Shown here piece after piece: positions 1 through 64,000 of a stretch of 64,000 bases of DNA (positions are counted from its first letter, which is position 1; each line of letters opens with the position of its first letter). Under the pieces are notes generated by a model. The model was given only the letters and a program-made list of their open reading frames with translations, searched no databases and was not told the origin of the DNA. The stretch lies in the NCBI GenBank assembly GCA_003194525.1, contig NBIV01000048.1:186001-250000 (forward strand), in the 5' to 3' direction. The translations under genes and the position numbers were made by a program. Origin of the DNA: Gracilariopsis chorda. Its lineage: Eukaryota; Rhodophyta; Florideophyceae; Gracilariales; Gracilariaceae.

Positions 1-1757
1 CAAGTGGAGCTATCCGAGTGCCTACTGGACAAATCCGGATTCCGGACGAAGATGAGAAGCTTCAGTTGAGAATCCTGATCGCCGCACACACCGGGAAGGG
101 AGGACATAGAGCAACCGATCCCACTTTTGACACCGTAGCAGCTCATGTCTGGTGGAAGGACCTTCGTCGCCGCACTGCCAAGTTCACTCGATCCTGTTTT
201 CACTGCATTGCTACAGCACATGGCAAGGTTGTCCCACGACCACTTGGACCCACAATGCACGCCAGTCACCCGAACGAGTTACTGCATTTCGACTATTGCT
301 ATATGAACAAAGGGGAGAAGGGCAAACTCTACAATCTCATCGTGAAGGACGACTTATCCGGATATGTCTGGTTAAGATGTGCGGAGGAAGCCGATTCGGA
401 GACCACCGTAGACGTTCTAGTAGAATGGTTCGCCGCATTTGGAGTTGCATGGTCATGGATCTCAGACCAGGGTAGCCATTTTAAGAACAAGCTAGTCAAA
501 TCCCTTTCGAAGAAGCTCAAAGCAGACCATCACTTCACACTACCATATTGTTCATGGAGCAGCGGGTCGGTAGAGGTGGTATGTCGAGAACTGTTGAAAG
601 TGTGCAGAGCACTTCTGTCCGAATTCCAACTGCCACAGTCCGCTTGGCCGACAGTACTGCCACTCATCCAGTCGGCGCTGAACAGCACGCCGTCGAGACG
701 CCTGAATGGGAAATGCCCGCTCACAATCTTCACCGGACTACCCCAGAACTCACCTTTGAAGGGTATTTTGCGAGCACAGGAGGAAAAGGTACCAGTCCAG
801 GATGTCACTCAGCATCAACGAGAAGCCTTCGAGCGAATTGAAGCACTGCAAACAGCGCTTATGAAGCTTCACAGGGACTGCGCAAACCGCTCTCGCAAGC
901 AACGCAAGGCGTCCATCGATGCTCACAACTGCCGCACTGGAGTTAGAGCCGTCGATTTCACTGAAGGAGACTACGTTTTGAAGGCTGTGATGCAGAAGAA
1001 CCTCAGAGCAAAGACGAGTCTCAGATGGCATGGACCTTTCAGAGTCCTGCAGTGCAAAGATCAGTACATATTCGAGGTTGAAAATCTTGTCGACGGCGAA
1101 AAAGAGCTAGTACACGGACGAAGGCTTAAGTTTTTCAGCAACAAGGACTACGAGATATCTGAAGACATTCGAGAACATCTCGCCTATCAGCAGAACGAGC
1201 TTTTCATTGTCGAGGATTTCGAAGATATTCGTCGCCGTGGGAACAAAACGGAGCTGTTAGTGAAGTGGACGGGTTTCGCTAAGGACGAAGCAGACTGGGT
1301 CAGTTTTGAATCAATACACCAGGACGTACCGGAGTTACTGGAATAGTATCTCGAAGAAGTGCAGAAAAATGGAACACGTATACAGCGCAACATAGTATCT
1401 GCTATCAAGAAGAAATAACAGCATTGGAGTTGCAATTATGGGGGATTGTTGATAGCATACCTACTTGGTGCATAGGTGCTCGAAAGCTGGGGTGCTGGTG
1501 CGTAGGTTGCAGAAACCCACAAGCACCGTTGTTGCGTAGTAGATATAGAATAGCTACACTTCATACTGTTACCCAAAAGAGAAGTACACTCTTTTGGAAG
1601 CCTACAAAGGTATATAAAAACCTGACTTCTGCAGTACAGAGCAGAAGTCAGAGGCATTGAAGAAACGGACTACTTCAGCTGTGTGCCTGTTCTCTGTGCC
1701 CAGTACCCAAGCTCGCTAACCCGATCTGACGTACCGCGAACGCTGTTCTACCCAACA
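1..1757 (+). mobile_element. Ty3/gypsy chromovirus, 3' part only
   Basis: This is the 3' end of a Ty3/gypsy LTR retrotransposon whose 5' part lies outside the window. Positions 18-1346 encode an integrase: an N-terminal His-His-Cys-Cys zinc-binding region (to about 240), a DDE-type catalytic core (about 290-720) and a C-terminal domain. The tail (about 1200-1340) is a chromodomain, recognisable by the pattern LVKWTGF followed by a W-x-S-F pair. That chromodomain marks the chromovirus branch, whose chromodomain is known to steer integration to particular chromatin. An LTR follows at 1447-1757 after a purine-rich tract. The visible coding part looks whole. Confidence 0.85.
1447..1757 (+). repeat. 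3' LTR of the chromovirus
   Basis: The 311-bp segment starts TGTTG and ends CAACA, the inverted termini expected of an LTR, and directly follows a G-rich polypurine tract at about 1437-1446. A TATA box (TATATAAAAA) lies at 1610-1619. Just downstream is a perfect 11-bp hairpin, CTGACTTCTGC against GCAGAAGTCAG with an 8-nt loop, at 1621-1650, near the likely start of the R region. The matching 5' LTR is not in the window, so the boundaries rest on the terminal pentamers alone. Confidence 0.6.
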
Positions 1758-2344
1758 AAAGCTTGCGCAAATGTGCTCGCACATGGGCGTCATCTTCAAC
1801 ATCGGATGTTCCCACACACTTTGCAATCTTAACTACACTAGCACATAATTCCCTCCCTAACCAACGCTTGGAGACCTCACGTCTACGACGTGTTTGAAAT
1901 TACGCCCGTCTTAGTGCATTTCTTTTTGACAACGCCACTTTCCTCACTGCGCTCACGCAGGCGTGGCAAAGCAAATTCACAGCCGCATTCGTGCGCAATC
2001 TGTTCTCAAAGCTCCGCAGTCATCAGCTTCCAATTTGCGCTTAGCTCTTCAGTGCGCTCTCGAACTTGCACAATTTTTTGGAGTGGCTCCCGAATCAAAA
2101 ACTTACCTGAAGAATTAGTGACCGTACGCTTGAGAAAATGTGTTGCTCAAGTGCAACATTTCGGTAAAAGAATTTACACTTCAAGCCCTTTTACGGAATT
2201 CTGCTTCGGACTTGTGACAAACCACGCTGAAATGGGCCCGGTGAGTCACGAGTCTGTGAGAAAGCTAGGGAAGCGTGAGTACTTGATTTTGGCAGGAAGT
2301 AGGAGAAAGCAAACACACGGACCCTTCGCGCTCTTCCTTACATC
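1758..2344. other. Non-coding flank, no gene supported
   Basis: Between the chromovirus LTR and the Harbinger accessory gene there is an open frame of 171 codons (1890-2405, plus). Its translation shows no recognisable domain and overlaps the better-supported frame starting at 2345. I see no promoter or terminal repeat that I can defend. Confidence 0.4.
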
Positions 2345-3277
2345 ATGCATCCCCAGAGAATCCATATCACTGCTAACCCACACAGCTGTGCTATGGCTAG
2401 TGTGACGTCTATCGACGCAGTTTCATCCCCTCTCACAACACAAGTTCCTCCCATTCAGCCTGCTATCCCTCCTCTCCATGATCTCCCACCAGCCGATGCT
2501 GCTGTTGCAGTGATTGCTGCCCACTTCCCCTCTTCTGAGGCTGCTAACACACCCATTGGCACGGATGGACGCCGTAAACATAGCATTTGTTGTACTAAGT
2601 ACACTGCTACTGAGGACTTAAATCATTTTGCGTGAAGTTGCGTTAGCTAAGGCACACATCGAACCTTACGGACAAACAAGAGCCCTGTGCAAGAGTGTTG
2701 CTGATCCCTGCAACAAAAACCCCAGAATGACTTGTAAGCTCAATTGGAAGCAGTACCAAGACCGCTATGACCGTTTACAGGAATCTTTTGATAGAAAGGA
2801 CGGTTTAACTCATTTAAGGTCGGGCATAGGGGGTGGGGAGTTGAGTGAGCTCAACAAGCTAGTATGACAGATGCATGGAGCCAGAATGCCTTGAAGAAGG
2901 AGAAAAATGCGAAGAAAGAGAAAGTGGCAAAAGAAGAGGAAGAAAAGGAGAAAATCCGGAAAGCTCTTGTTGCAGCATCGTTATCTAGAAATAACAAGCT
3001 TTCCGCTGATTACAGGAGCATCGAAGAAGGCTCCGGGAGTGACTCGGGTGGTATTTCAAAGTATCTAAATAAGCTCAGAAAGGTGCGAGGTGGAGGTATA
3101 GGTGGGGAGTGGGATGGTTTGGTGAGTCTCTCAAGTAGTACGACAGGGCAGGGGTTGGCTTGGAGCGTGAGCAGTTGCAATTCGAGTGGCACAAGTTCGA
3201 TGTGGAGAATGAGAAGCGCTGCAAGGAACGGGAAGAACGTCGTTTGGACGGACAAGAGAACAGTGAACTGGAGCTAA
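2345..3277 (+). pseudogene. Harbinger-1 Myb/SANT-like accessory gene, broken
   Basis: Three adjoining open segments (2345-2635, 2628-2867, 2864-3277) in shifting frames together look like the DNA-binding partner protein of PIF/Harbinger transposons. The first holds a Pro/Ala-rich lead and then the start of a SANT-like helix region (the segment around TATEDLNHFA). The second continues it with a pattern rich in W and aromatic residues (LNWKQYQDRYDRL). The third has a Lys/Glu-rich coiled-coil-like stretch. Two frame changes make it a pseudogene. It converges on the transposase remains at 3338-4406, the usual arrangement for a two-gene Harbinger. The identification rests on pattern and context. 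Confidence 0.5.
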
Positions 3278-3337
3278 AAAAGCTGCAAGCTTAATTGGCC
3301 GCTTTCCAAGCACAACAGAAGTGACGAAAATCGCGTT

Positions 3338-4406
3338 TCAAGGCGTAATTCGAGTTTGAAGAGTACCGAAGTTGCTCTCCAACCCATCAAACGTCTCTTC
3401 ACCACCATAGCGCTCTTTATCCTGTGTGCATGCTAAGATAAGACTCAAGTAATTGCAGGGGGCAATTGAAGTACTGCGATATCTGGTTCGGATAAACACA
3501 GTTGCGGCAGTTGCTGAGAACATGCAGCACAAAAACAACAAACCGATAGGACTCTCTAGTAGCTTCATCTTTCGCTTGAAATCTACAACAGTAAAGTGCA
3601 TTTTGACCTTCTTACATATCCACTCCACCGTTATCCTTGTCAACGACATGGCCTTGTTGAAGGCCTTCTGCGCTTGCGTCAGCGAGGATCCTTGAAACGG
3701 CACCTCGAGATACCAACGCCTATTGTAACCCGAGTCACCCTACACACAATACCTCGAACCGCCAATCTGTATCACTGACGGCAGTGCGTCGCCGAGCTCA
3801 CTGTGCACGTATAGTGTCCAGTCATGACGCCTGCCCCCAATAAGGCCACATGCGTGTAGTATCAAACCGTCAGGCGTGTTGACAGCTTGATATTTCAATG
3901 CGTGCTTTTGCTTGTGGCCATTGTACACCACACGTTGGCGCTCATTCCCCTTCGTTCTTGCTATTCCAATTATGGTACCATCAATAAAGCCAACACAGTT
4001 AGTTACTCCCTGTGACTTCTCGTGAATAGCAGCTGCGTAACGGGTCGCATGTGCCCCAATAAACGACAGCAGAATAATAGACATGAGAGTGATGTGTACT
4101 CCAAATAACCTGTAGCGCCTCCCAATAGATTTCCGAGAGTTGAGGGCGCTGTTAGCCAAACCGAAACTCCAGATCCACTCATCGCGCAGGAGAGGACATT
4201 CGACGCAGGAAGAGGGATGTCCCAAGGATTGGGCTGACTCTGTAGCGGTTGCTGGTTTTATGTGTCCGGTGCGATAGCCACGCCACTGCAGCAATCATCC
4301 GCTCCATGTCACGCCGAGTAAAACAAAAATTGTAGAAGCAATCTTGATCTCCATAACCGTTGAAGTTGAACGAAAAACTACTGCTCGATATGCGGTTGCT
4401 ACGCTG
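3338..4406 (-). pseudogene. Harbinger-1 PIF-type transposase, broken and split
   Basis: Two minus-strand segments (4294-3740 and 3703-3338) plus an out-of-frame lead up to 4406 give a PIF/Harbinger DDE transposase (DDE_Tnp_4 type). The first catalytic Asp sits in CVGFIDGTIIGIARTKG, followed by a run typical of the family (YNGHKQKHALKYQ) and an H-D pair in GGRRHDWTLY. The second segment is the C-terminal region, with FNKAMSLTRITVEW containing the catalytic Glu. At least two frame changes are visible. A young gypsy element begins at 4407, and the likely N-terminal remainder resumes beyond it at 9699-9971. Confidence 0.75.
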
Positions 4407-4643
4407 TGTAACACAGAAGACAGCCTACAAGCCACGTCACGCCTGAACACCGTGATCAGCTTGTAGCTGTCATGTTCACAGACAGTAGCTAGCTTGTAGC
4501 TGTCATGTTCACAGACAGTAGCTAGCTTGTAGCGTAGTCATAGAAGTCTCCAGACTGCTACAAGACCGATGTAAAATGAGCATCAGCTGACCTTCCCCTT
4601 CATTTGGAGGAGGCCAGACCTTATTCACCATCACTTTATTACA
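4407..4643 (+). repeat. 5' LTR of gypsy element
   Basis: The 237-bp LTR starts TGTAA and ends TTACA. It holds two tandem copies of a 33-bp unit (4459-4491, 4492-4524) beginning GCTTGTAGCTGTCATG, then a partial third. An AT-rich TATA-like motif lies near 4570. The partner LTR at 9429-9698 has three copies of the unit. Confidence 0.93.
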
Positions 4644-4645
4644 TT

Positions 4646-4668
4646 TGGTAGCATCTGCATTTCGATCC
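4646..4668 (+). other. Primer-binding site, initiator-tRNA-Met type
   Basis: Two bases after the 5' LTR, TGGTAGCA (4646-4653) is complementary to the ...TGCTACCA end of eukaryotic initiator tRNA-Met. A little further on, TTTCGATCC (4660-4668) is complementary to the GGATCGAAA of the T-arm that is diagnostic of initiator tRNAs. The spacing is about two bases shorter than in the human tRNA I compared from memory, so complementarity may be in two blocks. Confidence 0.65.
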
Positions 4669-7600
4669 CCTCTCGTCCGCATTTTACAGTCCCGCTACGA
4701 CCACGATGCCCCCCGCAAGCGAGACCCGCTCCAGAGCACGCCTCAGAGCACAGACAGCCAGCTCAACTTCCCGTACAGCAAATCCGTTGCCTCAAAACGG
4801 TGCAACCGGACATCAGCCACCTGCCGCTCTGTCCCCACTACACCAGCCGACCGCCGAATTGCCGCATACGGATGACGCAGCTGCCTCCAGTTCATCATCT
4901 CCGAGACCACAAGGAATACTTCCAACATCCCTTCTCGAAATCATCCAGCAGCAGCAAGCTTCATTGGATGCGTTAGCCGCCCAAGTGAGCTCCCTGACCG
5001 AGACTGTCGCAGCTGTTTGTCCCGCATCTGGGCCTACAGTTCTTGCCACACCAACCCTCCCTTTGGACACTACTCCGGTGGACCCACCATCCCAGAACCA
5101 ACCCGGAAGACCACCCTTTCTTCTGAACGTGTTGAAATCGTCAAACTTTGCCACTTATCATGGGAAGGAATCTGAACGGACTTCCGTCAAAGTTCGTTCC
5201 TTTATCTCAGGTATCAGAAAAGTGACAAATTTGTGCTCTAGCATTTCTGACGCTCAAGAAGTCGACATTGCCGTCTGTTTATTACGTGACCACGTAGATC
5301 TGTGGTACGCTCGCGCAACTCGCGACGGCATTTCGTTCCCAAACCTCTCAGTTCTGCAAGAGGGTATGCTAGCCGAATTTGTGCCTGCAAACGAACGTGG
5401 AATGGCTCGTGTTGCTTTGATCCAACTGCGACTCAATGGTTCCATAGAGAGACATATCGTGAGCTTTAGAGAACTGGTCGACATCTGTCACACCCCTGTG
5501 TCTGAGGCTTTTACGTTTATGCAGCTCTCGCTACCTCTGCTTTTCCGTAAGAAGTTATCCGAACGCTTTCCGGACGGTAATCCTATATCGATGTCTGAGG
5601 TTTACAACTATGTACGGACGATCTATATCTCGGAGAAGTGGAACAATGCGAGCTCTTTCCAACCCATTCAATCCAAAAGTTCTCACAAGAACAAGGAACC
5701 GTGGCAGAAAAACGCAAGTTCAAAGCATCCAGATCCGAGTCTGATCGGTAAGGATCCCGATGCTGTTTCTTGGGGACCCGCCGACGTACGAAACGCTGTC
5801 GAGAATGGTGTGTATCGCGCCAACGATCGCTGCATGAAATGTGGCAAGAAGCCTTGGAGGGACCCTCGTCACCCTTGCCGCAACATTGCAGCTGATGCCG
5901 CAGCCCAGCGCTCAGCGAATCACAGGGCAAAAAACTAGGAACGTCGCACACAAGTGCGAATTCAAGCAGTTCGACGGCTCCACCGAAGCTCTCAGCCATC
6001 GACACTGCTCCGAAGGGCGAAATGATCTACGAAGGTGCCTTAAATGGCCATAAGGTTGCCTTCCACCTCGATCCTGGAGCCTCCCACGCTTTCATGTCAC
6101 TGAACTCGGCTCGTCTCTGCCAGCTTTCTCTCCGCGCTTCCGCATTCCCCTTTACTGAACTTGGCAACAATTCAACAGTTCCTATCTTCTTCGAGACACA
6201 AACGCACATCTCCCTTGGCGACTTGTCTATTCCAGTCTCGGTTTACGTTATCGAGATGAATGACAAGGATAACGGTCTACCATTGGTAACTGTAGGTCGA
6301 GAATGGCTTCGTTCTGCTCGCCCGCAAGTCGACTGGAAAACCTACAACCTTACCGTACAGCGCGCAAACGGTTCAAGGTTCAATGTTCTTCCTCGGCAAC
6401 TGATGCCCTCCCAGGCCCACGTAAAGAAGCCCACTATCCCAACTGTGTCCTACAAACGCCTTCGTCGAATGGCAAAGAAGAAGGGATGCGAACTGTATGC
6501 TTTGCGCTTACGCCCGTCTTCTTCCGTCGACTGCCACCCTGAATTGGCCTCCATAGTCGACGAGTTCCGAGACGTCTTTAAAGAGGAACTACCGTATGAT
6601 CTCCCTCCTCAGCGGGAACAGGACTTCGAGATCAACCTGAAACACGACCAGCCACCTCCCGTACGGCCGGTCATTCGGCTCTCAAACGAAGAGCTCAATC
6701 TTCTCCGCAACACATTGGAAGAGCTCCTCAGCAAAGGACTCATCCGCCCATCTTCTTCTCCATTTGGTGCACCAGTTTTCTTTGTGAAGGAGAAGTCGGG
6801 ACAGCTACGCATGGTCTGTGACTATAGAGGTCTCAACCGAATCACCATTCCGGACGCCACGCCTCTCCCCCTCATTGACGAAGCACTAGACCAGGTTGCC
6901 GGAGCGAAGATATTTACCCAGATAGACCTCGTGGGGGCCTATCATCAGATGCGAATTAAGGAAGAGGACTGCCACAAAACTGCCATTCGCACTCGCTTCG
7001 GCTATTTTGAGTGGCGAGTGCTCCGCTTTGGGCTTTGCAACGCCCCGGCCGCCTTCTCTCGCCTAATCGCCTCCGTTCTTAAACACCTCAGTGGTCGCTG
7101 CCTCGTCCTGTATCTCGACGATATTTTGGTGTACAGCACAACAATAGAGGAGCACAAAGATCACCTCCGAGAGGTTTTTGCCGCTCTAAAGAAACACCAA
7201 CTACACGCTAAGCTCAGCAAGTGTGCGTTTGGTGTAACAGAAGTGGATTTCTTGGGCGTTCATGGTTCGGACAAGGGTGTTTCTACTCAGGAACGTCTAA
7301 TTACATCTATCCGAGAATGGCCTACACCTACCACACTCCGCCATGTTCAGCAGTTTGTTGGCCTCGCTAACTTCTATCGTCGTTTCGTCAAAGGCTATGC
7401 CTCTAAACTACAGCCTATCACCGATGTCATCCGCAAACACTTGTTCGTGTGGTCTACAGAGCAAGACCGAGCTTTCGCCGAGATCAAAACCGCGTTGACC
7501 ACTGCACCCGTTTTGGCTCACGCCGATCCGGATAAGCGCTTTGTTCTCGCCACGGATGCATCTAAGTACGCTGTTGGAGCAACGCTTTCTCAAGACGGAC

Positions 7601-9428
7601 ACCCAATCGCATTCATGTCGCACCGCTTGTCGGCAACAGAATCGAACTGGGATACCGGCAATCAGGAATTGCTGGCTGTGATGATTGCTTTACGAACTTG
7701 GGGCCCCTATCTTCGCGGAAGATATTTTACTATTCTCACTGATCACGACCCAATCAGGTTCCTTCAGTCAAAGAGTAAGTTGACCGGGAGGCAGTGTCGT
7801 TGGCTCGACGAAATCCAAGAATACAGCTTCAACGTCAGGCATATTGCCGGAAAGAAGAACGTTGTACCTGACGCACTCAGCCGCAGACCTGACCACACTC
7901 CCCTGCAGCTCCACTCGCTTTCCGCATGCATGCCGGGGTTGCACGATCGCATTCGTGCGACCTACGCCGCGGATACCTTGGCCACTGAATTGCTTTCGCA
8001 TCTCACAGACAGTTCGCAGTCCACTCCCGCCCGTCTACTCCGCTCAATAACCAACTTAAAGCTCATCGATGATCTCTTGTACTGGAAGGGGACCTCCTCT
8101 TTGAGGTTGTACATCCCTACACCAAACTTGCGATCTGAGTTAATGGATTACTTTCACGTAGTGGGACACCTGGGTGCTGATAAGACCTACTGCTCGGCTG
8201 TGCGAAGTGTCTACTGGCCGCAGATGTATGGAGATATACTTCGCTTTGTGCGCAATTGTCGCCATTGTCAGTCTAACAAGTCGTCCATGACTTGCCCGAA
8301 GGGCTTACTGATGCCCATACCGATCCCGAATCGTTGTTGGGAGATAGTCACATTCGACTTTCTGACTGAACTTCCCTGTTCGGACTCCGGACACGATGCC
8401 ATCCTCGTCTTCGTCGAGAAGCTTTCTAAGTATACTATTTTCGTTCCAACCACAAAGGATGCAACGGCGAAGGACACTATGGCTTTGTTCGACGCACATC
8501 TTTTTTCGAAGTACGGTGTACCTCACGCTCTCGTTTCTGATCGCGATCCCAAGGTCAGGTTTCGATTTTGGCGATCACTTATGCAATTTCTCAATGTGAG
8601 GTGCAATATTTCTTGTGCTGACCACCCGCAGACGGACGGAAAATCGGAGAACATGATTCGTACCCTCTCTTCCATGCTCCGTACCTCCATTCAATCTTCG
8701 GCGTCCGACTGGAACCGCCTTTTGCCGACTCTCGAATTCAAATACAACGCTTCTCGCCATGGCAGCACACGACGAGCGCCATTCAAAGTCATTCTAGGGT
8801 ACGTCCCCCATACGTCGGTCACAAGGTCTCTTCAGCACTGCACGGAACTCTCCGAAGAAGCTCTCAACTACATTGATCGTCGCAAGGCATTCGTTGCAAT
8901 GGCAAGAGATAATTTGGCTACCGCAGTGTCGAAGCAAAAGTTTTACGCTGACAGGACTCGTGCAGACGTCTCGTTTGTAGTTGGAAACTTGGTTCTCCTC
9001 CGTGCAGACAATCTTTCTCTTACACGACGCTCAAGTCTCCCGAAGAAGTGGCAACCACGTTTCATTGGCCCATTCCGCATTCGCGAAGTCTTGTTGCCAG
9101 TTACCTACCGCATTGAACTACCTGCCACCATGCGCCGAGCTCATGATGTTTTTCATGTTTCGAGACTGAAGCTATTTCACACTAACCAGCAGGGCCCGCT
9201 GGATATTGTCATTAGCCCGCGATGGAACGGTTGAACAAGAAGCTTGCGCCATATTGGATAAGAAAAAGTTCAATCGCAAAGTTTTTTACCTGGTCCACTT
9301 TGTTGGAGAAGCTCGCGAAGACGCGGTTTGGTTTCCTCGAACTTCGCTTTCGAATTGCAAGGAACTGTTGGCATCTTTTCAAAGCTCTAAGACTTCGCTG
9401 GGACAGCTTCAGCCCAAAACGGGGTGAG

Positions 9429-9698
9429 TGTAACACAGAAGACAGCCTACAAGCCAAGTCACGCCTGAACACCGTGATCGGCTTGTAGCTGTCATGTTCA
9501 CAGACAGTAGCTAGCTTGTAGCTGTCATGTTCACAGACAGTAGCTAGCTTGTAGCTTTCATGGTCACAGACAGTAGCTAGCTTGTAGCGTAGTCATAGAA
9601 GTCTCCAGACTGCTACAAGACCGATATAAAATGAGCGTCAGCTGACCTTCCCCTTCATTTGGAGGAGGCCAGACCTTAGTCACCATCACTTTATTACA
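9429..9698 (+). repeat. 3' LTR of gypsy element
   Basis: The 270-bp LTR has the same TGTAA...TTACA ends as the 5' copy. It contains three tandem 33-bp units (9481-9513, 9514-9546, 9547-9579), one more than the 5' LTR, which explains the whole length difference. A TATA motif (GATATAAAATG) lies near 9624-9634. Confidence 0.93.
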
Positions 9699-9971
9699 GG
9701 CTGCAGTATGCGGTCGTGTTCGCGTAGATCGCATTCAACGCGCGACGCGAGAAAGAGCAAGACTCCTGAGCTTTAGAACGCAGATTGTGGCGCTCGATGG
9801 CGGCGTTTCCACAGTGCTCCAACGACCACTCTGAGTGAATATGCTCGACCACGACAAGCAGTCCTTGTGAATTCGGACTGTGCTGCTATCTTGAGATGGG
9901 GCTGACGGTCGTACTGGTAGCCCCTCGGGGAGTAATACTCCAGAGCTCACAGAAAAGGAACAGGCGTACAC
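9699..9971 (-). pseudogene. Probable N-terminal remainder of Harbinger-1 transposase
   Basis: Reading on the minus strand across the gypsy insertion site, one frame runs on from this segment into the recognised transposase lead at 4406-4294, where FTRRDMERMIAAVAW resembles the pre-catalytic region of PIF transposases. This suggests that the gypsy element landed inside the transposase gene. The segment itself has no diagnostic motif, so the assignment rests on position and frame continuity. Confidence 0.35.
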
Positions 9972-10077
9972 GTCTCCACGCTTTTACTTTTTTGAAATAT
10001 GGCACGAAATAAATGCTGACTCGTTTTTGAAGAGCCATGCCCATTTTCGCTCATATGTTGCAGGCGTACAGTGTTAA

Positions 10078-10263
10078 TCGAGGGAAGCATTTCCCCATTT
10101 CTGCGGGCTCTATATAGCCTCCAAAGTAACCTTGAGTGGCCTAAACCTGGTAACCTTGTAACCATTTTGGAAACACTGCGCCGGATCACAACCCGTCTTA
10201 CTGGAAGTCAATGTTTGACTTGCAGATTTGAGGGAAACATTTTCCCATTTCTGCAATCTGCAA
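10078..10263. repeat. Pair of related small hairpins
   Basis: A motif of the form GAGGGAA-CATT-TTCCCATTTCTGC occurs at about 10080-10105 and again at about 10230-10255. The second copy is framed by TTTGCAGATT and AATCTGCAAA, giving a 50-bp inverted repeat, and its centre GGGAAACATTTTCCC is itself a hairpin. The rest of 9972-10340 has no gene. Confidence 0.5.
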
Positions 10264-10339
10264 ACTTTGTCTTATTTCAGGAAGTGGTTGACAATTAATC
10301 AATAAAGCACCTATTCGTAAAAATAACCTGGCAAACTAT

Positions 10340-13300
10340 TCTTGCTCTTACGCGTTCCTTCTTTGTTTTCTCACTACTTACCTCTTTTTCTCTTTTGGGC
10401 CCGCGCAGCACCGACCCTGCAACTGTCACCCATCCGACTCACCGACGCTGGTTTTTTTTCTCATGCAGCATCTACTCGGCCCGCGCGTTGCCCAGTTGGG
10501 CACAAAAATGTCTTATGTCTCGCCACTACCTCTGTTATTGCGCATTACCATCGCCGCTGGACTTTGTCCGCGCTAGTGCAGAAGTGAAGCAGGCTCTGTC
10601 TTGCGCTCGCGTTCCATCTGCGTAGTGACTCGTTTTGCTTACACTAAGTGTCTTAGGACCGGATTCTTGCTGTGTATCCTTGTCGCAAACGTTGTCGAGA
10701 ACGACGCGACATCTTAGCAAACTGGACATTTTCTTTCTACTCCGGTTTCTTGTTCACCGACGAAACCTTACGCAATTGTTATCAAGCGGTATGACACCCC
10801 TGTTCACTGCTCTTTGCTCCCTCTCTGCTTAGACGCGTGTACGCTAAAGGCTTCTTGAAGATCCCCGTGTCGTTGAACAACCCTTGCCTTCGGCTTGGCC
10901 TCTGAACCAACCACCTGAAGCCTCTACGCTGAAACGTTTTGCTACACGCTCTGAATCCCCGTGCTGAACTAAGAACTCTACACCCCCACCGTTTGCGTAC
11001 GCATTGCGATTTGGCGTTAACACCCCAACATAAAAACTTGGGTTGAGAAGAAAGTCCCGCGACTCCACCGGAAGCTGCGTGTAGTTGAGCATTCATCAGA
11101 CGGGAAGCTTCCGTCTGTGATTAAGAGCTTCTGTGGTCATTACCCTTATGTGAACGTTGGCACTCTGACCGACGATATAGTCCGAAAGCTGAGCACCTGC
11201 AAGGAATCGAGTGGGTACTTGAACTAATCTGAGGGCTAGTACTCACTCCTTATGACTGGTTCTTCTGGGATGTGCTCTCCACATTCTCGGAGACAGGGTG
11301 TCTCAATTTTTACCCTGGACTACATCTTGATTAGTATTAGCAGAGAAACACTTGCTGAGCAACCATCCTCAAGGAACTCAAGTAGTGTAACTGGTGAAAA
11401 CATATCCCCTGTTAGAAACCTCTCTTGGACGTTCCGTAGGAAAGTGCGCACCTGGTTCTGGTTTGTGCACAACATTTCAGGCCGCAGCAAAATGCAAATC
11501 ACAGGGAGAGTGGAACCCGCAGTCAGAGGTCTAACTTTTAGGGCCTTCGGAGATAGCATCTCCTGCCAGTGTCCCGACGAAGGAAAATCCCTCGCCCGGT
11601 AGGGGACCGGTGAGGATAAGAAAATACTACTTTCCTCTCTCACTACCAGTCCCCCAGTGATGGATAAACATCGAGGTACAGATACAAGTCGCGTCCCCCG
11701 CTTGCAAGGGAACGCACACTATAATACTTGGTGGATATACATTCGCGACTTAATGCACGCCCCACAAGCACTCTTCGTGCTTAGTCAAGAGCGACCCATA
11801 AAGGGAAAAAGTACAGCCCAAGCGCGAAAGCGCTGGGAAGAAGATGTATTGCAATGCCCGGAAGCGGGAGCGCACCGAAAGACGTTCGGGATCTTTCCTC
11901 GTTAGAGGTGAGCCCAGTTGGGTAGAGCCCTCCCAGGAGTGGCACGAATATGTCGGATTGTAAGGCCAAGGCCACCCGTCGCGACTTGCACAGGGAGGTT
12001 GAGGCAAGAATCGGGTATCCGCAGGAGCGGTGCATGGGGATGGTTGTCCTCTAGAGAGGTGAGGTTTCCACGTTAGAGGCACGCGCGAACACGAGCCGTG
12101 GGTAGCGGGAAAGCCGCCCTGTAAAGGGAATAATAAGGGGGAGCTGAGTCACGTGGGTGTAAAAATAATAAGTAGAACTAACTAAATTACTGCACTTTGG
12201 TGATTCATGCCTACTACTGTGTCCAACCGCCAATTGACTCTTCCGTGTCCCACGTGTCAAATCCACTATTAGTGGTCGTAGTTCATGCAATGACTACATT
12301 ACCGAAACATTCGGGAAATCAACCAAGTACCAAGAATCCCTCTCTGAGGGCATTCCACTTCAGAAGATAGGAAAGCACGTTCTAGTATCGTGCAAACCTT
12401 AGGCACGCAACCCATTGTCGCCGTTTCAGAGCTAATAGAACGAGAGCATTGCACCTCACTAAAATTATGGACGAAATTTTAATCAACTTATAAGAAAGAC
12501 CACATCCAGTCCAAGATGATTCTTTGGAAACGTCTAAGCGGTATGATATTCCATGATGGTGACGACGTACAGTGTTTAGCAATATCCCTAGGCGAGAAAT
12601 CCCCCCAAGGTATTCGCAGCCTTGCTCTCTTGTGAGGTAAGCGCAGCAACAGGGCTCTCCGCACCACACGGTGTTATGGTGTAAAACCGAGTTGGCTTCC
12701 GGCTTTACCGACGGAGGTGATACCAAGAATCGGACTACCAGCTGGTACACGTAGTGCACAGGTATGTGTGAGGTGTTTTGGTGCACGGAGAATCCAGAAT
12801 GGGAAAAGGGAAAAGGGCAGAAACCAAAAAGGAAGGTATAACCCGGCCGGTCGTGCGGAAACCCGAAAGGGACCCGGGGTTAAGGGCTGTTGCTTGTTCA
12901 CTCAGAACGGAAACACTCAATGCTCAGTCGAACGGCTATCTGTTTCCACAATAGAAAGTAACCAAAACGGTAAGAACAGTGAACACTGGACAAACCCACA
13001 GCGTAAGACAGATCAGCGGTCCTTGGTGGTACTCTGCGGGTAAGTATGACGAGGCGGAACGCGTTGAAACCCGAGCAGGATTTGGTCACTTTTCACAGGT
13101 GATAAACTCAGAGCCGAGTCACAGCTTGTCTTTACATCAGGGTGAAAAGGCAAGGCCGTAGTCTTTTAAGTCGTATTGGGTCACAACAAACTAAAAATGC
13201 TACTACTGTACTATGCCACACTTGTGGTCCACAATCTTGTGTCACTTGGCGGCACTGCCGGCCACGGCGCAACACAACACGTGTGAATCATGCCAATCAT

Positions 13301-13390
13301 GAAGAATGTCCGTACGCCTGCCACGTGCCCATATGTTCCAGATACCACAGAAATCACCCACGAAGGTTCCATAAATACTAATTAAAATTC
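10340..13390. other. Non-coding tract with many small hairpins
   Basis: No open frame here resembles a protein. The stretch from about 11550 to 13100 is unusually rich in short perfect stems closed by GNRA-like loops. Examples are AGCGC-GAAA-GCGCT flanked by CCC and GGG (about 11817-11838) and CCC-GAAA-GGG (about 12862-12871). It may be the untranslated leader of the copia fossil that follows, or a decayed structured RNA. I could not match it to a known RNA family by eye. Confidence 0.35.
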
Positions 13391-13399
13391 ATATGGAAT

Positions 13400-16300
13400 T
13401 TCACCCAATATTTCCGAAGGTCCACTCATACCTGAGTTGGAACGATTCTACGTCGCTATTGAATCATTTATGATTCACTGCCCCTAGAACGTATGCGCGC
13501 ACGCATTACTCTACATACAGAAGCACCTACACAACATGGAAACCATGTTCTCGGAGCTTGTAGGCTTAGGAGATCAACTACCTGGTCCCGAACGCACCGC
13601 TTTTCTACTGAGAACACTCCCCGATTTTCTAATGGCGATCACTCTCCTAGCCGACGCCAATAGCATGGAATATGATCAAGTCATCTCCCTTATACGTTCT
13701 GAAATAAACAAACGAAGGCATCTAAGTCCGCAACTACCTCTGAGACATAAAAAAAAAATAAAGCAACAACATCCGTACCCCACAGCCCTAATATCTCACG
13801 CCGGTCCAAAACAATCTACGTTCAAATCTAAAAATGTCAAATGCTGGAAGTGTGGTATACTCCGACACATTCGTGCCGAATGCAAAGTAAGAAGAACGAT
13901 TGACAGCGCAAATACCAGAAATACGAAACGCAGAAGATATCGCTTCCCGAGGAGAAACAAGAACAGAAAGAAAGGACCATGGGACTCAAACAGCCATTAA
14001 CAAAACCCAGACCAAAACAATAGCCAACGATATAACACCGAACAAGCGCCAAAAGGTTTCGTGGCAATTGCTAGGGCTTTGTCTTCCTGCTTGATAGTAA
14101 GGTGAACACATGGCTCGACTGTGGTGCGACACATGACTTTGTCAACGACAGATCATTGTTCTGGGACTATCATCGTACTATGGACCAAACAGTTCGCACA
14201 TGACACCGCCAGTCTAAGATCGTAATATACGGAACAATAAGAGTCCCACTGGGAGATGGATTGAGTCTTTCTGCAAAACAAACACCCTCCTTCGACTCTA
14301 ACCTCATTTCCTTCTCAATCCTTTCGAAGCATACTCGGGTAAAATTCTTGAACAACTCAGAGCCGACGTGCATCATCATCAAACATCCCACTTCTGGTGA
14401 TGTACTCTACTGCTCACAACAGAGGGACAGACTACATCCGTTTCCGAACCCTAGTCCCCCGCCAAGAGCACAAACGGCACCTCCGTCCCCAGTAGACAAC
14501 ACCTAGGACTGAAAAACCAGACTTGGTCACACAGGAAAGAATAGGCTCTTGTTCTACTCGGAATAATCAAAAGGGATCCCAAACCTCTTATGCTCTGAGA
14601 TATACAACATCCAATGCTCAGGCTGCATTGAAGCTGGGACAAAACGGGCCGCCATGAAACTCTCAGTGTCAACGGCTACAAAGTTCCTAGAACTAATGCA
14701 TACAGACCTTACTGGTCAGATCAACCCACATTCATTACAAGGCTTGGAATATATGCCAGTTCCTCTTGATGAAAACAAAAGATCGTCGTTTTTATACTTT
14801 ATGGATAGAAAACTGCGTTTTTCCTTTCCATAAGATGGTACAAGGCGCCCGCAGAGAACGAATTACCAGGCCATAAACTCTACCGCGTCGGCCTTCACGG
14901 GGCGGGTGAGAAGCGATCTGACCACTTCACTATGTATGTGTCAGAAAACGGAATCGTTCTCGGGTACACTCCACCGTACGCCCACCAGTCGAATGGAGCA
15001 GCAGAGAAGATCATCCAAGACCTTTGGAAAATGGCAAGGATATTTCTTCACGTTTCACAACTCTCTCTAGAACTATGGGAAAAGACGATATCCTACGCGA
15101 GCTGTATATGTAACCAGCTATCAAACTCCCGTGTAGGTATAGAGATTCCCTACACACTATGGTTCAAGAAAAAGCCAGACATCTACAGACTTCTGAAGTT
15201 TTGACAAAAGGTACATGCCTTTATCTACAGGTCAGAGACTGTTCCCAACAAACCACTCCTGCTTCGGGCACTTTCCGGGCACTTCCTGGGCACTTTGTTG
15301 GAATACAATGCGTAAGCACTTTTTACCGGATCTACATTCCTTCGCTACGCAATATAGTGAAATGTAGACATCAAGACTTCACGATCACAAAGGAAAGACT
15401 CCCTTCAATCAATCAACTGATTGATTTCTCCTCATTGAGACGAAAAGAACCCCAGAGTGAAATGCAAGATGCCGAAGACAACCTATGGAAGCATCTCTAT
15501 CTTATTGATTGGTATCAAGGGCAGGGTCTGGCAACGAGGAACACGAACTCATGGTTCCGAACACCTTTAGAAATGCACGCAAAATTCCGGAGTGGGCCGG
15601 TGCAATCGATAGGGAGTACGAGGCTCTAACCATTAGAACGACGTGGCAGCGGGTGGACCAGAAACCTGAAATGAACCCACTGCCATTTCTGTTGACGTTC
15701 TTCACGAATCATAAAAGCAGCAAGCCACTGAAGGTACTGCCAAGGGCTCGATGTGTGGTTCAATGAGACAAACAGGAGCCGTACTTTGATTACGATCAGG
15801 AAGAGTTGTATGCCCCGGCAGCACGGCTGAAGACAATCCCACTTGGGCTAGCGAAAGCGGCTGCACATTGTTTAATAATGGAAACCTTGATATAAATACC
15901 GCGTCATGATACTGAGACTTGGAAGAGCCATTAATAACAGAACAACCTACCGATGCGTCGGGCTCGTCATATCAACACGGAAAGGTCTGCCTACTACTGA
16001 AGTCTATGTACGTGTGGTGCAATACACCGTCAAGTGTGGTGGGATCACAGCACTTTTCATATGTGGGATACCAGTCACCCCGGGGATATGGACTGTATAT
16101 GAGTATCCGTCTGTTTGACGGCCCCATTAGGGGGATGCCTCAGGACGAGGTTAATTGAAGTAAACGTGGGACGTGACGCAATTGACTAGCGGGATGCTCC
16201 ATGCCGACGGTTTAAGTAACACACGTGGGTGTACTGCCCGGCTGTGGCGGAATGATTAGCGCTTTTTGCTGAATATTTTCAGTCATTGTACTGAAGAGGC

Positions 16301-17960
16301 GGTCGCCGCCGCTCTTCTCTGAAGTAAACCCCATCGAGGAACTTGTCTCTAACTTCACCGTAGTTGTACGGTTACAACTCGACTCTTTGCGGGTTCCCTC
16401 ACCGCTTCCAGTCTAGTTATTCCCCTCGTCTCACTGAGTAGTGAACGCCCGTTATCAATGGTATATTTTCTTTATTCATTCTGTCTTGGTCATACTCACC
16501 CGTGCGAAGGTTTATACTCCGCCCTGCGTGCAAGTTCGCGGCGGAAGCCCAGGGATATTTTATCACTGTCAAGAGTCAGTGCTCCGCAGCGCAGCCCGTG
16601 ATTCGTCCACTTATACACCGTCCCTGGAGACGACCGTTAATTTGGAGCACCTGGAGCCCCGGTTCTAGCATTCACGAATACCTCCGTCTGTAAGGCAGAA
16701 CTAGTCGCCTGGAGTTACGCCCGGCATGTGCCTACTACTCGGAGGGCTCTACAGTAGATTTACCGCATATAGGGAAGTTAGGCTGAACACCTCAAGGCGC
16801 CATCTTTGCAGACAGCGGGTTACTCCTGCCAACTCCGAAAATTGCACCACAGTACGGTGCAAAACAAGTCGCACATATCTGGGGATCGCCAGTCCTTTTA
16901 AAGCTGCTAAAGCTAAATTTTTGGCAGTCACAAGCTGATAGACGACTGTACATCTACAATACGACTATTGAATTCATTACAACCGTAGTTGTCGTTGACG
17001 ACTTAATAATGTTGTCGGACTCAAGATCTCTCCTGGACTGCTTCAAGGAAGAGATGAAGAAACTTTTTTAAGTGAAGTTTCTTGAAGCAGCAAAGTCTTT
17101 CATAGTGATGGAAATCGACAGGGACAGCAAAGGCATTTGGGTATGACAAGAAAGATACGTCGTGAACACGATAAACTAGTACGGATTAATGAAGTCGAAT
17201 CCTGCGCAAACTCTGTTGCCAATTCCTTGCGATCTGACAGATCTAAAGGGCGACGAAGAAGGTCTGTCTACGGTGCTTCCCGCCCGATACTTGCCACTGG
17301 TATGGCATTTCATCTATTTGACTGTAACGTCAAAGCCTGAAATCATGTTCGCAGCTTCAATGCTAGCGAGGCAAGTGCACGCTCACGTAAAAAGTCATAC
17401 TGGACTTGCAAAAAAGATTTTAAGGTACCTGAAAGGTACGAATGACTATTGGCTCTACTTCCCATCCAGCGCCAGTGCTCAGATGGAAGCATATTGCAAT
17501 GAAGACTGGGCGGGTTGCAAAAACATCACAAACTCTACACCTGGGTTACTGGTAAAGTTAAACGAAGGATCCATTCTTTGGACTACAAAGAAGCATACAA
17601 TTTTTGGGCTATCGTCTGGAAAGCTGAATACATCGCACTGTTCTACTGAGGAAAAGCTGTGAAATGGCTGAGAAGATTCTTTTGTGAAATGCTGAATGAA
17701 ACGATTGTTGACGATAAACCAGTAAAAATGTATCGCATACCGGTATTCAGTGATAGTTCTACCATGGTATCAATCTTCCAAAATGCCCAGACGCCTGAGC
17801 GTAACAAATACATTGCTCTGAACTTCCACCATGTTAAAGAGTTGGTGACGATTGGAATTGTTTGCATGGAGTACGTGCGAATTAAAATGCTGCCTGCCGA
17901 CGTTATTGCTAAGTTCTTGAGGGAAGATTGTCTGCAACATTGAGTGTGCTGTGTGTGGTA
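13400..17960 (+). mobile_element. Ty1/copia fossil, heavily broken
   Basis: Recognisable copia parts follow in order. Gag is at about 13400-13900 with a CCHC zinc knuckle (CWKCGILRHIRAEC). A protease active-site region with DCGATHDFV is near 14120. Integrase pieces lie at about 14690-15200 (ELMHTDLTG, then SNGAAEKI). Reverse transcriptase pieces lie at about 15560-16110 and 16890-17060 (VVVDDLIMLSDS), and RNase H at about 17300-17940 (ILRYLKGT, then the acidic and Ser-rich motifs). The element has many breaks and no LTR pair that I could recognise, so it is old. An 0.8-kb stretch without copia homology (about 16120-16890) lies within the RT region. Confidence 0.8.
16120..16890. other. Foreign or non-coding stretch within the copia fossil
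   Basis: This 0.77-kb block separates two RT-like segments and shows no retroelement coding. It contains a strong GC hairpin at about 16292-16317 (GAAGAG...CTCTTC with a GCGG/CCGC inner stem). It shares the 12-mer CACGTGGGTGTA (about 16216) with the non-coding tract near 12150. It could be an inserted short element, a remnant LTR, or the junction between two copia copies. Confidence 0.35.
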
Positions 17961-18239
17961 CATCGTCACTTCTATTAATTTTTGACAACTCTTATAACAG
18001 TTGTGTGTTTCTATTTTTGACTTTGATTTTTACTTTTGTAACATAAATAAGAACCTCCTTTTCTCCTTTACGGATCTGGGTAGTATGGAGATCACTACAC
18101 CTTTTCTTTTCGGTGCAGATATTTTGTAAAAGGTTTTGCTGCGCAAAAAGGGTTTTAACGGTGGCACACTTACTCAATTCATCAAGATAGGTACTAGTAG
18201 TACGCAATCATGATATTTTATTCATAATTGCGAGGGACG

Positions 18240-21200
18240 GTGTGAATTGCTGTGCTAGTCGTTCAGTGAAAAGCGTAGACATACAAGTTTCACTGAAGCT
18301 GACAATAAGATTTACCATGAAGCACTGCAGGCGGCTTTGGCTGACCTTGTGTGTCTATTGGTTGTGCGGACTTTTTGCGCAGCGCACAGGGTCCCGACAA
18401 ACAATAGTTCTGGGCCCAGCACAGGGTAACGCAAAACCCTTTGCGCATACATACCACCCAATGTTCAATCCTGCAGGAGATTTGCAAGAGTATCGTCGGG
18501 AATTCTCGCGGTGGGTTGAAACGATTCAAGCACCGTTGCAACAAGGCTCTGACCGTCTCTAAAGAACCGTATAATCCATACTCGCAAGACACTTGTACGA
18601 CCGTGGTCTTCCAAGAGAGCAAAAAGCCATCGTCGACGAAGCTCAGAAAAAGGAACTTATCAACTACAAGCAAGCAGACCAGATTGAGGCCATCAAGCAG
18701 ATTGTTAAGCTAATCACGGTTGACCCCCCGATAGCAGTTGTTCCGCGTTTTATATCATCATTTAATGACGTTACGTCTTCTCGTCGGTCTTGTGTGGAAG
18801 ACCTGAACACGTTTACTTCGCGCTTTCGCGGTTCAGCGGCTGAACACCTAATGCATGTTGGATTCTCTGCATCATATCAAGTTGGCGAGGTGCTTTCGAT
18901 CACGCTCCTTAACAATGCTTTACTCAGTGAGGAAACCCTGACCAACGCCAAGCTTTAGCTTATAGCTTTAGCAGAGGCTTGAATGAAAACCGAAGTCCAA
19001 GAAGAAATCTCTATCACAATGGAGTCCCTTTCTCAAGGGTTGAAGGTATTCAGTGATCTGAAACAGGTGCTTCAAAGAAACGAAAACCGACCGCTATGTT
19101 CTGACATTGCATCTACCGCTCGAATCAAAGCTTAATCACTCATATCACAAGTTACTAATGTGATTGATGAGAATGCTCAACAACAGAATTATCGCACTGA
19201 AAAGAAAGCATCCGTTGAAGAAGAAAGTGACACATTTTCTACTGGTCTCCGTTGCAAGCTCAATCTTGATGATTCAGTTACAGTCATGTGCAACCTGACG
19301 TCGTCACTGAAAAGCACAAAGAAGGCCTACACGAAGTTGGAAATAGCTAACATGGTATCACAACGAGTTGAACAGCCCGTTGAGGAACGCCTTAACCAGA
19401 CTATGGCTGCAAACCAGAAAAAGCTAGGCTTTCAATCTGATCGTTTGCATTATATGGGCTCTTAGTTTTCTGGGCCCTTGTGTACACAAAACAACAAAAC
19501 TAGACCGCCCATATTTGGTGTCAAGGACAAGAAACGGAAGCCATATGATCGAGAATTCTGTTACGACTGTGGCTCAAAAAACCATCGTCGAAGATCAGAA
19601 GAATGTGAGAATCCTAGTTTCTACAGGAAATGGCTTCGATCTGAAAAGCTGAATCCTTCAGAACAGGATTAGTCACACCGTACTGAACGCCAGGATTTTC
19701 GGCGGGGCCTCACCCCTTTGCAAACCAGTCGTCTTCAACTGCAGATAGTAAAGCCTACTTAGATAACAAGCCTTCTAGGGATCCAAATCCAATCCTTGAC
19801 CCAGGTTTTCCGAAGAGTGTGGGAGGAATTGAATTGATCACTCAACTTTGCGGATCTCTGCATATTGAGCTAGAACTAAAACGTTTAGATTGTGAACCAT
19901 TTATACATTACATGGCTTTGGGGAACAATGTGCCGATGCGCCCTCGGTGTTCGCGATCCAGACAATAGATGGTGAAGACGAGTACGGAAAAGCTTTCTTT
20001 ATTCCGTTCTATGTAGTAGTTGGTGATGGACCTATTCTGCTAGAAAATGACTTACTCTCTCGTTCAGATGTTCTTGGCAATGCAAACCAATTCCACATTC
20101 CGAAAGGGGTCGCTGGACCAAGTGAAATACTTCTCAGAAAGTACTGCACTGGATAAGATATGTCCAAGCGTACCCCTCTTTTTCTCATACCTTCCAGTGT
20201 CAAGTCGATGAAACCCTTTCTTGTGCCAACTTTGAAAGCAAAGAGCAAGATCATTGAGAATGAAGAATTTTGTGCCAAACTGTTTCATGTTTATACACAT
20301 ATGCGTCCAAGGGAAATGAAGAACCTCTGTCGAAAAGCAAAAATTCTGACCAAAACTCTCGCAGCGCTTCTCGACGAAGCATATGACAAATGTACAAATT
20401 GCAAGTCAACTGGGCAGCCCCTTGCTTCCAGAAAAGTTTCATTCTAACGTCTTTTGCAGAGTTTTAACCATCATTCGCAGATTGACTTTATGTTTGCTGC
20501 AGAGCTGGCAAATCTTCCCATCCTACACATGAAAGATGCAGCTACTGACCTAACTGTTGCGTTACTGACGTTCTCTCGTTCAATTTTTGAAGCACGGAAG
20601 TCCATTTTCTTGCACTGGATCACAGTACGCGGGCCTCCAAGAGAAATTTCACGAGAACGAGTTCAACAATGACCTAATTCAACTCTTGTGTGCAGAGAAT
20701 CAAATCAAGGTCTCTCTACGTCCTGCGAGAAGACACAACAAAGTTGGTAATGTCGAATTTTCTTATCAGTCTGTACGATATCTCATACAGCAACTACTAA
20801 GGGATCGTGAATAAGCAATCTCTCGAGGTATACCGGTCTCCTCAGACTATGAAATTGTTTCCAAAGCCGCTTTTCTAAAGAACATTCTCCAAGACTCAAA
20901 CTTAGTATCCAGTTTCGAGTGGGCTCGAGGATACAGACTTTTGAATCACTGGGCTTTCTCAAAGTCCAATAAGCAAGTATATTATCTCCGCGCATACAGA
21001 GAAAACCATACGGCATGCTTTACATCGTTTTATGAGGTCTGGGGACATCAAAACATTATCTCGAACGTTGCTTTCACCCGGGACTCCGGTCTTATTCTTC
21101 CAAAAACCCCAAAACAGTGGTGTTTTGCTTGAAGGATACGTTAATGAGACCTACAGCTATCTAGTTACAGTCTCTTCTGAGCACAATTCAGGCGGTAACC

Positions 21201-23200
21201 TTTACGCTATTTTGTACGAGGATCTGAGACTTAGACCGCTCAGTCCTCTTCTTAGAGATTTGGAACGTCTACAACTTGGTTTTCAAGAGCTGCCCGCCGA
21301 GATTATGGATATCGTTAAGGGTGTCGTAAAAGAACCTATCCTTCAACTAATCCCGAACCCACTAGTGGTAGCTACGGATCATAAACCAATGTAAATTGAT
21401 GATGTCTCTGAATGTTGTCCCTCAGACTACGCTGTGTGGAATGATCATCCATTTATTATTTCATATCTGACAAAAACGCAGTTCCGTTAATCCTTCAGCG
21501 CTACTTCTAAATATATTGGTCTTAATGCATCCTCGAAGATGAAGCCACTAAGTCTCAAGTCCGCTTCCCAACCAACAATTCGAGAACTCCGCAATTCTTC
21601 AGGATCAGGGCCGTTATCCGAACACAAGCTCCCATTGGCGCCCCGTTGGTTGCTGGATCATTCTATAGCCAAGGAGAAAGAAGGTTACAGCAGAAATAAG
21701 GTGTATAAACCGGTCTTCGTTCGGTGTCTGCCTCGAAATGTTAAACTCATCTCTTCGCATCATTTCTTTGTCATCAAACATGACGCAGAAAGCAAAGCTT
21801 TGAAACTTAAATGCCAGCTCGTACCAAATGGGAACAAGGACAACGAAAAAGACCAGTTGTTGCAATCGGACTCGGCAACAGCCTAATTCCCTGCTATTAG
21901 ACTGCTGCTCTCAATGACAGTCCTGTTTCGTTTTTGAATTGCCTCCATTGAAATTAAGTCTGCTTATCTGCAAGCGGGCTCCATCAAACGTGACACTTAT
22001 GTGAGACCCCCGAGAAGTTTGGTAGATACGTTTGACGATATCTGGAACATATTCCTCCAAACTTATGGTCTCGTTGACTCTAGTCACTTGTGGCAGTGTT
22101 TTGTGGAGGATTGGTTGTTGAAGCGGGGCTTTGTCACGATTCCGGGACATCCTCAACTGTTTTTTAAGGGAGAATCAAGACGTTGTCTTAATTATGGCGA
22201 AAGTGGTAGACGATATGATATTCGCAGGAAGCCATGAGGAACTGGTTTGGTTTCCTGAATCTATATCTGCACAGTTCGAGATTGAAAGATTCTTGCAAGG
22301 CCAGGACATGGTTGTCAAATGTCTCTTCATCACGCAGTTGCCAGACTTCTCAATACGAGTATCAATGAAGGAGTTCCAAGAAAAAATTGTTACCCTTTCT
22401 GGTCCTTCTCCAAGGAAACAGGAAAACGATGGCCTCTGCACAGCTACGGAACTACGCGATTTTCGGAGCTTGACGGCTAAGCTCCACTTTCTTGGTCATG
22501 GAGCACTCCCTCAAGCTTCAGTCGTTGCAAGCAAGCTCCAGCAATAGGTTTCTCTTCTGAAGGTACACCACATGCGCCGGCTAAACAGCGCAGCAAAGCA
22601 ACTTAAGAGCCTTAACGTTTTCCGTTACAATTCCTTGCCCACTTCCGTTTACTCTACCTCACAGATTCACATTCTCAGTTTTAGTGATGCTGCTACTGGT
22701 ACGAAATCTTACGGACATTCTGGATATGTTTCGGGAGTACTTGCTTATCAAAGCCCTGATTGCATATATCATGTTATTTAATGGCATTCATCAAAGCAGA
22801 TGCGTGTTTCGTTTTCTTCTGCAGGAGCTGAAATCATTGCGGCAGCCTTTGCAACAGACCTGTCTGTTTTTGTTTTGCAGACTCTTCCCTACTTCTTTCA
22901 TGAGTCTGGTTTTGCGAAACAAATTCTGACAAGTCTTTTCGTTGACTCTTTTGGTCTTTACTTTACAATCTTTACGTTGCATGAACAGAGAGACTACCGC
23001 CTAAGACCACCCATTTCAATACTTCGAAATTGTTTTGAGTCAGAGAGACTACACGAAATTTGCTGGCTTCCTGGTTCATCGAATATCGCGGACGCCTTAA
23101 CAAAGATCAATGCGCACTTGTTTCGTTTATTCAACCGGATAATGAACGATTTAAAACTGCCCAAAAAGGTCGCAGCGCATCTGGAGAAACATTAGTTGTC
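18240..23200 (+). mobile_element. Second, divergent Ty1/copia fossil, broken
   Basis: This element belongs to a copia lineage distinct from its neighbours. In order: a possible primer site at about 18404-18418 resembling the copia half-tRNA type, gag pieces (18440-19460) and a Cys/His knuckle (CYDCGSKNH, about 19559-19605). A protease-like region follows at 19930-20150, then an integrase zinc finger (KCTNCKSTG, about 20390) and core (IDFMFAAELANLPILHM, about 20480). RT lies at about 21600-22530 (LISSHHFFVIKHDAE, KVVDDMIFAG) and RNase H at about 22660-23190 (SFSDAATG, SSAGAEIIAAA, NIADALTK). It has many breaks and no clear LTR pair, so it is old. Confidence 0.8.
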
Positions 23201-23746
23201 GAACTGTACTATATACGTCTTTGATGCCTGTCCTTTATCTTGAATATGCTATGGAATCAAGAATGGAAAACGGGTTTGCTCCAGGTTATGTGTAAGACAC
23301 GAGATCGCCCCCCGTTGCGCGGTTCCCGCCATTTCAGTACATTGTGTTATCGTTACGAAGGCGGAGAATTACAGCCGAACTGGACATCCCTGCCCCGACA
23401 ATTAAGTAGGCCCTCAATACACCTTTTGGTGGTCAGCCTTCATAACGGATATACAACGCCGACGTTATTTTCGCGTCAGCACTTTATGACTTAACGGTCT
23501 CATTTCGTCGAATACCTGGTTGATCTTGTATCCAGTACTTTTTTCTCACTTAACCAGAGTGTTACCACTCTGCTGCGGTCACTTCTCTTTCTTATCTACG
23601 CTAAACCTCTAGAGGTATTTATTCTGCTTTTGCTGTTCATCGCCAAGTGGGGGGTGTTGCACTGCTGACGTACGCCCAACTACTTACGCTGATATGACCT
23701 CATGTAGCTCCTGCTGCTCCGAAGATGAAGTCAAACAAACTCCTAA
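23200..23746. other. Spacer, no gene seen
   Basis: The stretch between the copia fossil and Harbinger A holds no convincing coding region. The last three bases (TAA, 23744-23746) are a candidate target-site duplication for element A. Confidence 0.4.
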
Positions 23747-23768
23747 GGTGGTGTCTAAACAAGCGTGA
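23747..23768 (+). repeat. Left TIR of Harbinger A
   Basis: GGTGGTGTCTAAACAAGCGT and the next two bases match the reverse complement of 32869-32890 at 20 of 22 positions. The AAACAAGCG core is also present in the left TIR of element B (41246 onward). Confidence 0.78.
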
Positions 23769-23919
23769 CGTTCCCGCTCAAAAGAAGTGAATACTTTACA
23801 ATTTATAAAATAAAAGGCCGTAAATTGAAGTAAGAGAGACCACTATTGACTTCTATTCAAACACAGGTCCAAACAGCCGTCCATTCTGTTGACAGATCTT
23901 ATTTCACATCTTCCAACCA

Positions 23920-25214
23920 TGATCTCTTTAGTTGACAACAGCCATCCAAATACTTGCCCAAACGACTCACCTTTTTCCGCAAGCATCCTATCTTCATATT
24001 CGTTATCCTATATGGCACGCGTCGAAGAGCAGTGCTAAATCACGCTGGATTACAAAATGCAAAACTCATTTCCCGTAGACCGTTTTCTACAAAATCGCAC
24101 ATTCCACCATCTATAACTCGTCAAGGCATCACTTTCGAGTCCATTACACACTCTTTGTGAGACACAACGTTCAAGCGTAAATATCGCATGAGCCATAAAT
24201 CGTTTTACAGACTGATGCGCTTGCTCTCTCCTCTCATATAAAAAAATGAAGAGATGGGAAGACGATCTGGACGTCCAACTGTTTCTACGAAAATGCCACT
24301 AGGCATAACCTTGAGTAGACTTGCAGGTGGGTCGTTTGATACGATACATCAAGTTTTCCGAACACAACGTTCAACTGTGTATAGTTTTTTCAAATGAACT
24401 TGCAACGCATTGCCTAACATACTAACCCTTCCCCGAATTGCCGACCAGTTGGAAGCACTAGAAGAGCTCTCAAACGGATTCAAACAATATAGTTCACCTG
24501 TCAGCCCATTCACTGGCTGCGTCGGAGCAATTGATGTAATCTTGAGAGATAAAGCCACCTAAGTTCAACGCTCCGAAATATTTATGCCGAAAGGGTTACT
24601 ACGCAATACCTGTTCAGGCAGTGGTAGACTCTGGGGGCAGATTTTTATTTACTTCTGCAAAATGGGTTGGGTCTACTCATGGCTCTTTGGCATATGCCAC
24701 TACACAGCTTTCCAAATATCTGAATAGCCGGAACCTCCCAGTATAATTTTGAATTGTTGGGGATGAAGCATATGTCTGTAGTGATAATCTTATTACACCA
24801 ATACCGGCTTCACAGGTTTCTTATTGGTATGAGATATCGTTCAAATTTTTCTTGTCTTCTTTGCGCATTCAAGTTGAGCAGGCTTGTGGAAGATTAGTTG
24901 CAAGATGGAGGATATTGCAGAGTCGTCTGAACTATTCGGTGAGTATAAGCGCAAGCCTTATTATTTTGTGCATGAAACTTCAGAATTTTTGCATCGATGA
25001 AGGCGAAGAAAAGCTGCGGTCGTTTTCTGTACGAGAAGTCGAAGACCTCGACAAGTATATTCTACACTGGTATGCTATCTGTAAGGAAAGCATTGGTATA
25101 ATGGCATCTACCGAATATGAAAGGCCGTCTGGTTTACTGGTGGCACGGTCTACTATGAACGCAGCGAAATGGTCGAAATCTTGCGACACTGCAATCTGCG
25201 CCGCCCAGAATTGA
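23920..25214 (+). pseudogene. Harbinger A transposase, broken
   Basis: The translated pieces follow the intact transposase of element B along its length. FKRKYRMSHKSFYRLMRLL (about 24170-24230) matches the pre-catalytic helix region. PLGITLSRLAGG (about 24297) and TGCVGAIDVILRDKAT (about 24510-24560) carry the first catalytic Asp. SSLRIQVEQACGRLVARWRI (24855-24914) carries the catalytic Glu. The C-terminal part (24852-25214) is a single open stretch, while the rest is interrupted by several stops and frame changes. This is a dead copy of the same family as 47345-48694. Confidence 0.8.
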
Positions 25215-25439
25215 CAGGAGTACCGGTGATCTGATGAACATTGATAGGAAAATTGCTGTGAGTGGAATTTTCAGGTTCGTATGCATCACTCAACACTATT
25301 CCCGTTTTGTTACCTGACAGAAATTGACTTCATTTTCCTTTGCGCTCTCAGAACAGTGCAATGGTCTGCCATCTTTGTCGAAGCCGCCACCTTCTGGCCA
25401 AAGTGCTTATGTTGGTTGTTTTGACATGCAGTGCAATTG

Positions 25440-27700
25440 ATTTTTAAGGCTAACCTTGAAATTATTTGTGCCGTTCTCGAGCGTCATGCAAAGGAAAGAA
25501 CAGCACAGGACTTAAATGAAAGGATTGGTCCTGCGCTTGCCGAAAGACGACATTCAAGTTCTGTATACAACTATAGTATGATCCCTTGATCAGACTTCTA
25601 TTCATTATATGAGGAATTCTCGAGATTTCATCGGACAGGTGTGGGAACAAAATTTGCTACACCTGCATCTACTTCCCAGCCCTACTTTACGGCCAGTCGA
25701 CCATCTTTATCTAAGTTTGCCCAAGTTACGCCGGATATTACCATTTTTGATCAAGTAAGCTCTATCTCTTCAAAACATTTCATACCTGAGCAAAGATCTG
25801 GTACGGCTAGTCCGTATACGAGAGCACCTCAGCGATTCTCTTCGAATCGCTCTGTTCCCAGATTACTTGGATCCTCACAAGCAAGAACCAAAGCGCCACC
25901 GAATTCTTCGGTTTCATGGAGAAGGGTACCTGCAAAGACTTCAGCTGTGACGCACCCCGCAAGCCACTAATGTCGATAGCTACGCGGCGTCCGTGCATGG
26001 CTTCCTCGGCTGGTCTTCCGGCTCTCCTCTTTCTGCCATGAGTTCCAGCCAGCTTCAATGGGTACGGTTCCGGACACCATCTCAATCAACAAAATAACAA
26101 GTCCTCTGTTTCAGGAGAAGTTGAACTTTGAACCGAAGCAGGAAATACTGAAGCGATATAACTTTTTTCATCCTCAAATGGTTACGGAGATTAGAGAGGT
26201 AATATCTTCTTCTAATAACATTGACATAAGACTTGCCAATCGGCCTCCAGATCTTGATATTCATATGCTATGGATTGAGATCCCAGCGGCTGTGAAGTTT
26301 TGTATCACAGCAGAAGGAGCTGTTGTAGCAGATGCCCAAGAGGTATTTAGGCCTCTTGTCGAAGGGGATTCTAATATGTATCTTTATGCTCATGTCCTCA
26401 TTTTGGAAGGTTTACGTGGGACTTGTCGGAGATTATCGGAGGAGCTTGCTACCTACTTGGCGATTCCTGAAGAACGGAGGAAGCTCAAACTAGAATGTAT
26501 TTTGGCACTACTCGTACCTGGCTCTCTGCTCAGCAAGACCAGCTGTGATAAGGTTCTTGCAAAATCTGTATACGATGGTAGAAACGAGACGGCACTGGAT
26601 TTCGTTTGTTTTCATGTACGGAAAGCAGTTATTGAGGAGCCCGTGGCTACTTCAGGTGACTTTTTTCTAACACTTGTAGGTATTTTGAAAGTCGCAGAGA
26701 AGCAGAGCACCGCGAATACGTCTCTGACTACAGATGAACTACTCGCACTGGTAGACGCTGCACGAACCGTCGTTCACAAAGCCGAGGCAACAAATGAATC
26801 CTGTAGAGTGAACACTGAGGCCAGCACAGCTTCAACAAGACATGTAATAGAGCCCGAAAATACTGATCTCATGGGGTCAAAGGAAGTAGTCGCGCAAGTT
26901 CTTCTTGAGTGGCACTGAATCTTGACTGTTGATCCTAATCGATCAATTCTATACCACGCGCTCATGAAAATCATGGAACAGGCATTTGGAAGAAGTTTCT
27001 TGAAAACAACTAAAGCCGTACAAAAATTCTTCCGAGCAGCTGTGGAGCTCGTGTCTACGGCGACTTCTCTGGTTCCGGAGTCTGAGGCGAGCGAATCACG
27101 AATATAACCCGATATTCTTTAGGCCCCTTACACGGCAGTTGAGAGTCTGATATGTATGCTTAGCACACTTTGTCATACGGAAAAAGTTGGATCCGCTTCT
27201 AAGAAAATCATGGGGATGCATTTACTATGCCATTTCTACGTCGCTGTTGCGAATCATATGCTAAAACGATGCGGCAGAGAGGATACGAGGACATATTTTC
27301 GTATGATAACTGTTATAATGGCTCAGTTGTCAGTGGGCTCGAATGTGAAGGAACAGAGTGGCACAGATGACTTTGAACCGAATATTGATCAGTTGTCTAT
27401 AGCGTTCTCTCCTAAACTTCAGGGCATTTCCTTAGGGCAGAAGCTATAAAGTTCCTAGATGACAAGGAAGACGGACTGTTCCGATGGGTACATGATCTTG
27501 GAAGCCTAACACGTGAAGATGCAGAAGTCAATCTTGACAGTCTTTCCGTGCAAAGAGGACTAATAGGCGTCCTAAGCTTATGTTCGCCATCAAGGACACC
27601 CCGGTTTGCTTTCTACTGGCTAGAACTCCTAGCAAACAAAGAATTCTTCCCAAGGCACAGTTTAAGCAATTTGGCCTAACGTCGGTGAATCTTACCGAAA
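25440..27700 (+). pseudogene. NOT1 (CCR4-NOT scaffold) fragment, left part
   Basis: NOT1 is the large scaffold of the CCR4-NOT deadenylase complex. The translation follows its C-terminal half. A piece with LNERIGPALAERRHSS (about 25500-25555) matches the end of the region before the linker. The long open segment 26058-26918 follows, then DPNRSILYHALMKIMEQAFG (about 26931-26990). RFAFYWLELLANKEFFP (about 27602-27652) matches a block just before the Not1 homology domain. Stops occur in frame (for example at 26919-26921) and the frame changes near 27440. The 5' half of the gene is absent. The piece lies inside Harbinger A in the transposase orientation and is interrupted at about 27700 by an inverted glucan-lyase piece. 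Confidence 0.8.
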
Positions 27701-29010
27701 ACCATGTTCTTTTTGTCAACTTAATCAACTTCCGTTTTAGCACAGAGAACTGCCGAGCAGAATGAGAAGCACACACACCAAAGGTTTTATGTTTGAATCT
27801 CGACCTTGTAAGACATGACACCATTCTGGCTTGGATAGAACCATCAGAAGGTGCACACAAAATACGATATCCATCCTGTTTGCCGAGAAGGAAGTGGTCA
27901 TCCTGTGCGCCGCGAACGTTTCTGTCGTTGTCGTACATGGAAGCTGCCTTGATAATCGGTTTTCCGAAAGCCGCATTCTGGTACATAGCAGTGTACAACA
28001 CCTCTTGCCAGCGATATCGGAATTCAATGATTTTTCTCAATGTAGCCATCTCGTCCTTGTACATGTACAGTTTTTGATAGTATTTTCCCTCGTGCTTGCC
28101 CTCGACCAACCTACAGTAGTGGTTTCTGAATCACGGTAGTTAGCAAACCGCCTGCACGGATCTTACCATTAGATCCCCGGGACAAAATTTTCGTCCGTCA
28201 TACGAAGTAAACCCTCCAATGTCGGACCCAACTAGTGGAAGGCAAGAATTGTTCATGTTAACGATGTTCGCGATCATCATTTGGAGATATCTTTGGGAGG
28301 AAGAGTTGTCTTCAACCCACATTCCTCCAAAATGCTGGTTGCCGAAGTAACCTCCATGACTGATCATAGAACTGCGGCGGAACTTCGTTAGAGTGTCTGC
28401 ATTTGCAAGTATCCATTCCTTCCTCGTAGATTCATAGAGTGTGTACGCATGCCTATTGCGTTGAGTGAAAACCGGTTCCCTTCCATGATTCTCATATCGC
28501 ATATCAGTCACTAGCACTTGTGGATGGTAAGGTTTCCAATTTTATCGTCCGTTCGAAGGATCATTCTCATTCGGCCAGCCGTAAGGTGATCTCATATCGA
28601 CTGCGTCGCCCACTTTGTGTGGCATCATAGCTGGAACTGTCATGTCTTGCCAGACGAAATTCAGACCAATTTTGAAGAGCTTGTTGTAGTTATCTCCCCA
28701 CCATTCAGCTACACCCGATCGACCCCAGTCTGGGAAAAGTGTATCAAAAATCCCTCCGCCACCATATTCCAGATGTCCAATGTACGCATCTCTCGGCCCG
28801 TCGTTGGCAGTTCCGAAGTTGGTGCTCGTCAGTGGGTCATTCTTCGTGTACAAACCCTTCTCCCTCAATGTCTGATTGACTTCGTAATCTGCCCTACAGT
28901 TGTCGTTTCTCAAGAAGCAAGTAACATTCGTCTGACATACAAGGCCTTTGTCATGTGCCCATTCAAACACCGACTTGTTATTCGAGTCTCCCCCGATGCC
29001 TACTTCCTGT
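27700..29010 (-). pseudogene. Alpha-1,4-glucan lyase (GH31) fragment inserted in NOT1
   Basis: Alpha-1,4-glucan lyase cleaves starch-type glucans to 1,5-anhydrofructose. Three minus-strand open segments (28970-28542, 28517-28140 and from 28109 down to about 27760) follow its catalytic domain in order. FVWQDMTVPAMMPHKVGD carries the GH31 nucleophile Asp. VTDMRYENHGREPVFTQRN follows, then NQHFGGMWVEDN and PLVGSDIGGFTSYD with the second acidic region. Last come WQEVLYTAMYQNAAFGKP and DGYRILCAP. Frame changes and stops separate the pieces, and both ends of the enzyme are missing. The family is known from red algae and some fungi. It is reversed relative to NOT1 and sits almost exactly between adjoining NOT1 blocks. 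Confidence 0.88.
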
Positions 29011-29014
29011 TAAG

Positions 29015-29975
29015 AACGTGAATGGTTGGGCTTTGTTTCGGCATTTGCTTCTTTCGTTTCTTCAGTTCATCTCTAGATATTTGAAAAACTCTACTGAAAC
29101 GCTCTCAGTGGTTGTTCGAACGCTTTACAATGGGTTGCTGAGAGTGTTGTTAGTTATACTCCATGACTTTTCAGAGTTCTTTTGCGCATATCACCTGGAC
29201 TTCTGCAATGTTATACCTAATAACTGCATTCAGCTTTGGGATTTGGTTCTTTCGTCGTTCCCGAAACAAATGCGCCTTCGTGATCCGTTCGCTCCTGATC
29301 TGAACGTGAAGAGACTGCCGGAAATGATGAATCCTCCGTTAATGCTATCGAATTTTTGACTCCGTTACAGGGTAGTGGCATGAAAGGGGTGATTGGTACG
29401 TACTTGAAATCGAGTGGAAGGTTCAGTGGACAAGGGATGTCACTTGATCTTGTGAAGTATATCCGCTCCATTGGTTACAAGGGACAGAACAGTTACAAGC
29501 TTACCGCACTCAATTCTTAAATCGTGTATCTAGACCAGAATTTTACGTCCGGTTCCAGTGACCGTGATAGCTTGAACATGCCTTCTACGGATATCATTCG
29601 TTTCTTGACTTCTCAACTCGACCTCTAGGTGCAAACACATCTTTTCAATGCACTTACAAACCAGCTCTGTTTCCCCAAAAGTAGCACTACGTATTTCAGG
29701 AATGTGATCCTCATTTTATTCCGCGAATCTAGTAGTGAGTGGGGGAAGGAAGAGATTGCAAAATTGCTGGTGGAGAGGCTAATTGCGAACAGACCACAAC
29801 CGCGGGGAGTACTAACTACGTTTGTTGGCTGCTGAAGAATCCTGATTACAAATTTTGGAACTACTCGTTCTTAACTTGTTCGCCTAAAATTGAGGACCTG
29901 TTTCAGAATGTTTCAAAGCATTGTATGGCGCCTTCATTTCAGAATAGACGCCAATCACTGGTTTCTGTGAAGTAG
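29015..29975 (+). pseudogene. NOT1 fragment, right part (Not1 C-terminal domain)
   Basis: The NOT1 homology resumes directly after the lyase piece and runs to the protein's C-terminus. Recognisable blocks are GLLRVLLVILHDFSEFFCAY, CNVIPNNCIQLWDLVLSSFP and RLRDPFAPDLNVKRLPE. Further on are NALTNQLCFPKSSTTYF, LLVERLIANRPQPRGVLTTF, then KFWNYSFLTCSPKIEDLFQN near the end. Several stops and frame changes interrupt it (for example after 29356, at 29518 and at 29833). Because the host 3' end is included, the captured piece may cover the original gene terminus. The intact NOT1 gene must lie elsewhere. Confidence 0.88.
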
Positions 29976-30349
29976 GGCGGCAAAACATGGCTAGGCAGAA
30001 CTAGTATTAGTGTAAAGCATTTCCCATTGTATACATTGTAGAAAGCCAACCCTTTAGCCCCTCCTATCAGGAACATGGGACATAATTACCAAGCACTAGA
30101 ATAGGCAAGATATTCCGCAAGGAATCGCAATTGCAAGTTATCATTCTCGTACGTGTTGAATGTTCTTTACCACGAGATGGAAACCGTTGGTATAAGAAGC
30201 ATTGATATCTCTACTTTCCAGCCGAAAATTGGGCCTCGCTAAGGATTTGATCCACATCATCATTCACCGATAAGTAAAGCAATATTATTCGCCGACTTTG
30301 TTATGCTATACTCTCATTTCGCCCCGAGAGTCACTCGTCGAGTGTAATG

Positions 30350-30980
30350 CTATTCTTGCTGACCATTCCATGGAACATCAGAATCTCTGTAGCGATTCAG
30401 TGCTCTCTCCATAAAGGAGGTATGATCTCCTTGTTCACGGATCAACTTCTGCATATCATCTGGGAGGCTACTTATGGCTATTTTAGCAGTTGAAGAGATA
30501 ACTTTCTGTCGTGGTTCAATGAATGTAGTCAATGTGTTTAACAAAGCTGCCTCAAAAGAAATCAATACACCAAAAGCAATGTTAGTCTGTCTGTATTTCA
30601 CTGATTTTCATGTACCTTCAACTGCTTTTTCCCAGTGACTTAAAATCTTCGAGACGACACAGCGACCAACTCGAACCGTGTAGGTAGATGATCGATCACC
30701 ATCAGATTCCCAACTTGGGTTCTGCGGCATAAAGAGTGGCTGAATAACGCATGGCGACAACTCCAACGAAGCGTTCAAACAAAACCTCAACAACCCGACA
30801 AAAGTGGCTTACTTTCCTCTCTTGAAACGTGGCAAACATATCAAAACGAAACCAAACCCAGTATAGATAGAATGCAAACAGTAGCAGAAGCGAAATATGC
30901 GTGGCCACCACAATCACCGCCCAAAATACCACCCAAACCATTAACACCAATATGTCCAACAACAACATATAAAACAGCAC
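30350..30980 (-). other. Unassigned minus-strand segment, hydrophobic N-terminal part
   Basis: Between the NOT1 fragment and the accessory gene remains lie three short minus-strand open stretches (30980-30702, 30793-30608, 30601-30350). The first is strongly hydrophobic (WVVFWAVIVVATHISLLLLF) and would form two or three membrane segments. The last ends with a soluble-looking region (SSLPDDMQKLIREQGDHTSF). I do not recognise the protein. Given the neighbours it may be another captured host fragment. The 29976-30349 spacer shows nothing. Confidence 0.3.
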
Positions 30981-31020
30981 GGAACGATAAAAAAAAGGAA
31001 ATCAAAAGGCAGTAGAGAAA

Positions 31021-32450
31021 CTAGATAGCATCGCTCTCTGCATCAGGTCTGGACTTTTCAACCATCTTCTTTAACCTCTTCAGCAGATGGCTATGGTTTT
31101 GTTGTAATAATTCCACCAAATCCTCATTATGCAGATCTCCAGCTCTTTTGATCTGCATTGAGCTCTCTGCAAAGTACGTTGCTAGTATGACTCGATGATC
31201 AGATTTGCCCCTCTGCTTTTCTTCATCTGAATTCTGTGGCCCTGCATTCCTCTCACGATCTATGGCAAGATACTCACGCAAAATTGCATCTGTTACTCTG
31301 AAATCTTAATCGATTGAACCACTTCTCTTGATATTTCTCTAAGATCTTTATAGATTACACTGTTTTCTGTCCCAAAGTTACTCCTTCGCTCCACCGCAGC
31401 CTTCTGTTGTTCACTCCGTTAGAAAACCTCTTCAATACCTCCTTTATCTTCCTCAATGAGCTTCGAGGTTGTTGAGAGCAGATCTTCTGCCTCGTGTGCG
31501 GTACCGATGCGTGATACGCAAAAAAGACATAAACCCGTTTCGAATCGGTAGTCAGTTCACCTTTCGGGGTCATCCGTAGAAAGTTGCAAATGTTACTTTG
31601 GTCGTTCTGCGCTGACGTAGACCAGTTTTTCCTTGCTATAGTAACCATCTTCTTTCCACTGCTGTACTGTTTTTTTAACACGAAAGCGCTACGGTCGCAT
31701 AGAGTTCTCAAATTAGATTCTACCTCATCCAATCTCTCAGCAAAACTGTGACTCGAATCCACATTCATATCATTAATCGATTTTCAAGAACCAACCAGTA
31801 CGAATCCCACGTTACATTAGCCTCCAAATATCTTCGATTCAATGTCTTACCGATAACCTTATCGAGGGAACTCTTCGCAAGTTTGTCGTCCCTTAAAACT
31901 ATAATAAGCCTAGCAAATTCATTGAGACTGAAGCTTGAATCACTGTGCTCGACTTCCCTATCCACCGTGAGCGGAAATACAGACCCTGGGTCTACCGCTT
32001 TGTAATCAAAAATACGTGTCATAACCACTTCGCGGTCATTAAAGTGAATCATATTAAGAAACTCACCTACGCCAGGCAAATTAAAAACTGTCGAACGGCG
32101 ACTGACCGTCTCGTTTTCTCATTGAATAAGAGCTTTGAGTTCATCTTTTGGTGAAAGACAATACCCGATACTGGTACTTTCGAAAATTTTAGTGTGAAAA
32201 TATAATACTAACCGCGAATGAAGTTTAGCACGAGTTCGATTACGAATGCGAAGCCTAAACGGCTTTGAAATCGCTTGTAAGTCTTTGACGGTCTTTTCCA
32301 AGAGCAATCAAGATTAAAAGGGTATATCTGTAGTTTTTCGAAAATTGGGTTTATTGTAGGGAGAGATAGTAATGTTGGAGAACAACGCCAAAGTGGATAG
32401 ATCCTTACAACCCGTTGCGGTACTGGTGGCTGCATTTTGGTTTGGTGCCA
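31021..32450 (-). pseudogene. Harbinger A SAP-like accessory gene, broken
   Basis: Four minus-strand pieces follow the intact accessory protein of element B (41572-43185) in order. LLEKTVKDLQAISKPFRLRI (about 32305-32250) matches its SAP-like helix-extended-helix. FSLNEFARLIIVLRDDKLAK (about 31937-31878) matches FSLSEFARLCVILRDDNQAR. AFVLKKQYSSGKKMVTIARK matches the ALLKTHYRDSKKNFTVYYQN region. A C-terminal helix (31281-31021) matches the last helix. Stops and frame changes separate the pieces. The gene converges on the transposase and sits next to the right TIR, as in element B. Confidence 0.72.
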
Positions 32451-32868
32451 TTTGTTGTCGTGTTGTACATTCTGAGTTTCTCGTACATGATGGTGGGTGC
32501 TTGCGTTGACTCCTGCAATTAGAGGGGATGGAAGCAGGGCAAAGACTTTTGTCTTGCAGGATTATGGTTGTACGAGAAACAAAGATAAGGTAGGGGTGCG
32601 CCAAAAAGGACAAAGCGCTTGCCGTGAGAAATTATAGATTGTGTATTGTACAACTAAATTGCTAACAGAACAGGTTTTTGGGGCATACGGAGGGTCTTCA
32701 AATCTGAATGATTGGTTTACAATCGACCAAGTGGCGTGCCCTCGTTTTAGAAGCTTCTCTGCCTACAGAGAAGAGGACTTTAAGAAATTGACATGGCTTT
32801 CACGTTCAATACGGTTCCATGTTGATCCCGCAAATCCAAAGGCCTATATGGGTGTGCACGGGCTTCGT

Positions 32869-32890
32869 TCACGCTTGTTTAGACACCGTC
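32869..32890 (-). repeat. Right TIR of Harbinger A
   Basis: Read from the outside inward on minus it begins GACGGTGTCTAAACAAGCGT, matching the left TIR. The three bases outside (TGA, 32891-32893) differ by one from the left flank TAA. Confidence 0.78.
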
Positions 32891-33202
32891 TGAGTCGCGC
32901 TTGGCACTGCCTGCCAAGTGCGGGGGACAGTGACTAAGACGGAAGACTTCTCACTGCGTTATCTCCCCTTTGAACGGACCCTGTGCGCGGCGCAAAATGT
33001 CTGCACAGCCAATAATATCGGCCAAGCCGTCAGGCACTACACCATGTTTTTCAATTCAGAGGGTGATAGTCAAAGCTGTGAGCATAAGCGCTGTAATTAA
33101 GAGCTTAATTGGTTTGTTTTGATGCTGTAAACAGTATGAAGACGAGAACTCCGAGACTTACACGTTTTCGACGCGTCATGACACGGAAGAAGACCTCCGT
33201 TG

Positions 33203-33956
33203 CAGGGTTCGGTTTCCATCGATGGGATTGCAATTGATGGCAATCCCAAAGATTGCAATCCGGGATTGCAACAAATTTCAAAGATTGCAATTCGATGGGG
33301 TGTGAACAGACCCATCAACACATCAGATTGCAAAGATAGTACCCATAAATTTGAAATCAAAGGTACCGCTAGTCGTTAAACTGCGTTCAATATATCGATA
33401 TACAAAGAACTGTAAACTCATAAAAACTCTACCGTTGACAATCTACATCTCTTCAGAGATGCTTAGCAAAAATTCAACAGCTCAAGAGCTGTTTTAATCT
33501 TTCATAACCATATAAAAGCTCATCAAGTTCTTCTTTAACGTTAGGCCTGTCCTTTGTTCACGTTTTGTTAGGTATGTGGCTGAGGTGGAACATCTGTGGT
33601 TAATGGCTGGTACTGTTCTGTCGGAAAATCGGATGAGAACAAGCCCTCATTTGTTTGAATCTATTTTGTTTTTGCGAGTTAATGCCTGGTTCTGGGGTGT
33701 CGAAGTTCTGCAACAGGCCTTCGAGGCTGTTAGAAAGGACGGAACCGCGGTGCAGTGAGCCACAGTACCTTTGATAGCACCCTACAGAATGGTGATGGGC
33801 ATTGGGATTGCGGTTCAGAGAAGCGATGGGGTTGGGGATTGCAGTCTTCCTACTGGGATTTCAGTCGATGGGAAATCTCATCAAGGGGATCCCATCAATT
33901 GCAAAATTGCTGCTACTCCCACCCATACCCTTCCCATCAGATTGTTTCCACCCCTG
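33203..33956. mobile_element. Non-autonomous hAT-type element (MITE-like)
   Basis: This 754-bp element starts CAGGGTTCGG and ends with the reverse complement of CAGGGGTGGA, short hAT-like termini. It is flanked by a perfect 8-bp direct repeat, CTCCGTTG, at 33195-33202 and 33957-33964, the length hAT transposases make. Inside each end are repeated motifs of the form GGGATTGCAAT (for example 33222-33330, and again at 33790-33920), plausible transposase-binding sites. It encodes no transposase, and the short open frames inside it are repeat shadows. Confidence 0.8.
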
Positions 33957-33964
33957 CTCCGTTG

Positions 33965-34365
33965 TAGAAGTGGTCATGGCACTCAAGAATCGGTGATACG
34001 GTTTGAGGTCTGGGAGTGCTATAGCCGAACTTCACACTAAGATCGTGCATTCATCCGCATTAGCTCTTCGGTGGGTGTACATGGATTCCTTACTGCTTGA
34101 CGGAAAAGAGGGTGCACGTACTTATTCAAGTGCAAAAAAGTCCGCTAAACGAAATCTGTAGTGATGGTTAAAATTTCAAAGGAAAACGCAGTGGTCTGCT
34201 GGGTCAATTTGATGATTAACTGCTTCAGATTTGAAGGACATCGGCGAGATTTTATCGAGAAAGAGAGAACTATAGATGGATTTCGATGGATTAGGGACTA
34301 TCGTTTGGGATTTACGAAGCAACGCTCATGACAAAGAGAATAGGCAACACTGAAACTGGAGATTT
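33965..34365. other. Spacer, no gene seen
   Basis: The AT-leaning stretch between the hAT-type element and the copia element has no supported gene. Its last five bases with the next one (GGCAC, 34366-34370) are the copia target duplication. Confidence 0.4.
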
Positions 34366-34370
34366 GGCAC

Positions 34371-34600
34371 TTTAGCTTGATCACGACTTGGATACCTCTC
34401 TTTACTTCGTCAAGGCACTCTTATCTTCTTAAGTATTCATTCTGGAGCCTAGTTCTTGCCCAAATCGTGCATACAATTCAATCTATTGTCAAATATCTAT
34501 CTATCGTAAAGAAAGATATTATCGCGTAAGTCACAATTCATTCTATAATATCAGAACGCATGCAAACTGTCAACAGACTAAGGTTAACATCCAGTCAACA
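34371..34600 (-). repeat. 3' LTR of copia element
   Basis: This 230-bp copy matches the 5' LTR. On minus it is preceded by a purine-rich tract (GAGAGGGTG at about 34601-34609) that would act as the polypurine primer for plus-strand synthesis. Confidence 0.92.
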
Positions 34601-37600
34601 CACCCTCTCGTTCTATACCATAGAAGTAATTGAGAGACCCAGAGCTTGACAATGACGATTGCGAATTTCTGTCGGCAGTCCTTTGGTCATAATGTCTGCC
34701 AACAACAACGAACTCGGAAGATAGCTCAGTTGAACAGATTTCTTCTCAACCTGGTCACGAATCAGGTGATACCGAACGTCAATGTGTTTCGTTCTCTCAC
34801 TGCATAAGTTGTCATTCGATAGGGCCAACATGCCCTGATTGTCTCCATGAATAACAGTACCCTCAGGATTGCCAATTTGTAGATCTTTCATTAGTTGCCG
34901 AAGCCAAATACATTCACGGATGGCAAAAGCCATCGCCACATACTCAGATTCCACTATTCATTGTGCAACAATCAATTGCTTCTTAGATCTCCATGAAATT
35001 GTTGCTCTAGAAAGGATAAATCCAAATCCACTTGTCGATTTGCGATCACATACATCACCAGCAAAATCCGCGTCACTATAGCCTACCAAAAGGCCATCTG
35101 TCTTCTTGTACACGAGTCCCATATACTTCGTACCCTTGAGATAACGAAGTACTCTCTTTGCAGCCTTCCGGTGCTCACTTCCGTACTTGTCCAAAAAACC
35201 AGATAAATAACCAACAGCAAACGAGATGTCCGGTCTACAGGTGTTACTCAAATGCAATAACAATCCAATAATTTCACGATAAGGGACATCAGTGCGTCGC
35301 TCATCGACGTCTGTAGCCAGAAGCTTTGTGCTGGGAACCACAGGAGTAGCAACAGATGAGCAATTCGCCATTCCAAAACGTTCAAGAGCATTCTCGATCA
35401 ATGGAGCATTACGAATCTTAATTGATCCGATAGCAGACTTTTCAATGACTAGTCCCAAGAATTTACTATCATCCGCTTCGATTCGAAGCTCAACATGCTT
35501 TGGTAACTCTTTGAAAAAGTGTTGGAAGTCCTTCTTGTTTTTTCCAGCGATTAGAACATCATCGACGTACAGTACAAGAACAATTCTCGTCTTGCTCTCA
35601 TCGTGAAGTAGATACAGAGAAGGATCAGCAGAAGAGGCAACGGCACCAAGACTGAGCAGGATAGAGTGAAAGAATTTTCGGAACGCTCTAGATGCCTGCT
35701 TCAGGCCATAAACAGCTTTCTTCAGCCGATACACTATATTTTCCTTGCCGCGCACTTCAAAACCACCGGGTTGCTCCGTATACACTTCTTCTTCAAGTGT
35801 GCCATAGAGAAAAGCCACCTTGATGTCCAATCTCATGTAGCACATAGACTGATCGACTATCATAGCCAATAACATCCGAACAGTGGTATACTTGGCTACA
35901 GGTGCAAAGGCTTGAGAGTAATCTACACCATACTGCTGCATAAACCCTTTCGCAACTATGCAAGCCCTATGTCGCGTCACCTGACCAGAGTTGTTATGCT
36001 TGCGGTCAAAGACCCATCTGCATGGTATAGGTCGCGACCGATTAGGCAGGTCTGTAAGCTCAATCACTCCTCTTTGTCGCAGGTTCTTCATTTCAGTACG
36101 CATTGCACTATGCCAATCTTCACGTTCACTACTTCCCATGGGCTCATCGTAGGTACAAGGCAAATACGGACTGCAGGCTCCCATCACACAACGTAGTTGC
36201 AAGGCCAACATAGCGTCTGGTGTGTACCTACTCGGGGCTTTACGTATTCTGCTTGACCGTCGTGGCTCTTGTGGATAATGGGTGACAAGTTCCGGGTCCA
36301 TATTTTCAAACTCATCCAGAAACTCGAACTCCATCAAGTCTTCATTGTCCTTGGCATTATTCCCTTCCGTAGCAGTCACAAAATCTTCATTATCCACTTC
36401 ATTTCCACTTATCTCCATATCTTCGCTTCTTTCATCATCACTGCCAAATAAATCGGATAGAATGGTACCATCTTCTCCGCGATTCTCTGTTGGCCAGCCA
36501 AGAATCGACTCATCGAACTGGACATCTCTTGAGACAGAGAAAGTAGCACTATCTGGATAGTAAATTCTGTAAGAATTTCCTTTTTCAAATCCGACGAGTA
36601 TGCCCTTTCGAGCCCTTGGACCAAACTTGCCATCTCTCTTCTCCTTCGGAATGTGCACGTAGGCTAAATACCCAAAAACTCTGATGTAGGATAAGTTGGG
36701 ACGTGTTACGAACACTTTCTGAAAGGGCGTACTGCTTCCATCAGAAGCGGAGGTGTATATAGCATTCCGAATATGGTTTGCAGTATTGATAGCTTCAGCC
36801 CAAAGCCTACTCCATCCAGGAAATGACGATAAAGATAATAACATCGTCCTTGCAGCATCATTCAAGGTCCGATTCAGTCGTTCCGCTTTTCCATTCGATT
36901 CAGGGCTGTATGGTGCTGTCGGCTGCTTCTTGACGCTTCGTTCAGAGAGCCAGTTCTGCAAAGTTTTGGAGAGGTACTCTTTGGCATTGTCGAACCTGAT
37001 ACTCTTCACATGCTTGTCCAAAGCGGTTTCTAGCTCAACAATCATTTCTCTGACAGAAGCCGGAACTTCAGAACGTTTCTGCAGGAACCTGACCATCGAA
37101 TAAGCACTCTTCTCATCATATAATGTCACATAGTACTTGGTACCACCAATCGATGCGATGCGTATTGGTCCAACAACATCAGTGTGTACTAGGTCACCTG
37201 GTTCTTTCGAATGATGATTCACATGGAGTGCGGGCCTAGTATCTCGTACAGACTTCGGTACCTTGCAGTCATCGCATATACCCCACTCAGAAACATTCTG
37301 CAATGGAACACCATTCACAAGCGGAACAGTCTTACGAAGATGGTATCTGCACGTGTGCTTCAGTCCACGGTGCCATAGAAATGATTCTTTCACCTTCGTC
37401 TTGGAAACTAAGGCCGCACTACCCGCACTGGCAACGGACGGTTTCAGTAATGCCGTGTACAATGCAGTCCGTTCTGACTCAAATCCCAGGAGACAAATTG
37501 TGTTCGTCTTTGGGTCAGTTACAGTACAAGTACCATATCCCTCTCGTTCATCACTCCGGAACGTTATGACTAGACCTTTCTTGCGCATACACCCAACAGA

Positions 37601-38776
37601 GAGAATATTGAACTTCAAATCGGGAACATACTGCACATCAGTGAGTGTAACAAGGTTGGTAGTACCATAAGCAACAGTACTTGCATGTATGTTGCCTTTT
37701 CCATGCACACGAATATGAGTTCCATCTCCGACTTCAACACTCTCACGCGTTGATCTTTCCAACGTCTCAAACAGGGAACGATCATTACACATGTGGGTTG
37801 TTGCCCCAGAATCGATGAACTATTTCGGGCGGGATTCATGGCTGTCAGATCCCAAGATGAGCGCTCTAGCAACATTTGAAGCAGTATCTGTGTCCAACAC
37901 CAGACCTTCCGTCTTCTGCTGCGGTGGACGGTACTTTTTGCTCTCAGGGTTCGCATAACAGTTGACCTCCTTGTGTCCAGACTTACCACAGTAATAGAAT
38001 TTGATCTTTGACTTCATCTTAGGCTTCTGACGAGTACCTAATTCCCTTGTAACTTCGCCGGAAAGTTCAAGACTGGAAAGGTAGGTTGCTTCTTTAGAAA
38101 TGAGCAGCGCAAGAGATTCCGATAGTGACTTGTCCATTCCCCGAATGACTTCTGCAGTGACCCCAAACTCCTCACGCAGGCCACGTAGCAAAGAGCGTAG
38201 CTTTTCTGCTTCGGAAGTGTTGTAGCCAATCCCTCCAAGTTGGGACTCCGGTTCAGAGAGACGAGCGCAAAATTCAAGTACAGTTTCACTTGGTTTCATC
38301 TTCATTGCCTGATAACGGTCCAAAAGACCATCCCTACTAGCTTGCGATACAGCCTGGTGCTGTTCCTTGAGAGTGTTCCATACAAGGGATGGATCTCGCA
38401 TATCCATGACAGGGGCAACACAGGAGTCATGCACTAAAAGCAAGATGGTCGACAATGCTACTTCCTTACGGCGATCGAATTTCCGAACATTTTCGTCATC
38501 TTCTCCTGGCGGAGATTCGGAGCCATCGACGATGCTCCACAGTCCCTTGCTACTCAAAACCAGTTCAACATTACTGGAGCAGAGAAAGTAATTTGTTGAC
38601 GTAAGCAGCGGTACACGAATTTTATTCACGTCAACAACAGAAGTACGTTCATCCCAATCTTAATTCATCTTTGAAGTACGTGAAGTATGGAGGACATTCG
38701 GTAGATCCAGGGAAAATTATCGTATAGACTCACAAACGACAGGTGGTTGGGATCGACAAGAGGCAGGAGGAAGGGT

Positions 38777-38790
38777 CTGGGCCCATAACC
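38777..38790 (-). other. Half-tRNA-iMet primer-binding site (copia type)
   Basis: On minus the 14 bases GGTTATGGGCCCAG directly follow the 5' LTR. They are complementary to the anticodon-loop region of initiator tRNA-Met (CTGGGCCCATAACC), not to its 3' end. Drosophila copia is known to prime from a cleaved tRNA-iMet half at this same sequence. Confidence 0.88.
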
Positions 38791-39020
38791 TTTAGCTTGA
38801 TCACGACTTGGATACCTCTCTTTACTTCGTCAAGGCACTCTTATCTTCTTAAGTAGTCATTCTGGAGCTTAGTTCTTGCCCAAATCGTGCATACAACTCA
38901 ATATATTGTCAAATATCTATCTATCGTAAAGAAAGATATTATCGCGTAAGTCACAATTCATTCTATAATATCAGAATGCATGCAAACTGTCAACAGACTA
39001 AGGTTAACATCCAGTCAACA
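38791..39020 (-). repeat. 5' LTR of copia element
   Basis: The 230-bp LTR on minus begins TGTTGACTGGATGTTAACC and ends ...GATCAAGCTAAA, directly against the primer-binding site at 38777-38790. It matches the copy at 34371-34600 at about 98 percent. The 3' terminus does not end in the usual CA. Confidence 0.92.
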
Positions 39021-39034
39021 GGCACAATGGAAGG

Positions 39035-39450
39035 TCTGCATGGTTCTGAGGAGTGAACACCAGACCTCATCTCCTTCAAAAGGGTCTAGTGGCTAAGATC
39101 GAAAGTCTAGAAGATCCTGACACTGCACTTCAGGACACTCACGTGGAAGACAGAGCTTGCAATGTGCAACACTGATCACGAATAAGGTAAAAACTGGATC
39201 GAAAGGTTGTGGAGTGCCTCCGCTACATTTGGAGAACTCCACCAACTTTACGTCGTTATAGCAAACTGCAAACTAGCTTGAAGTCACAATGAAACCAAGA
39301 CTTGTGACTTCTATTGGCTAGAAAAGTCACTATAAGAAAACCCACTAGCTTGTAGTGCTACAAACGTAACTCTATTGTCCTAAACTAGCTTTTAGTGTTA
39401 CAAATTGTGTCCTCGACTCGGCTCTGTGGCTACAGATATGTTTGTATTAC
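39035..39450. repeat. Dispersed repeat, copy 1
   Basis: Sequence from GAGGAGTGAACACCAGACCTC onward, and again from about 39410 (GACTCGGCTCTGTGGCTACAG), is related to 40728-40910 at roughly 75 percent by eye. Between the two shared blocks this copy has about 240 extra bases. These include a 10-bp inverted repeat (GAAGTCACAA ... TTGTGACTTC, about 39280-39312) framed by CTAGC and GCTAG, and two copies of an ACTAGCTT-TAGTG-TACAAA motif (about 39348-39405). It may be an old LTR or MITE family. Confidence 0.45.
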
Positions 39451-41245
39451 TATAACCATTGTGAAAAGCCAACGTCATCCTTGGTTAGTTGTCAGGATAT
39501 GTGAAAGAAAGCAAGTTGTTTATACTGCTTGCAGTCGCAGTAAAACTCTTTGTAGATTTTCCAATGTGCGGCTTTTCCATGTGTATTGCTTATAATTTTC
39601 TTCTCACAGTACCATTCTGATGTAGATTTGCGGGGATGGAAGGCATAGAATTGCTGTATTCATCAATTCTTCCTAGACAGCGAGAATGATTTCACACACA
39701 GTAGTTAATGTTGTTTGCATCAATCATGATAGCAAAAAGGCGGTGCTAGAGAATGCAAGAAAAACGTTTAAATTCCAGAAGTAAACCCCAGACAGAAGCC
39801 AACTTCAATTCATGCATCCCATACAAGATGAGGAAATAATCCTCCAATATCATGCCAAAGTCCATGTCAAGGTGGCTTCTAAACGTTTGCGATTAGAAGC
39901 GATAAACGGAAGCTTGAGCTTCGTTTACGTAATAGGAGCATATTGAGCGAAGGCAGTGTGCAATTGTGATGATCGTAGCATATTATGTGACCACAAATCA
40001 ACAAAAGGGGAAAGGTCTGTCTATCGGTGATGTTCGTGTGGCTGCGTTTAGGATCTCAGCGATGGAAGTAGACTGAGATGCTCTGGTCGGGGTCATAGAG
40101 CACGGCGTCTACGCGGAGGGTATCTAAGACCTGGCTGAGTAGAATGACGATGGCTTAGAAGCAGAAAAATGGTAATCAGCAGGGCCTAAACCAAGTTTCA
40201 CTGTTCCTATTCGCAGAAGGAAGAAACGAAGCGACAGGAAAAATATGGAGATCTTCTATCACAGCAATGAGCAATGTCAATGAAAGATCTGCGAGATAAG
40301 TATGCACGAGAATAGCTTCGTGCGTAGTAATAGTGGGTTAGATCTGAGCGGCGAGGATCAAGAAAAATGCTATTAGTGTAAGACCTGGAGAGGCAGCAAG
40401 ATTGATGGTGTGGCTGGTTTCGTGTTGATACAACTTAGCAGGGAGGAGATCCTGACAAGCAGTGGCGTTTTGATGGAGGAGCACTGCCAGCCACACAAGT
40501 GCAGAAGTAAGCCCATTGCGACCTAAGCATTCAGAGTACGAATTTGGACTACCTTCCACCCACGAGTGGTAGGTGGCAAGGACCAAAATAATACATAATA
40601 AAGAATTCCATACTCTTTACTGGAGGTATGGGGGTATTCGCCATTAGCGCGGGACTTTCCTTGGTGCCTAATCGTGTGCCTTTCCTTTCTACGAAGCGTG
40701 AAGCTACCGCAAACGCGCTACCGATCATCATTCCGAGGAGAGAACGCTAGACTTCATCTCCTTTAATAGAGCCTAGTGCCGGCGATTAATACATCTGAAG
40801 ATGCTGACACTTCACCACGGGACATTTACATCGGAGACAAATCTTGTATTCTATCTTGGACTGAGCTCCGTGGCCCTACAGGTGCGTCTGTGGTACAGAA
40901 TAAAAAGTCGCGAGTTTGTTCGCCTTGGAAGTGATGCGTAATAGATCTAGTCTCTTGAATTATATGAAATGGTTTGTTCTACTACAGCTGTGTTACATGT
41001 GTGATTCAGCCACCCTGGATCGATGTCCATCTGTATTGGTTCTGGGTGACGCTGTGCCTGTCAGTCCATAAATAGGGATTTTACGCACTGCAGCTTCACT
41101 AGACTGTGAGACAAAATTCTGATACAGGTCGTACAGATTGCATCAGTATAAAGAAATCGCACGCAAACGCGTGAGTACCTTTCCTGAAATGTGTCGAAAT
41201 AGTGAAGCCGCGTGAAACCCGTTTTGGCGGGTAAAACGGAACTCA
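39451..41245. other. Spacer between copia and Harbinger B
   Basis: Apart from the dispersed repeat copy at 40725-40910, I see no supported gene. Two short minus-strand frames (40586-40338 and 40731-40549) have a hydrophobic character and could be remains of a membrane protein. They change frame at about 40560 and match no family I recognise. Confidence 0.35.
40725..40910. repeat. Dispersed repeat, copy 2
   Basis: The segment beginning CCGAGGAGAGAACGCTAGAC and ending near ACAGGTGCGTCTGTGG aligns with both shared blocks of 39035-39450 without the intervening insertion, so it may be the shorter ancestral form. Confidence 0.45.
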
Positions 41246-41297
41246 GGGCCGTTCCAAACAAGCGCTCTGGCGTACCAGCGTACCAGAGTTTTGACCC
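41246..41297 (+). repeat. Left TIR of Harbinger B
   Basis: The first 14 bases match the right TIR at 12 positions, and an inner block CGTACCAGCGTAC is exact. Within it CGTACCAG is tandemly repeated. TIR similarity appears to continue for about 50 bases with small gaps. Confidence 0.82.
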
Positions 41298-41571
41298 TTG
41301 TACGGCAGTAGTTCGCTCTCCGACAATAAAAACATCTGAGGGATCCCAAGAACTGCTTCACAACTTTGTATCCCGTAAGCCGAGCGTTCAAATGTGAACT
41401 AACAAGATTCGTGCTTCTGCTCTCCAAAAACAAATATGTCAGGAAGTATGCTAGACGCACATTCTATACTCTCCATCTGCATGCACCACACATCACGCCC
41501 AACTACACGAACCCTGCATAATATCCTTTCTCAACGCTTTTGTTGTTGCTAACCATCCACCGCGCCCAGCG

Positions 41572-43185
41572 ATGCCGCCCATAAGCCTTCGACCAACACC
41601 GGAGCGCATAGCCGCTCGTTCAAGGCGGTTGTCGGGGGGCACAAACTCTTCTGCCCCTAGGAATCCACACTGCCGCAACACCGACGTCCAACAGTTATCG
41701 AAGACAGTGTCCCCAAATTCAAGACTTCCCACGGTTACTGAATCTTTGCCAGAACCATCAGTTAAATCAGTTCTTGACTTGGAACAAGGGAGACGTTCCA
41801 AGTCTTCGAATGCGAAGGAAAAGAAACAAAGTGCCAATACATCAGCAAATTCTGATGTGGATGTATATGCACCTTCCACGCAATGTCCAGAACCCAGCAG
41901 AGAAACGAACGAAATGGATGCATTGTTCACGTTTTTGCTAAAGACGAAAACGAAGGATCAGCTTCAGAAGTTTGCTGGAAAACTGGGATTGGTAAAACGA
42001 GGCACAAAGAAGGAACTAATAGCCAGAATGATTCTTCATTTTCACATCAAGAAGCTCAATGATGCGGTACTTGCGGAATGCTGGCGTGATCTTTCAATCA
42101 TGGAAGAATTCAATTACTTCTGGAACACCAATCAATCTTGGGATACATGTCCCGATACTCGTGATTTGATTTTACAGTTATCTGTGAGAGAAGGCGCTCG
42201 ATGGAGAAGAGATGTAAGCATGGCCGCCAAATTCAATGACAATGATGTCGGCACACCGGTTCCGATAGAACAATCTGAAAACCAGAACTTAGACCCTCTT
42301 CTCGATAGCCCTGGAAGAAGTATACCATCGTTTTCTCTATCTGAGTTTGCCCGACTTTGTGTCATACTGCGTGATGACAATCAGGCAAGAGCAGCTATGA
42401 CAAACGCCGTGGGACTTGAATTAACTCGCGCACAACTAGACAGTGGAGTAGTCCGGGACTCTTTTTGGGTTACAGTTGAAAATCGATTCAACAATCCAGC
42501 CGTTCTAACGAGAGAGGACTTTCGTGGTGTCTTGGATGGCGTTGATTGTTCTCGATGTACTTTGGCGCACAGGTCAGCTGCATTGTTGAAAACGCACTAT
42601 CGGGACTCGAAGAAGAACTTCACTGTGTATTACCAGAATTGGTCTGCCTCTGGGAAGAACGATCCGGACCGTTTCTGTGACTTTCTACCACGACTACCGA
42701 ATGTGGCTTTTATGAGTTCATCTGCACGCTGTGTTATCTTGTTTCGAGTGTGCAGATGTGGAACTCCAGATGAAGATACAAATCTTTTACGATTGGTCAC
42801 AAGGGTGATGGCGAAAGGTGTTGGATATGATACTGGTGTCAATGGCTGTGAGAACAGCGACAATGATGTAGAACCGCAGAGGAAGAAGCGACGGTCTGCG
42901 GATTCGGTTAGCCTCAAGAACATGGAGGGCTACTTGGCACAGGTCTCAAGATCTTCTCTACATTTGTCACAAGCACTTTCAAGAAGCCATGCAGTTCATG
43001 ATGAGGTGGATGAAAAGGACTCGAAAATGCACAGCAAGCTTGAACTTCTTCGTGCAGAGCTTAGGAGTCGCCAACTAGACGAGCAGCTGGTCGGGGGCGA
43101 GGATTGTCATGAGGCGCAAAAGGTTTTGAAGGAGGCTTCTCAGCGCTACCTCAACAGTTTATTGGAAACGATTCGAAACCTTTGA
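41572..43185 (+). CDS. Harbinger B accessory DNA-binding protein, SAP-like
   Basis: A 537-residue open frame, probably the partner protein that helps the Harbinger transposase bind DNA or enter the nucleus. Residues about 1-110 are Ser/Arg-rich and look disordered. Residues about 127-155 (KDQLQKFAGKLGLVKRGTKK) fit a SAP-type helix-extended-helix DNA-binding motif. A conserved block at about 252-272 (IPSFSLSEFARLCVILRDDN) and one near 335-365 recur in the broken copy in element A, so the family is real. A basic stretch (PQRKKRRSAD, about 440) may be a nuclear signal, and the C-terminus is helical and charged. The usual Harbinger partner is Myb/SANT-like; I do not see a clear SANT motif here. 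The start is the first ATG after a long non-coding lead from the TIR. Confidence 0.8.
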   Translation: MPPISLRPTPERIAARSRRLSGGTNSSAPRNPHCRNTDVQQLSKTVSPNSRLPTVTESLPEPSVKSVLDLEQGRRSKSSNAKEKKQSANTSANSDVDVYAPSTQCPEPSRETNEMDALFTFLLKTKTKDQLQKFAGKLGLVKRGTKKELIARMILHFHIKKLNDAVLAECWRDLSIMEEFNYFWNTNQSWDTCPDTRDLILQLSVREGARWRRDVSMAAKFNDNDVGTPVPIEQSENQNLDPLLDSPGRSIPSFSLSEFARLCVILRDDNQARAAMTNAVGLELTRAQLDSGVVRDSFWVTVENRFNNPAVLTREDFRGVLDGVDCSRCTLAHRSAALLKTHYRDSKKNFTVYYQNWSASGKNDPDRFCDFLPRLPNVAFMSSSARCVILFRVCRCGTPDEDTNLLRLVTRVMAKGVGYDTGVNGCENSDNDVEPQRKKRRSADSVSLKNMEGYLAQVSRSSLHLSQALSRSHAVHDEVDEKDSKMHSKLELLRAELRSRQLDEQLVGGEDCHEAQKVLKEASQRYLNSLLETIRNL

Positions 43186-43309
43186 TTAATTGGAAGCGTA
43201 CACGTCAGGAAATGGTGGTAAACTTCGTGTGGCTTCAAGACATATTCATTCCCACTTCGGTTTCTTAGTTTACAGGACGGTATATTTACTACGAAGGCTC
43301 CCTCTCTTG

Positions 43310-44146
43310 AGCCTCTTTTTCTGCTCCCATGTAGGGCATCAGAGCAGCAACAGGTTTCTTCATAATATGAGCAGACTTGATGACTTGTGGAAGAAACAAC
43401 TTCCCAGCACCAAAAAGATCACCTACAACGTTCAGTCCATCCATAAACCGCCCCTCAATAGCACTTCATGGCTTATCCGCTGCATCCCGAGCCTTTTCTA
43501 TGTCTCTGTTGACGAACGGATCGATCTTCTTCACCAATCATGAAACAGTCATTCACTGACGTGATGTTCACGTTTTTTGTTTCTGTCTGCATCATTGCCT
43601 CCTAGGGAGATCTTTTTCATAGAGAGCGAAACCTCGAGAAGGTTCTTAGTGGTTTCTGCCTTCCGGTTCGGCAGGGAATCTTCGATTGGGCTCAGGAGAT
43701 TTTCTGGAATATCGGAATACCCTGGGATGAAGCCCGCGTGGACAATACACATATCCAATCCGTTTGGGATTCCGTGAAACAGGAATGCAGAATGCATAGC
43801 TTCACGCAGTGCGTTGTTTTATCTGAAAGAGAAAGATATGTTTGAAACTCCTCCAGAGATGTGGCCGTGGGGTAAGGTGTCGCTCATAATTCTCGTAACC
43901 TCGGAAAAGTCGTTGGCATAGTTGTTGTGTTCCTGTATACCAGTAGCAATTGTGAGAATGTTGAGATCGAAGAAGATATCATTGGGATTACACTACACAT
44001 CTTCCACAAGGATCTTGTATGCCCTTGAGCATATTCTGAATTTGTCATCCCGGGTTGCCGCCTGCCCATATACATCGAAAGCCAAAACGACTACTGCAGC
44101 TCCGTAGCGTTTCAAGAGCTTTGAGTGATGAATGAACTCATCTAAG
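43310..44146 (-). pseudogene. metH: Cobalamin-dependent methionine synthase (MetH) fragment
   Basis: MetH transfers a methyl group from methyltetrahydrofolate to homocysteine. The minus-strand translation follows its pterin-binding domain and the start of the cobalamin module. [20 protein letters not shown] (about 44142-44083) comes first, then [32 protein letters not shown] and [25 protein letters not shown] and MDMCIVHAGFIPGYSDIPEN follow (about 43800-43710), then [20 protein letters not shown] and PYMGAEKE near 43320. Frame changes and at least one stop interrupt it, and both ends of the roughly 1200-residue enzyme are missing. It begins about 125 bp beyond the stop of the accessory gene, on the opposite strand, inside Harbinger B. 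Confidence 0.85.
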
Positions 44147-45459
44147 GTCGTTAAACTCGTCCAGGCAATCGGTCAGCTTGCCAGTCGCAGACCTGTGTGG
44201 AAAGTCGTGAAAGGGCCCCCGTCCAACTGCACGTATGCATTCGGTCACGAACTTGTTGTCAGAAGAAGATCCAACCGCCATTTCCCTGAATTTCTTCCAT
44301 TGAAGGAAGAGCTCCAAAGTAGCTTCTGGACAGGGAGTTTTTCAAGGTTTTCTCGGATGAATACGCTTGGGTTGGATGATGATGCAAGCTACGCGCCGGA
44401 TCTTTTGTCTGATCTCACAGATGATATGAGGATTGGGCGAAAGGACGTCGTCAATGGTTTCTATGGCGGCCAAGTGGTACATGCGAAGCGCCTTGTCATG
44501 GTGTGCTCCTTAACCGACGATCTCTAGAGGGTGAATGAAGAGGTGCAGAGAAGAAGGCGATAGTCGTCGGAAACGGAACGCTTGAGCGTTTGAAGACACC
44601 TACGGGACCTAATACTTTCTTCATATCATATGTAGCCCAGTGAGTGTAGCGCGGCTACTGGTTTGCAGTTCGTGGCTACTGTATAGGAGTAAGAATTATA
44701 GGTTGTTCGGGTTCTTAGCAAACCCCCGCGCTACGAAGAATTAATGTATGCATGTTCGTAGAAGAGAGGGAGATGTATTTCTAGCACCAACACATAGAGA
44801 ACAGTAGAGCACAAAATGTTGACGTGCCCATTTGCGAGTCGGACCAGACGCCAAGAACTATCTCCATTGAGCGAAACGAAGGACATGGATGTTGGCAGCT
44901 TAATTCAACAGTGGCCCTCAGAGGTTTTAGCTTTGCTGAGGAAAGAGAGCTTGTCGCAGAAGAAGGCTCTACCAGGTCGTTGAAAAAAAGGGGCTTGCAC
45001 CAAAAGCATATAATACAACACAGAAAAAGCCTCAAACGTCTATTGAAGATACGAGACTTCTTGTTGCGTGGCTCTGGTGGGGAATTTCGCATCATTTCTT
45101 TCTGTTCGTAGATCTTCGACTTGTATTAGGTGTTGTATTCATTCCAAACGGCAAACTCTTGACCCGAACTACACGACCGGTCGTACTACTGATGGTACCA
45201 AAGGTACCAACCTCTGCTTTGGGCGTAGTCTTTGACTGAAACCTTTCCCTCCTCCATTTCGCGCTGTTTTCTTGTTCAGTGGAATAGTTGCCACACTTCA
45301 ACACTCGCATCGAGTCTCAGCACGTGCCCTCTGCGATAAAATGGGGTTTCTCATGGAATCCACACAGGAGTAGATATTAGGTCAAATAGAAGCCACTCAG
45401 CCTGATACGAGCACCACGCCTTGGAAGGTTAAAAAGCAGCACTAGTAGTTGTATTCAGA
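44147..45459. other. Unassigned middle part of Harbinger B
   Basis: This stretch links the MetH and POLE fragments. It has open stretches on both strands (plus 44132-44527 with 131 codons and 44824-45111 with 95; minus 45310-45092), but none resembles a family I know. A minus-strand run near 44490-44360 (ALRMYHLAAIETIDDVLSPN) looks protein-like and might be another captured exon. Evidence is weak. Confidence 0.3.
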
Positions 45460-47050
45460 TCATTCACAACACCATACTCTGCGTAGTGTCCTCGTCACGG
45501 CTGCCCGAGCTCGTCGTTGTGCGATTCTAGCAGAAGTCCATGACGCCACTGGAAGATGCTCGATGTCTTCAATTGCTAGCTTTTCTGTATCTTCAGCTGC
45601 ATCCCTGAGCGATTTCATAAAAACATGAGCACGATGTTCCTTTGGAAGCGGACGGAAGAAGGAAGACAGTTTTTGCTGCATCCGTACGTCAGTTAGTTCT
45701 CCACATTTCTTGAAAAGCCAGGCCGAATACTCGATCCTAGGTACAGGATTGTCAACCGCTTGAAGAGCAACTGGAATACTGACTATCTTAAGTGTGGCGT
45801 TTGCAAGCCGTCCCCTGTAATAGTCCCAGTCAAGAAGGTAGCGCAGAGCCAGCCCTTCGTTATCAGCACTCTTCGACCACTTCTTTAGCAAACGCCTCCA
45901 AACTACTTCTTTCTGAAACTCGAAGATCTTCACTGTAATAGCGCTCGAAGTCACCTGAGTGTCTTCAGGTTTTCTTCCGATAACATGAGGAGTGGCTAGA
46001 GCCTTGTCTTTGACAATAGCGGAACCATGGAACTCTTGCATCCTACTGGCGCAAGTAACTGCACAGCTTTTCTGTCCGGCCTGAATGTACTCTTGTAACG
46101 GCTTGTTCATGTTGTTTTATTCAACAAGCAATTCTAAGAGCTGAGCGTCTGATAGTCCTTCCCACTTCGATGCCAGGATATCAAGCAATTTGTTACAAGT
46201 GATCCCAACCTCTTTGTAGCACTCGAAATTTGAACCACCCTCAAGAAAACGGCCAAAGATTTCCTTCTCAAAGTCTTTGATTAGTTTCAGCTCTCCTCTT
46301 CTCTTGATTTTGAAGCCCTTGAGTTCTGCCAGAGAACCGTCGTCGTTGAAAACTGCGTAGCGTTTCTTGATACTCTTTCCTTCCTCCAGAGATGCGGGAA
46401 GCACCATCGCACGGTAAGGACCATCTACTTTGAACATAATTGAACATTCCGTCCTTTGCTCATACTCCAATGTCTCAGCATCTACCAAGTCCTGATATTG
46501 ATGGTTGCTGAAATTTGCGGCTACGTCTGCGTTGAATACGGAGCAGATGTAGTTAAAGGAGCATTTCTTTCCAGACTTGGTCGTAAACGAGAAGTTTTCT
46601 TGGAAAGATGTCGGCAACACACACCAGATACCATCTGTGTCAAGCTCAAGAGGAAGCCCAACCTTTTCAATGAACTCCCGCGCACGACGAATGATTAGAA
46701 CTCCGGTGCTTTTTACGATCCCAGCCATTTCCATAGAATACCAACGGGCACTTTTCCTCATGACATATCCGTAGAATGAGTGCAGGATACATTTATGGAG
46801 CCAACTGCAGGGAATCATATGATACCACAAGCGTTTCAGCACATTTCAGGGCTTCCGTATCCCCTGACTCCTTAGCTTCCACCTTGAGCTTCTTTTGATT
46901 CTTCAGGAGAGCTTTTTGTTCGTATCGACGGTCACGGAAAGCACGCACGGTATCCACGTAGAATGGATTTTCTCGTTGCTCAATGGTCGCAGTTTTCGGC
47001 TCGACCCGGGTGTATAGCGTCTTCCTGTAGTTTTTTCGACAATACTCTCA
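45460..47050 (-). pseudogene. DNA polymerase epsilon catalytic subunit (POLE) fragment
   Basis: Pol epsilon is the leading-strand replicative polymerase. From 47050 down, the minus strand follows its polymerase domain. EYCRKNYRKTLYTRVE opens it, then [40 protein letters not shown] and [13 protein letters not shown] (the catalytic DTD motif). [55 protein letters not shown] and ALQAVDNPVPRIEY follow. One extra base near 46800 shifts the frame at the SLQLA/HKCIL junction, and an in-frame stop lies at 46117-46119. The exonuclease domain and C-terminal half are absent. Homology ends near 45660 (KLSSFF). The following 65 residues are not recognised, but part of them recurs at 47230-47345. It shares strand with the transposase. 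Confidence 0.92.
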
Positions 47051-47059
47051 TTGGGCGGA

Positions 47060-47225
47060 CATGTAGTTGAGATGAACGGTTGAAATATCTGCGACAGTGT
47101 CTACAAAACGTTTTGGAAGAGCGATGTAGACTTCGCGAAGGAGGTGTGGATAGGTGGCGAGATACATGTACGGGCGGGATACAATTGTGGTACGGAAGTC
47201 CGATACGGCGGCATCTTCGGATAGG
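47060..47225 (-). other. Open segment between POLE fragment and its partial repeat
   Basis: On minus, about 55 codons are open here (including HLLREVYIALPKRFVDTVAD), directly 5' of the POLE homology and in protein-like composition. I do not recognise the source. It could be POLE-derived divergent sequence or another captured exon. Confidence 0.3.
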
Positions 47226-47229
47226 AATT

Positions 47230-47345
47230 GCTAGCTTGTCTGTATCGTCAGCTGCACCTCTAAAATACTTCATAGAAACTTGAGCACGATATTGCTTAGA
47301 AACCGAGGGGCAGAAGAAAGATAGTTTCTACTGCTTCCGAAAGGT
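47230..47345 (-). repeat. Partial second copy of the POLE fragment's 3' end
   Basis: These 116 bp align without gaps to 45573-45690 at roughly 80 percent, in the same orientation. Both encode a run around RAHVFMKSLRDAAEDTEKLA in the main copy and RAQVSMKYFRGAADDTDKLA here. The copy abuts the stop codon of the transposase. A piece of the 3' end therefore precedes the 5' end of the next copy, as in a head-to-tail duplication. Confidence 0.75.
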
Positions 47346-48694
47346 TAGTTAGAGTTACAAAGAAGATACTCACAAGGTTGTGTTTCAGTAGCTCTATATA
47401 CCGGAGGACGTTTTAGTCCAAGCTGCTTAACGATCCGAATCATTTCGGCTCTCTTCCTTGACTCTGGCGGTACAGCATGCGCTCTGTGATTGTTTCCGTT
47501 GTTCCCCGCACAGAACGCGTACCATTCATCAGACTGTTGCTTTACTAAACGTAGATCAGCATCTGAGTATTCAAACGTCCTATACGCTGTATCCTTTGAA
47601 ATCAAGAAGTTATGGAGCTTCATGCATAAAACGACAATCCGAGTGCTTTTCTCTAGGTCGAACAGCAAATCACTTTTCAGTATTCTCCACTTCGATACCA
47701 AAACTCCAAATGCCTGTTCCACGATAATTCTCAATGAAGACAGAAAATAGTTGAAATGAACCTCGTCCTCTCCAGCTTTGGAGCTTGGAACCGGTGTGAT
47801 CAACACCTCTGAACAGGTGAATGCTTCATCGCCTACAATCCAATGACCTGTAGAAAGTCCTTTCTCTTTCCGAAACCACCCAAGCTCGGATACGTTGTGA
47901 CAGAGAGAGTCATGGGTGGATCCAACACACTTGATGGATACATAGAGGAACTTATAGTCGAAAGATACCAAGGCCTGTACAGGCAGTGCATAATAACCTT
48001 TTCTGCAATAGAACGACGCAGGATTGTGACAGTTTTCGGGCTTCTTGATGGGAATTAGAATGCCATCGAGCGCACCTATGCAACCGGTCAAAGGACTTGG
48101 TATGCATCGAAATGTCTTAAATCCATCCGCAAGCCTTCTTATTTCTTCTTCCGATTCAGGCAGTCCGTCAATCTTCAATCTTTTTCCAATAACTCCAGAC
48201 GTCTCTTGAAAAATATGATACACAGATGAGAATCCAATTCTGTGTGAGTGGGCAATGGCTTGGTATTTTCCTCCTGATAGCACACGAAGAGTTATTCCAA
48301 GCCGTACATCTGGGGAAATGACTACATTACCCAGTCTTCGTGCGCATTCGAAGTCCTTTGTGAGGTCTAACTGTACAGTTTCTAAAAGACTGACAAAGCT
48401 TGCTCGTGTCATTCTGAACAGTCTTTCAAAACATCGTGCGGTGCACCCAAATCCTAGTTGTTTGTCGTTTCGAGGATTTGTTTCACGCAATCTGGGAAGC
48501 AATGATGGAGTCTTTCTTCCCAACTTCGGTTTTTGGATTGCTTTTGCTAGTGCAAAACATCCAAGCAAGAGTGACTCATTAAGATTCAAGAGGGCGGCTA
48601 TTTGCCGTGATCGACGACGCTTGGTGTTCGTTTTGGTCATTGCGAGTGCGATATACCACGTGCGCTTTGGTGCCAAATATTTGAAGAGGATCAA
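47345..48694 (-). CDS. Harbinger B transposase, PIF type (DDE)
   Basis: A 449-residue open frame encoding the nuclease that cuts and pastes the element. The catalytic triad reads D210 (GCIGALDGILIPI), D289 (HWIVGDEAFTCSE) and E326 (LRIIVEQAFGVL), with the family H-D pair at 261-262 (GSTHDS). The N-terminal third is basic with a helix-turn-helix-like region (residues about 98-150). The first ATG at 48694 is followed by M19 at 48640, which opens a basic stretch (KTNTKRRRSR); either could be the start, and M19 looks more natural. Length is usual for PIF transposases. It converges on the accessory gene, with the captured fragments between, and the stop is directly followed by the partial POLE repeat. 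Confidence 0.92.
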   Translation of the reverse strand: MILFKYLAPKRTWYIALAMTKTNTKRRRSRQIAALLNLNESLLLGCFALAKAIQKPKLGRKTPSLLPRLRETNPRNDKQLGFGCTARCFERLFRMTRASFVSLLETVQLDLTKDFECARRLGNVVISPDVRLGITLRVLSGGKYQAIAHSHRIGFSSVYHIFQETSGVIGKRLKIDGLPESEEEIRRLADGFKTFRCIPSPLTGCIGALDGILIPIKKPENCHNPASFYCRKGYYALPVQALVSFDYKFLYVSIKCVGSTHDSLCHNVSELGWFRKEKGLSTGHWIVGDEAFTCSEVLITPVPSSKAGEDEVHFNYFLSSLRIIVEQAFGVLVSKWRILKSDLLFDLEKSTRIVVLCMKLHNFLISKDTAYRTFEYSDADLRLVKQQSDEWYAFCAGNNGNNHRAHAVPPESRKRAEMIRIVKQLGLKRPPVYRATETQPCEYLLCNSN

Positions 48695-48999
48695 ACAAGA
48701 TCAGCGAAAGCACCTTCCTGATGATGGAGAACATTATGAACGCAACTGGAATGTGTTCTTAGGCGATGGGATCTCGCTCGGTCAAATGGCCTTTACGAAA
48801 GTGTAGGACGTCTTATAAAATTCAAAGTGATGTGGCGACGACGACGGTATAAACTGTACAGTATCTGCTGACATGCCCATGGAGAAGAGGATGAATACTC
48901 TTCGGAGTCTGAGTAGTATTCATACTCTGAAGTTCAGACATGCAGAGGCCTGACAGTTTTGAACTGATGTGCATTTTCACATCGGTGAAAACATTGGCT

Positions 49000-49054
49000 C
49001 AAAACAGCAAGTCAGTACGCTGGTACGTCCCAGAACACCAGTTTAGAACGGTCC
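49000..49054 (-). repeat. Right TIR of Harbinger B
   Basis: Read inward from 49054 on minus it begins GGACCGTTCTAAAC and reaches ACGTACCAGCGTAC about 27 bases in, mirroring the left TIR. Confidence 0.82.
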
Positions 49055-49158
49055 TCAGGGGAACACTGCATCCCCATCCCCTCGGCCGAGCCCGCCATTC
49101 CTTCCAGCCTTTTATGGACAGCCCACATGGACGTCCTTCAGGGCGTCGACACCATGAT

Positions 49159-49232
49159 CTGCGACGGTCCCTGCGACGGTCCCTGCGACGGTCCCTGCGA
49201 CGGTCCCTGCGACGGTCCCTGCGACGGTCCCC
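49159..49232 (+). repeat. 12-bp minisatellite, six copies
   Basis: The unit TGCGACGGTCCC is repeated six times almost perfectly. In one plus frame (49127-49342) it reads as Cys-Asp-Gly-Pro repeats and on minus as Gly-Pro-Ser-Gln or Ala-Gly-Thr-Val repeats. None of these frames shows other protein features. The rest of 49058-50000 has no gene I can support. Confidence 0.85.
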
Positions 49233-50025
49233 CTATCCCTCCTCCAATGCCTTCTCCAAATCCCCTCCCTGATGGCGCCGAAACGCCTCATGTCGATGAA
49301 GAAATCGGTCATAGTTGTGGCTATGCCGGCGGTACACTTTGAACGCCTTCTCCAGCAGCTCTGAGCTCACAAATACGCCCCGTTCGCGGCGCTCGAGAAG
49401 CTTCGTCAGAATGAAGCGCCAGCGCCTGCGAGAGTTGCGTGCATTTTGGTTCGTGTGATGCGCTAAGGTGGAACTTCGAGGCATCTTGGAGGTGGGGGTC
49501 GCCCAGGATGCCTCGACGCTCGGAGAAGTGGGTTGCAGTACAAGGGGTGGGACTGTATTACTCATATCGAACAGAATTCTGGGAGTGCGTAAGTTCTTCA
49601 CCAATCAGAATTCTGATGCCGTTTCTGATATGTCGCATAGTGAAGAAGTTGAGAATGTTTGTGTGAAGTCGCCTGTGCGTAAATTCTTTAATATCACCAC
49701 ATCATGTGCACGACGCAGACTGCCGGCAACCGCCAGTCTGCGTCATGCACCCCACGAGGCTAGCGCAGTGTAGCAATTTGCGCACTCCGAAGATGCCAGC
49801 CGAAATTACTGAAAAATGTGGTTGGTAGTAATTGCGTACAGTTCTACTATTTCGAAAACACGTCCGCTTACTGAACCGTTTGGTTCTCCGAATCGACACG
49901 GACTCCCACGCAGCCCACTCCTCTTATCCTCTCCCTCGTGCTGCGTAACTACTTTGACTGTACAAAGTACCAACGCGAGAAAGACACGCCACCCGTTTAC
50001 CCTTGGTACACCACACTAAGCAAGC

Positions 50026-52177
50026 GTGCTCCTGTTTGTCACATATACTCGAAACGTTGCGATTGGAGACACTCAGATTACGTTGAACTTACAGTGCCCC
50101 GCCCCGGTGAAAAGGGATCAGAGTCAGACACACCACGCGAAGGCGAGATGCACGTGCCCCGATGAACCTTCGCGGTCATTAACTCCACCACTTCATCTAT
50201 CGAATCATGTAAAAGCAGGTGTTGCTTCTCAGTCGTACCATGTCCTGATCCAATCAGTCAAACGCTCCATCCTCCACAACATTGGCCGTCTCCTGGCTGC
50301 TCAGTCATTGTTACTTCTTCTTCTCAGAACAATTCTTGCATCATGTACTACATCAACCTCAAACTCTTTAGAAGCTGTGCAAACGGCCGAATACACCTTC
50401 CGAAAATCCCGAGGTCGACGATCCTTTGGCAAACGTTTGAGGTCCTCGTTCGCAAACTGCTCTACTGGCAAACGTTCTCGATCCTTGTTCAGCAAACGCC
50501 TAGGCGCTCGTCTGGCAAGCGTTCAACATGCTCAGTTGGGAAACGCGTTCGTCCGCGTCCAGTTTACCATCGTCCGATTTGCCGCCGTTCGATTCGTCCG
50601 CGCCCGATCCGACCAGTCCCGTTTTGCTCCAGTCCCACAACCACGCCCGCGTCTGATTCCAATCCTCTTACCCATTCTTCAGCCACCACTGCCATCACCA
50701 ACTGCACCAGAACCTCTTCCACTTCTCTCAAATTGTTCCGCATGTGGGTCCAGTGACCAATGCTTCATTAATCTCTGCGAGAACGGCGTTTGTACCTTTG
50801 GCATGATGCATCCAGAATCAATTGTGGTAGTGGAGGAGAATGAAATGCGTGTACGGTTTCTTCACAAGGTTCCCAAGGTACTTATTTTGCTGAGATATGC
50901 ACAGATGGTTCTGCAAGCTCTGCTGAACCGTGGTCTCCAGCCAGAATGTGGCGCATGCGGAAGTAATAACGTCTGGGCCACTCAACTCTGTTCTGATGGT
51001 ACGGGCATCTTCGATACCAAAGAATCTGGTGTCGTTCGCTTCCCAAAGAAAGAAGGGTGTGAGCCGGGTACCGTTGGTGATGGATGTAAGCAGGGTGTCT
51101 GCAAAAATGGTGTTTGTGCGGACGGTTATGTTATACCTTTAACCAGAAGCGACTTTCTGTCGGAATGTGCCGCTTGTAGTGATGACGAGGAGTGTGCAAC
51201 TGAGAGTTGCTTGGATTCAAAATGCGTCTTTTCCACTGAAAGGTTTCAGTGGAATAGAGACATTTTGAATCAAGAAACCCCGGTCAAGAAGTGCTCCCCG
51301 CCATCGTCTTTTGCTCCAACTACATAGTTAATGCCAATTCCATCTCCTTCGTCAGCTCCGTCTCTTGCTTGTCTCCATCTCCCGCCCCGAATACTCCAGA
51401 ATGTGGATCTTGTGACGAGAAGAGCGAATGCGTTCAGGAGCAAATGTACCGACAACACTGTTTTCTCTCTTCTGAGGTGCGGAATCGCTGATGAATGTGA
51501 GGCTTGGACTTCCTGCAGTAGACCCAGTACACAGCTTTGCACAAATGGAAAGCGTATTTTGAACACAGGTGCTGCGAAGAGGAAATGCTTCCCTCCACCA
51601 CCAAGGAAGCGAGTGTGCTCCCTACTCCCTGGCTTTTGATTGTGCGCCGGGTGTGTGCAAGAAGGGTAAGTGTACGGATGATAGGCTTCGAATGTCTTCG
51701 TCGATGCGGCTATATTTGGGGATGTGCCAGATGTGCAGACAATGCCGTTCGTCTTTCAAAGCTATGCATATCCGGGAAATGTGTGTTCAACACCGCTGGT
51801 CCTAGGGAGAGATGATTCCTTCCTCGACCAGATCCCCCACACCCAATACTCATGAAGAAGGGGAAATGAAAAACTTATAACATGAGGTCAGAATGTCAGC
51901 AAGGAGTTTGTAAGAACGGAAAATGCACAGACGATAGTTTTGCATCTGTTCCCCGATGTGGGTTTGGGATGTGCAGCTCAGTATGCGCTGCGATGAGGAT
52001 TGCATTTCCAAGCAGTGCGAACGCAACAGGTACGTAATCAAAAGTGCGGGCTCAAGTGCCCCTTGCTTCGGCGGAGGCGGAATTAAGAAGGGAGTGTGCG
52101 AGGAATGCAAGGAGGGAAATGAATGCGAGATAGGAAAGTCTTGGTTCAATAAGTGCGTGAAGAAGCACATTCGGTAG
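50026..52177 (+). pseudogene. Cysteine-rich repeat protein gene, probably broken
   Basis: An open frame of 433 codons (50026-51327) ends in cysteine-rich modules, and similar modules go on to 52177 in changing frames. A module of roughly 80 residues has the pattern ECxxC...ECxxxxCxxxxCVF, then GVCKNGKCxD; examples are near 50735 (CGSSDQCFINLCENGVCTFG), 50944, 51161, 51402, 51650 and 51900. At least six modules can be counted, suggesting a secreted or wall-associated disulphide-rich protein. I do not know the family. The first 230 residues are Arg/Pro-rich without domains, and their frame is doubtful. Frame changes after 51327 argue for a pseudogene, unless short introns join the modules. Confidence 0.5.
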
Positions 52178-52657
52178 ATTGAGAATTGTTTTCCTGATCT
52201 ACGCCGTTAGGAGCAATTTCATGAGGATGCCTTTTAACTTCTGGACAAGTTCTACATCGTTACGATAACTGATGCGCATGTTGAAATTATGAATAATGAT
52301 GTTGTTCCTATTCAGTGCACAGAGAAATTGACTTGTTTCAACGATGATCAAATTCTTCGTGCATTGCTCTGTTTTATTATTTGCCAACAGCTTTGTCTTT
52401 GTGATTGTCGATTATCATTTTGTAACTCGGTACCAGGAGTACAACCGGTCCTCCTAGCGCTCAGCGTTTCGATCAACCCTCGTACGGATTCTTTGACAAG
52501 CATGTCGCACTGGAATCGAGGAGTCAAAGAGTATGTGAGATTTAATTTCAATAAAAGGAACACAAACGAAACAAAAATTGTGCAGAGGTTCGGAACCGTT
52601 GCAGGGTATACACGATTCAGGATTAACCATCCGTTTCAGATCTTGATGTATTCTTCC
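52178..52657. other. Short intergenic stretch
   Basis: The sequence between the cysteine-rich gene remains (plus) and the carbonic anhydrase stop (minus) is the shared 3' flank of two converging genes. A 129-codon plus frame at 52289-52678 has no domain and runs into the carbonic anhydrase 3' end, so I do not call it. Confidence 0.4.
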
Positions 52658-53512
52658 TCACGCAGAAATGAGGTCTAAAGCAAAAGCAACTGTACGTCCA
52701 TTTCTAGCCTGAATTGGTCTCGCGTTTCCGAACTCCAAGCCTCCCACAATCTTCTGAAAGAGTTTGACCTGCAAAGGGGAGATCGTCTGCCTCGTTTCTG
52801 CCAAGATCCACGTTACTTTCTCAGTGCAGGGAGGCGTCGTTAATGATCCTGAGTACATGCAAAACGACGTGTCCTGCTCCAGAAAAGCGCCGGTGTTAAC
52901 CGGAAACTCTGACCTACCTTTGAGGACGTGGGATAGAATCTGTGAGAAACTACGGTTGCGTCCTTTTCGTGAAGGGGCTGAGGTAATACAATCTTCCTCC
53001 CCTCCATATGAAAACAGGATTGATACCACCAGGAGAGCCCCTTCAGATGACCGATGGACCATATGCGCTTCCAACGGATAGGTGACACCACCAACATGAT
53101 GTTCACTCGGGGAATGGAAGTGAATATTGATTAAATCGAACTCCTCTCCATTGAACTTGGTCTTACCGCAACTTCCTTCCTGCTCGCAGTCAAGTTCGAA
53201 ATTTCCCGTTGTGTTGACGAAAGTGAGTTTAGTGATGGTAGTGGACAAAACGGGTTCTTCTTCCAAGATATCTGGTGTTCCTTCTAAATCAGCGGGACAA
53301 GGAAAGTCAATAGGACTTTGGGCCTGACCTGATCCACATGTTGCATAGTCCGGAGCTAGAGAAAACCAGCTCGGTGGGCCATTGGCTGCCAATGAGTTGT
53401 ACGAAAAAGTGCGCACAGATTCTCCTTGTCGAGTAACGAAGGGGACAGGTTTTGGGATGGCACCCGAAATGTTGAACACAGCAAACACAACCGCTAGCAG
53501 GATTGCATTCAT
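52658..53512 (-). CDS. Alpha-type carbonic anhydrase, secreted
   Basis: Carbonic anhydrase interconverts CO2 and bicarbonate with a zinc ion; a secreted algal form would aid inorganic carbon uptake. From the ATG at 53512 the protein has about 284 residues. A signal peptide (MNAILLAVVFAVFNISGA) leads. AQSPIDFP follows, and the zinc ligands sit in INIHFHSPSEHHVGG (His-x-His) and EAHMVHR. TTPPCTEKVTWIL is the family signature. Two Cys (CGSGQ and PPCTE) are placed for the usual disulphide. The frame extends upstream to an ATG at 53626, but that ATG overlaps the TATA box, so it lies before transcription starts. No break or intron is seen. Confidence 0.93.
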   Translation of the reverse strand: MNAILLAVVFAVFNISGAIPKPVPFVTRQGESVRTFSYNSLAANGPPSWFSLAPDYATCGSGQAQSPIDFPCPADLEGTPDILEEEPVLSTTITKLTFVNTTGNFELDCEQEGSCGKTKFNGEEFDLINIHFHSPSEHHVGGVTYPLEAHMVHRSSEGALLVVSILFSYGGEEDCITSAPSRKGRNRSFSQILSHVLKGRSEFPVNTGAFLEQDTSFCMYSGSLTTPPCTEKVTWILAETRQTISPLQVKLFQKIVGGLEFGNARPIQARNGRTVAFALDLISA

Positions 53513-53624
53513 TTCGAGTAATAGAAACTCAAAGAAAGAAGTTCGGAGGCCTGCTAGCGATTTAGAGTTAGACAAGATGTGAGGAATGGGCGGGATGAAG
53601 GGGCTAAAAGAGTAAGACGGCTGC

Positions 53625-53633
53625 ATTTATATA
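53625..53633 (-). promoter_or_regulatory. TATA box of the carbonic anhydrase gene
   Basis: On minus, TATATAAAT lies about 113-121 bases upstream of the chosen start codon at 53512. That spacing fits transcription starting near 53600 with a short 5' leader. The upstream ATG at 53626 falls within this motif. Confidence 0.6.
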
Positions 53634-53742
53634 CGTGTGACAACTTTGTTCGTCGAGAAAATGCATACACTTCTGAAATCAATAATACAATGCAGGGAAA
53701 CAAGCGTCGAACAAAATCATTCACATTAGAAACACAATGCAC

Positions 53743-53775
53743 AAAATCGAAGAAATCGAAGAAATCGAAGAAAGA
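53743..53775 (+). repeat. 9-bp tandem repeat
   Basis: AAATCGAAG is repeated about three and a half times. It reads as Lys-Ser-Lys repeats in one frame but no gene is attached. Confidence 0.7.
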
Positions 53776-53849
53776 TATTTAATTCACGTCCACTTAGCGA
53801 AAAATTAAAAACAAATATGATAGAACGATTCTGGAAGTGTCTCGTCCGT

Positions 53850-53870
53850 GGGGTCGCTCAAAGCGACCCC
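53850..53870 (+). other. Perfect 9-bp hairpin
   Basis: GGGGTCGCT and AGCGACCCC are separated by a three-base loop and followed by AAAAT. It lies upstream of the carbonic anhydrase promoter in otherwise gene-free sequence. Its role is unknown. Confidence 0.5.
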
Positions 53871-55103
53871 AAAATCGTGGATAGTAGAAAAGATAGATTC
53901 TTGTCCATGTCCATATGTAGAAAAGGCCTTAGGGAAAGGCATGGTGAAGCATGCAGTGAAGGAAAGAAATTACAGCTTCTTGGAGATCAATACAAAACGT
54001 GCTACCTTAGAAGCTCTTAGTCTTTTTCTCCGCTCCTCCGTCGCTCAAACTCTTATTCAGTATCATATAAGCGACACGTGAAGAAAATTGTAGCATCCTG
54101 CGTGGAACAAGAGTCTTGTGACAGATCTCACTCGTTGATTACACGTGCTTCACCTAAGTTAGTCTTTGCATTCCTGCCTTTGTACTGCACCTCGTCAGAG
54201 CGAGCGCAAAAGAATTCTACAGCAGAGCTATCACGGTTGCAAAGGTGATTACTCAGGGTCCATGACAGGTTCTCGTTGTCCTTTGGATTTCTTTTGATGA
54301 CTTTTCCTCGGACAATTGTCCACCCGGCCTTCCTCGCGCAAGAACTGATTAAAACAATAATAATTGTGAGGATGCTTCTGTGTAGAAAAACAGTTGCAAA
54401 GTAGGGATCAGCGAGGTTTCTGTCTGATCATGTAGTACAAGAGTAGGAGGCAACAGCGTCCGTTGCACAGTGGATTGAAAGGGACTGCGTGTTAATTCTT
54501 ACCTATCTAAAAGTCACAAAGCATTGCAACCAAATGAGTAAATATGAAGCCACAAACGACTGCGAAAAGTGATATTAAAGAAATCATCAATTACTCTGCA
54601 CCATTAACGCGGTCAGAACTACGAAAACGTTTAGAACCAAGCATTTGTTTATAACAGGGCTTCTACACTGATATTAATACTGAGTTCTTCGCGAGAGTTT
54701 TAACATTCTGCACATCCTGTTCACAGCTTTCAAGTCATATTGAGTTTTTGCGTGAAGTGATGACATCTATCACAACTATCTGTAGGTACTGAGTTCATTA
54801 AGGTCTATATGAGATCGAATCTGAGTTTCTCTGGAGTACAGGTTGACCGTCCTTTCAAAATTTATCAAACATTAAGCATTTAGTCTTCAATATTCTGTAC
54901 TGACTACTTTTGATGACTACATCTCTAAAACTGAAGCCATTTAGGACCCTTCCATGAGTTGATGATCTTAGAAATTGTTGACAGGAATTTCTGCGCCATC
55001 CAATCCTGAACTTCCACGTCTGGCACGATGGTTTCTGTCTAGCTCAATTTGTGCAGTGTGCTGTGCGGTGGCGAGGGAAAAGGTGTAGTGCAGTAGTTGA
55101 AGC
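53871..55103. other. AT-leaning intergenic stretch, no gene seen
   Basis: About 1.2 kb with only short open frames and no recognisable motif. It ends at the TA target dinucleotide of the first pogo-like element (55104-55105). Confidence 0.45.
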
Positions 55104-55105
55104 TA

Positions 55106-57152
55106 CAGGTGAACACTGTTATTAGTGTGGGTTCAAAAATAGTGTAGACACCCAAATAGTGTGGTACACACTATATCATGTGGAGCTCTCTGAACTCATG
55201 ACAAGAAATAGTGTAGACTACAAACAAATTGCGCGCCAAATTGAAACGAAACGGTTTACATGAGCTGCTCATCGGCACTAGAGTGTCCTTGCCCACGCAC
55301 CGCCTTTCCAGGACAGCCTAGACCGCTCTCGCGAGCGGATTATGGCTCTAAACGGTTCACCCATTCTTGCCGCTTTTCAACAGATGCAGCAACCGCAAAC
55401 AAGCACAAACACCGCAAACTCAAATACACTTTCCCACACAGCGATAATTGATCCTCCTTCAAACACAACATGTAGTCCATCACATCACATTCGGAAACGA
55501 GCACCCCAACTTGTCCTAACGCGCAGTGTTAAAGCCAGCATCGCAAAATGGGTGATCAACGATGCAGAAACAAACGGTCCAAAGCATATCACAAGCAGAA
55601 CCGTAATGAAATTTCCCTAATACTTTCGTGCTGATTACAAAGCAAATTTGCGGGGGGCGAGCCGGTACTGGAAGAATCAAAGTGACATCATAGTCGGTCA
55701 TAACAAAATTGAAAATAACAACAACATTTCTACTGTCAGGAGCACGAAAAATGGTCTCAAACGTCATTACGCAAAGGCCCAGCAGGTTAGAAGAAGAAGG
55801 TTACTTCCGTGGGCTACTGCGTTGCAACATGACTTGCTTACGGAGTTTGACAGAATGCGGTAAACGGGCGTAAAATTCAACGCTCGGCTTCTCAAGCGTT
55901 TTGCATGTGGGTTGATTGAGGCCAAAAACGGCGGTGCGTATTATAAGGGAATGATTGATACCTGCACCAACAAAACAATTGGAGATCCTATTACTACCAG
56001 ATGGATAAAATCCTTCATGCAACGCTCCAATGTTGTAAGTCGCGCACAATGTGGAAATCTCATGGCATCTCCTGCAAAGCAAAAGCAAATTGAACGTGAA
56101 GTCGCATTCCACTTAAAACAGTTGGCCCGTGATTTTCGATCAAACGCACTACGTGAGAAAGACGTATACAACGCGGACGAGACTCACTTCTGTATAAATA
56201 TGGATAACCATACGACTCTGGCGTTGTTGGGAGAAAAAATATGCGTTATGCCGATGTTGTTTCTGGCGATGACGGAATAACGATGATGGTACTCATCGCC
56301 AAAGAACCACATGCACGTTTGGAAACGCCCATGCTCATATTCAAGAACGTCGACAAAAATATCCAATCCGAGGGTTACCTGACAACTTTCCTGGTGTCGC
56401 ATACCGTACAAGTCCAAAGACGTGGATGGACCAGCGTGTGTTTTTGGAGTGGGTTTGGGAGCGACGTGTCTTGGCTCCTCTTCCAAACGGTCGAGAGCGT
56501 GTGTTACATATTGACAACATTAATTCTCATGATATTACAGATGAGGTTAAAATGGCGTTAGATGCAAGCAATACTGAGGTGAGATTCTTTCCATGCAATG
56601 CAACACACCTAATCCAACCGGCGGACAGTTTTATAATTCAGATGCTTAAGACGTATTCGCGAGACAGATGGGATGACTTCAAAATGTATTCTATCGAGAA
56701 GGGCTTGTGGTTGGATGGGCTAAAATGCTGAGGAAAGTTATCGAACCCCGGAAAGAAACATTTCTTGAAGTTAGCAGTTGAGTCAGTGAGGGCTGTGAGT
56801 AGTCAACGTGATTCGGATGGTGTTTTGTACGCTAGAACGTCCATGATAAAGTGTGGGATGGCTCTTAATCTGAACGGACAGTGGGAGGAGCGTCAGTTGT
56901 TTCCAGAACTCCAAGAAATTGAGCGCAGGTATGGCGCAATTTTTGTAGGGGAGATTGTTGGAAGCACTTGAGCTTTGAATGGAATGTCTACACTATTTAC
57001 GGCGAAAAGAAATAGTGTGGTCCACAGTAATAAAAAGTAACGTAAATTAGTGTAGATACAAAAATAGTGTGGTCCACACTATTACCTGCGAGGTAGCTCG
57101 ATATGGGGTCTTCTTAGTTAGTTTGGACCACACTAATAGCAGTGTCCACCTG
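55106..57152 (+). mobile_element. Pogo-like (Tc1/mariner) element 1, decayed
   Basis: A 2.05-kb DNA transposon. Terminal inverted repeats start CAGGTGAACACTGTTATTAG at the left and, read inward on minus, CAGGTGGACACTGCTATTAG at the right, with two differences in the first 25 bases. TA dinucleotides flank it (55104-55105, 57153-57154). Subterminal motifs of the form AATAGTGTGG-CCACACTATT recur near both ends (55135-55175, 57000-57100). A broken transposase lies inside. Confidence 0.88.
55342..56970 (+). pseudogene. Pogo-like transposase, broken (DDE_1 type)
   Basis: Pieces in order: a Gln/Asn/Thr-rich lead (55342-55617), a stretch rich in basic residues (about 55730-55860) and a CENP-B-like helix-turn-helix region (TTRWIKSFMQRSNVVSRAQ, 55995-56052). 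The catalytic core follows with YNADETHFCIN (about 56167-56200), RVLHIDNINSHDIT (about 56500-56540) and FFPCNATHLIQPADSF (about 56587-56633). Stops in frame at 55618-55620 and 55861-55863 and at least two frame changes after 56200 make it inactive. The spacing and acidic motifs fit the pogo/Tigger branch of Tc1/mariner. Confidence 0.78.
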
Positions 57153-57282
57153 TACCTTCTTCTTTTTGTACTCAGATCAAGCTACATCTATCGCCACTTA
57201 TACTGTTTTTCAGACCTAGTTGTCGGTCGCGAAATTGGTAGAATGTTCCAGCACTGCTGTAACACACGTGTAGAGTGCTCCA

Positions 57283-57630
57283 GCAGTGTTTGGAGCATTC
57301 TAAGCTTCTCTGGCCAAGCATTACTACTGTATTTTGGTGATGCAGGCGCCAGTTGCTAAACTACTATTGGTTAGTGTGCAGCTTCAGAGGCTTCTGGAAG
57401 CCAATGGAGTAACCTAGACGCACACATGAGTAAATAGAAAGTAGTAATGCGTTTCTGTGTTGTTTTGCGTGCCTTTTGACTCTATAAAAGGGTGAATTGA
57501 GTCTCGGACTTCGGTCTGGACTCATCTCAAGAACCATATCTCAAAGTCCTCGTCCCCGCCACTGTCCTAACTATCACTATCAACCATCAACTCTCAACCG
57601 CACTTAGTGAGGCACTTACCGCTTTGTGCA
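57283..57630 (+). other. LTR-like promoter region, possible solo LTR
   Basis: A TATA box (CTATAAAAGG, about 57482-57491) is followed within 10 bases by a hairpin GAGTC-T-CGGAC-TTCG-GTCTG-GACTC (about 57499-57523) with a TTCG tetraloop, then a C/A-rich leader. The plan (TATA, hairpin, C-rich leader) resembles the LTR at 1447-1757. No second copy or matched ends are seen here, so a solo LTR or a host promoter both remain possible. Confidence 0.35.
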
Positions 57631-59395
57631 TACTTGGGGTGCGGCATTACAGCGCTGAGACCGGTTGAAGCGCCCTTGGCGTGAACGGGAGACGGGTAGT
57701 GTGTACCAAAGGCGCTTCTGTCGTCTGTGAGCCCCCACCGGAGTTTTGCTCGGATAACGGTGACGGTCGAAAGACCTGGTGCTTTCCAGACGGAGGTGCT
57801 TGACAGGAAGCTGTCTGCAGGCGACGTGCCGTGCAACCTCTCCTGCAAACGGCCAGATTGGGTATAGAGTGAAAGTATATCCCGCTGTTGTTAGCTCTTC
57901 TTTGGAAGCCCTGTAATGATTGTATGCATCTGCTTCTCGTTGGTGCAGAAGTGGGTAGGCTGCAGAAATCATTTCACATATGGAGTGTCTCACCGGAAGC
58001 CGGGAGTCTGACTTCTAGTGACCCTTGAAATTATTCTTGGGTTGTGCGCCATTTCAGAAAGTATCAAGAAGTTTGTATTTGAATTGAGTCTTGTGCTCTC
58101 CTTTTGTATTCGTTGTTATCTTTGCAGGTTGAGTCCTTTGGGTCCCTGCATTGGTTGTTCGTTTGATCTTTTGTTCGTTTCGTTTCATTTTGTTGGGGCT
58201 TTGAGCTACGAGGAACACCCTCTTTAGGCTAATTTGTCATTTATTTTGGCCCCCTGCGTCACCGTCTCGTGATGGCGCCCACACTAGTGTCTAGTCGCCA
58301 GGATATAATGTTGCGAAATGATTATTTTTTGAAGGTTTTGAACCTTTCATACACGCGTCAGAAACCGTGTTTTTGAATCAAAAGTACGTTTTTGATATCA
58401 AAAAAGGCTGTTTTCTGAAGCTCTGTAGTAAATTCGACATATTTTTCAAGCACATCTTTATTGAACCATCGGGTTGTCTTATGTTTCTGCTCCTTACAGA
58501 GGATAAACAACAGAGGCTTAGAGCTTTTGCTATACAAAACCAGGTTTCATAACTTCTACTGACTACAAAATGCGAAAAATCCGATCAAAATAACTAAAAT
58601 TAAAGGTTAAGTTGATTGTTTTGACATCATATGAGGTCAGCAGTCTTATAGACACTAGCCTACTTCCTCTCTGAGGAACTCTACCGGTGGCTATCTACCC
58701 ATGCGGCAGAGTGCTCGGTGATGAACAGATCTCGAGGTTTGACCAGACTGCCTTTGCAAACAAGCCTCAGTGTCCGACGTGGAAAGCCGCGCAAATGAAC
58801 CAACCAGGATATGGTAGAGTATCCTGTTTTTTCCTCAATGCAGCATTTTGCTGCAGCACAACAGTTTCCAAATTATAAACTCGTCCGCGCTCCAAAGCTT
58901 TCCGCTGTATCGGAAAGAAAGATTTTGTTGAAATCGACGTCTTCTTTTGTTGCAATCGCAATGTTCCTCTTTAGTCCCCTGCAATGACAGCTGTTGAGGT
59001 AGTTGATGGAATGGTTAACTCTACACCTTCCAGGTGGAGTCTTCCTCACAACTTTATGTAAATGCAGCGCCTAAGTAAAAACCCTGTAGGACCAAAGGCG
59101 TTTGAAACTATTGCGGCCTAGATGCAGGGAGCCACACAATTTATATCTCTACTCTACACCTGGCGTATGTACATTACTGAATCTCACGCAATATGTCTTA
59201 TTTCAGCGCAAAAGAATGTACCCGTGCTTCATGGCACAAAGCGTATCACATTACATCAACAGGTTCCAACCCGGCTGTTCAAACGCAGAGTGACCGTGAT
59301 GTACAACCACAGTAGTTGCATCCCCTAATTCAGCTCATGTAGGCGTGGCGTTGGCCCCAGCAAGCCATCATGACCGCCATTGAGACGAGTTCAAC
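57631..59395. other. Intergenic stretch, no gene supported
   Basis: A minus-strand frame of 125 codons (57993-57616) starts with a protein-like run (ICEMISAAYPLLHQREADAY) but has no recognisable domain and then turns Arg-rich. The rest (57994-59395) has only short open frames. Nothing here can be defended as a gene. Confidence 0.35.
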
Positions 59396-60363
59396 TTGTC
59401 CTCTTCACCATCTGCAAAAGACCAGGCAAATCAGGCGAATCAGATGCTTTTTGAGAACTCCTTCGACAAACACGGTTTAAGATCACTTAGAATTGTTGTA
59501 GCACACAATGATGATGTTGTGACAAAACGAAATATTATAGCCATCAAGATGGCACATAGGTCCATATCTGTCATGCGGATTAGAACTCTTATGAAACTAG
59601 CACAAACTGGCGAAAGCTCTCAGATGAGTGTTTTACGACGGCTATCATTTACGACTATTCAAATCATTCGAGATGATGAAACAGGAGAAAATGTGCAGTG
59701 GGTCCAGGGCGATATTCCTATCATAGAACATACAAGGGTTTTGATTGGAATGCCAATACGGAACAGAACATTTCAATGTATGCAGAAGAGTGTGGATCAG
59801 GATTTGCGGCAATCGAATTCTGTTGGTTGTTGCATGTGCTAGATGATGCTCGAATGACTGGGCTAAGACAGCAATTGATGAAGTGCATGAGCCTTGAACA
59901 GTTGGATCAAGAAATATCAGATCCATAGACCGAAGAAATTGCTTCTTTATTCAACGATAGAAGATTTTCGCCCCAAACAAATACCATCCTATCTGGTGGC
60001 GTCACTTTGAGTGACATATCTATGATAAACTCTGCACTGAGGCCGCATATTTGCAATGGTGGGTTTCTGAAGAGAGAATTCGTTGACTTCAAAAGTTTGT
60101 ATGGCACTTTTTTATCGCCCTACGAAGCTTCGGGGCAGGGAGATCCAGATAAGTTCCCTGCCTTTGCCGACAGTAAGTCATGCATAATGTACGCTTTTTG
60201 CTATTTGAATTTAAATCCAGTTCTGCAACCGCTTGCCACACGTTCGCTAAGCACTGATGCACAGAGAGAAGAGGGTGTTGGTTCGGCTGTGGGTCGTACG
60301 GATTTGGAGGAAGTGAGTTCGTTTGGCATTCAAAAAGAAGGAAGGTGGGAAACCGTGAACTGA
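59396..60363 (+). pseudogene. Unrecognised protein gene remains
   Basis: Two overlapping plus-strand frames give a protein-like product. 59396-59842 is open and rich in charged residues (NDDVVTKRNIIAIKMAHR). Another frame then runs from 59698 to 60363 with a single stop at 59926-59928 (FCWLLHVLDDARMTGLRQQL, then SMINSALRPHICNGGFLKRE and FADSKSCIMYAFCYLNLN). I do not recognise the family. One frame change and one stop suggest a decayed gene. It lies just outside pogo-like element 2 and is not part of it by the TIR boundaries. Confidence 0.4.
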
Positions 60364-60631
60364 GATTTGTGGAAGTAAACAGTCTGGTATCTACGCTGCA
60401 GCGACCAAACCACGCAGTTTCTAGTAACTTCGAGGTTGCTGAACGATACAAGATGCGTTTCAAAGCATTTGAAGCGCAAGCTGGTTCTGCTTCATCTACT
60501 TTAGTGTTGCTTATCGCGAGGTGCGGGCTCGCAGTCCTATCTGTGGCAAGTTGTGCGGGAACAAAAGCGGTTCCTCTCTGACTTTCAGACATTCTTCGCC
60601 TTCCTAGCAGAGTGTTTTTATTACCTCCCTA

Positions 60632-62895
60632 CTGTAAAGAGGGGGGGGGGGGGGTACACCAATATTTGGACAAAATCCTAAAAAAGTCCAGTATCTCAAC
60701 AAACAAACCACTCCTAGAGCCGTAACGCATCTCAAAAGAAGTGTGACAGTTCCGTTATTCATCCCACGGAACTACACAGTCGGAGGCCAGAAAACAAAAT
60801 CGTAACGTTCAAAACGCCAGCCACCCCCGAGTGACGAAAAAAGTGGACAAAGATTGGGCAGCCACGGCGCATCGGCCCAGTAAAATGAACTCTATTTGAT
60901 GCATATAAAGCTGCACACGTCATGCAGACAGCTGTTTTCTTGCAGTTTTTCGGCTACTCGCAATCGCGCGCTTGAGTGACATCGGCCGCTGTCGCTCACG
61001 ATAGCGTTCGATGCTTATCCGGGAGAGAATTGCTCTGATTCTATCCCAGTCAGCCTTGTAGTGCGTAGAAGCTTGTAGGTGTAGCTGTAGACGTGCATAA
61101 GCCACTCGCAAACGTGCAAGCTCTTTTCGATGCTCCGCAGTGCACTTCGCATTATCAACGGCGCGTTTGGCTCGCGCCATTTCCAGAACCTTTTCTGAGG
61201 TCATAACACAACCATTACTTGTGTCAACGTAGCGGCAATCCAACATCTGCACATCGGAGCCAAGAACTTTGTCCCTGTATTCTGCGCAGCGCAGCATAAA
61301 TATTCCCTCCATCTCGTCCACAGAAAGTGCACTGTCCCCGGTAGATGTGGCAGGCCGCGGCACACTCAGTAAACGTTCCGGAGCCAAAGGCCACAGTCCA
61401 GCACGGCGAAACCCTGACTTGATACAGTCTCTAGTAAAAGAAGAACAATATGCTTCGCGTAGCAAGGCAGTAAACCAGAACTTATCAATCCCACTGTGGC
61501 GGTGGCTAAGCAAAATGTCAGCACTGATGCGATTCAAGTGGAATTTGAATGATTACAAAACACTACTGTATCTAACGGCTAAATTTTTCCGGAAGTGTGT
61601 GCTGGAAGTTTATACACAATAATACTGCTCTAATGAAAAAGATCAAGTACTTCAAGCAATATGTGCGCCCGATACGCGTCGTAAATTAGCAAGACCTTCT
61701 TTCCATTCGCCGTTAAGTCCTTTGGGTAGTCTAAAAACGGGTACGCCCATCCACGAAGGTAAAGATGTCACCCCACTATTTTTGGCTATTGTAGCCACCA
61801 CCGAACCGCGAGGTAGATTCGTCGCTGTTGTTTTCTGTTGTGCGACTTTATCACACAGAACTGTACGATAAAAATTATGGGTTCCTTCCAAAACGGCAAC
61901 AAGAGGACCAAGGTCTCCAGTGGCACTTACAACAGACATCATAGTCACTCTATGTTTGTAGGTACACTCGTTCATGACCATATCCGGCCACCCGTTACGG
62001 GGGAACAGACTGCACTGCGAAGTCACACCAGATAATTTCTTGTCCGGGTTTACACCGACTTCGTCGAGATTGAACATTCGTGAAGCGTCGATGTCACAGT
62101 CCTTAATAATTTTACTGAGTGTGGCAAAGAGATGTGTTAAATTTTCGCCATTGAATGCTTTGTAGCGCTTGTTTTCCTGCGAAAGGGCCCAAACAAAAGA
62201 CGATCTTTGCGTATGGCGTTTGCCAAATCATTGCAGATTATAATCGGAGACATTGGTAGGGTTGAGAGGCAATTTAGTTAGACGTTTGTGGGAGAGTTCG
62301 CCAAAATGTTCGTATCGCTTCTTGTAAGTGGTGGTTGATTAACGGTGTTCTGCATGCAGCGAACCGCAGAAGAAAGCACAAAATTGTATCCTTTTCGTCA
62401 ATCGTTAAGCCTCAATGCCGCCCAGGTCGAGAGTTTTGAAAGTGCTTTAGGCGGTAGTACAGAGTGGCGCCCGGCAGGCCAAACTCGCGTGGAACTGTGC
62501 GATAGGGACGTCTTTCTCCTATGGCAGCAATAGCACTTTGAATGAGGGTCTCACGGGACTCCTTGGCTGGGTTTGCAATTTTCAGGGGCCTGGAACAAGG
62601 TTGGCGATGAGAATGCCGTTGAGGGTAGTTGCCGAATGGTAAGGATTTGCATACAGTTGCATCTTTCCTCATTTAAATCTCGCAAAATGCGTTCCATAAC
62701 TGTTTTGAGTGATGTTGAATCGAATGGTGAGATTAGTTTTTATTATCATCCGCAGGATTTTGAGAAGTTTCTGACTTTCTACCACTGATCTGCATTCCAG
62801 ATTCTTAAAATAGCGAAAAGATAAATTTTGGATGAAAGTTCAACGTCCAAGTATTATCGTCGCGTCCAAACATTGCTGCACCCCGCTTTACCCAA
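60632..62895 (-). mobile_element. Pogo-like (Tc1/mariner) element 2, decayed
   Basis: The left end (TGTAAAGA, a run of 14 G, then TACACCAATATTTGGAC) mirrors the right end read inward on minus (GGTAAAGCGGGGTGCAGCAATG then TTTGGAC). Allowing for the expanded G run, about 18 of 21 positions of the inner part match. TA dinucleotides lie at 60630-60631 and 62896-62897. Boundaries are less certain than for element 1. Confidence 0.6.
60920..62672 (-). pseudogene. Pogo-like transposase with HTH_psq, broken
   Basis: From the N-terminus on minus: a pipsqueak-type helix-turn-helix (SRETLIQSAIAAIGERRPYR then VPREFGLPGATLYYRLK, about 62560-62450), the first catalytic Asp in MFNLDEVGVNPDKK (62077-62036), and a DDE core piece (62077-61652). 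Last is a C-terminal region with IKSGFRRAGLWPLAPERLL (about 61430-61370), typical of fungal and algal pogo-like transposases. At least three frame changes or gaps separate the pieces, so it is inactive. Its HTH type differs from the CENP-B-like region of element 1. Confidence 0.75.
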
Positions 62896-62897
62896 TA

Positions 62898-63590
62898 TTG
62901 TCCATTACACTGCACTGCAGCGTGCGTGTACTCACTCCAAACGAGAGTGAACGGTGGAGATCGCACGCGAGCACCTCGGCCGGAGCGTGCGTCATTTTTC
63001 AGACGCAAAAGCGCGATCTCGGGACGCATAGCTAGATAGAGAGGTCAACCGTCACTCATCCCGCGAGTGTACGTTGCGCATATGCTTTATCTCGAGAGTG
63101 GAATACATCGTCCAATCACGGCCTTTAGAGGTTAGCCGTTACGTGGCGTACCAATTATAGTGGCCAAGGATGCTCCAGCCCTGATACTCACGGTTGGAGA
63201 CGATACATGTCCTCCCGGACTTAGCGGGGTCTGAGTTTACAACATTTAGACACCATCATGAAGCCTAAGAAATTGTTAGAAAACTCATATACTTGGTCTC
63301 TAAACCACATAGAGAGTAAATATCTTAAAACCTCCTATTCATTCATTTAGCTACACTTTTTGAAAGTCAGATCGTTGTTGTTCTGCGTTTCCTTGAAAAT
63401 TTTGTCACGGCAGTATTTTGAAATATAAATAGTTTTCTACGAATTGCACTCATTTTTAAATTTCCCTGCGTGTCTTAACGCAACGAGCCAATAGCTATAG
63501 AGAAAACACCGAACTGTAATTTCAGTCAGCCACGTCTTTCATGGCTCACTTGCCTCTTTCTGTACTGGCTGTTCGTCGCCGCCAACACCA
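62898..63590. other. Intergenic stretch, no gene seen
   Basis: Only short frames occur here. Nothing resembling a promoter, RNA gene or terminal repeat was found. Confidence 0.4.
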
Positions 63591-63719
63591 TCTAAGCCGC
63601 GTGGCCTCCTCTGCCACTTCCGGGCGCCAACCGTTTGCGCATAACAAAGAAACAGCCAAGCGCTGGCGGCCACTTTTCCACGAATAACTTTATAGCGCGC
63701 CGCACCAACGCACAAACAA

Positions 63720-64000
63720 CCACCACGCGCACAGCGGCGCCAGAGCCACCGTTTGCGACGCCGCGTGCAACAGCAGCCGCACTGCGCGCGGGTGGGCCGT
63801 CTCTGACGACACCAGCCACAGCGCGCACGCCTCCGCCGTCTCCAGCAGCAGCTGCCATAGCGTGCCCGCCTCCGCGACCTCCTGCAGCTGGAGCCGCAGC
63901 GCGCACGCCACCGCCGTCTCTTGCGGTGGCAGCCACAGCACGCGCGCCTCCGCCTCCTCCTGCAGCTGCAGCGGCAGCGCGCCTGCCTCTGGCGTCTATT
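63720..64000 (+). repeat. GC-rich 39-bp tandem repeat, runs off the window
   Basis: From about 63820 at least four 39-bp units follow in register, each beginning near GCGCGCACGCC. One plus frame reads them as 13-residue repeats of the type ARTPPPSPAAAAI. That frame is open from about 63594 to the window end without an ATG. More diverged units reach back to about 63720. It could be the Ala/Pro-rich part of a secreted or wall protein whose exon continues beyond the window, or a minisatellite. The minus-strand frames (63936-63592, 63941-63690) are mirror products of the same composition. Confidence 0.6.

Follow-up and report, generated by a model that had tools for sequence, protein, structure and literature searches.

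The question raised by this locus is how two DNA transposons come to carry blocks of host genes between their own two genes. The window, i.e. the whole stretch of 64,000 nucleotides analyzed here, contains element A (23747-32890) and element B (41246-49054). As the best explanation, to which we assign a probability of roughly 0.7 as a whole, we propose that host DNA is captured in a slot between the two genes and is later re-copied from the host by a process coupled to repair. This re-copying is not part of the preliminary description of the locus, and we consider it more interesting than the capture itself. The genome resembles that of a red alga, and the cargo consists of ordinary host gene blocks placed between the element's own two genes.

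Elements and their class

Both elements are bounded by terminal inverted repeats (TIRs) and contain a DDE_Tnp_4 transposase, a converging accessory gene, and host DNA in the middle (Table 1). Their ends coincide with the borders proposed earlier. The shared plan that had been claimed holds for the TIRs, the transposase and the converging accessory gene, but the transposase of A is broken and the SAP match of the B accessory protein is weak, below the curated cut-off. In B both frames are open and predicted to encode proteins; its transposase matches DDE_Tnp_4 in Pfam with E 9.4e-31. The catalytic D, D, E motifs align in copies of lineages B, C and E (one copy tested per lineage), and one catalytic motif is altered in the D-lineage copy L020. 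A Copia-type LTR element, absent from the earlier description, lies between A and B.

Table 1. Features of elements A and B in window coordinates (TSD, target-site duplication; tnp, transposase; acc, accessory gene).
Feature	Position	Strand	Remarks
A left TSD TAA	23744..23746	.	right copy TGA 32891-32893, 2-of-3 match, one base different
A left TIR	23747..23768	+	19 identical bases within
A transposase, broken into several frames	24242..25214	+	DDE_Tnp_4 match in 24753-25214
A old tnp-side end of NOT1 capture	25338..25428	+	host C40:65678-65588, 86%
A NOT1 coding piece	25429..27654	+	host C40:64998-62778, 86.5%
A secondary glucan-lyase insertion	27654..29003	-	host C340:48165-48361 92%, 49390-50544 95%
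A NOT1 3' end, intergenic DNA and part of convergent neighbour host gene	28992..30819	+	C40:62783-60937, 88%
A accessory gene, broken	31330..32450	-	limits approximate, from alignment with C103
A right TIR	32869..32890	-	followed by TGA 32891-32893
B left TSD TCA	41243..41245	.	right copy TCA 49055-49057
B left TIR	41246..41270	+	ends align over ~25 bases with mismatches
B accessory gene, 537 aa	41572..43185	+	weak SAP match under curated cut-off
B MetH' piece	43311..44144	-	acc-proximal part is the old arm sharing stop codons with copy C42
B dispersed repeat, ~629 bp	44145..44773	.	also inside host MetH' duplicate at C104; carried along
B remainder of first host stretch	44774..45478	.	to C104:57016; then C104:57016-60685 missing
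B POLE piece	45477..47048	-	C104:60685-62255, 94.5%
B far end of host POLE block	47053..47227	-	C104:64201-64375, 97%
B old POLE remnant adjoining transposase	47226..47352	-	C104:60779-60904, 79.5%
B transposase, open, 451 aa	47345..48700	-	DDE_Tnp_4, catalytic D/D/E motifs present
B right TIR	49030..49054	-	pairs with 41246..41270

We classify A and B as two-gene PHIS (PIF/Harbinger-related) DNA transposons. Among copies with both ends, the target-site duplications are TCA or TGA in all seven of lineage B, and TCA, TCA, TGA and TTA in the four of clade C. All 11 are TNA duplications, and the TWA duplication of strict PIF/Harbinger elements fits just one of them. C and G flank these duplications frequently, but not constantly (the preferred site of NuwaII is C|TNA|G; A has TAA and TGA). 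A Myb/SANT second ORF was not found in four accessory proteins searched against Pfam at E<=5; there are solely sub-threshold matches, i.e. SAP and SAP_new25 in B and unrelated domains in the others. Hence the name Harbinger, as used earlier, does not apply in its strict sense. The B accessory protein has no Pfam match at E<=0.001, and of 8,000 scored candidates, none outside this genome is related to the accessory protein at E<=0.001. The B fold model is uninformative (mean pLDDT 43.3; 73 of 537 residues at 70-90), and Rfam yields nothing at gathering score. The NuwaII group of the PHIS superfamily (Han et al. 2015, PMC4482050) resembles the present family in the kind of DDE transposase, the two ORFs and the 3-bp TNA duplications. 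The Nuwa elements, however, possess a Myb/SANT second protein, and the portion of the Nuwa account drawn on here makes no mention of host cargo.

Host cargo in the slot between the two genes

In the middle of A, the CNOT1 ARM and GH31 matches in Pfam are real, so the NOT1 and glucan-lyase pieces reported earlier are both present, although A holds more DNA of the NOT1 locus than had been claimed (25338-27654, 28992-30819). They do not form one fragment set but go back to two separate events. The NOT1 stretch that is split in A is contiguous in copies C103, C156, C563 and C197 as well as in the host gene; the glucan-lyase piece was inserted later and occurs, among the copies seen, in A only. This insert has its own internal deletion relative to its donor at C340, and its joint, judged by eye, fits microhomology. 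A 6-bp repeat at the insert was rejected as a target-site duplication because the donor has the same letters. We also rejected NOT1 as a selected third gene of these elements: the NOT1 frame contains eight stops in A, seven in C103 and five in C127, at mostly different positions.

In the middle of B, the POLE thumb match is real; the MetH piece has no Pfam match of its own and is identified via the MetH copy of the host at C104, in which four methionine-synthase domains are recognized. Both pieces described before are thus there, but they are not independent: they belong to a single contiguous 9.5-kb host block, acquired in one capture. The host locus C104:54832-64375 aligns with copy C272 at 95.4% over 9,553 columns, a match that exceeds chance, and B contains this block minus two internal stretches. 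The accessory-side joint near C104:54832 is common to B, C272, C79, C252, C53 and C42. The parents of the A, B and C cargos are long open frames (POLE 2,537 aa, NOT1 2,394 aa, MOT1 1,884 aa, glucan lyase at least 720 aa). The idea that C104 is itself a decayed copy was dropped, since its POLE frame is open for 2,537 aa.

Across the genome, 50 convergent gene pairs were listed from at least 68 transposase and at least 69 accessory places, merged by eye and with weaker transposase matches left out. Their middles contain identified host cargo in 30 cases, nothing in two and a LINE ORF in two; 16 fall outside this count. Five lineages carry five cargos: NOT1 in A, POLE with a truncated MetH duplicate in B, MOT1 in C, spermidine synthase and other pieces in D (73-76% matches at C252 and C80), and XMAP215 TOG in E. 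The earlier proposal of repeatable capture in the same slot is supported by these numbers. Cargo-bearing copies occupy separate sites, each with its own TNA duplications, which indicates that they were mobilized with their cargo; in the same sense, C24 and C74 lie at different sites and agree to 99.87% over 8.4 kb. Two cargo-free copies, C101 and C109, both join window position 43299 to 47144, and with this joint the terminal 84 bp of the host block are kept (directly shown for C101). They are deletion products; as the end of the host block is retained, we rejected cargo-less copies as the ancestral state.

The preliminary description had set two things against its own reading, namely copies without gene pieces and segmental duplications whose borders are unrelated to the TIRs. 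The former exist in C101 and C109, but the joints that copies have in common contradict the latter. An origin in older segmental duplications or nested insertions would agree with the nested repeats in some middles, i.e. the dispersed repeat in MetH' and the LINE-like ORF of C24 and C74. Yet joints are common to copies at different sites, inside TNA-flanked elements, and the slot is the same with different cargo in five lineages; we regard this origin as practically negligible. Capture is tied to the elements, as had been proposed, by the shared accessory-side joint and by the separate TNA duplications of the B copies with both ends.

Old arms and fresh host tracts

In lineages A and B, and in these two only, an old remnant adjoins the transposase, and the host block beyond it is both longer and younger. 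In the MetH arm, C272 shares with C42 a letter other than that of the host at 55 of 736 sites, compared with 20 of 1,706 in POLE 59069-60779, and the old arm has two stop codons in common with C42. At the 30 amino-acid sites of this arm where C272 equals C42 against the host, an outside methionine synthase has the host residue at 15, the element residue at four and neither of the two at 11, so that a few sites may be host changes. The A-type copy C127 has old remnants, a 27-bp NOT1 filler and a longer younger block. C103 and C127 agree against the NOT1 host at two of 597 sites at 64400-65000 and at 32 of 763 at 63300-64070; the low-identity accessory-side arm of A is largely non-coding, and faster change of the host explains it equally well as age. 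Along the cargo of clade C there is no identity step, with 88-96% to host by window.

Two single copies contain tracts that are closer to the host than to each other. In C79, a 1.6-kb tract at C104:57000-58600 is 99.8% identical to the host and 93.8% to its sister C272; outside it the two copies share 97.5-97.8% in neighbouring tracts and 98.6% and 97.7% in the transposase and accessory parts. In C272, a tract of 3.9 kb matches the host at about 99% and regains 1.95 kb (C104:62255-64201) that is missing from C79, C252, C53 and B. Among the sites that distinguish C79 from C272, the former has the host letter at 102 and the latter at eight in C104:56800-58799, but at 13 and 84, respectively, in C104:60400-62399; the other seven bins are balanced (30 vs 33). 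Counted within aligned DNA only, with missing stretches excluded, the longest host-identical runs are 555, 487 and 471 bp in C79 (shuffle maximum 291) and 372 and 358 bp in C272 (shuffle maximum 342); in C252, C53 and B no run exceeds its own shuffle maximum. Host-to-element copying into single element copies has very probably occurred, although the tracts are read from the assembly, and errors of assembly or of consensus correction could produce the same picture. Identity by itself gives no direction. But the C272-C79 identity falls in each tract, the unconverted copy-to-host identity stays at background, and C272 regained DNA missing in its relatives, which makes conversion from element to host highly improbable.

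Dispersed homologous DNA can undergo conversion without transposition. Generic interlocus conversion might have acted on old, once-captured pseudogene cargo, capture being rare and copying unlinked to transposition. It could by itself account for the host-like tracts of both C79 and C272, and the C79 tract, internal to its cargo, agrees with this. We consider this account doubtful: it predicts neither a remnant joined to an extended block with a new limit past the first capture, as in lineages A and B, nor the filler at the joint.

Capture might also take place between two nearby insertions that flank a host block and lose their inner halves, the outer halves and the host DNA then moving as one, as in the Pack-CACTA model (outlined in part of the review PMC13317346). 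This would place a single contiguous host block between the two genes, which is the arrangement observed. It leaves unexplained, however, the internal host-identical tracts, the 1.95 kb regained by C272, the 27-bp filler and the small insert of glucan-lyase DNA, itself internally deleted; moreover, the reading frames of the POLE and NOT1 parents continue through the joints, though a 3-bp footprint would preserve the frame. Such an origin is unlikely.

Proposed route and its relation to known systems

Within the favored reading of slot capture and re-copying, the slot between the 3' ends of the two genes is where copies hold captured chromosomal DNA. A break or interrupted gap repair in the element would be mended in part by copying an ectopic host sequence, and end joining would seal the gap in the element's middle. 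Capture may lie there because two repair strands meet at this position and because other sites would destroy a needed gene or end. Resident cargo would then offer homology to the parent gene, so that later breaks are more easily repaired. In lineages A and B, the accessory-side arm seems to invade the parent gene and to prime copying beyond the old limit, to C104:64375 in B and to C40:67867 in the A-type C127, and the extended block would be end-joined to the old remnant adjoining the transposase. For this exact route, primed by resident cargo and end-joined, the sequences of one genome tip the balance slightly in its favor.

Several of these steps have counterparts elsewhere. Pack-TYPE elements, surveyed in several superfamilies including Harbinger-PIF (Gisby and Catoni 2022, PMC8903248), likewise have gene fragments between TIRs, mobilized with target duplications. 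According to the part of that work used here, they are defined as non-autonomous, and the pipeline files transposase-matching elements as autonomous, so that the present kind would fall outside; on its authors' assumption, different elements should seldom capture the same chromosomal sequence independently. The label Pack-type given to our elements earlier is therefore apt for mobilized fragments of known parents between TIRs, but not for B, which encodes both proteins; the fixed cargo slot and the re-copying from the parent are further differences. As here, abortive or interrupted gap repair in PIF/Harbinger and Ac/Ds elements (excerpts of PMC2213677, PMC3260210) leaves elements with internal deletions, with filler DNA and, occasionally, with fragments of genes. 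The products in those excerpts are deletion derivatives or non-autonomous Ds, whereas the present family retains both genes and gains host blocks of several kilobases. For MuDR, such repair is named in a title cited in PMC10288884. The same route, repair invading ectopic sequence, is proposed for Pack-MULEs in a passage of PMC4858842 that quotes the model from earlier work; unlike that model, the present family shows old-arm, new-tract and end-join footprints together. In the excerpt of the 2011 paper (PMC3260210), the way in which cut-and-paste transposons acquire gene fragments is described as not known, with repair errors suggested as the cause.

The family thus shows next to one another first capture, old arms, newly copied host tracts, end-join filler and cargo loss, and since parent loci and sister copies are found in one genome, the capture route is directly testable. 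These are rare footprints of gene pick-up by a transposon; some copies were apparently replenished from the extant host gene, and an element can capture host DNA without losing genes of its own. Tentatively, the cargo may act as a homology arm, each later break being repaired from the live parent, which would make this an autonomous transposon whose copy of a host gene renews itself and grows. If so, the cargo would stay close to its parent and provide a lasting route to the acquisition of whole host genes, and homology to an essential gene would perhaps give the element shelter or influence.

Elements A and B and their family

The assembly searched comprises 91.3 Mb in 1,081 contigs, cited here as C plus a number, which also names the element copy on a contig; the window corresponds to C48:186001-250000. 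The element spans found agree with the limits that a preliminary description had set for A and B, two TIR-bounded elements related to PHIS/Harbinger transposons, each with a transposase gene (tnp) and a converging accessory gene (acc). We call the space between the 3' ends of these genes the slot, and host DNA within it the cargo. Element B encodes a single open DDE_Tnp_4 protein of 451 aa with its D, D and E motifs, as well as an accessory protein of 537 aa with sub-threshold SAP matches only (E 0.0037 and 0.0082). The triplet TCA borders it at either end. Both genes of A are broken, and its flanks (TAA on one side, TGA on the other) differ by one base. The B transposase is matched by 93 proteins of a large protein collection, the best with 48% identity; none of 8,000 scored candidates from this collection matched the accessory protein at E<=0.001.

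Features in the window and at host loci
Feature	Position	Remarks
Direct repeats	window 4406-9698	128 and 186 nt long; separated by about 5 kb; 97-98% alike
Element A	window 23747-32890	NOT1 cargo
Copia-type LTR element	window 34370-39020	between A and B; 231-bp LTRs 98% alike; long gag-pol frames, from which the type was judged by eye
Element B	window 41246-49054	POLE and MetH cargo
Dispersed repeat, about 629 bp	window 44145-44773	in MetH piece; at least 24 stand-alone places among the matches listed, 23 at 87-91%, one at 78%
Host MetH copies	C104:53830-55794 and 195961-197739	96-99.7% alike in three parts compared; one truncated, the second with a 1,290-aa frame
Host POLE	C104:57092-64702	open frame, 2,537 aa
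Host MOT1/BTAF1	C9:451086 to at least 454700	open frame, 1,884 aa

The genome contains at least 96 matches to the B transposase, at least 86 to the accessory protein and at least 150 to the A transposase piece. Pairing of 68 tnp and 69 acc places, merged by eye and with weaker tnp matches left out, yielded 50 convergent pairs no more than 40 kb apart; window A is not among them because its decayed acc gene is missing from the match list. The gaps have a median of 4.9 kb and extend from 0.32 to 33.6 kb (2 below 0.5 kb, 16 at 0.5-3 kb, 27 at 3-10 kb, 5 larger). Identified host cargo lies strictly between both genes in 30 of the 50 pairs, distributed over five lineages: A (9), B (6), C (MOT1; 10), D (spermidine synthase; 4) and E (1). 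Two slots are empty (C101, C109) and two hold a LINE-like ORF (C24, C74); the middles of 16 pairs are left out of these counts.

Where both ends were fetched, the flanking triplets match in seven of seven B copies (TCA or TGA) and in four of four clade C copies (TCA, TCA, TGA, TTA). According to passages in PMC4482050, such a TNA duplication occurs in the NuwaII group of PHIS elements, unlike the TWA of PIF/Harbinger. In one copy from each of the five lineages, the main host gene always points the same way as tnp, five cases that give a hint only; the glucan-lyase insert of A is oriented opposite to tnp.

Host parents of the cargo

Searches with the B middle as DNA and with POLE as protein identified C104, on which POLE adjoins a truncated MetH duplicate with a nested dispersed repeat; the genome matches listed include neither tnp nor acc on this contig. 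Copy C272 carries C104:54832-64375 as a single block (95.4% identity, 9,553 columns), and window B corresponds to this block minus C104:57016-60685 and 62255-64201. Hence the MetH and POLE pieces are indeed host-derived, but they represent one capture of contiguous chromosomal DNA rather than the separate pieces initially described, and intergenic DNA and the repeat were taken in with them. The acc-side joint falls on C104:54832 in C272, C79, C252, C53 and C42; window B has it at 54836.

The middle of A derives from the NOT1 locus on C40 (open frame, 2,394 aa), intergenic DNA and part of a convergent neighbour gene. In the window, the NOT1 cargo is interrupted by a 1.34-kb piece of the glucan-lyase locus on C340 (92-95%), with few bases lost and short microhomology at the joint, as judged by eye; the NOT1 stretch is unbroken in C103, and the coordinates of search matches show it unbroken in C156, C563 and C197 too. 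Over 720 residues, the glucan-lyase parent aligns with 2x2h (1,372 bits), a solved alpha-1,4-glucan lyase chain that presumably originates from the red alga Gracilariopsis; a red algal source of this genome is thus well supported, if short of proof.

Lineage C cargo has DUF3535 and SNF2 matches above and HEAT near the cut-off, a domain set that we take to be MOT1/BTAF1, and its HSPs to the parent show no step, with 92-94% identity along most of their extent. A 945-bp insert of this lineage, 91% identical to C124, is not present in C273, C165, C2 and C130 (search coordinates). In C24 (L022) and C74 (L023), a LINE-like reverse-transcriptase ORF stands where MOT1 would be; the two copies occupy different sites and share 99.87% identity across 8.4 kb, which represents recent movement with non-gene cargo. 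The D copies (C377, C220, C58, C27) contain spermidine synthase and other pieces, with matches elsewhere in the genome of 76% at C252 and 73-76% at C80. XMAP215/CLASP TOG-domain pieces between tnp and acc in C116 (L028) constitute the fifth cargo.

Renewed copying from the host

The POLE match beside tnp ends at C104:60904, 60894 and 60897 in C42, C345 and C133, all of sister lineages; together with the C42 joint at 54832, these ends place the first capture at about C104:54832-60904. Capture between two insertions is a real rival for this first step. In young B copies, 126 bp of the old tnp-side end are left (80-82% to host), directly adjoining, with two shared bases at the joint, a block that starts at C104:64375; 92.7-95.4% of the aligned columns of this younger block equal the host in C252, C79 and C272. 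C272 and C42 agree against the host at 55 of 736 sites in the MetH arm versus 20 of 1,706 in POLE (59069-60779), and at 51 of these 55 the second host MetH agrees with C104. The states common to both copies include two stop codons and 28 other amino-acid states; at these 30 sites, an outside methionine synthase sides with the host at 15, the element at 4 and neither at 11. The acc-side MetH arm of B is therefore old. The order of old arm, new host block and old remnant is the pattern expected from an acc-side repair start: repair would begin in this arm, copy the host gene beyond the old limit and be end-joined to the tnp side.

C127 of lineage A repeats this pattern, with old pieces (C40:65680-65646, 88.6%; 64609-64233, 86%), a 27-bp filler matching C40:63391-63365, and a block from C40:67867-60937 (94.5% and 91.6%, about 0.3 kb missing). 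C103 and C127 agree against the host at 2 of 597 sites (C40:64400-65000), 32 of 763 (63300-64070) and 47 of 1,399 (61900-63300), counts that point to separate copying on the tnp side. The low identity of the acc-side arm of A is not counted as proof of age, since this arm is mostly non-coding.

Copy C79 is 99.8% identical to the host over C104:57000-58600 (three mismatches between 57030 and 58609), and its remaining 200-bp windows from 55600 onward reach 89-98%. Its identity to C272 is 93.8% within this tract, 97.5-97.8% in neighbouring tracts, and 98.6% (tnp part) and 97.7% (acc part) outside the cargo; because identity to the sister copy falls inside the tract, the host was the donor. C272 itself is 99.0-99.4% identical to the host over 60700-64375, from a tract start near 60460, and holds C104:62255-64201, which C79, C252, C53 and window B lack. 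Comparison with C104 revealed no such host-identical tract in C252, C53 or window B. For the tracts of C79 and C272, ordinary gene conversion without transposition is a real rival.

Cargo loss and proposed mechanism

In C101 and C109, 0.3 kb separates the genes. Both share a join of window positions 43299 and 47144, so the far end of the host block was kept, as seen directly in C101, where C104:64292-64375 and the old POLE remnant are present; these copies are deletion products rather than the ancestral form. They occupy separate sites with matching flanks (TGA and TCA), and thus cargo is not required for movement.

Passages in the literature define Pack-TYPE elements as non-autonomous (PMC8903248) and describe abortive gap repair for PIF/Harbinger (PMC2213677). 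Ds elements are reported with both filler DNA and fragments of genes (PMC3260210), and for MULEs the models given invoke repair or conversion (PMC4858842). By term search, the main text of a 2026 review of plant gene capture (PMC13317346) does not mention Harbinger, gene conversion or synthesis-dependent repair; among the titles and abstract beginnings listed, with partial coverage, none reports Harbinger-type elements that are autonomous and carry host cargo copied anew, or such elements in red algae.

The family thus displays the slot, contiguous cargo, its parents, mobility with cargo, host-to-element copying and cargo loss. Copying may have been begun by excision breaks or interrupted gap repair, with the acc-side arm as the putative invading end, and the survival of both genes would explain the position of the slot.
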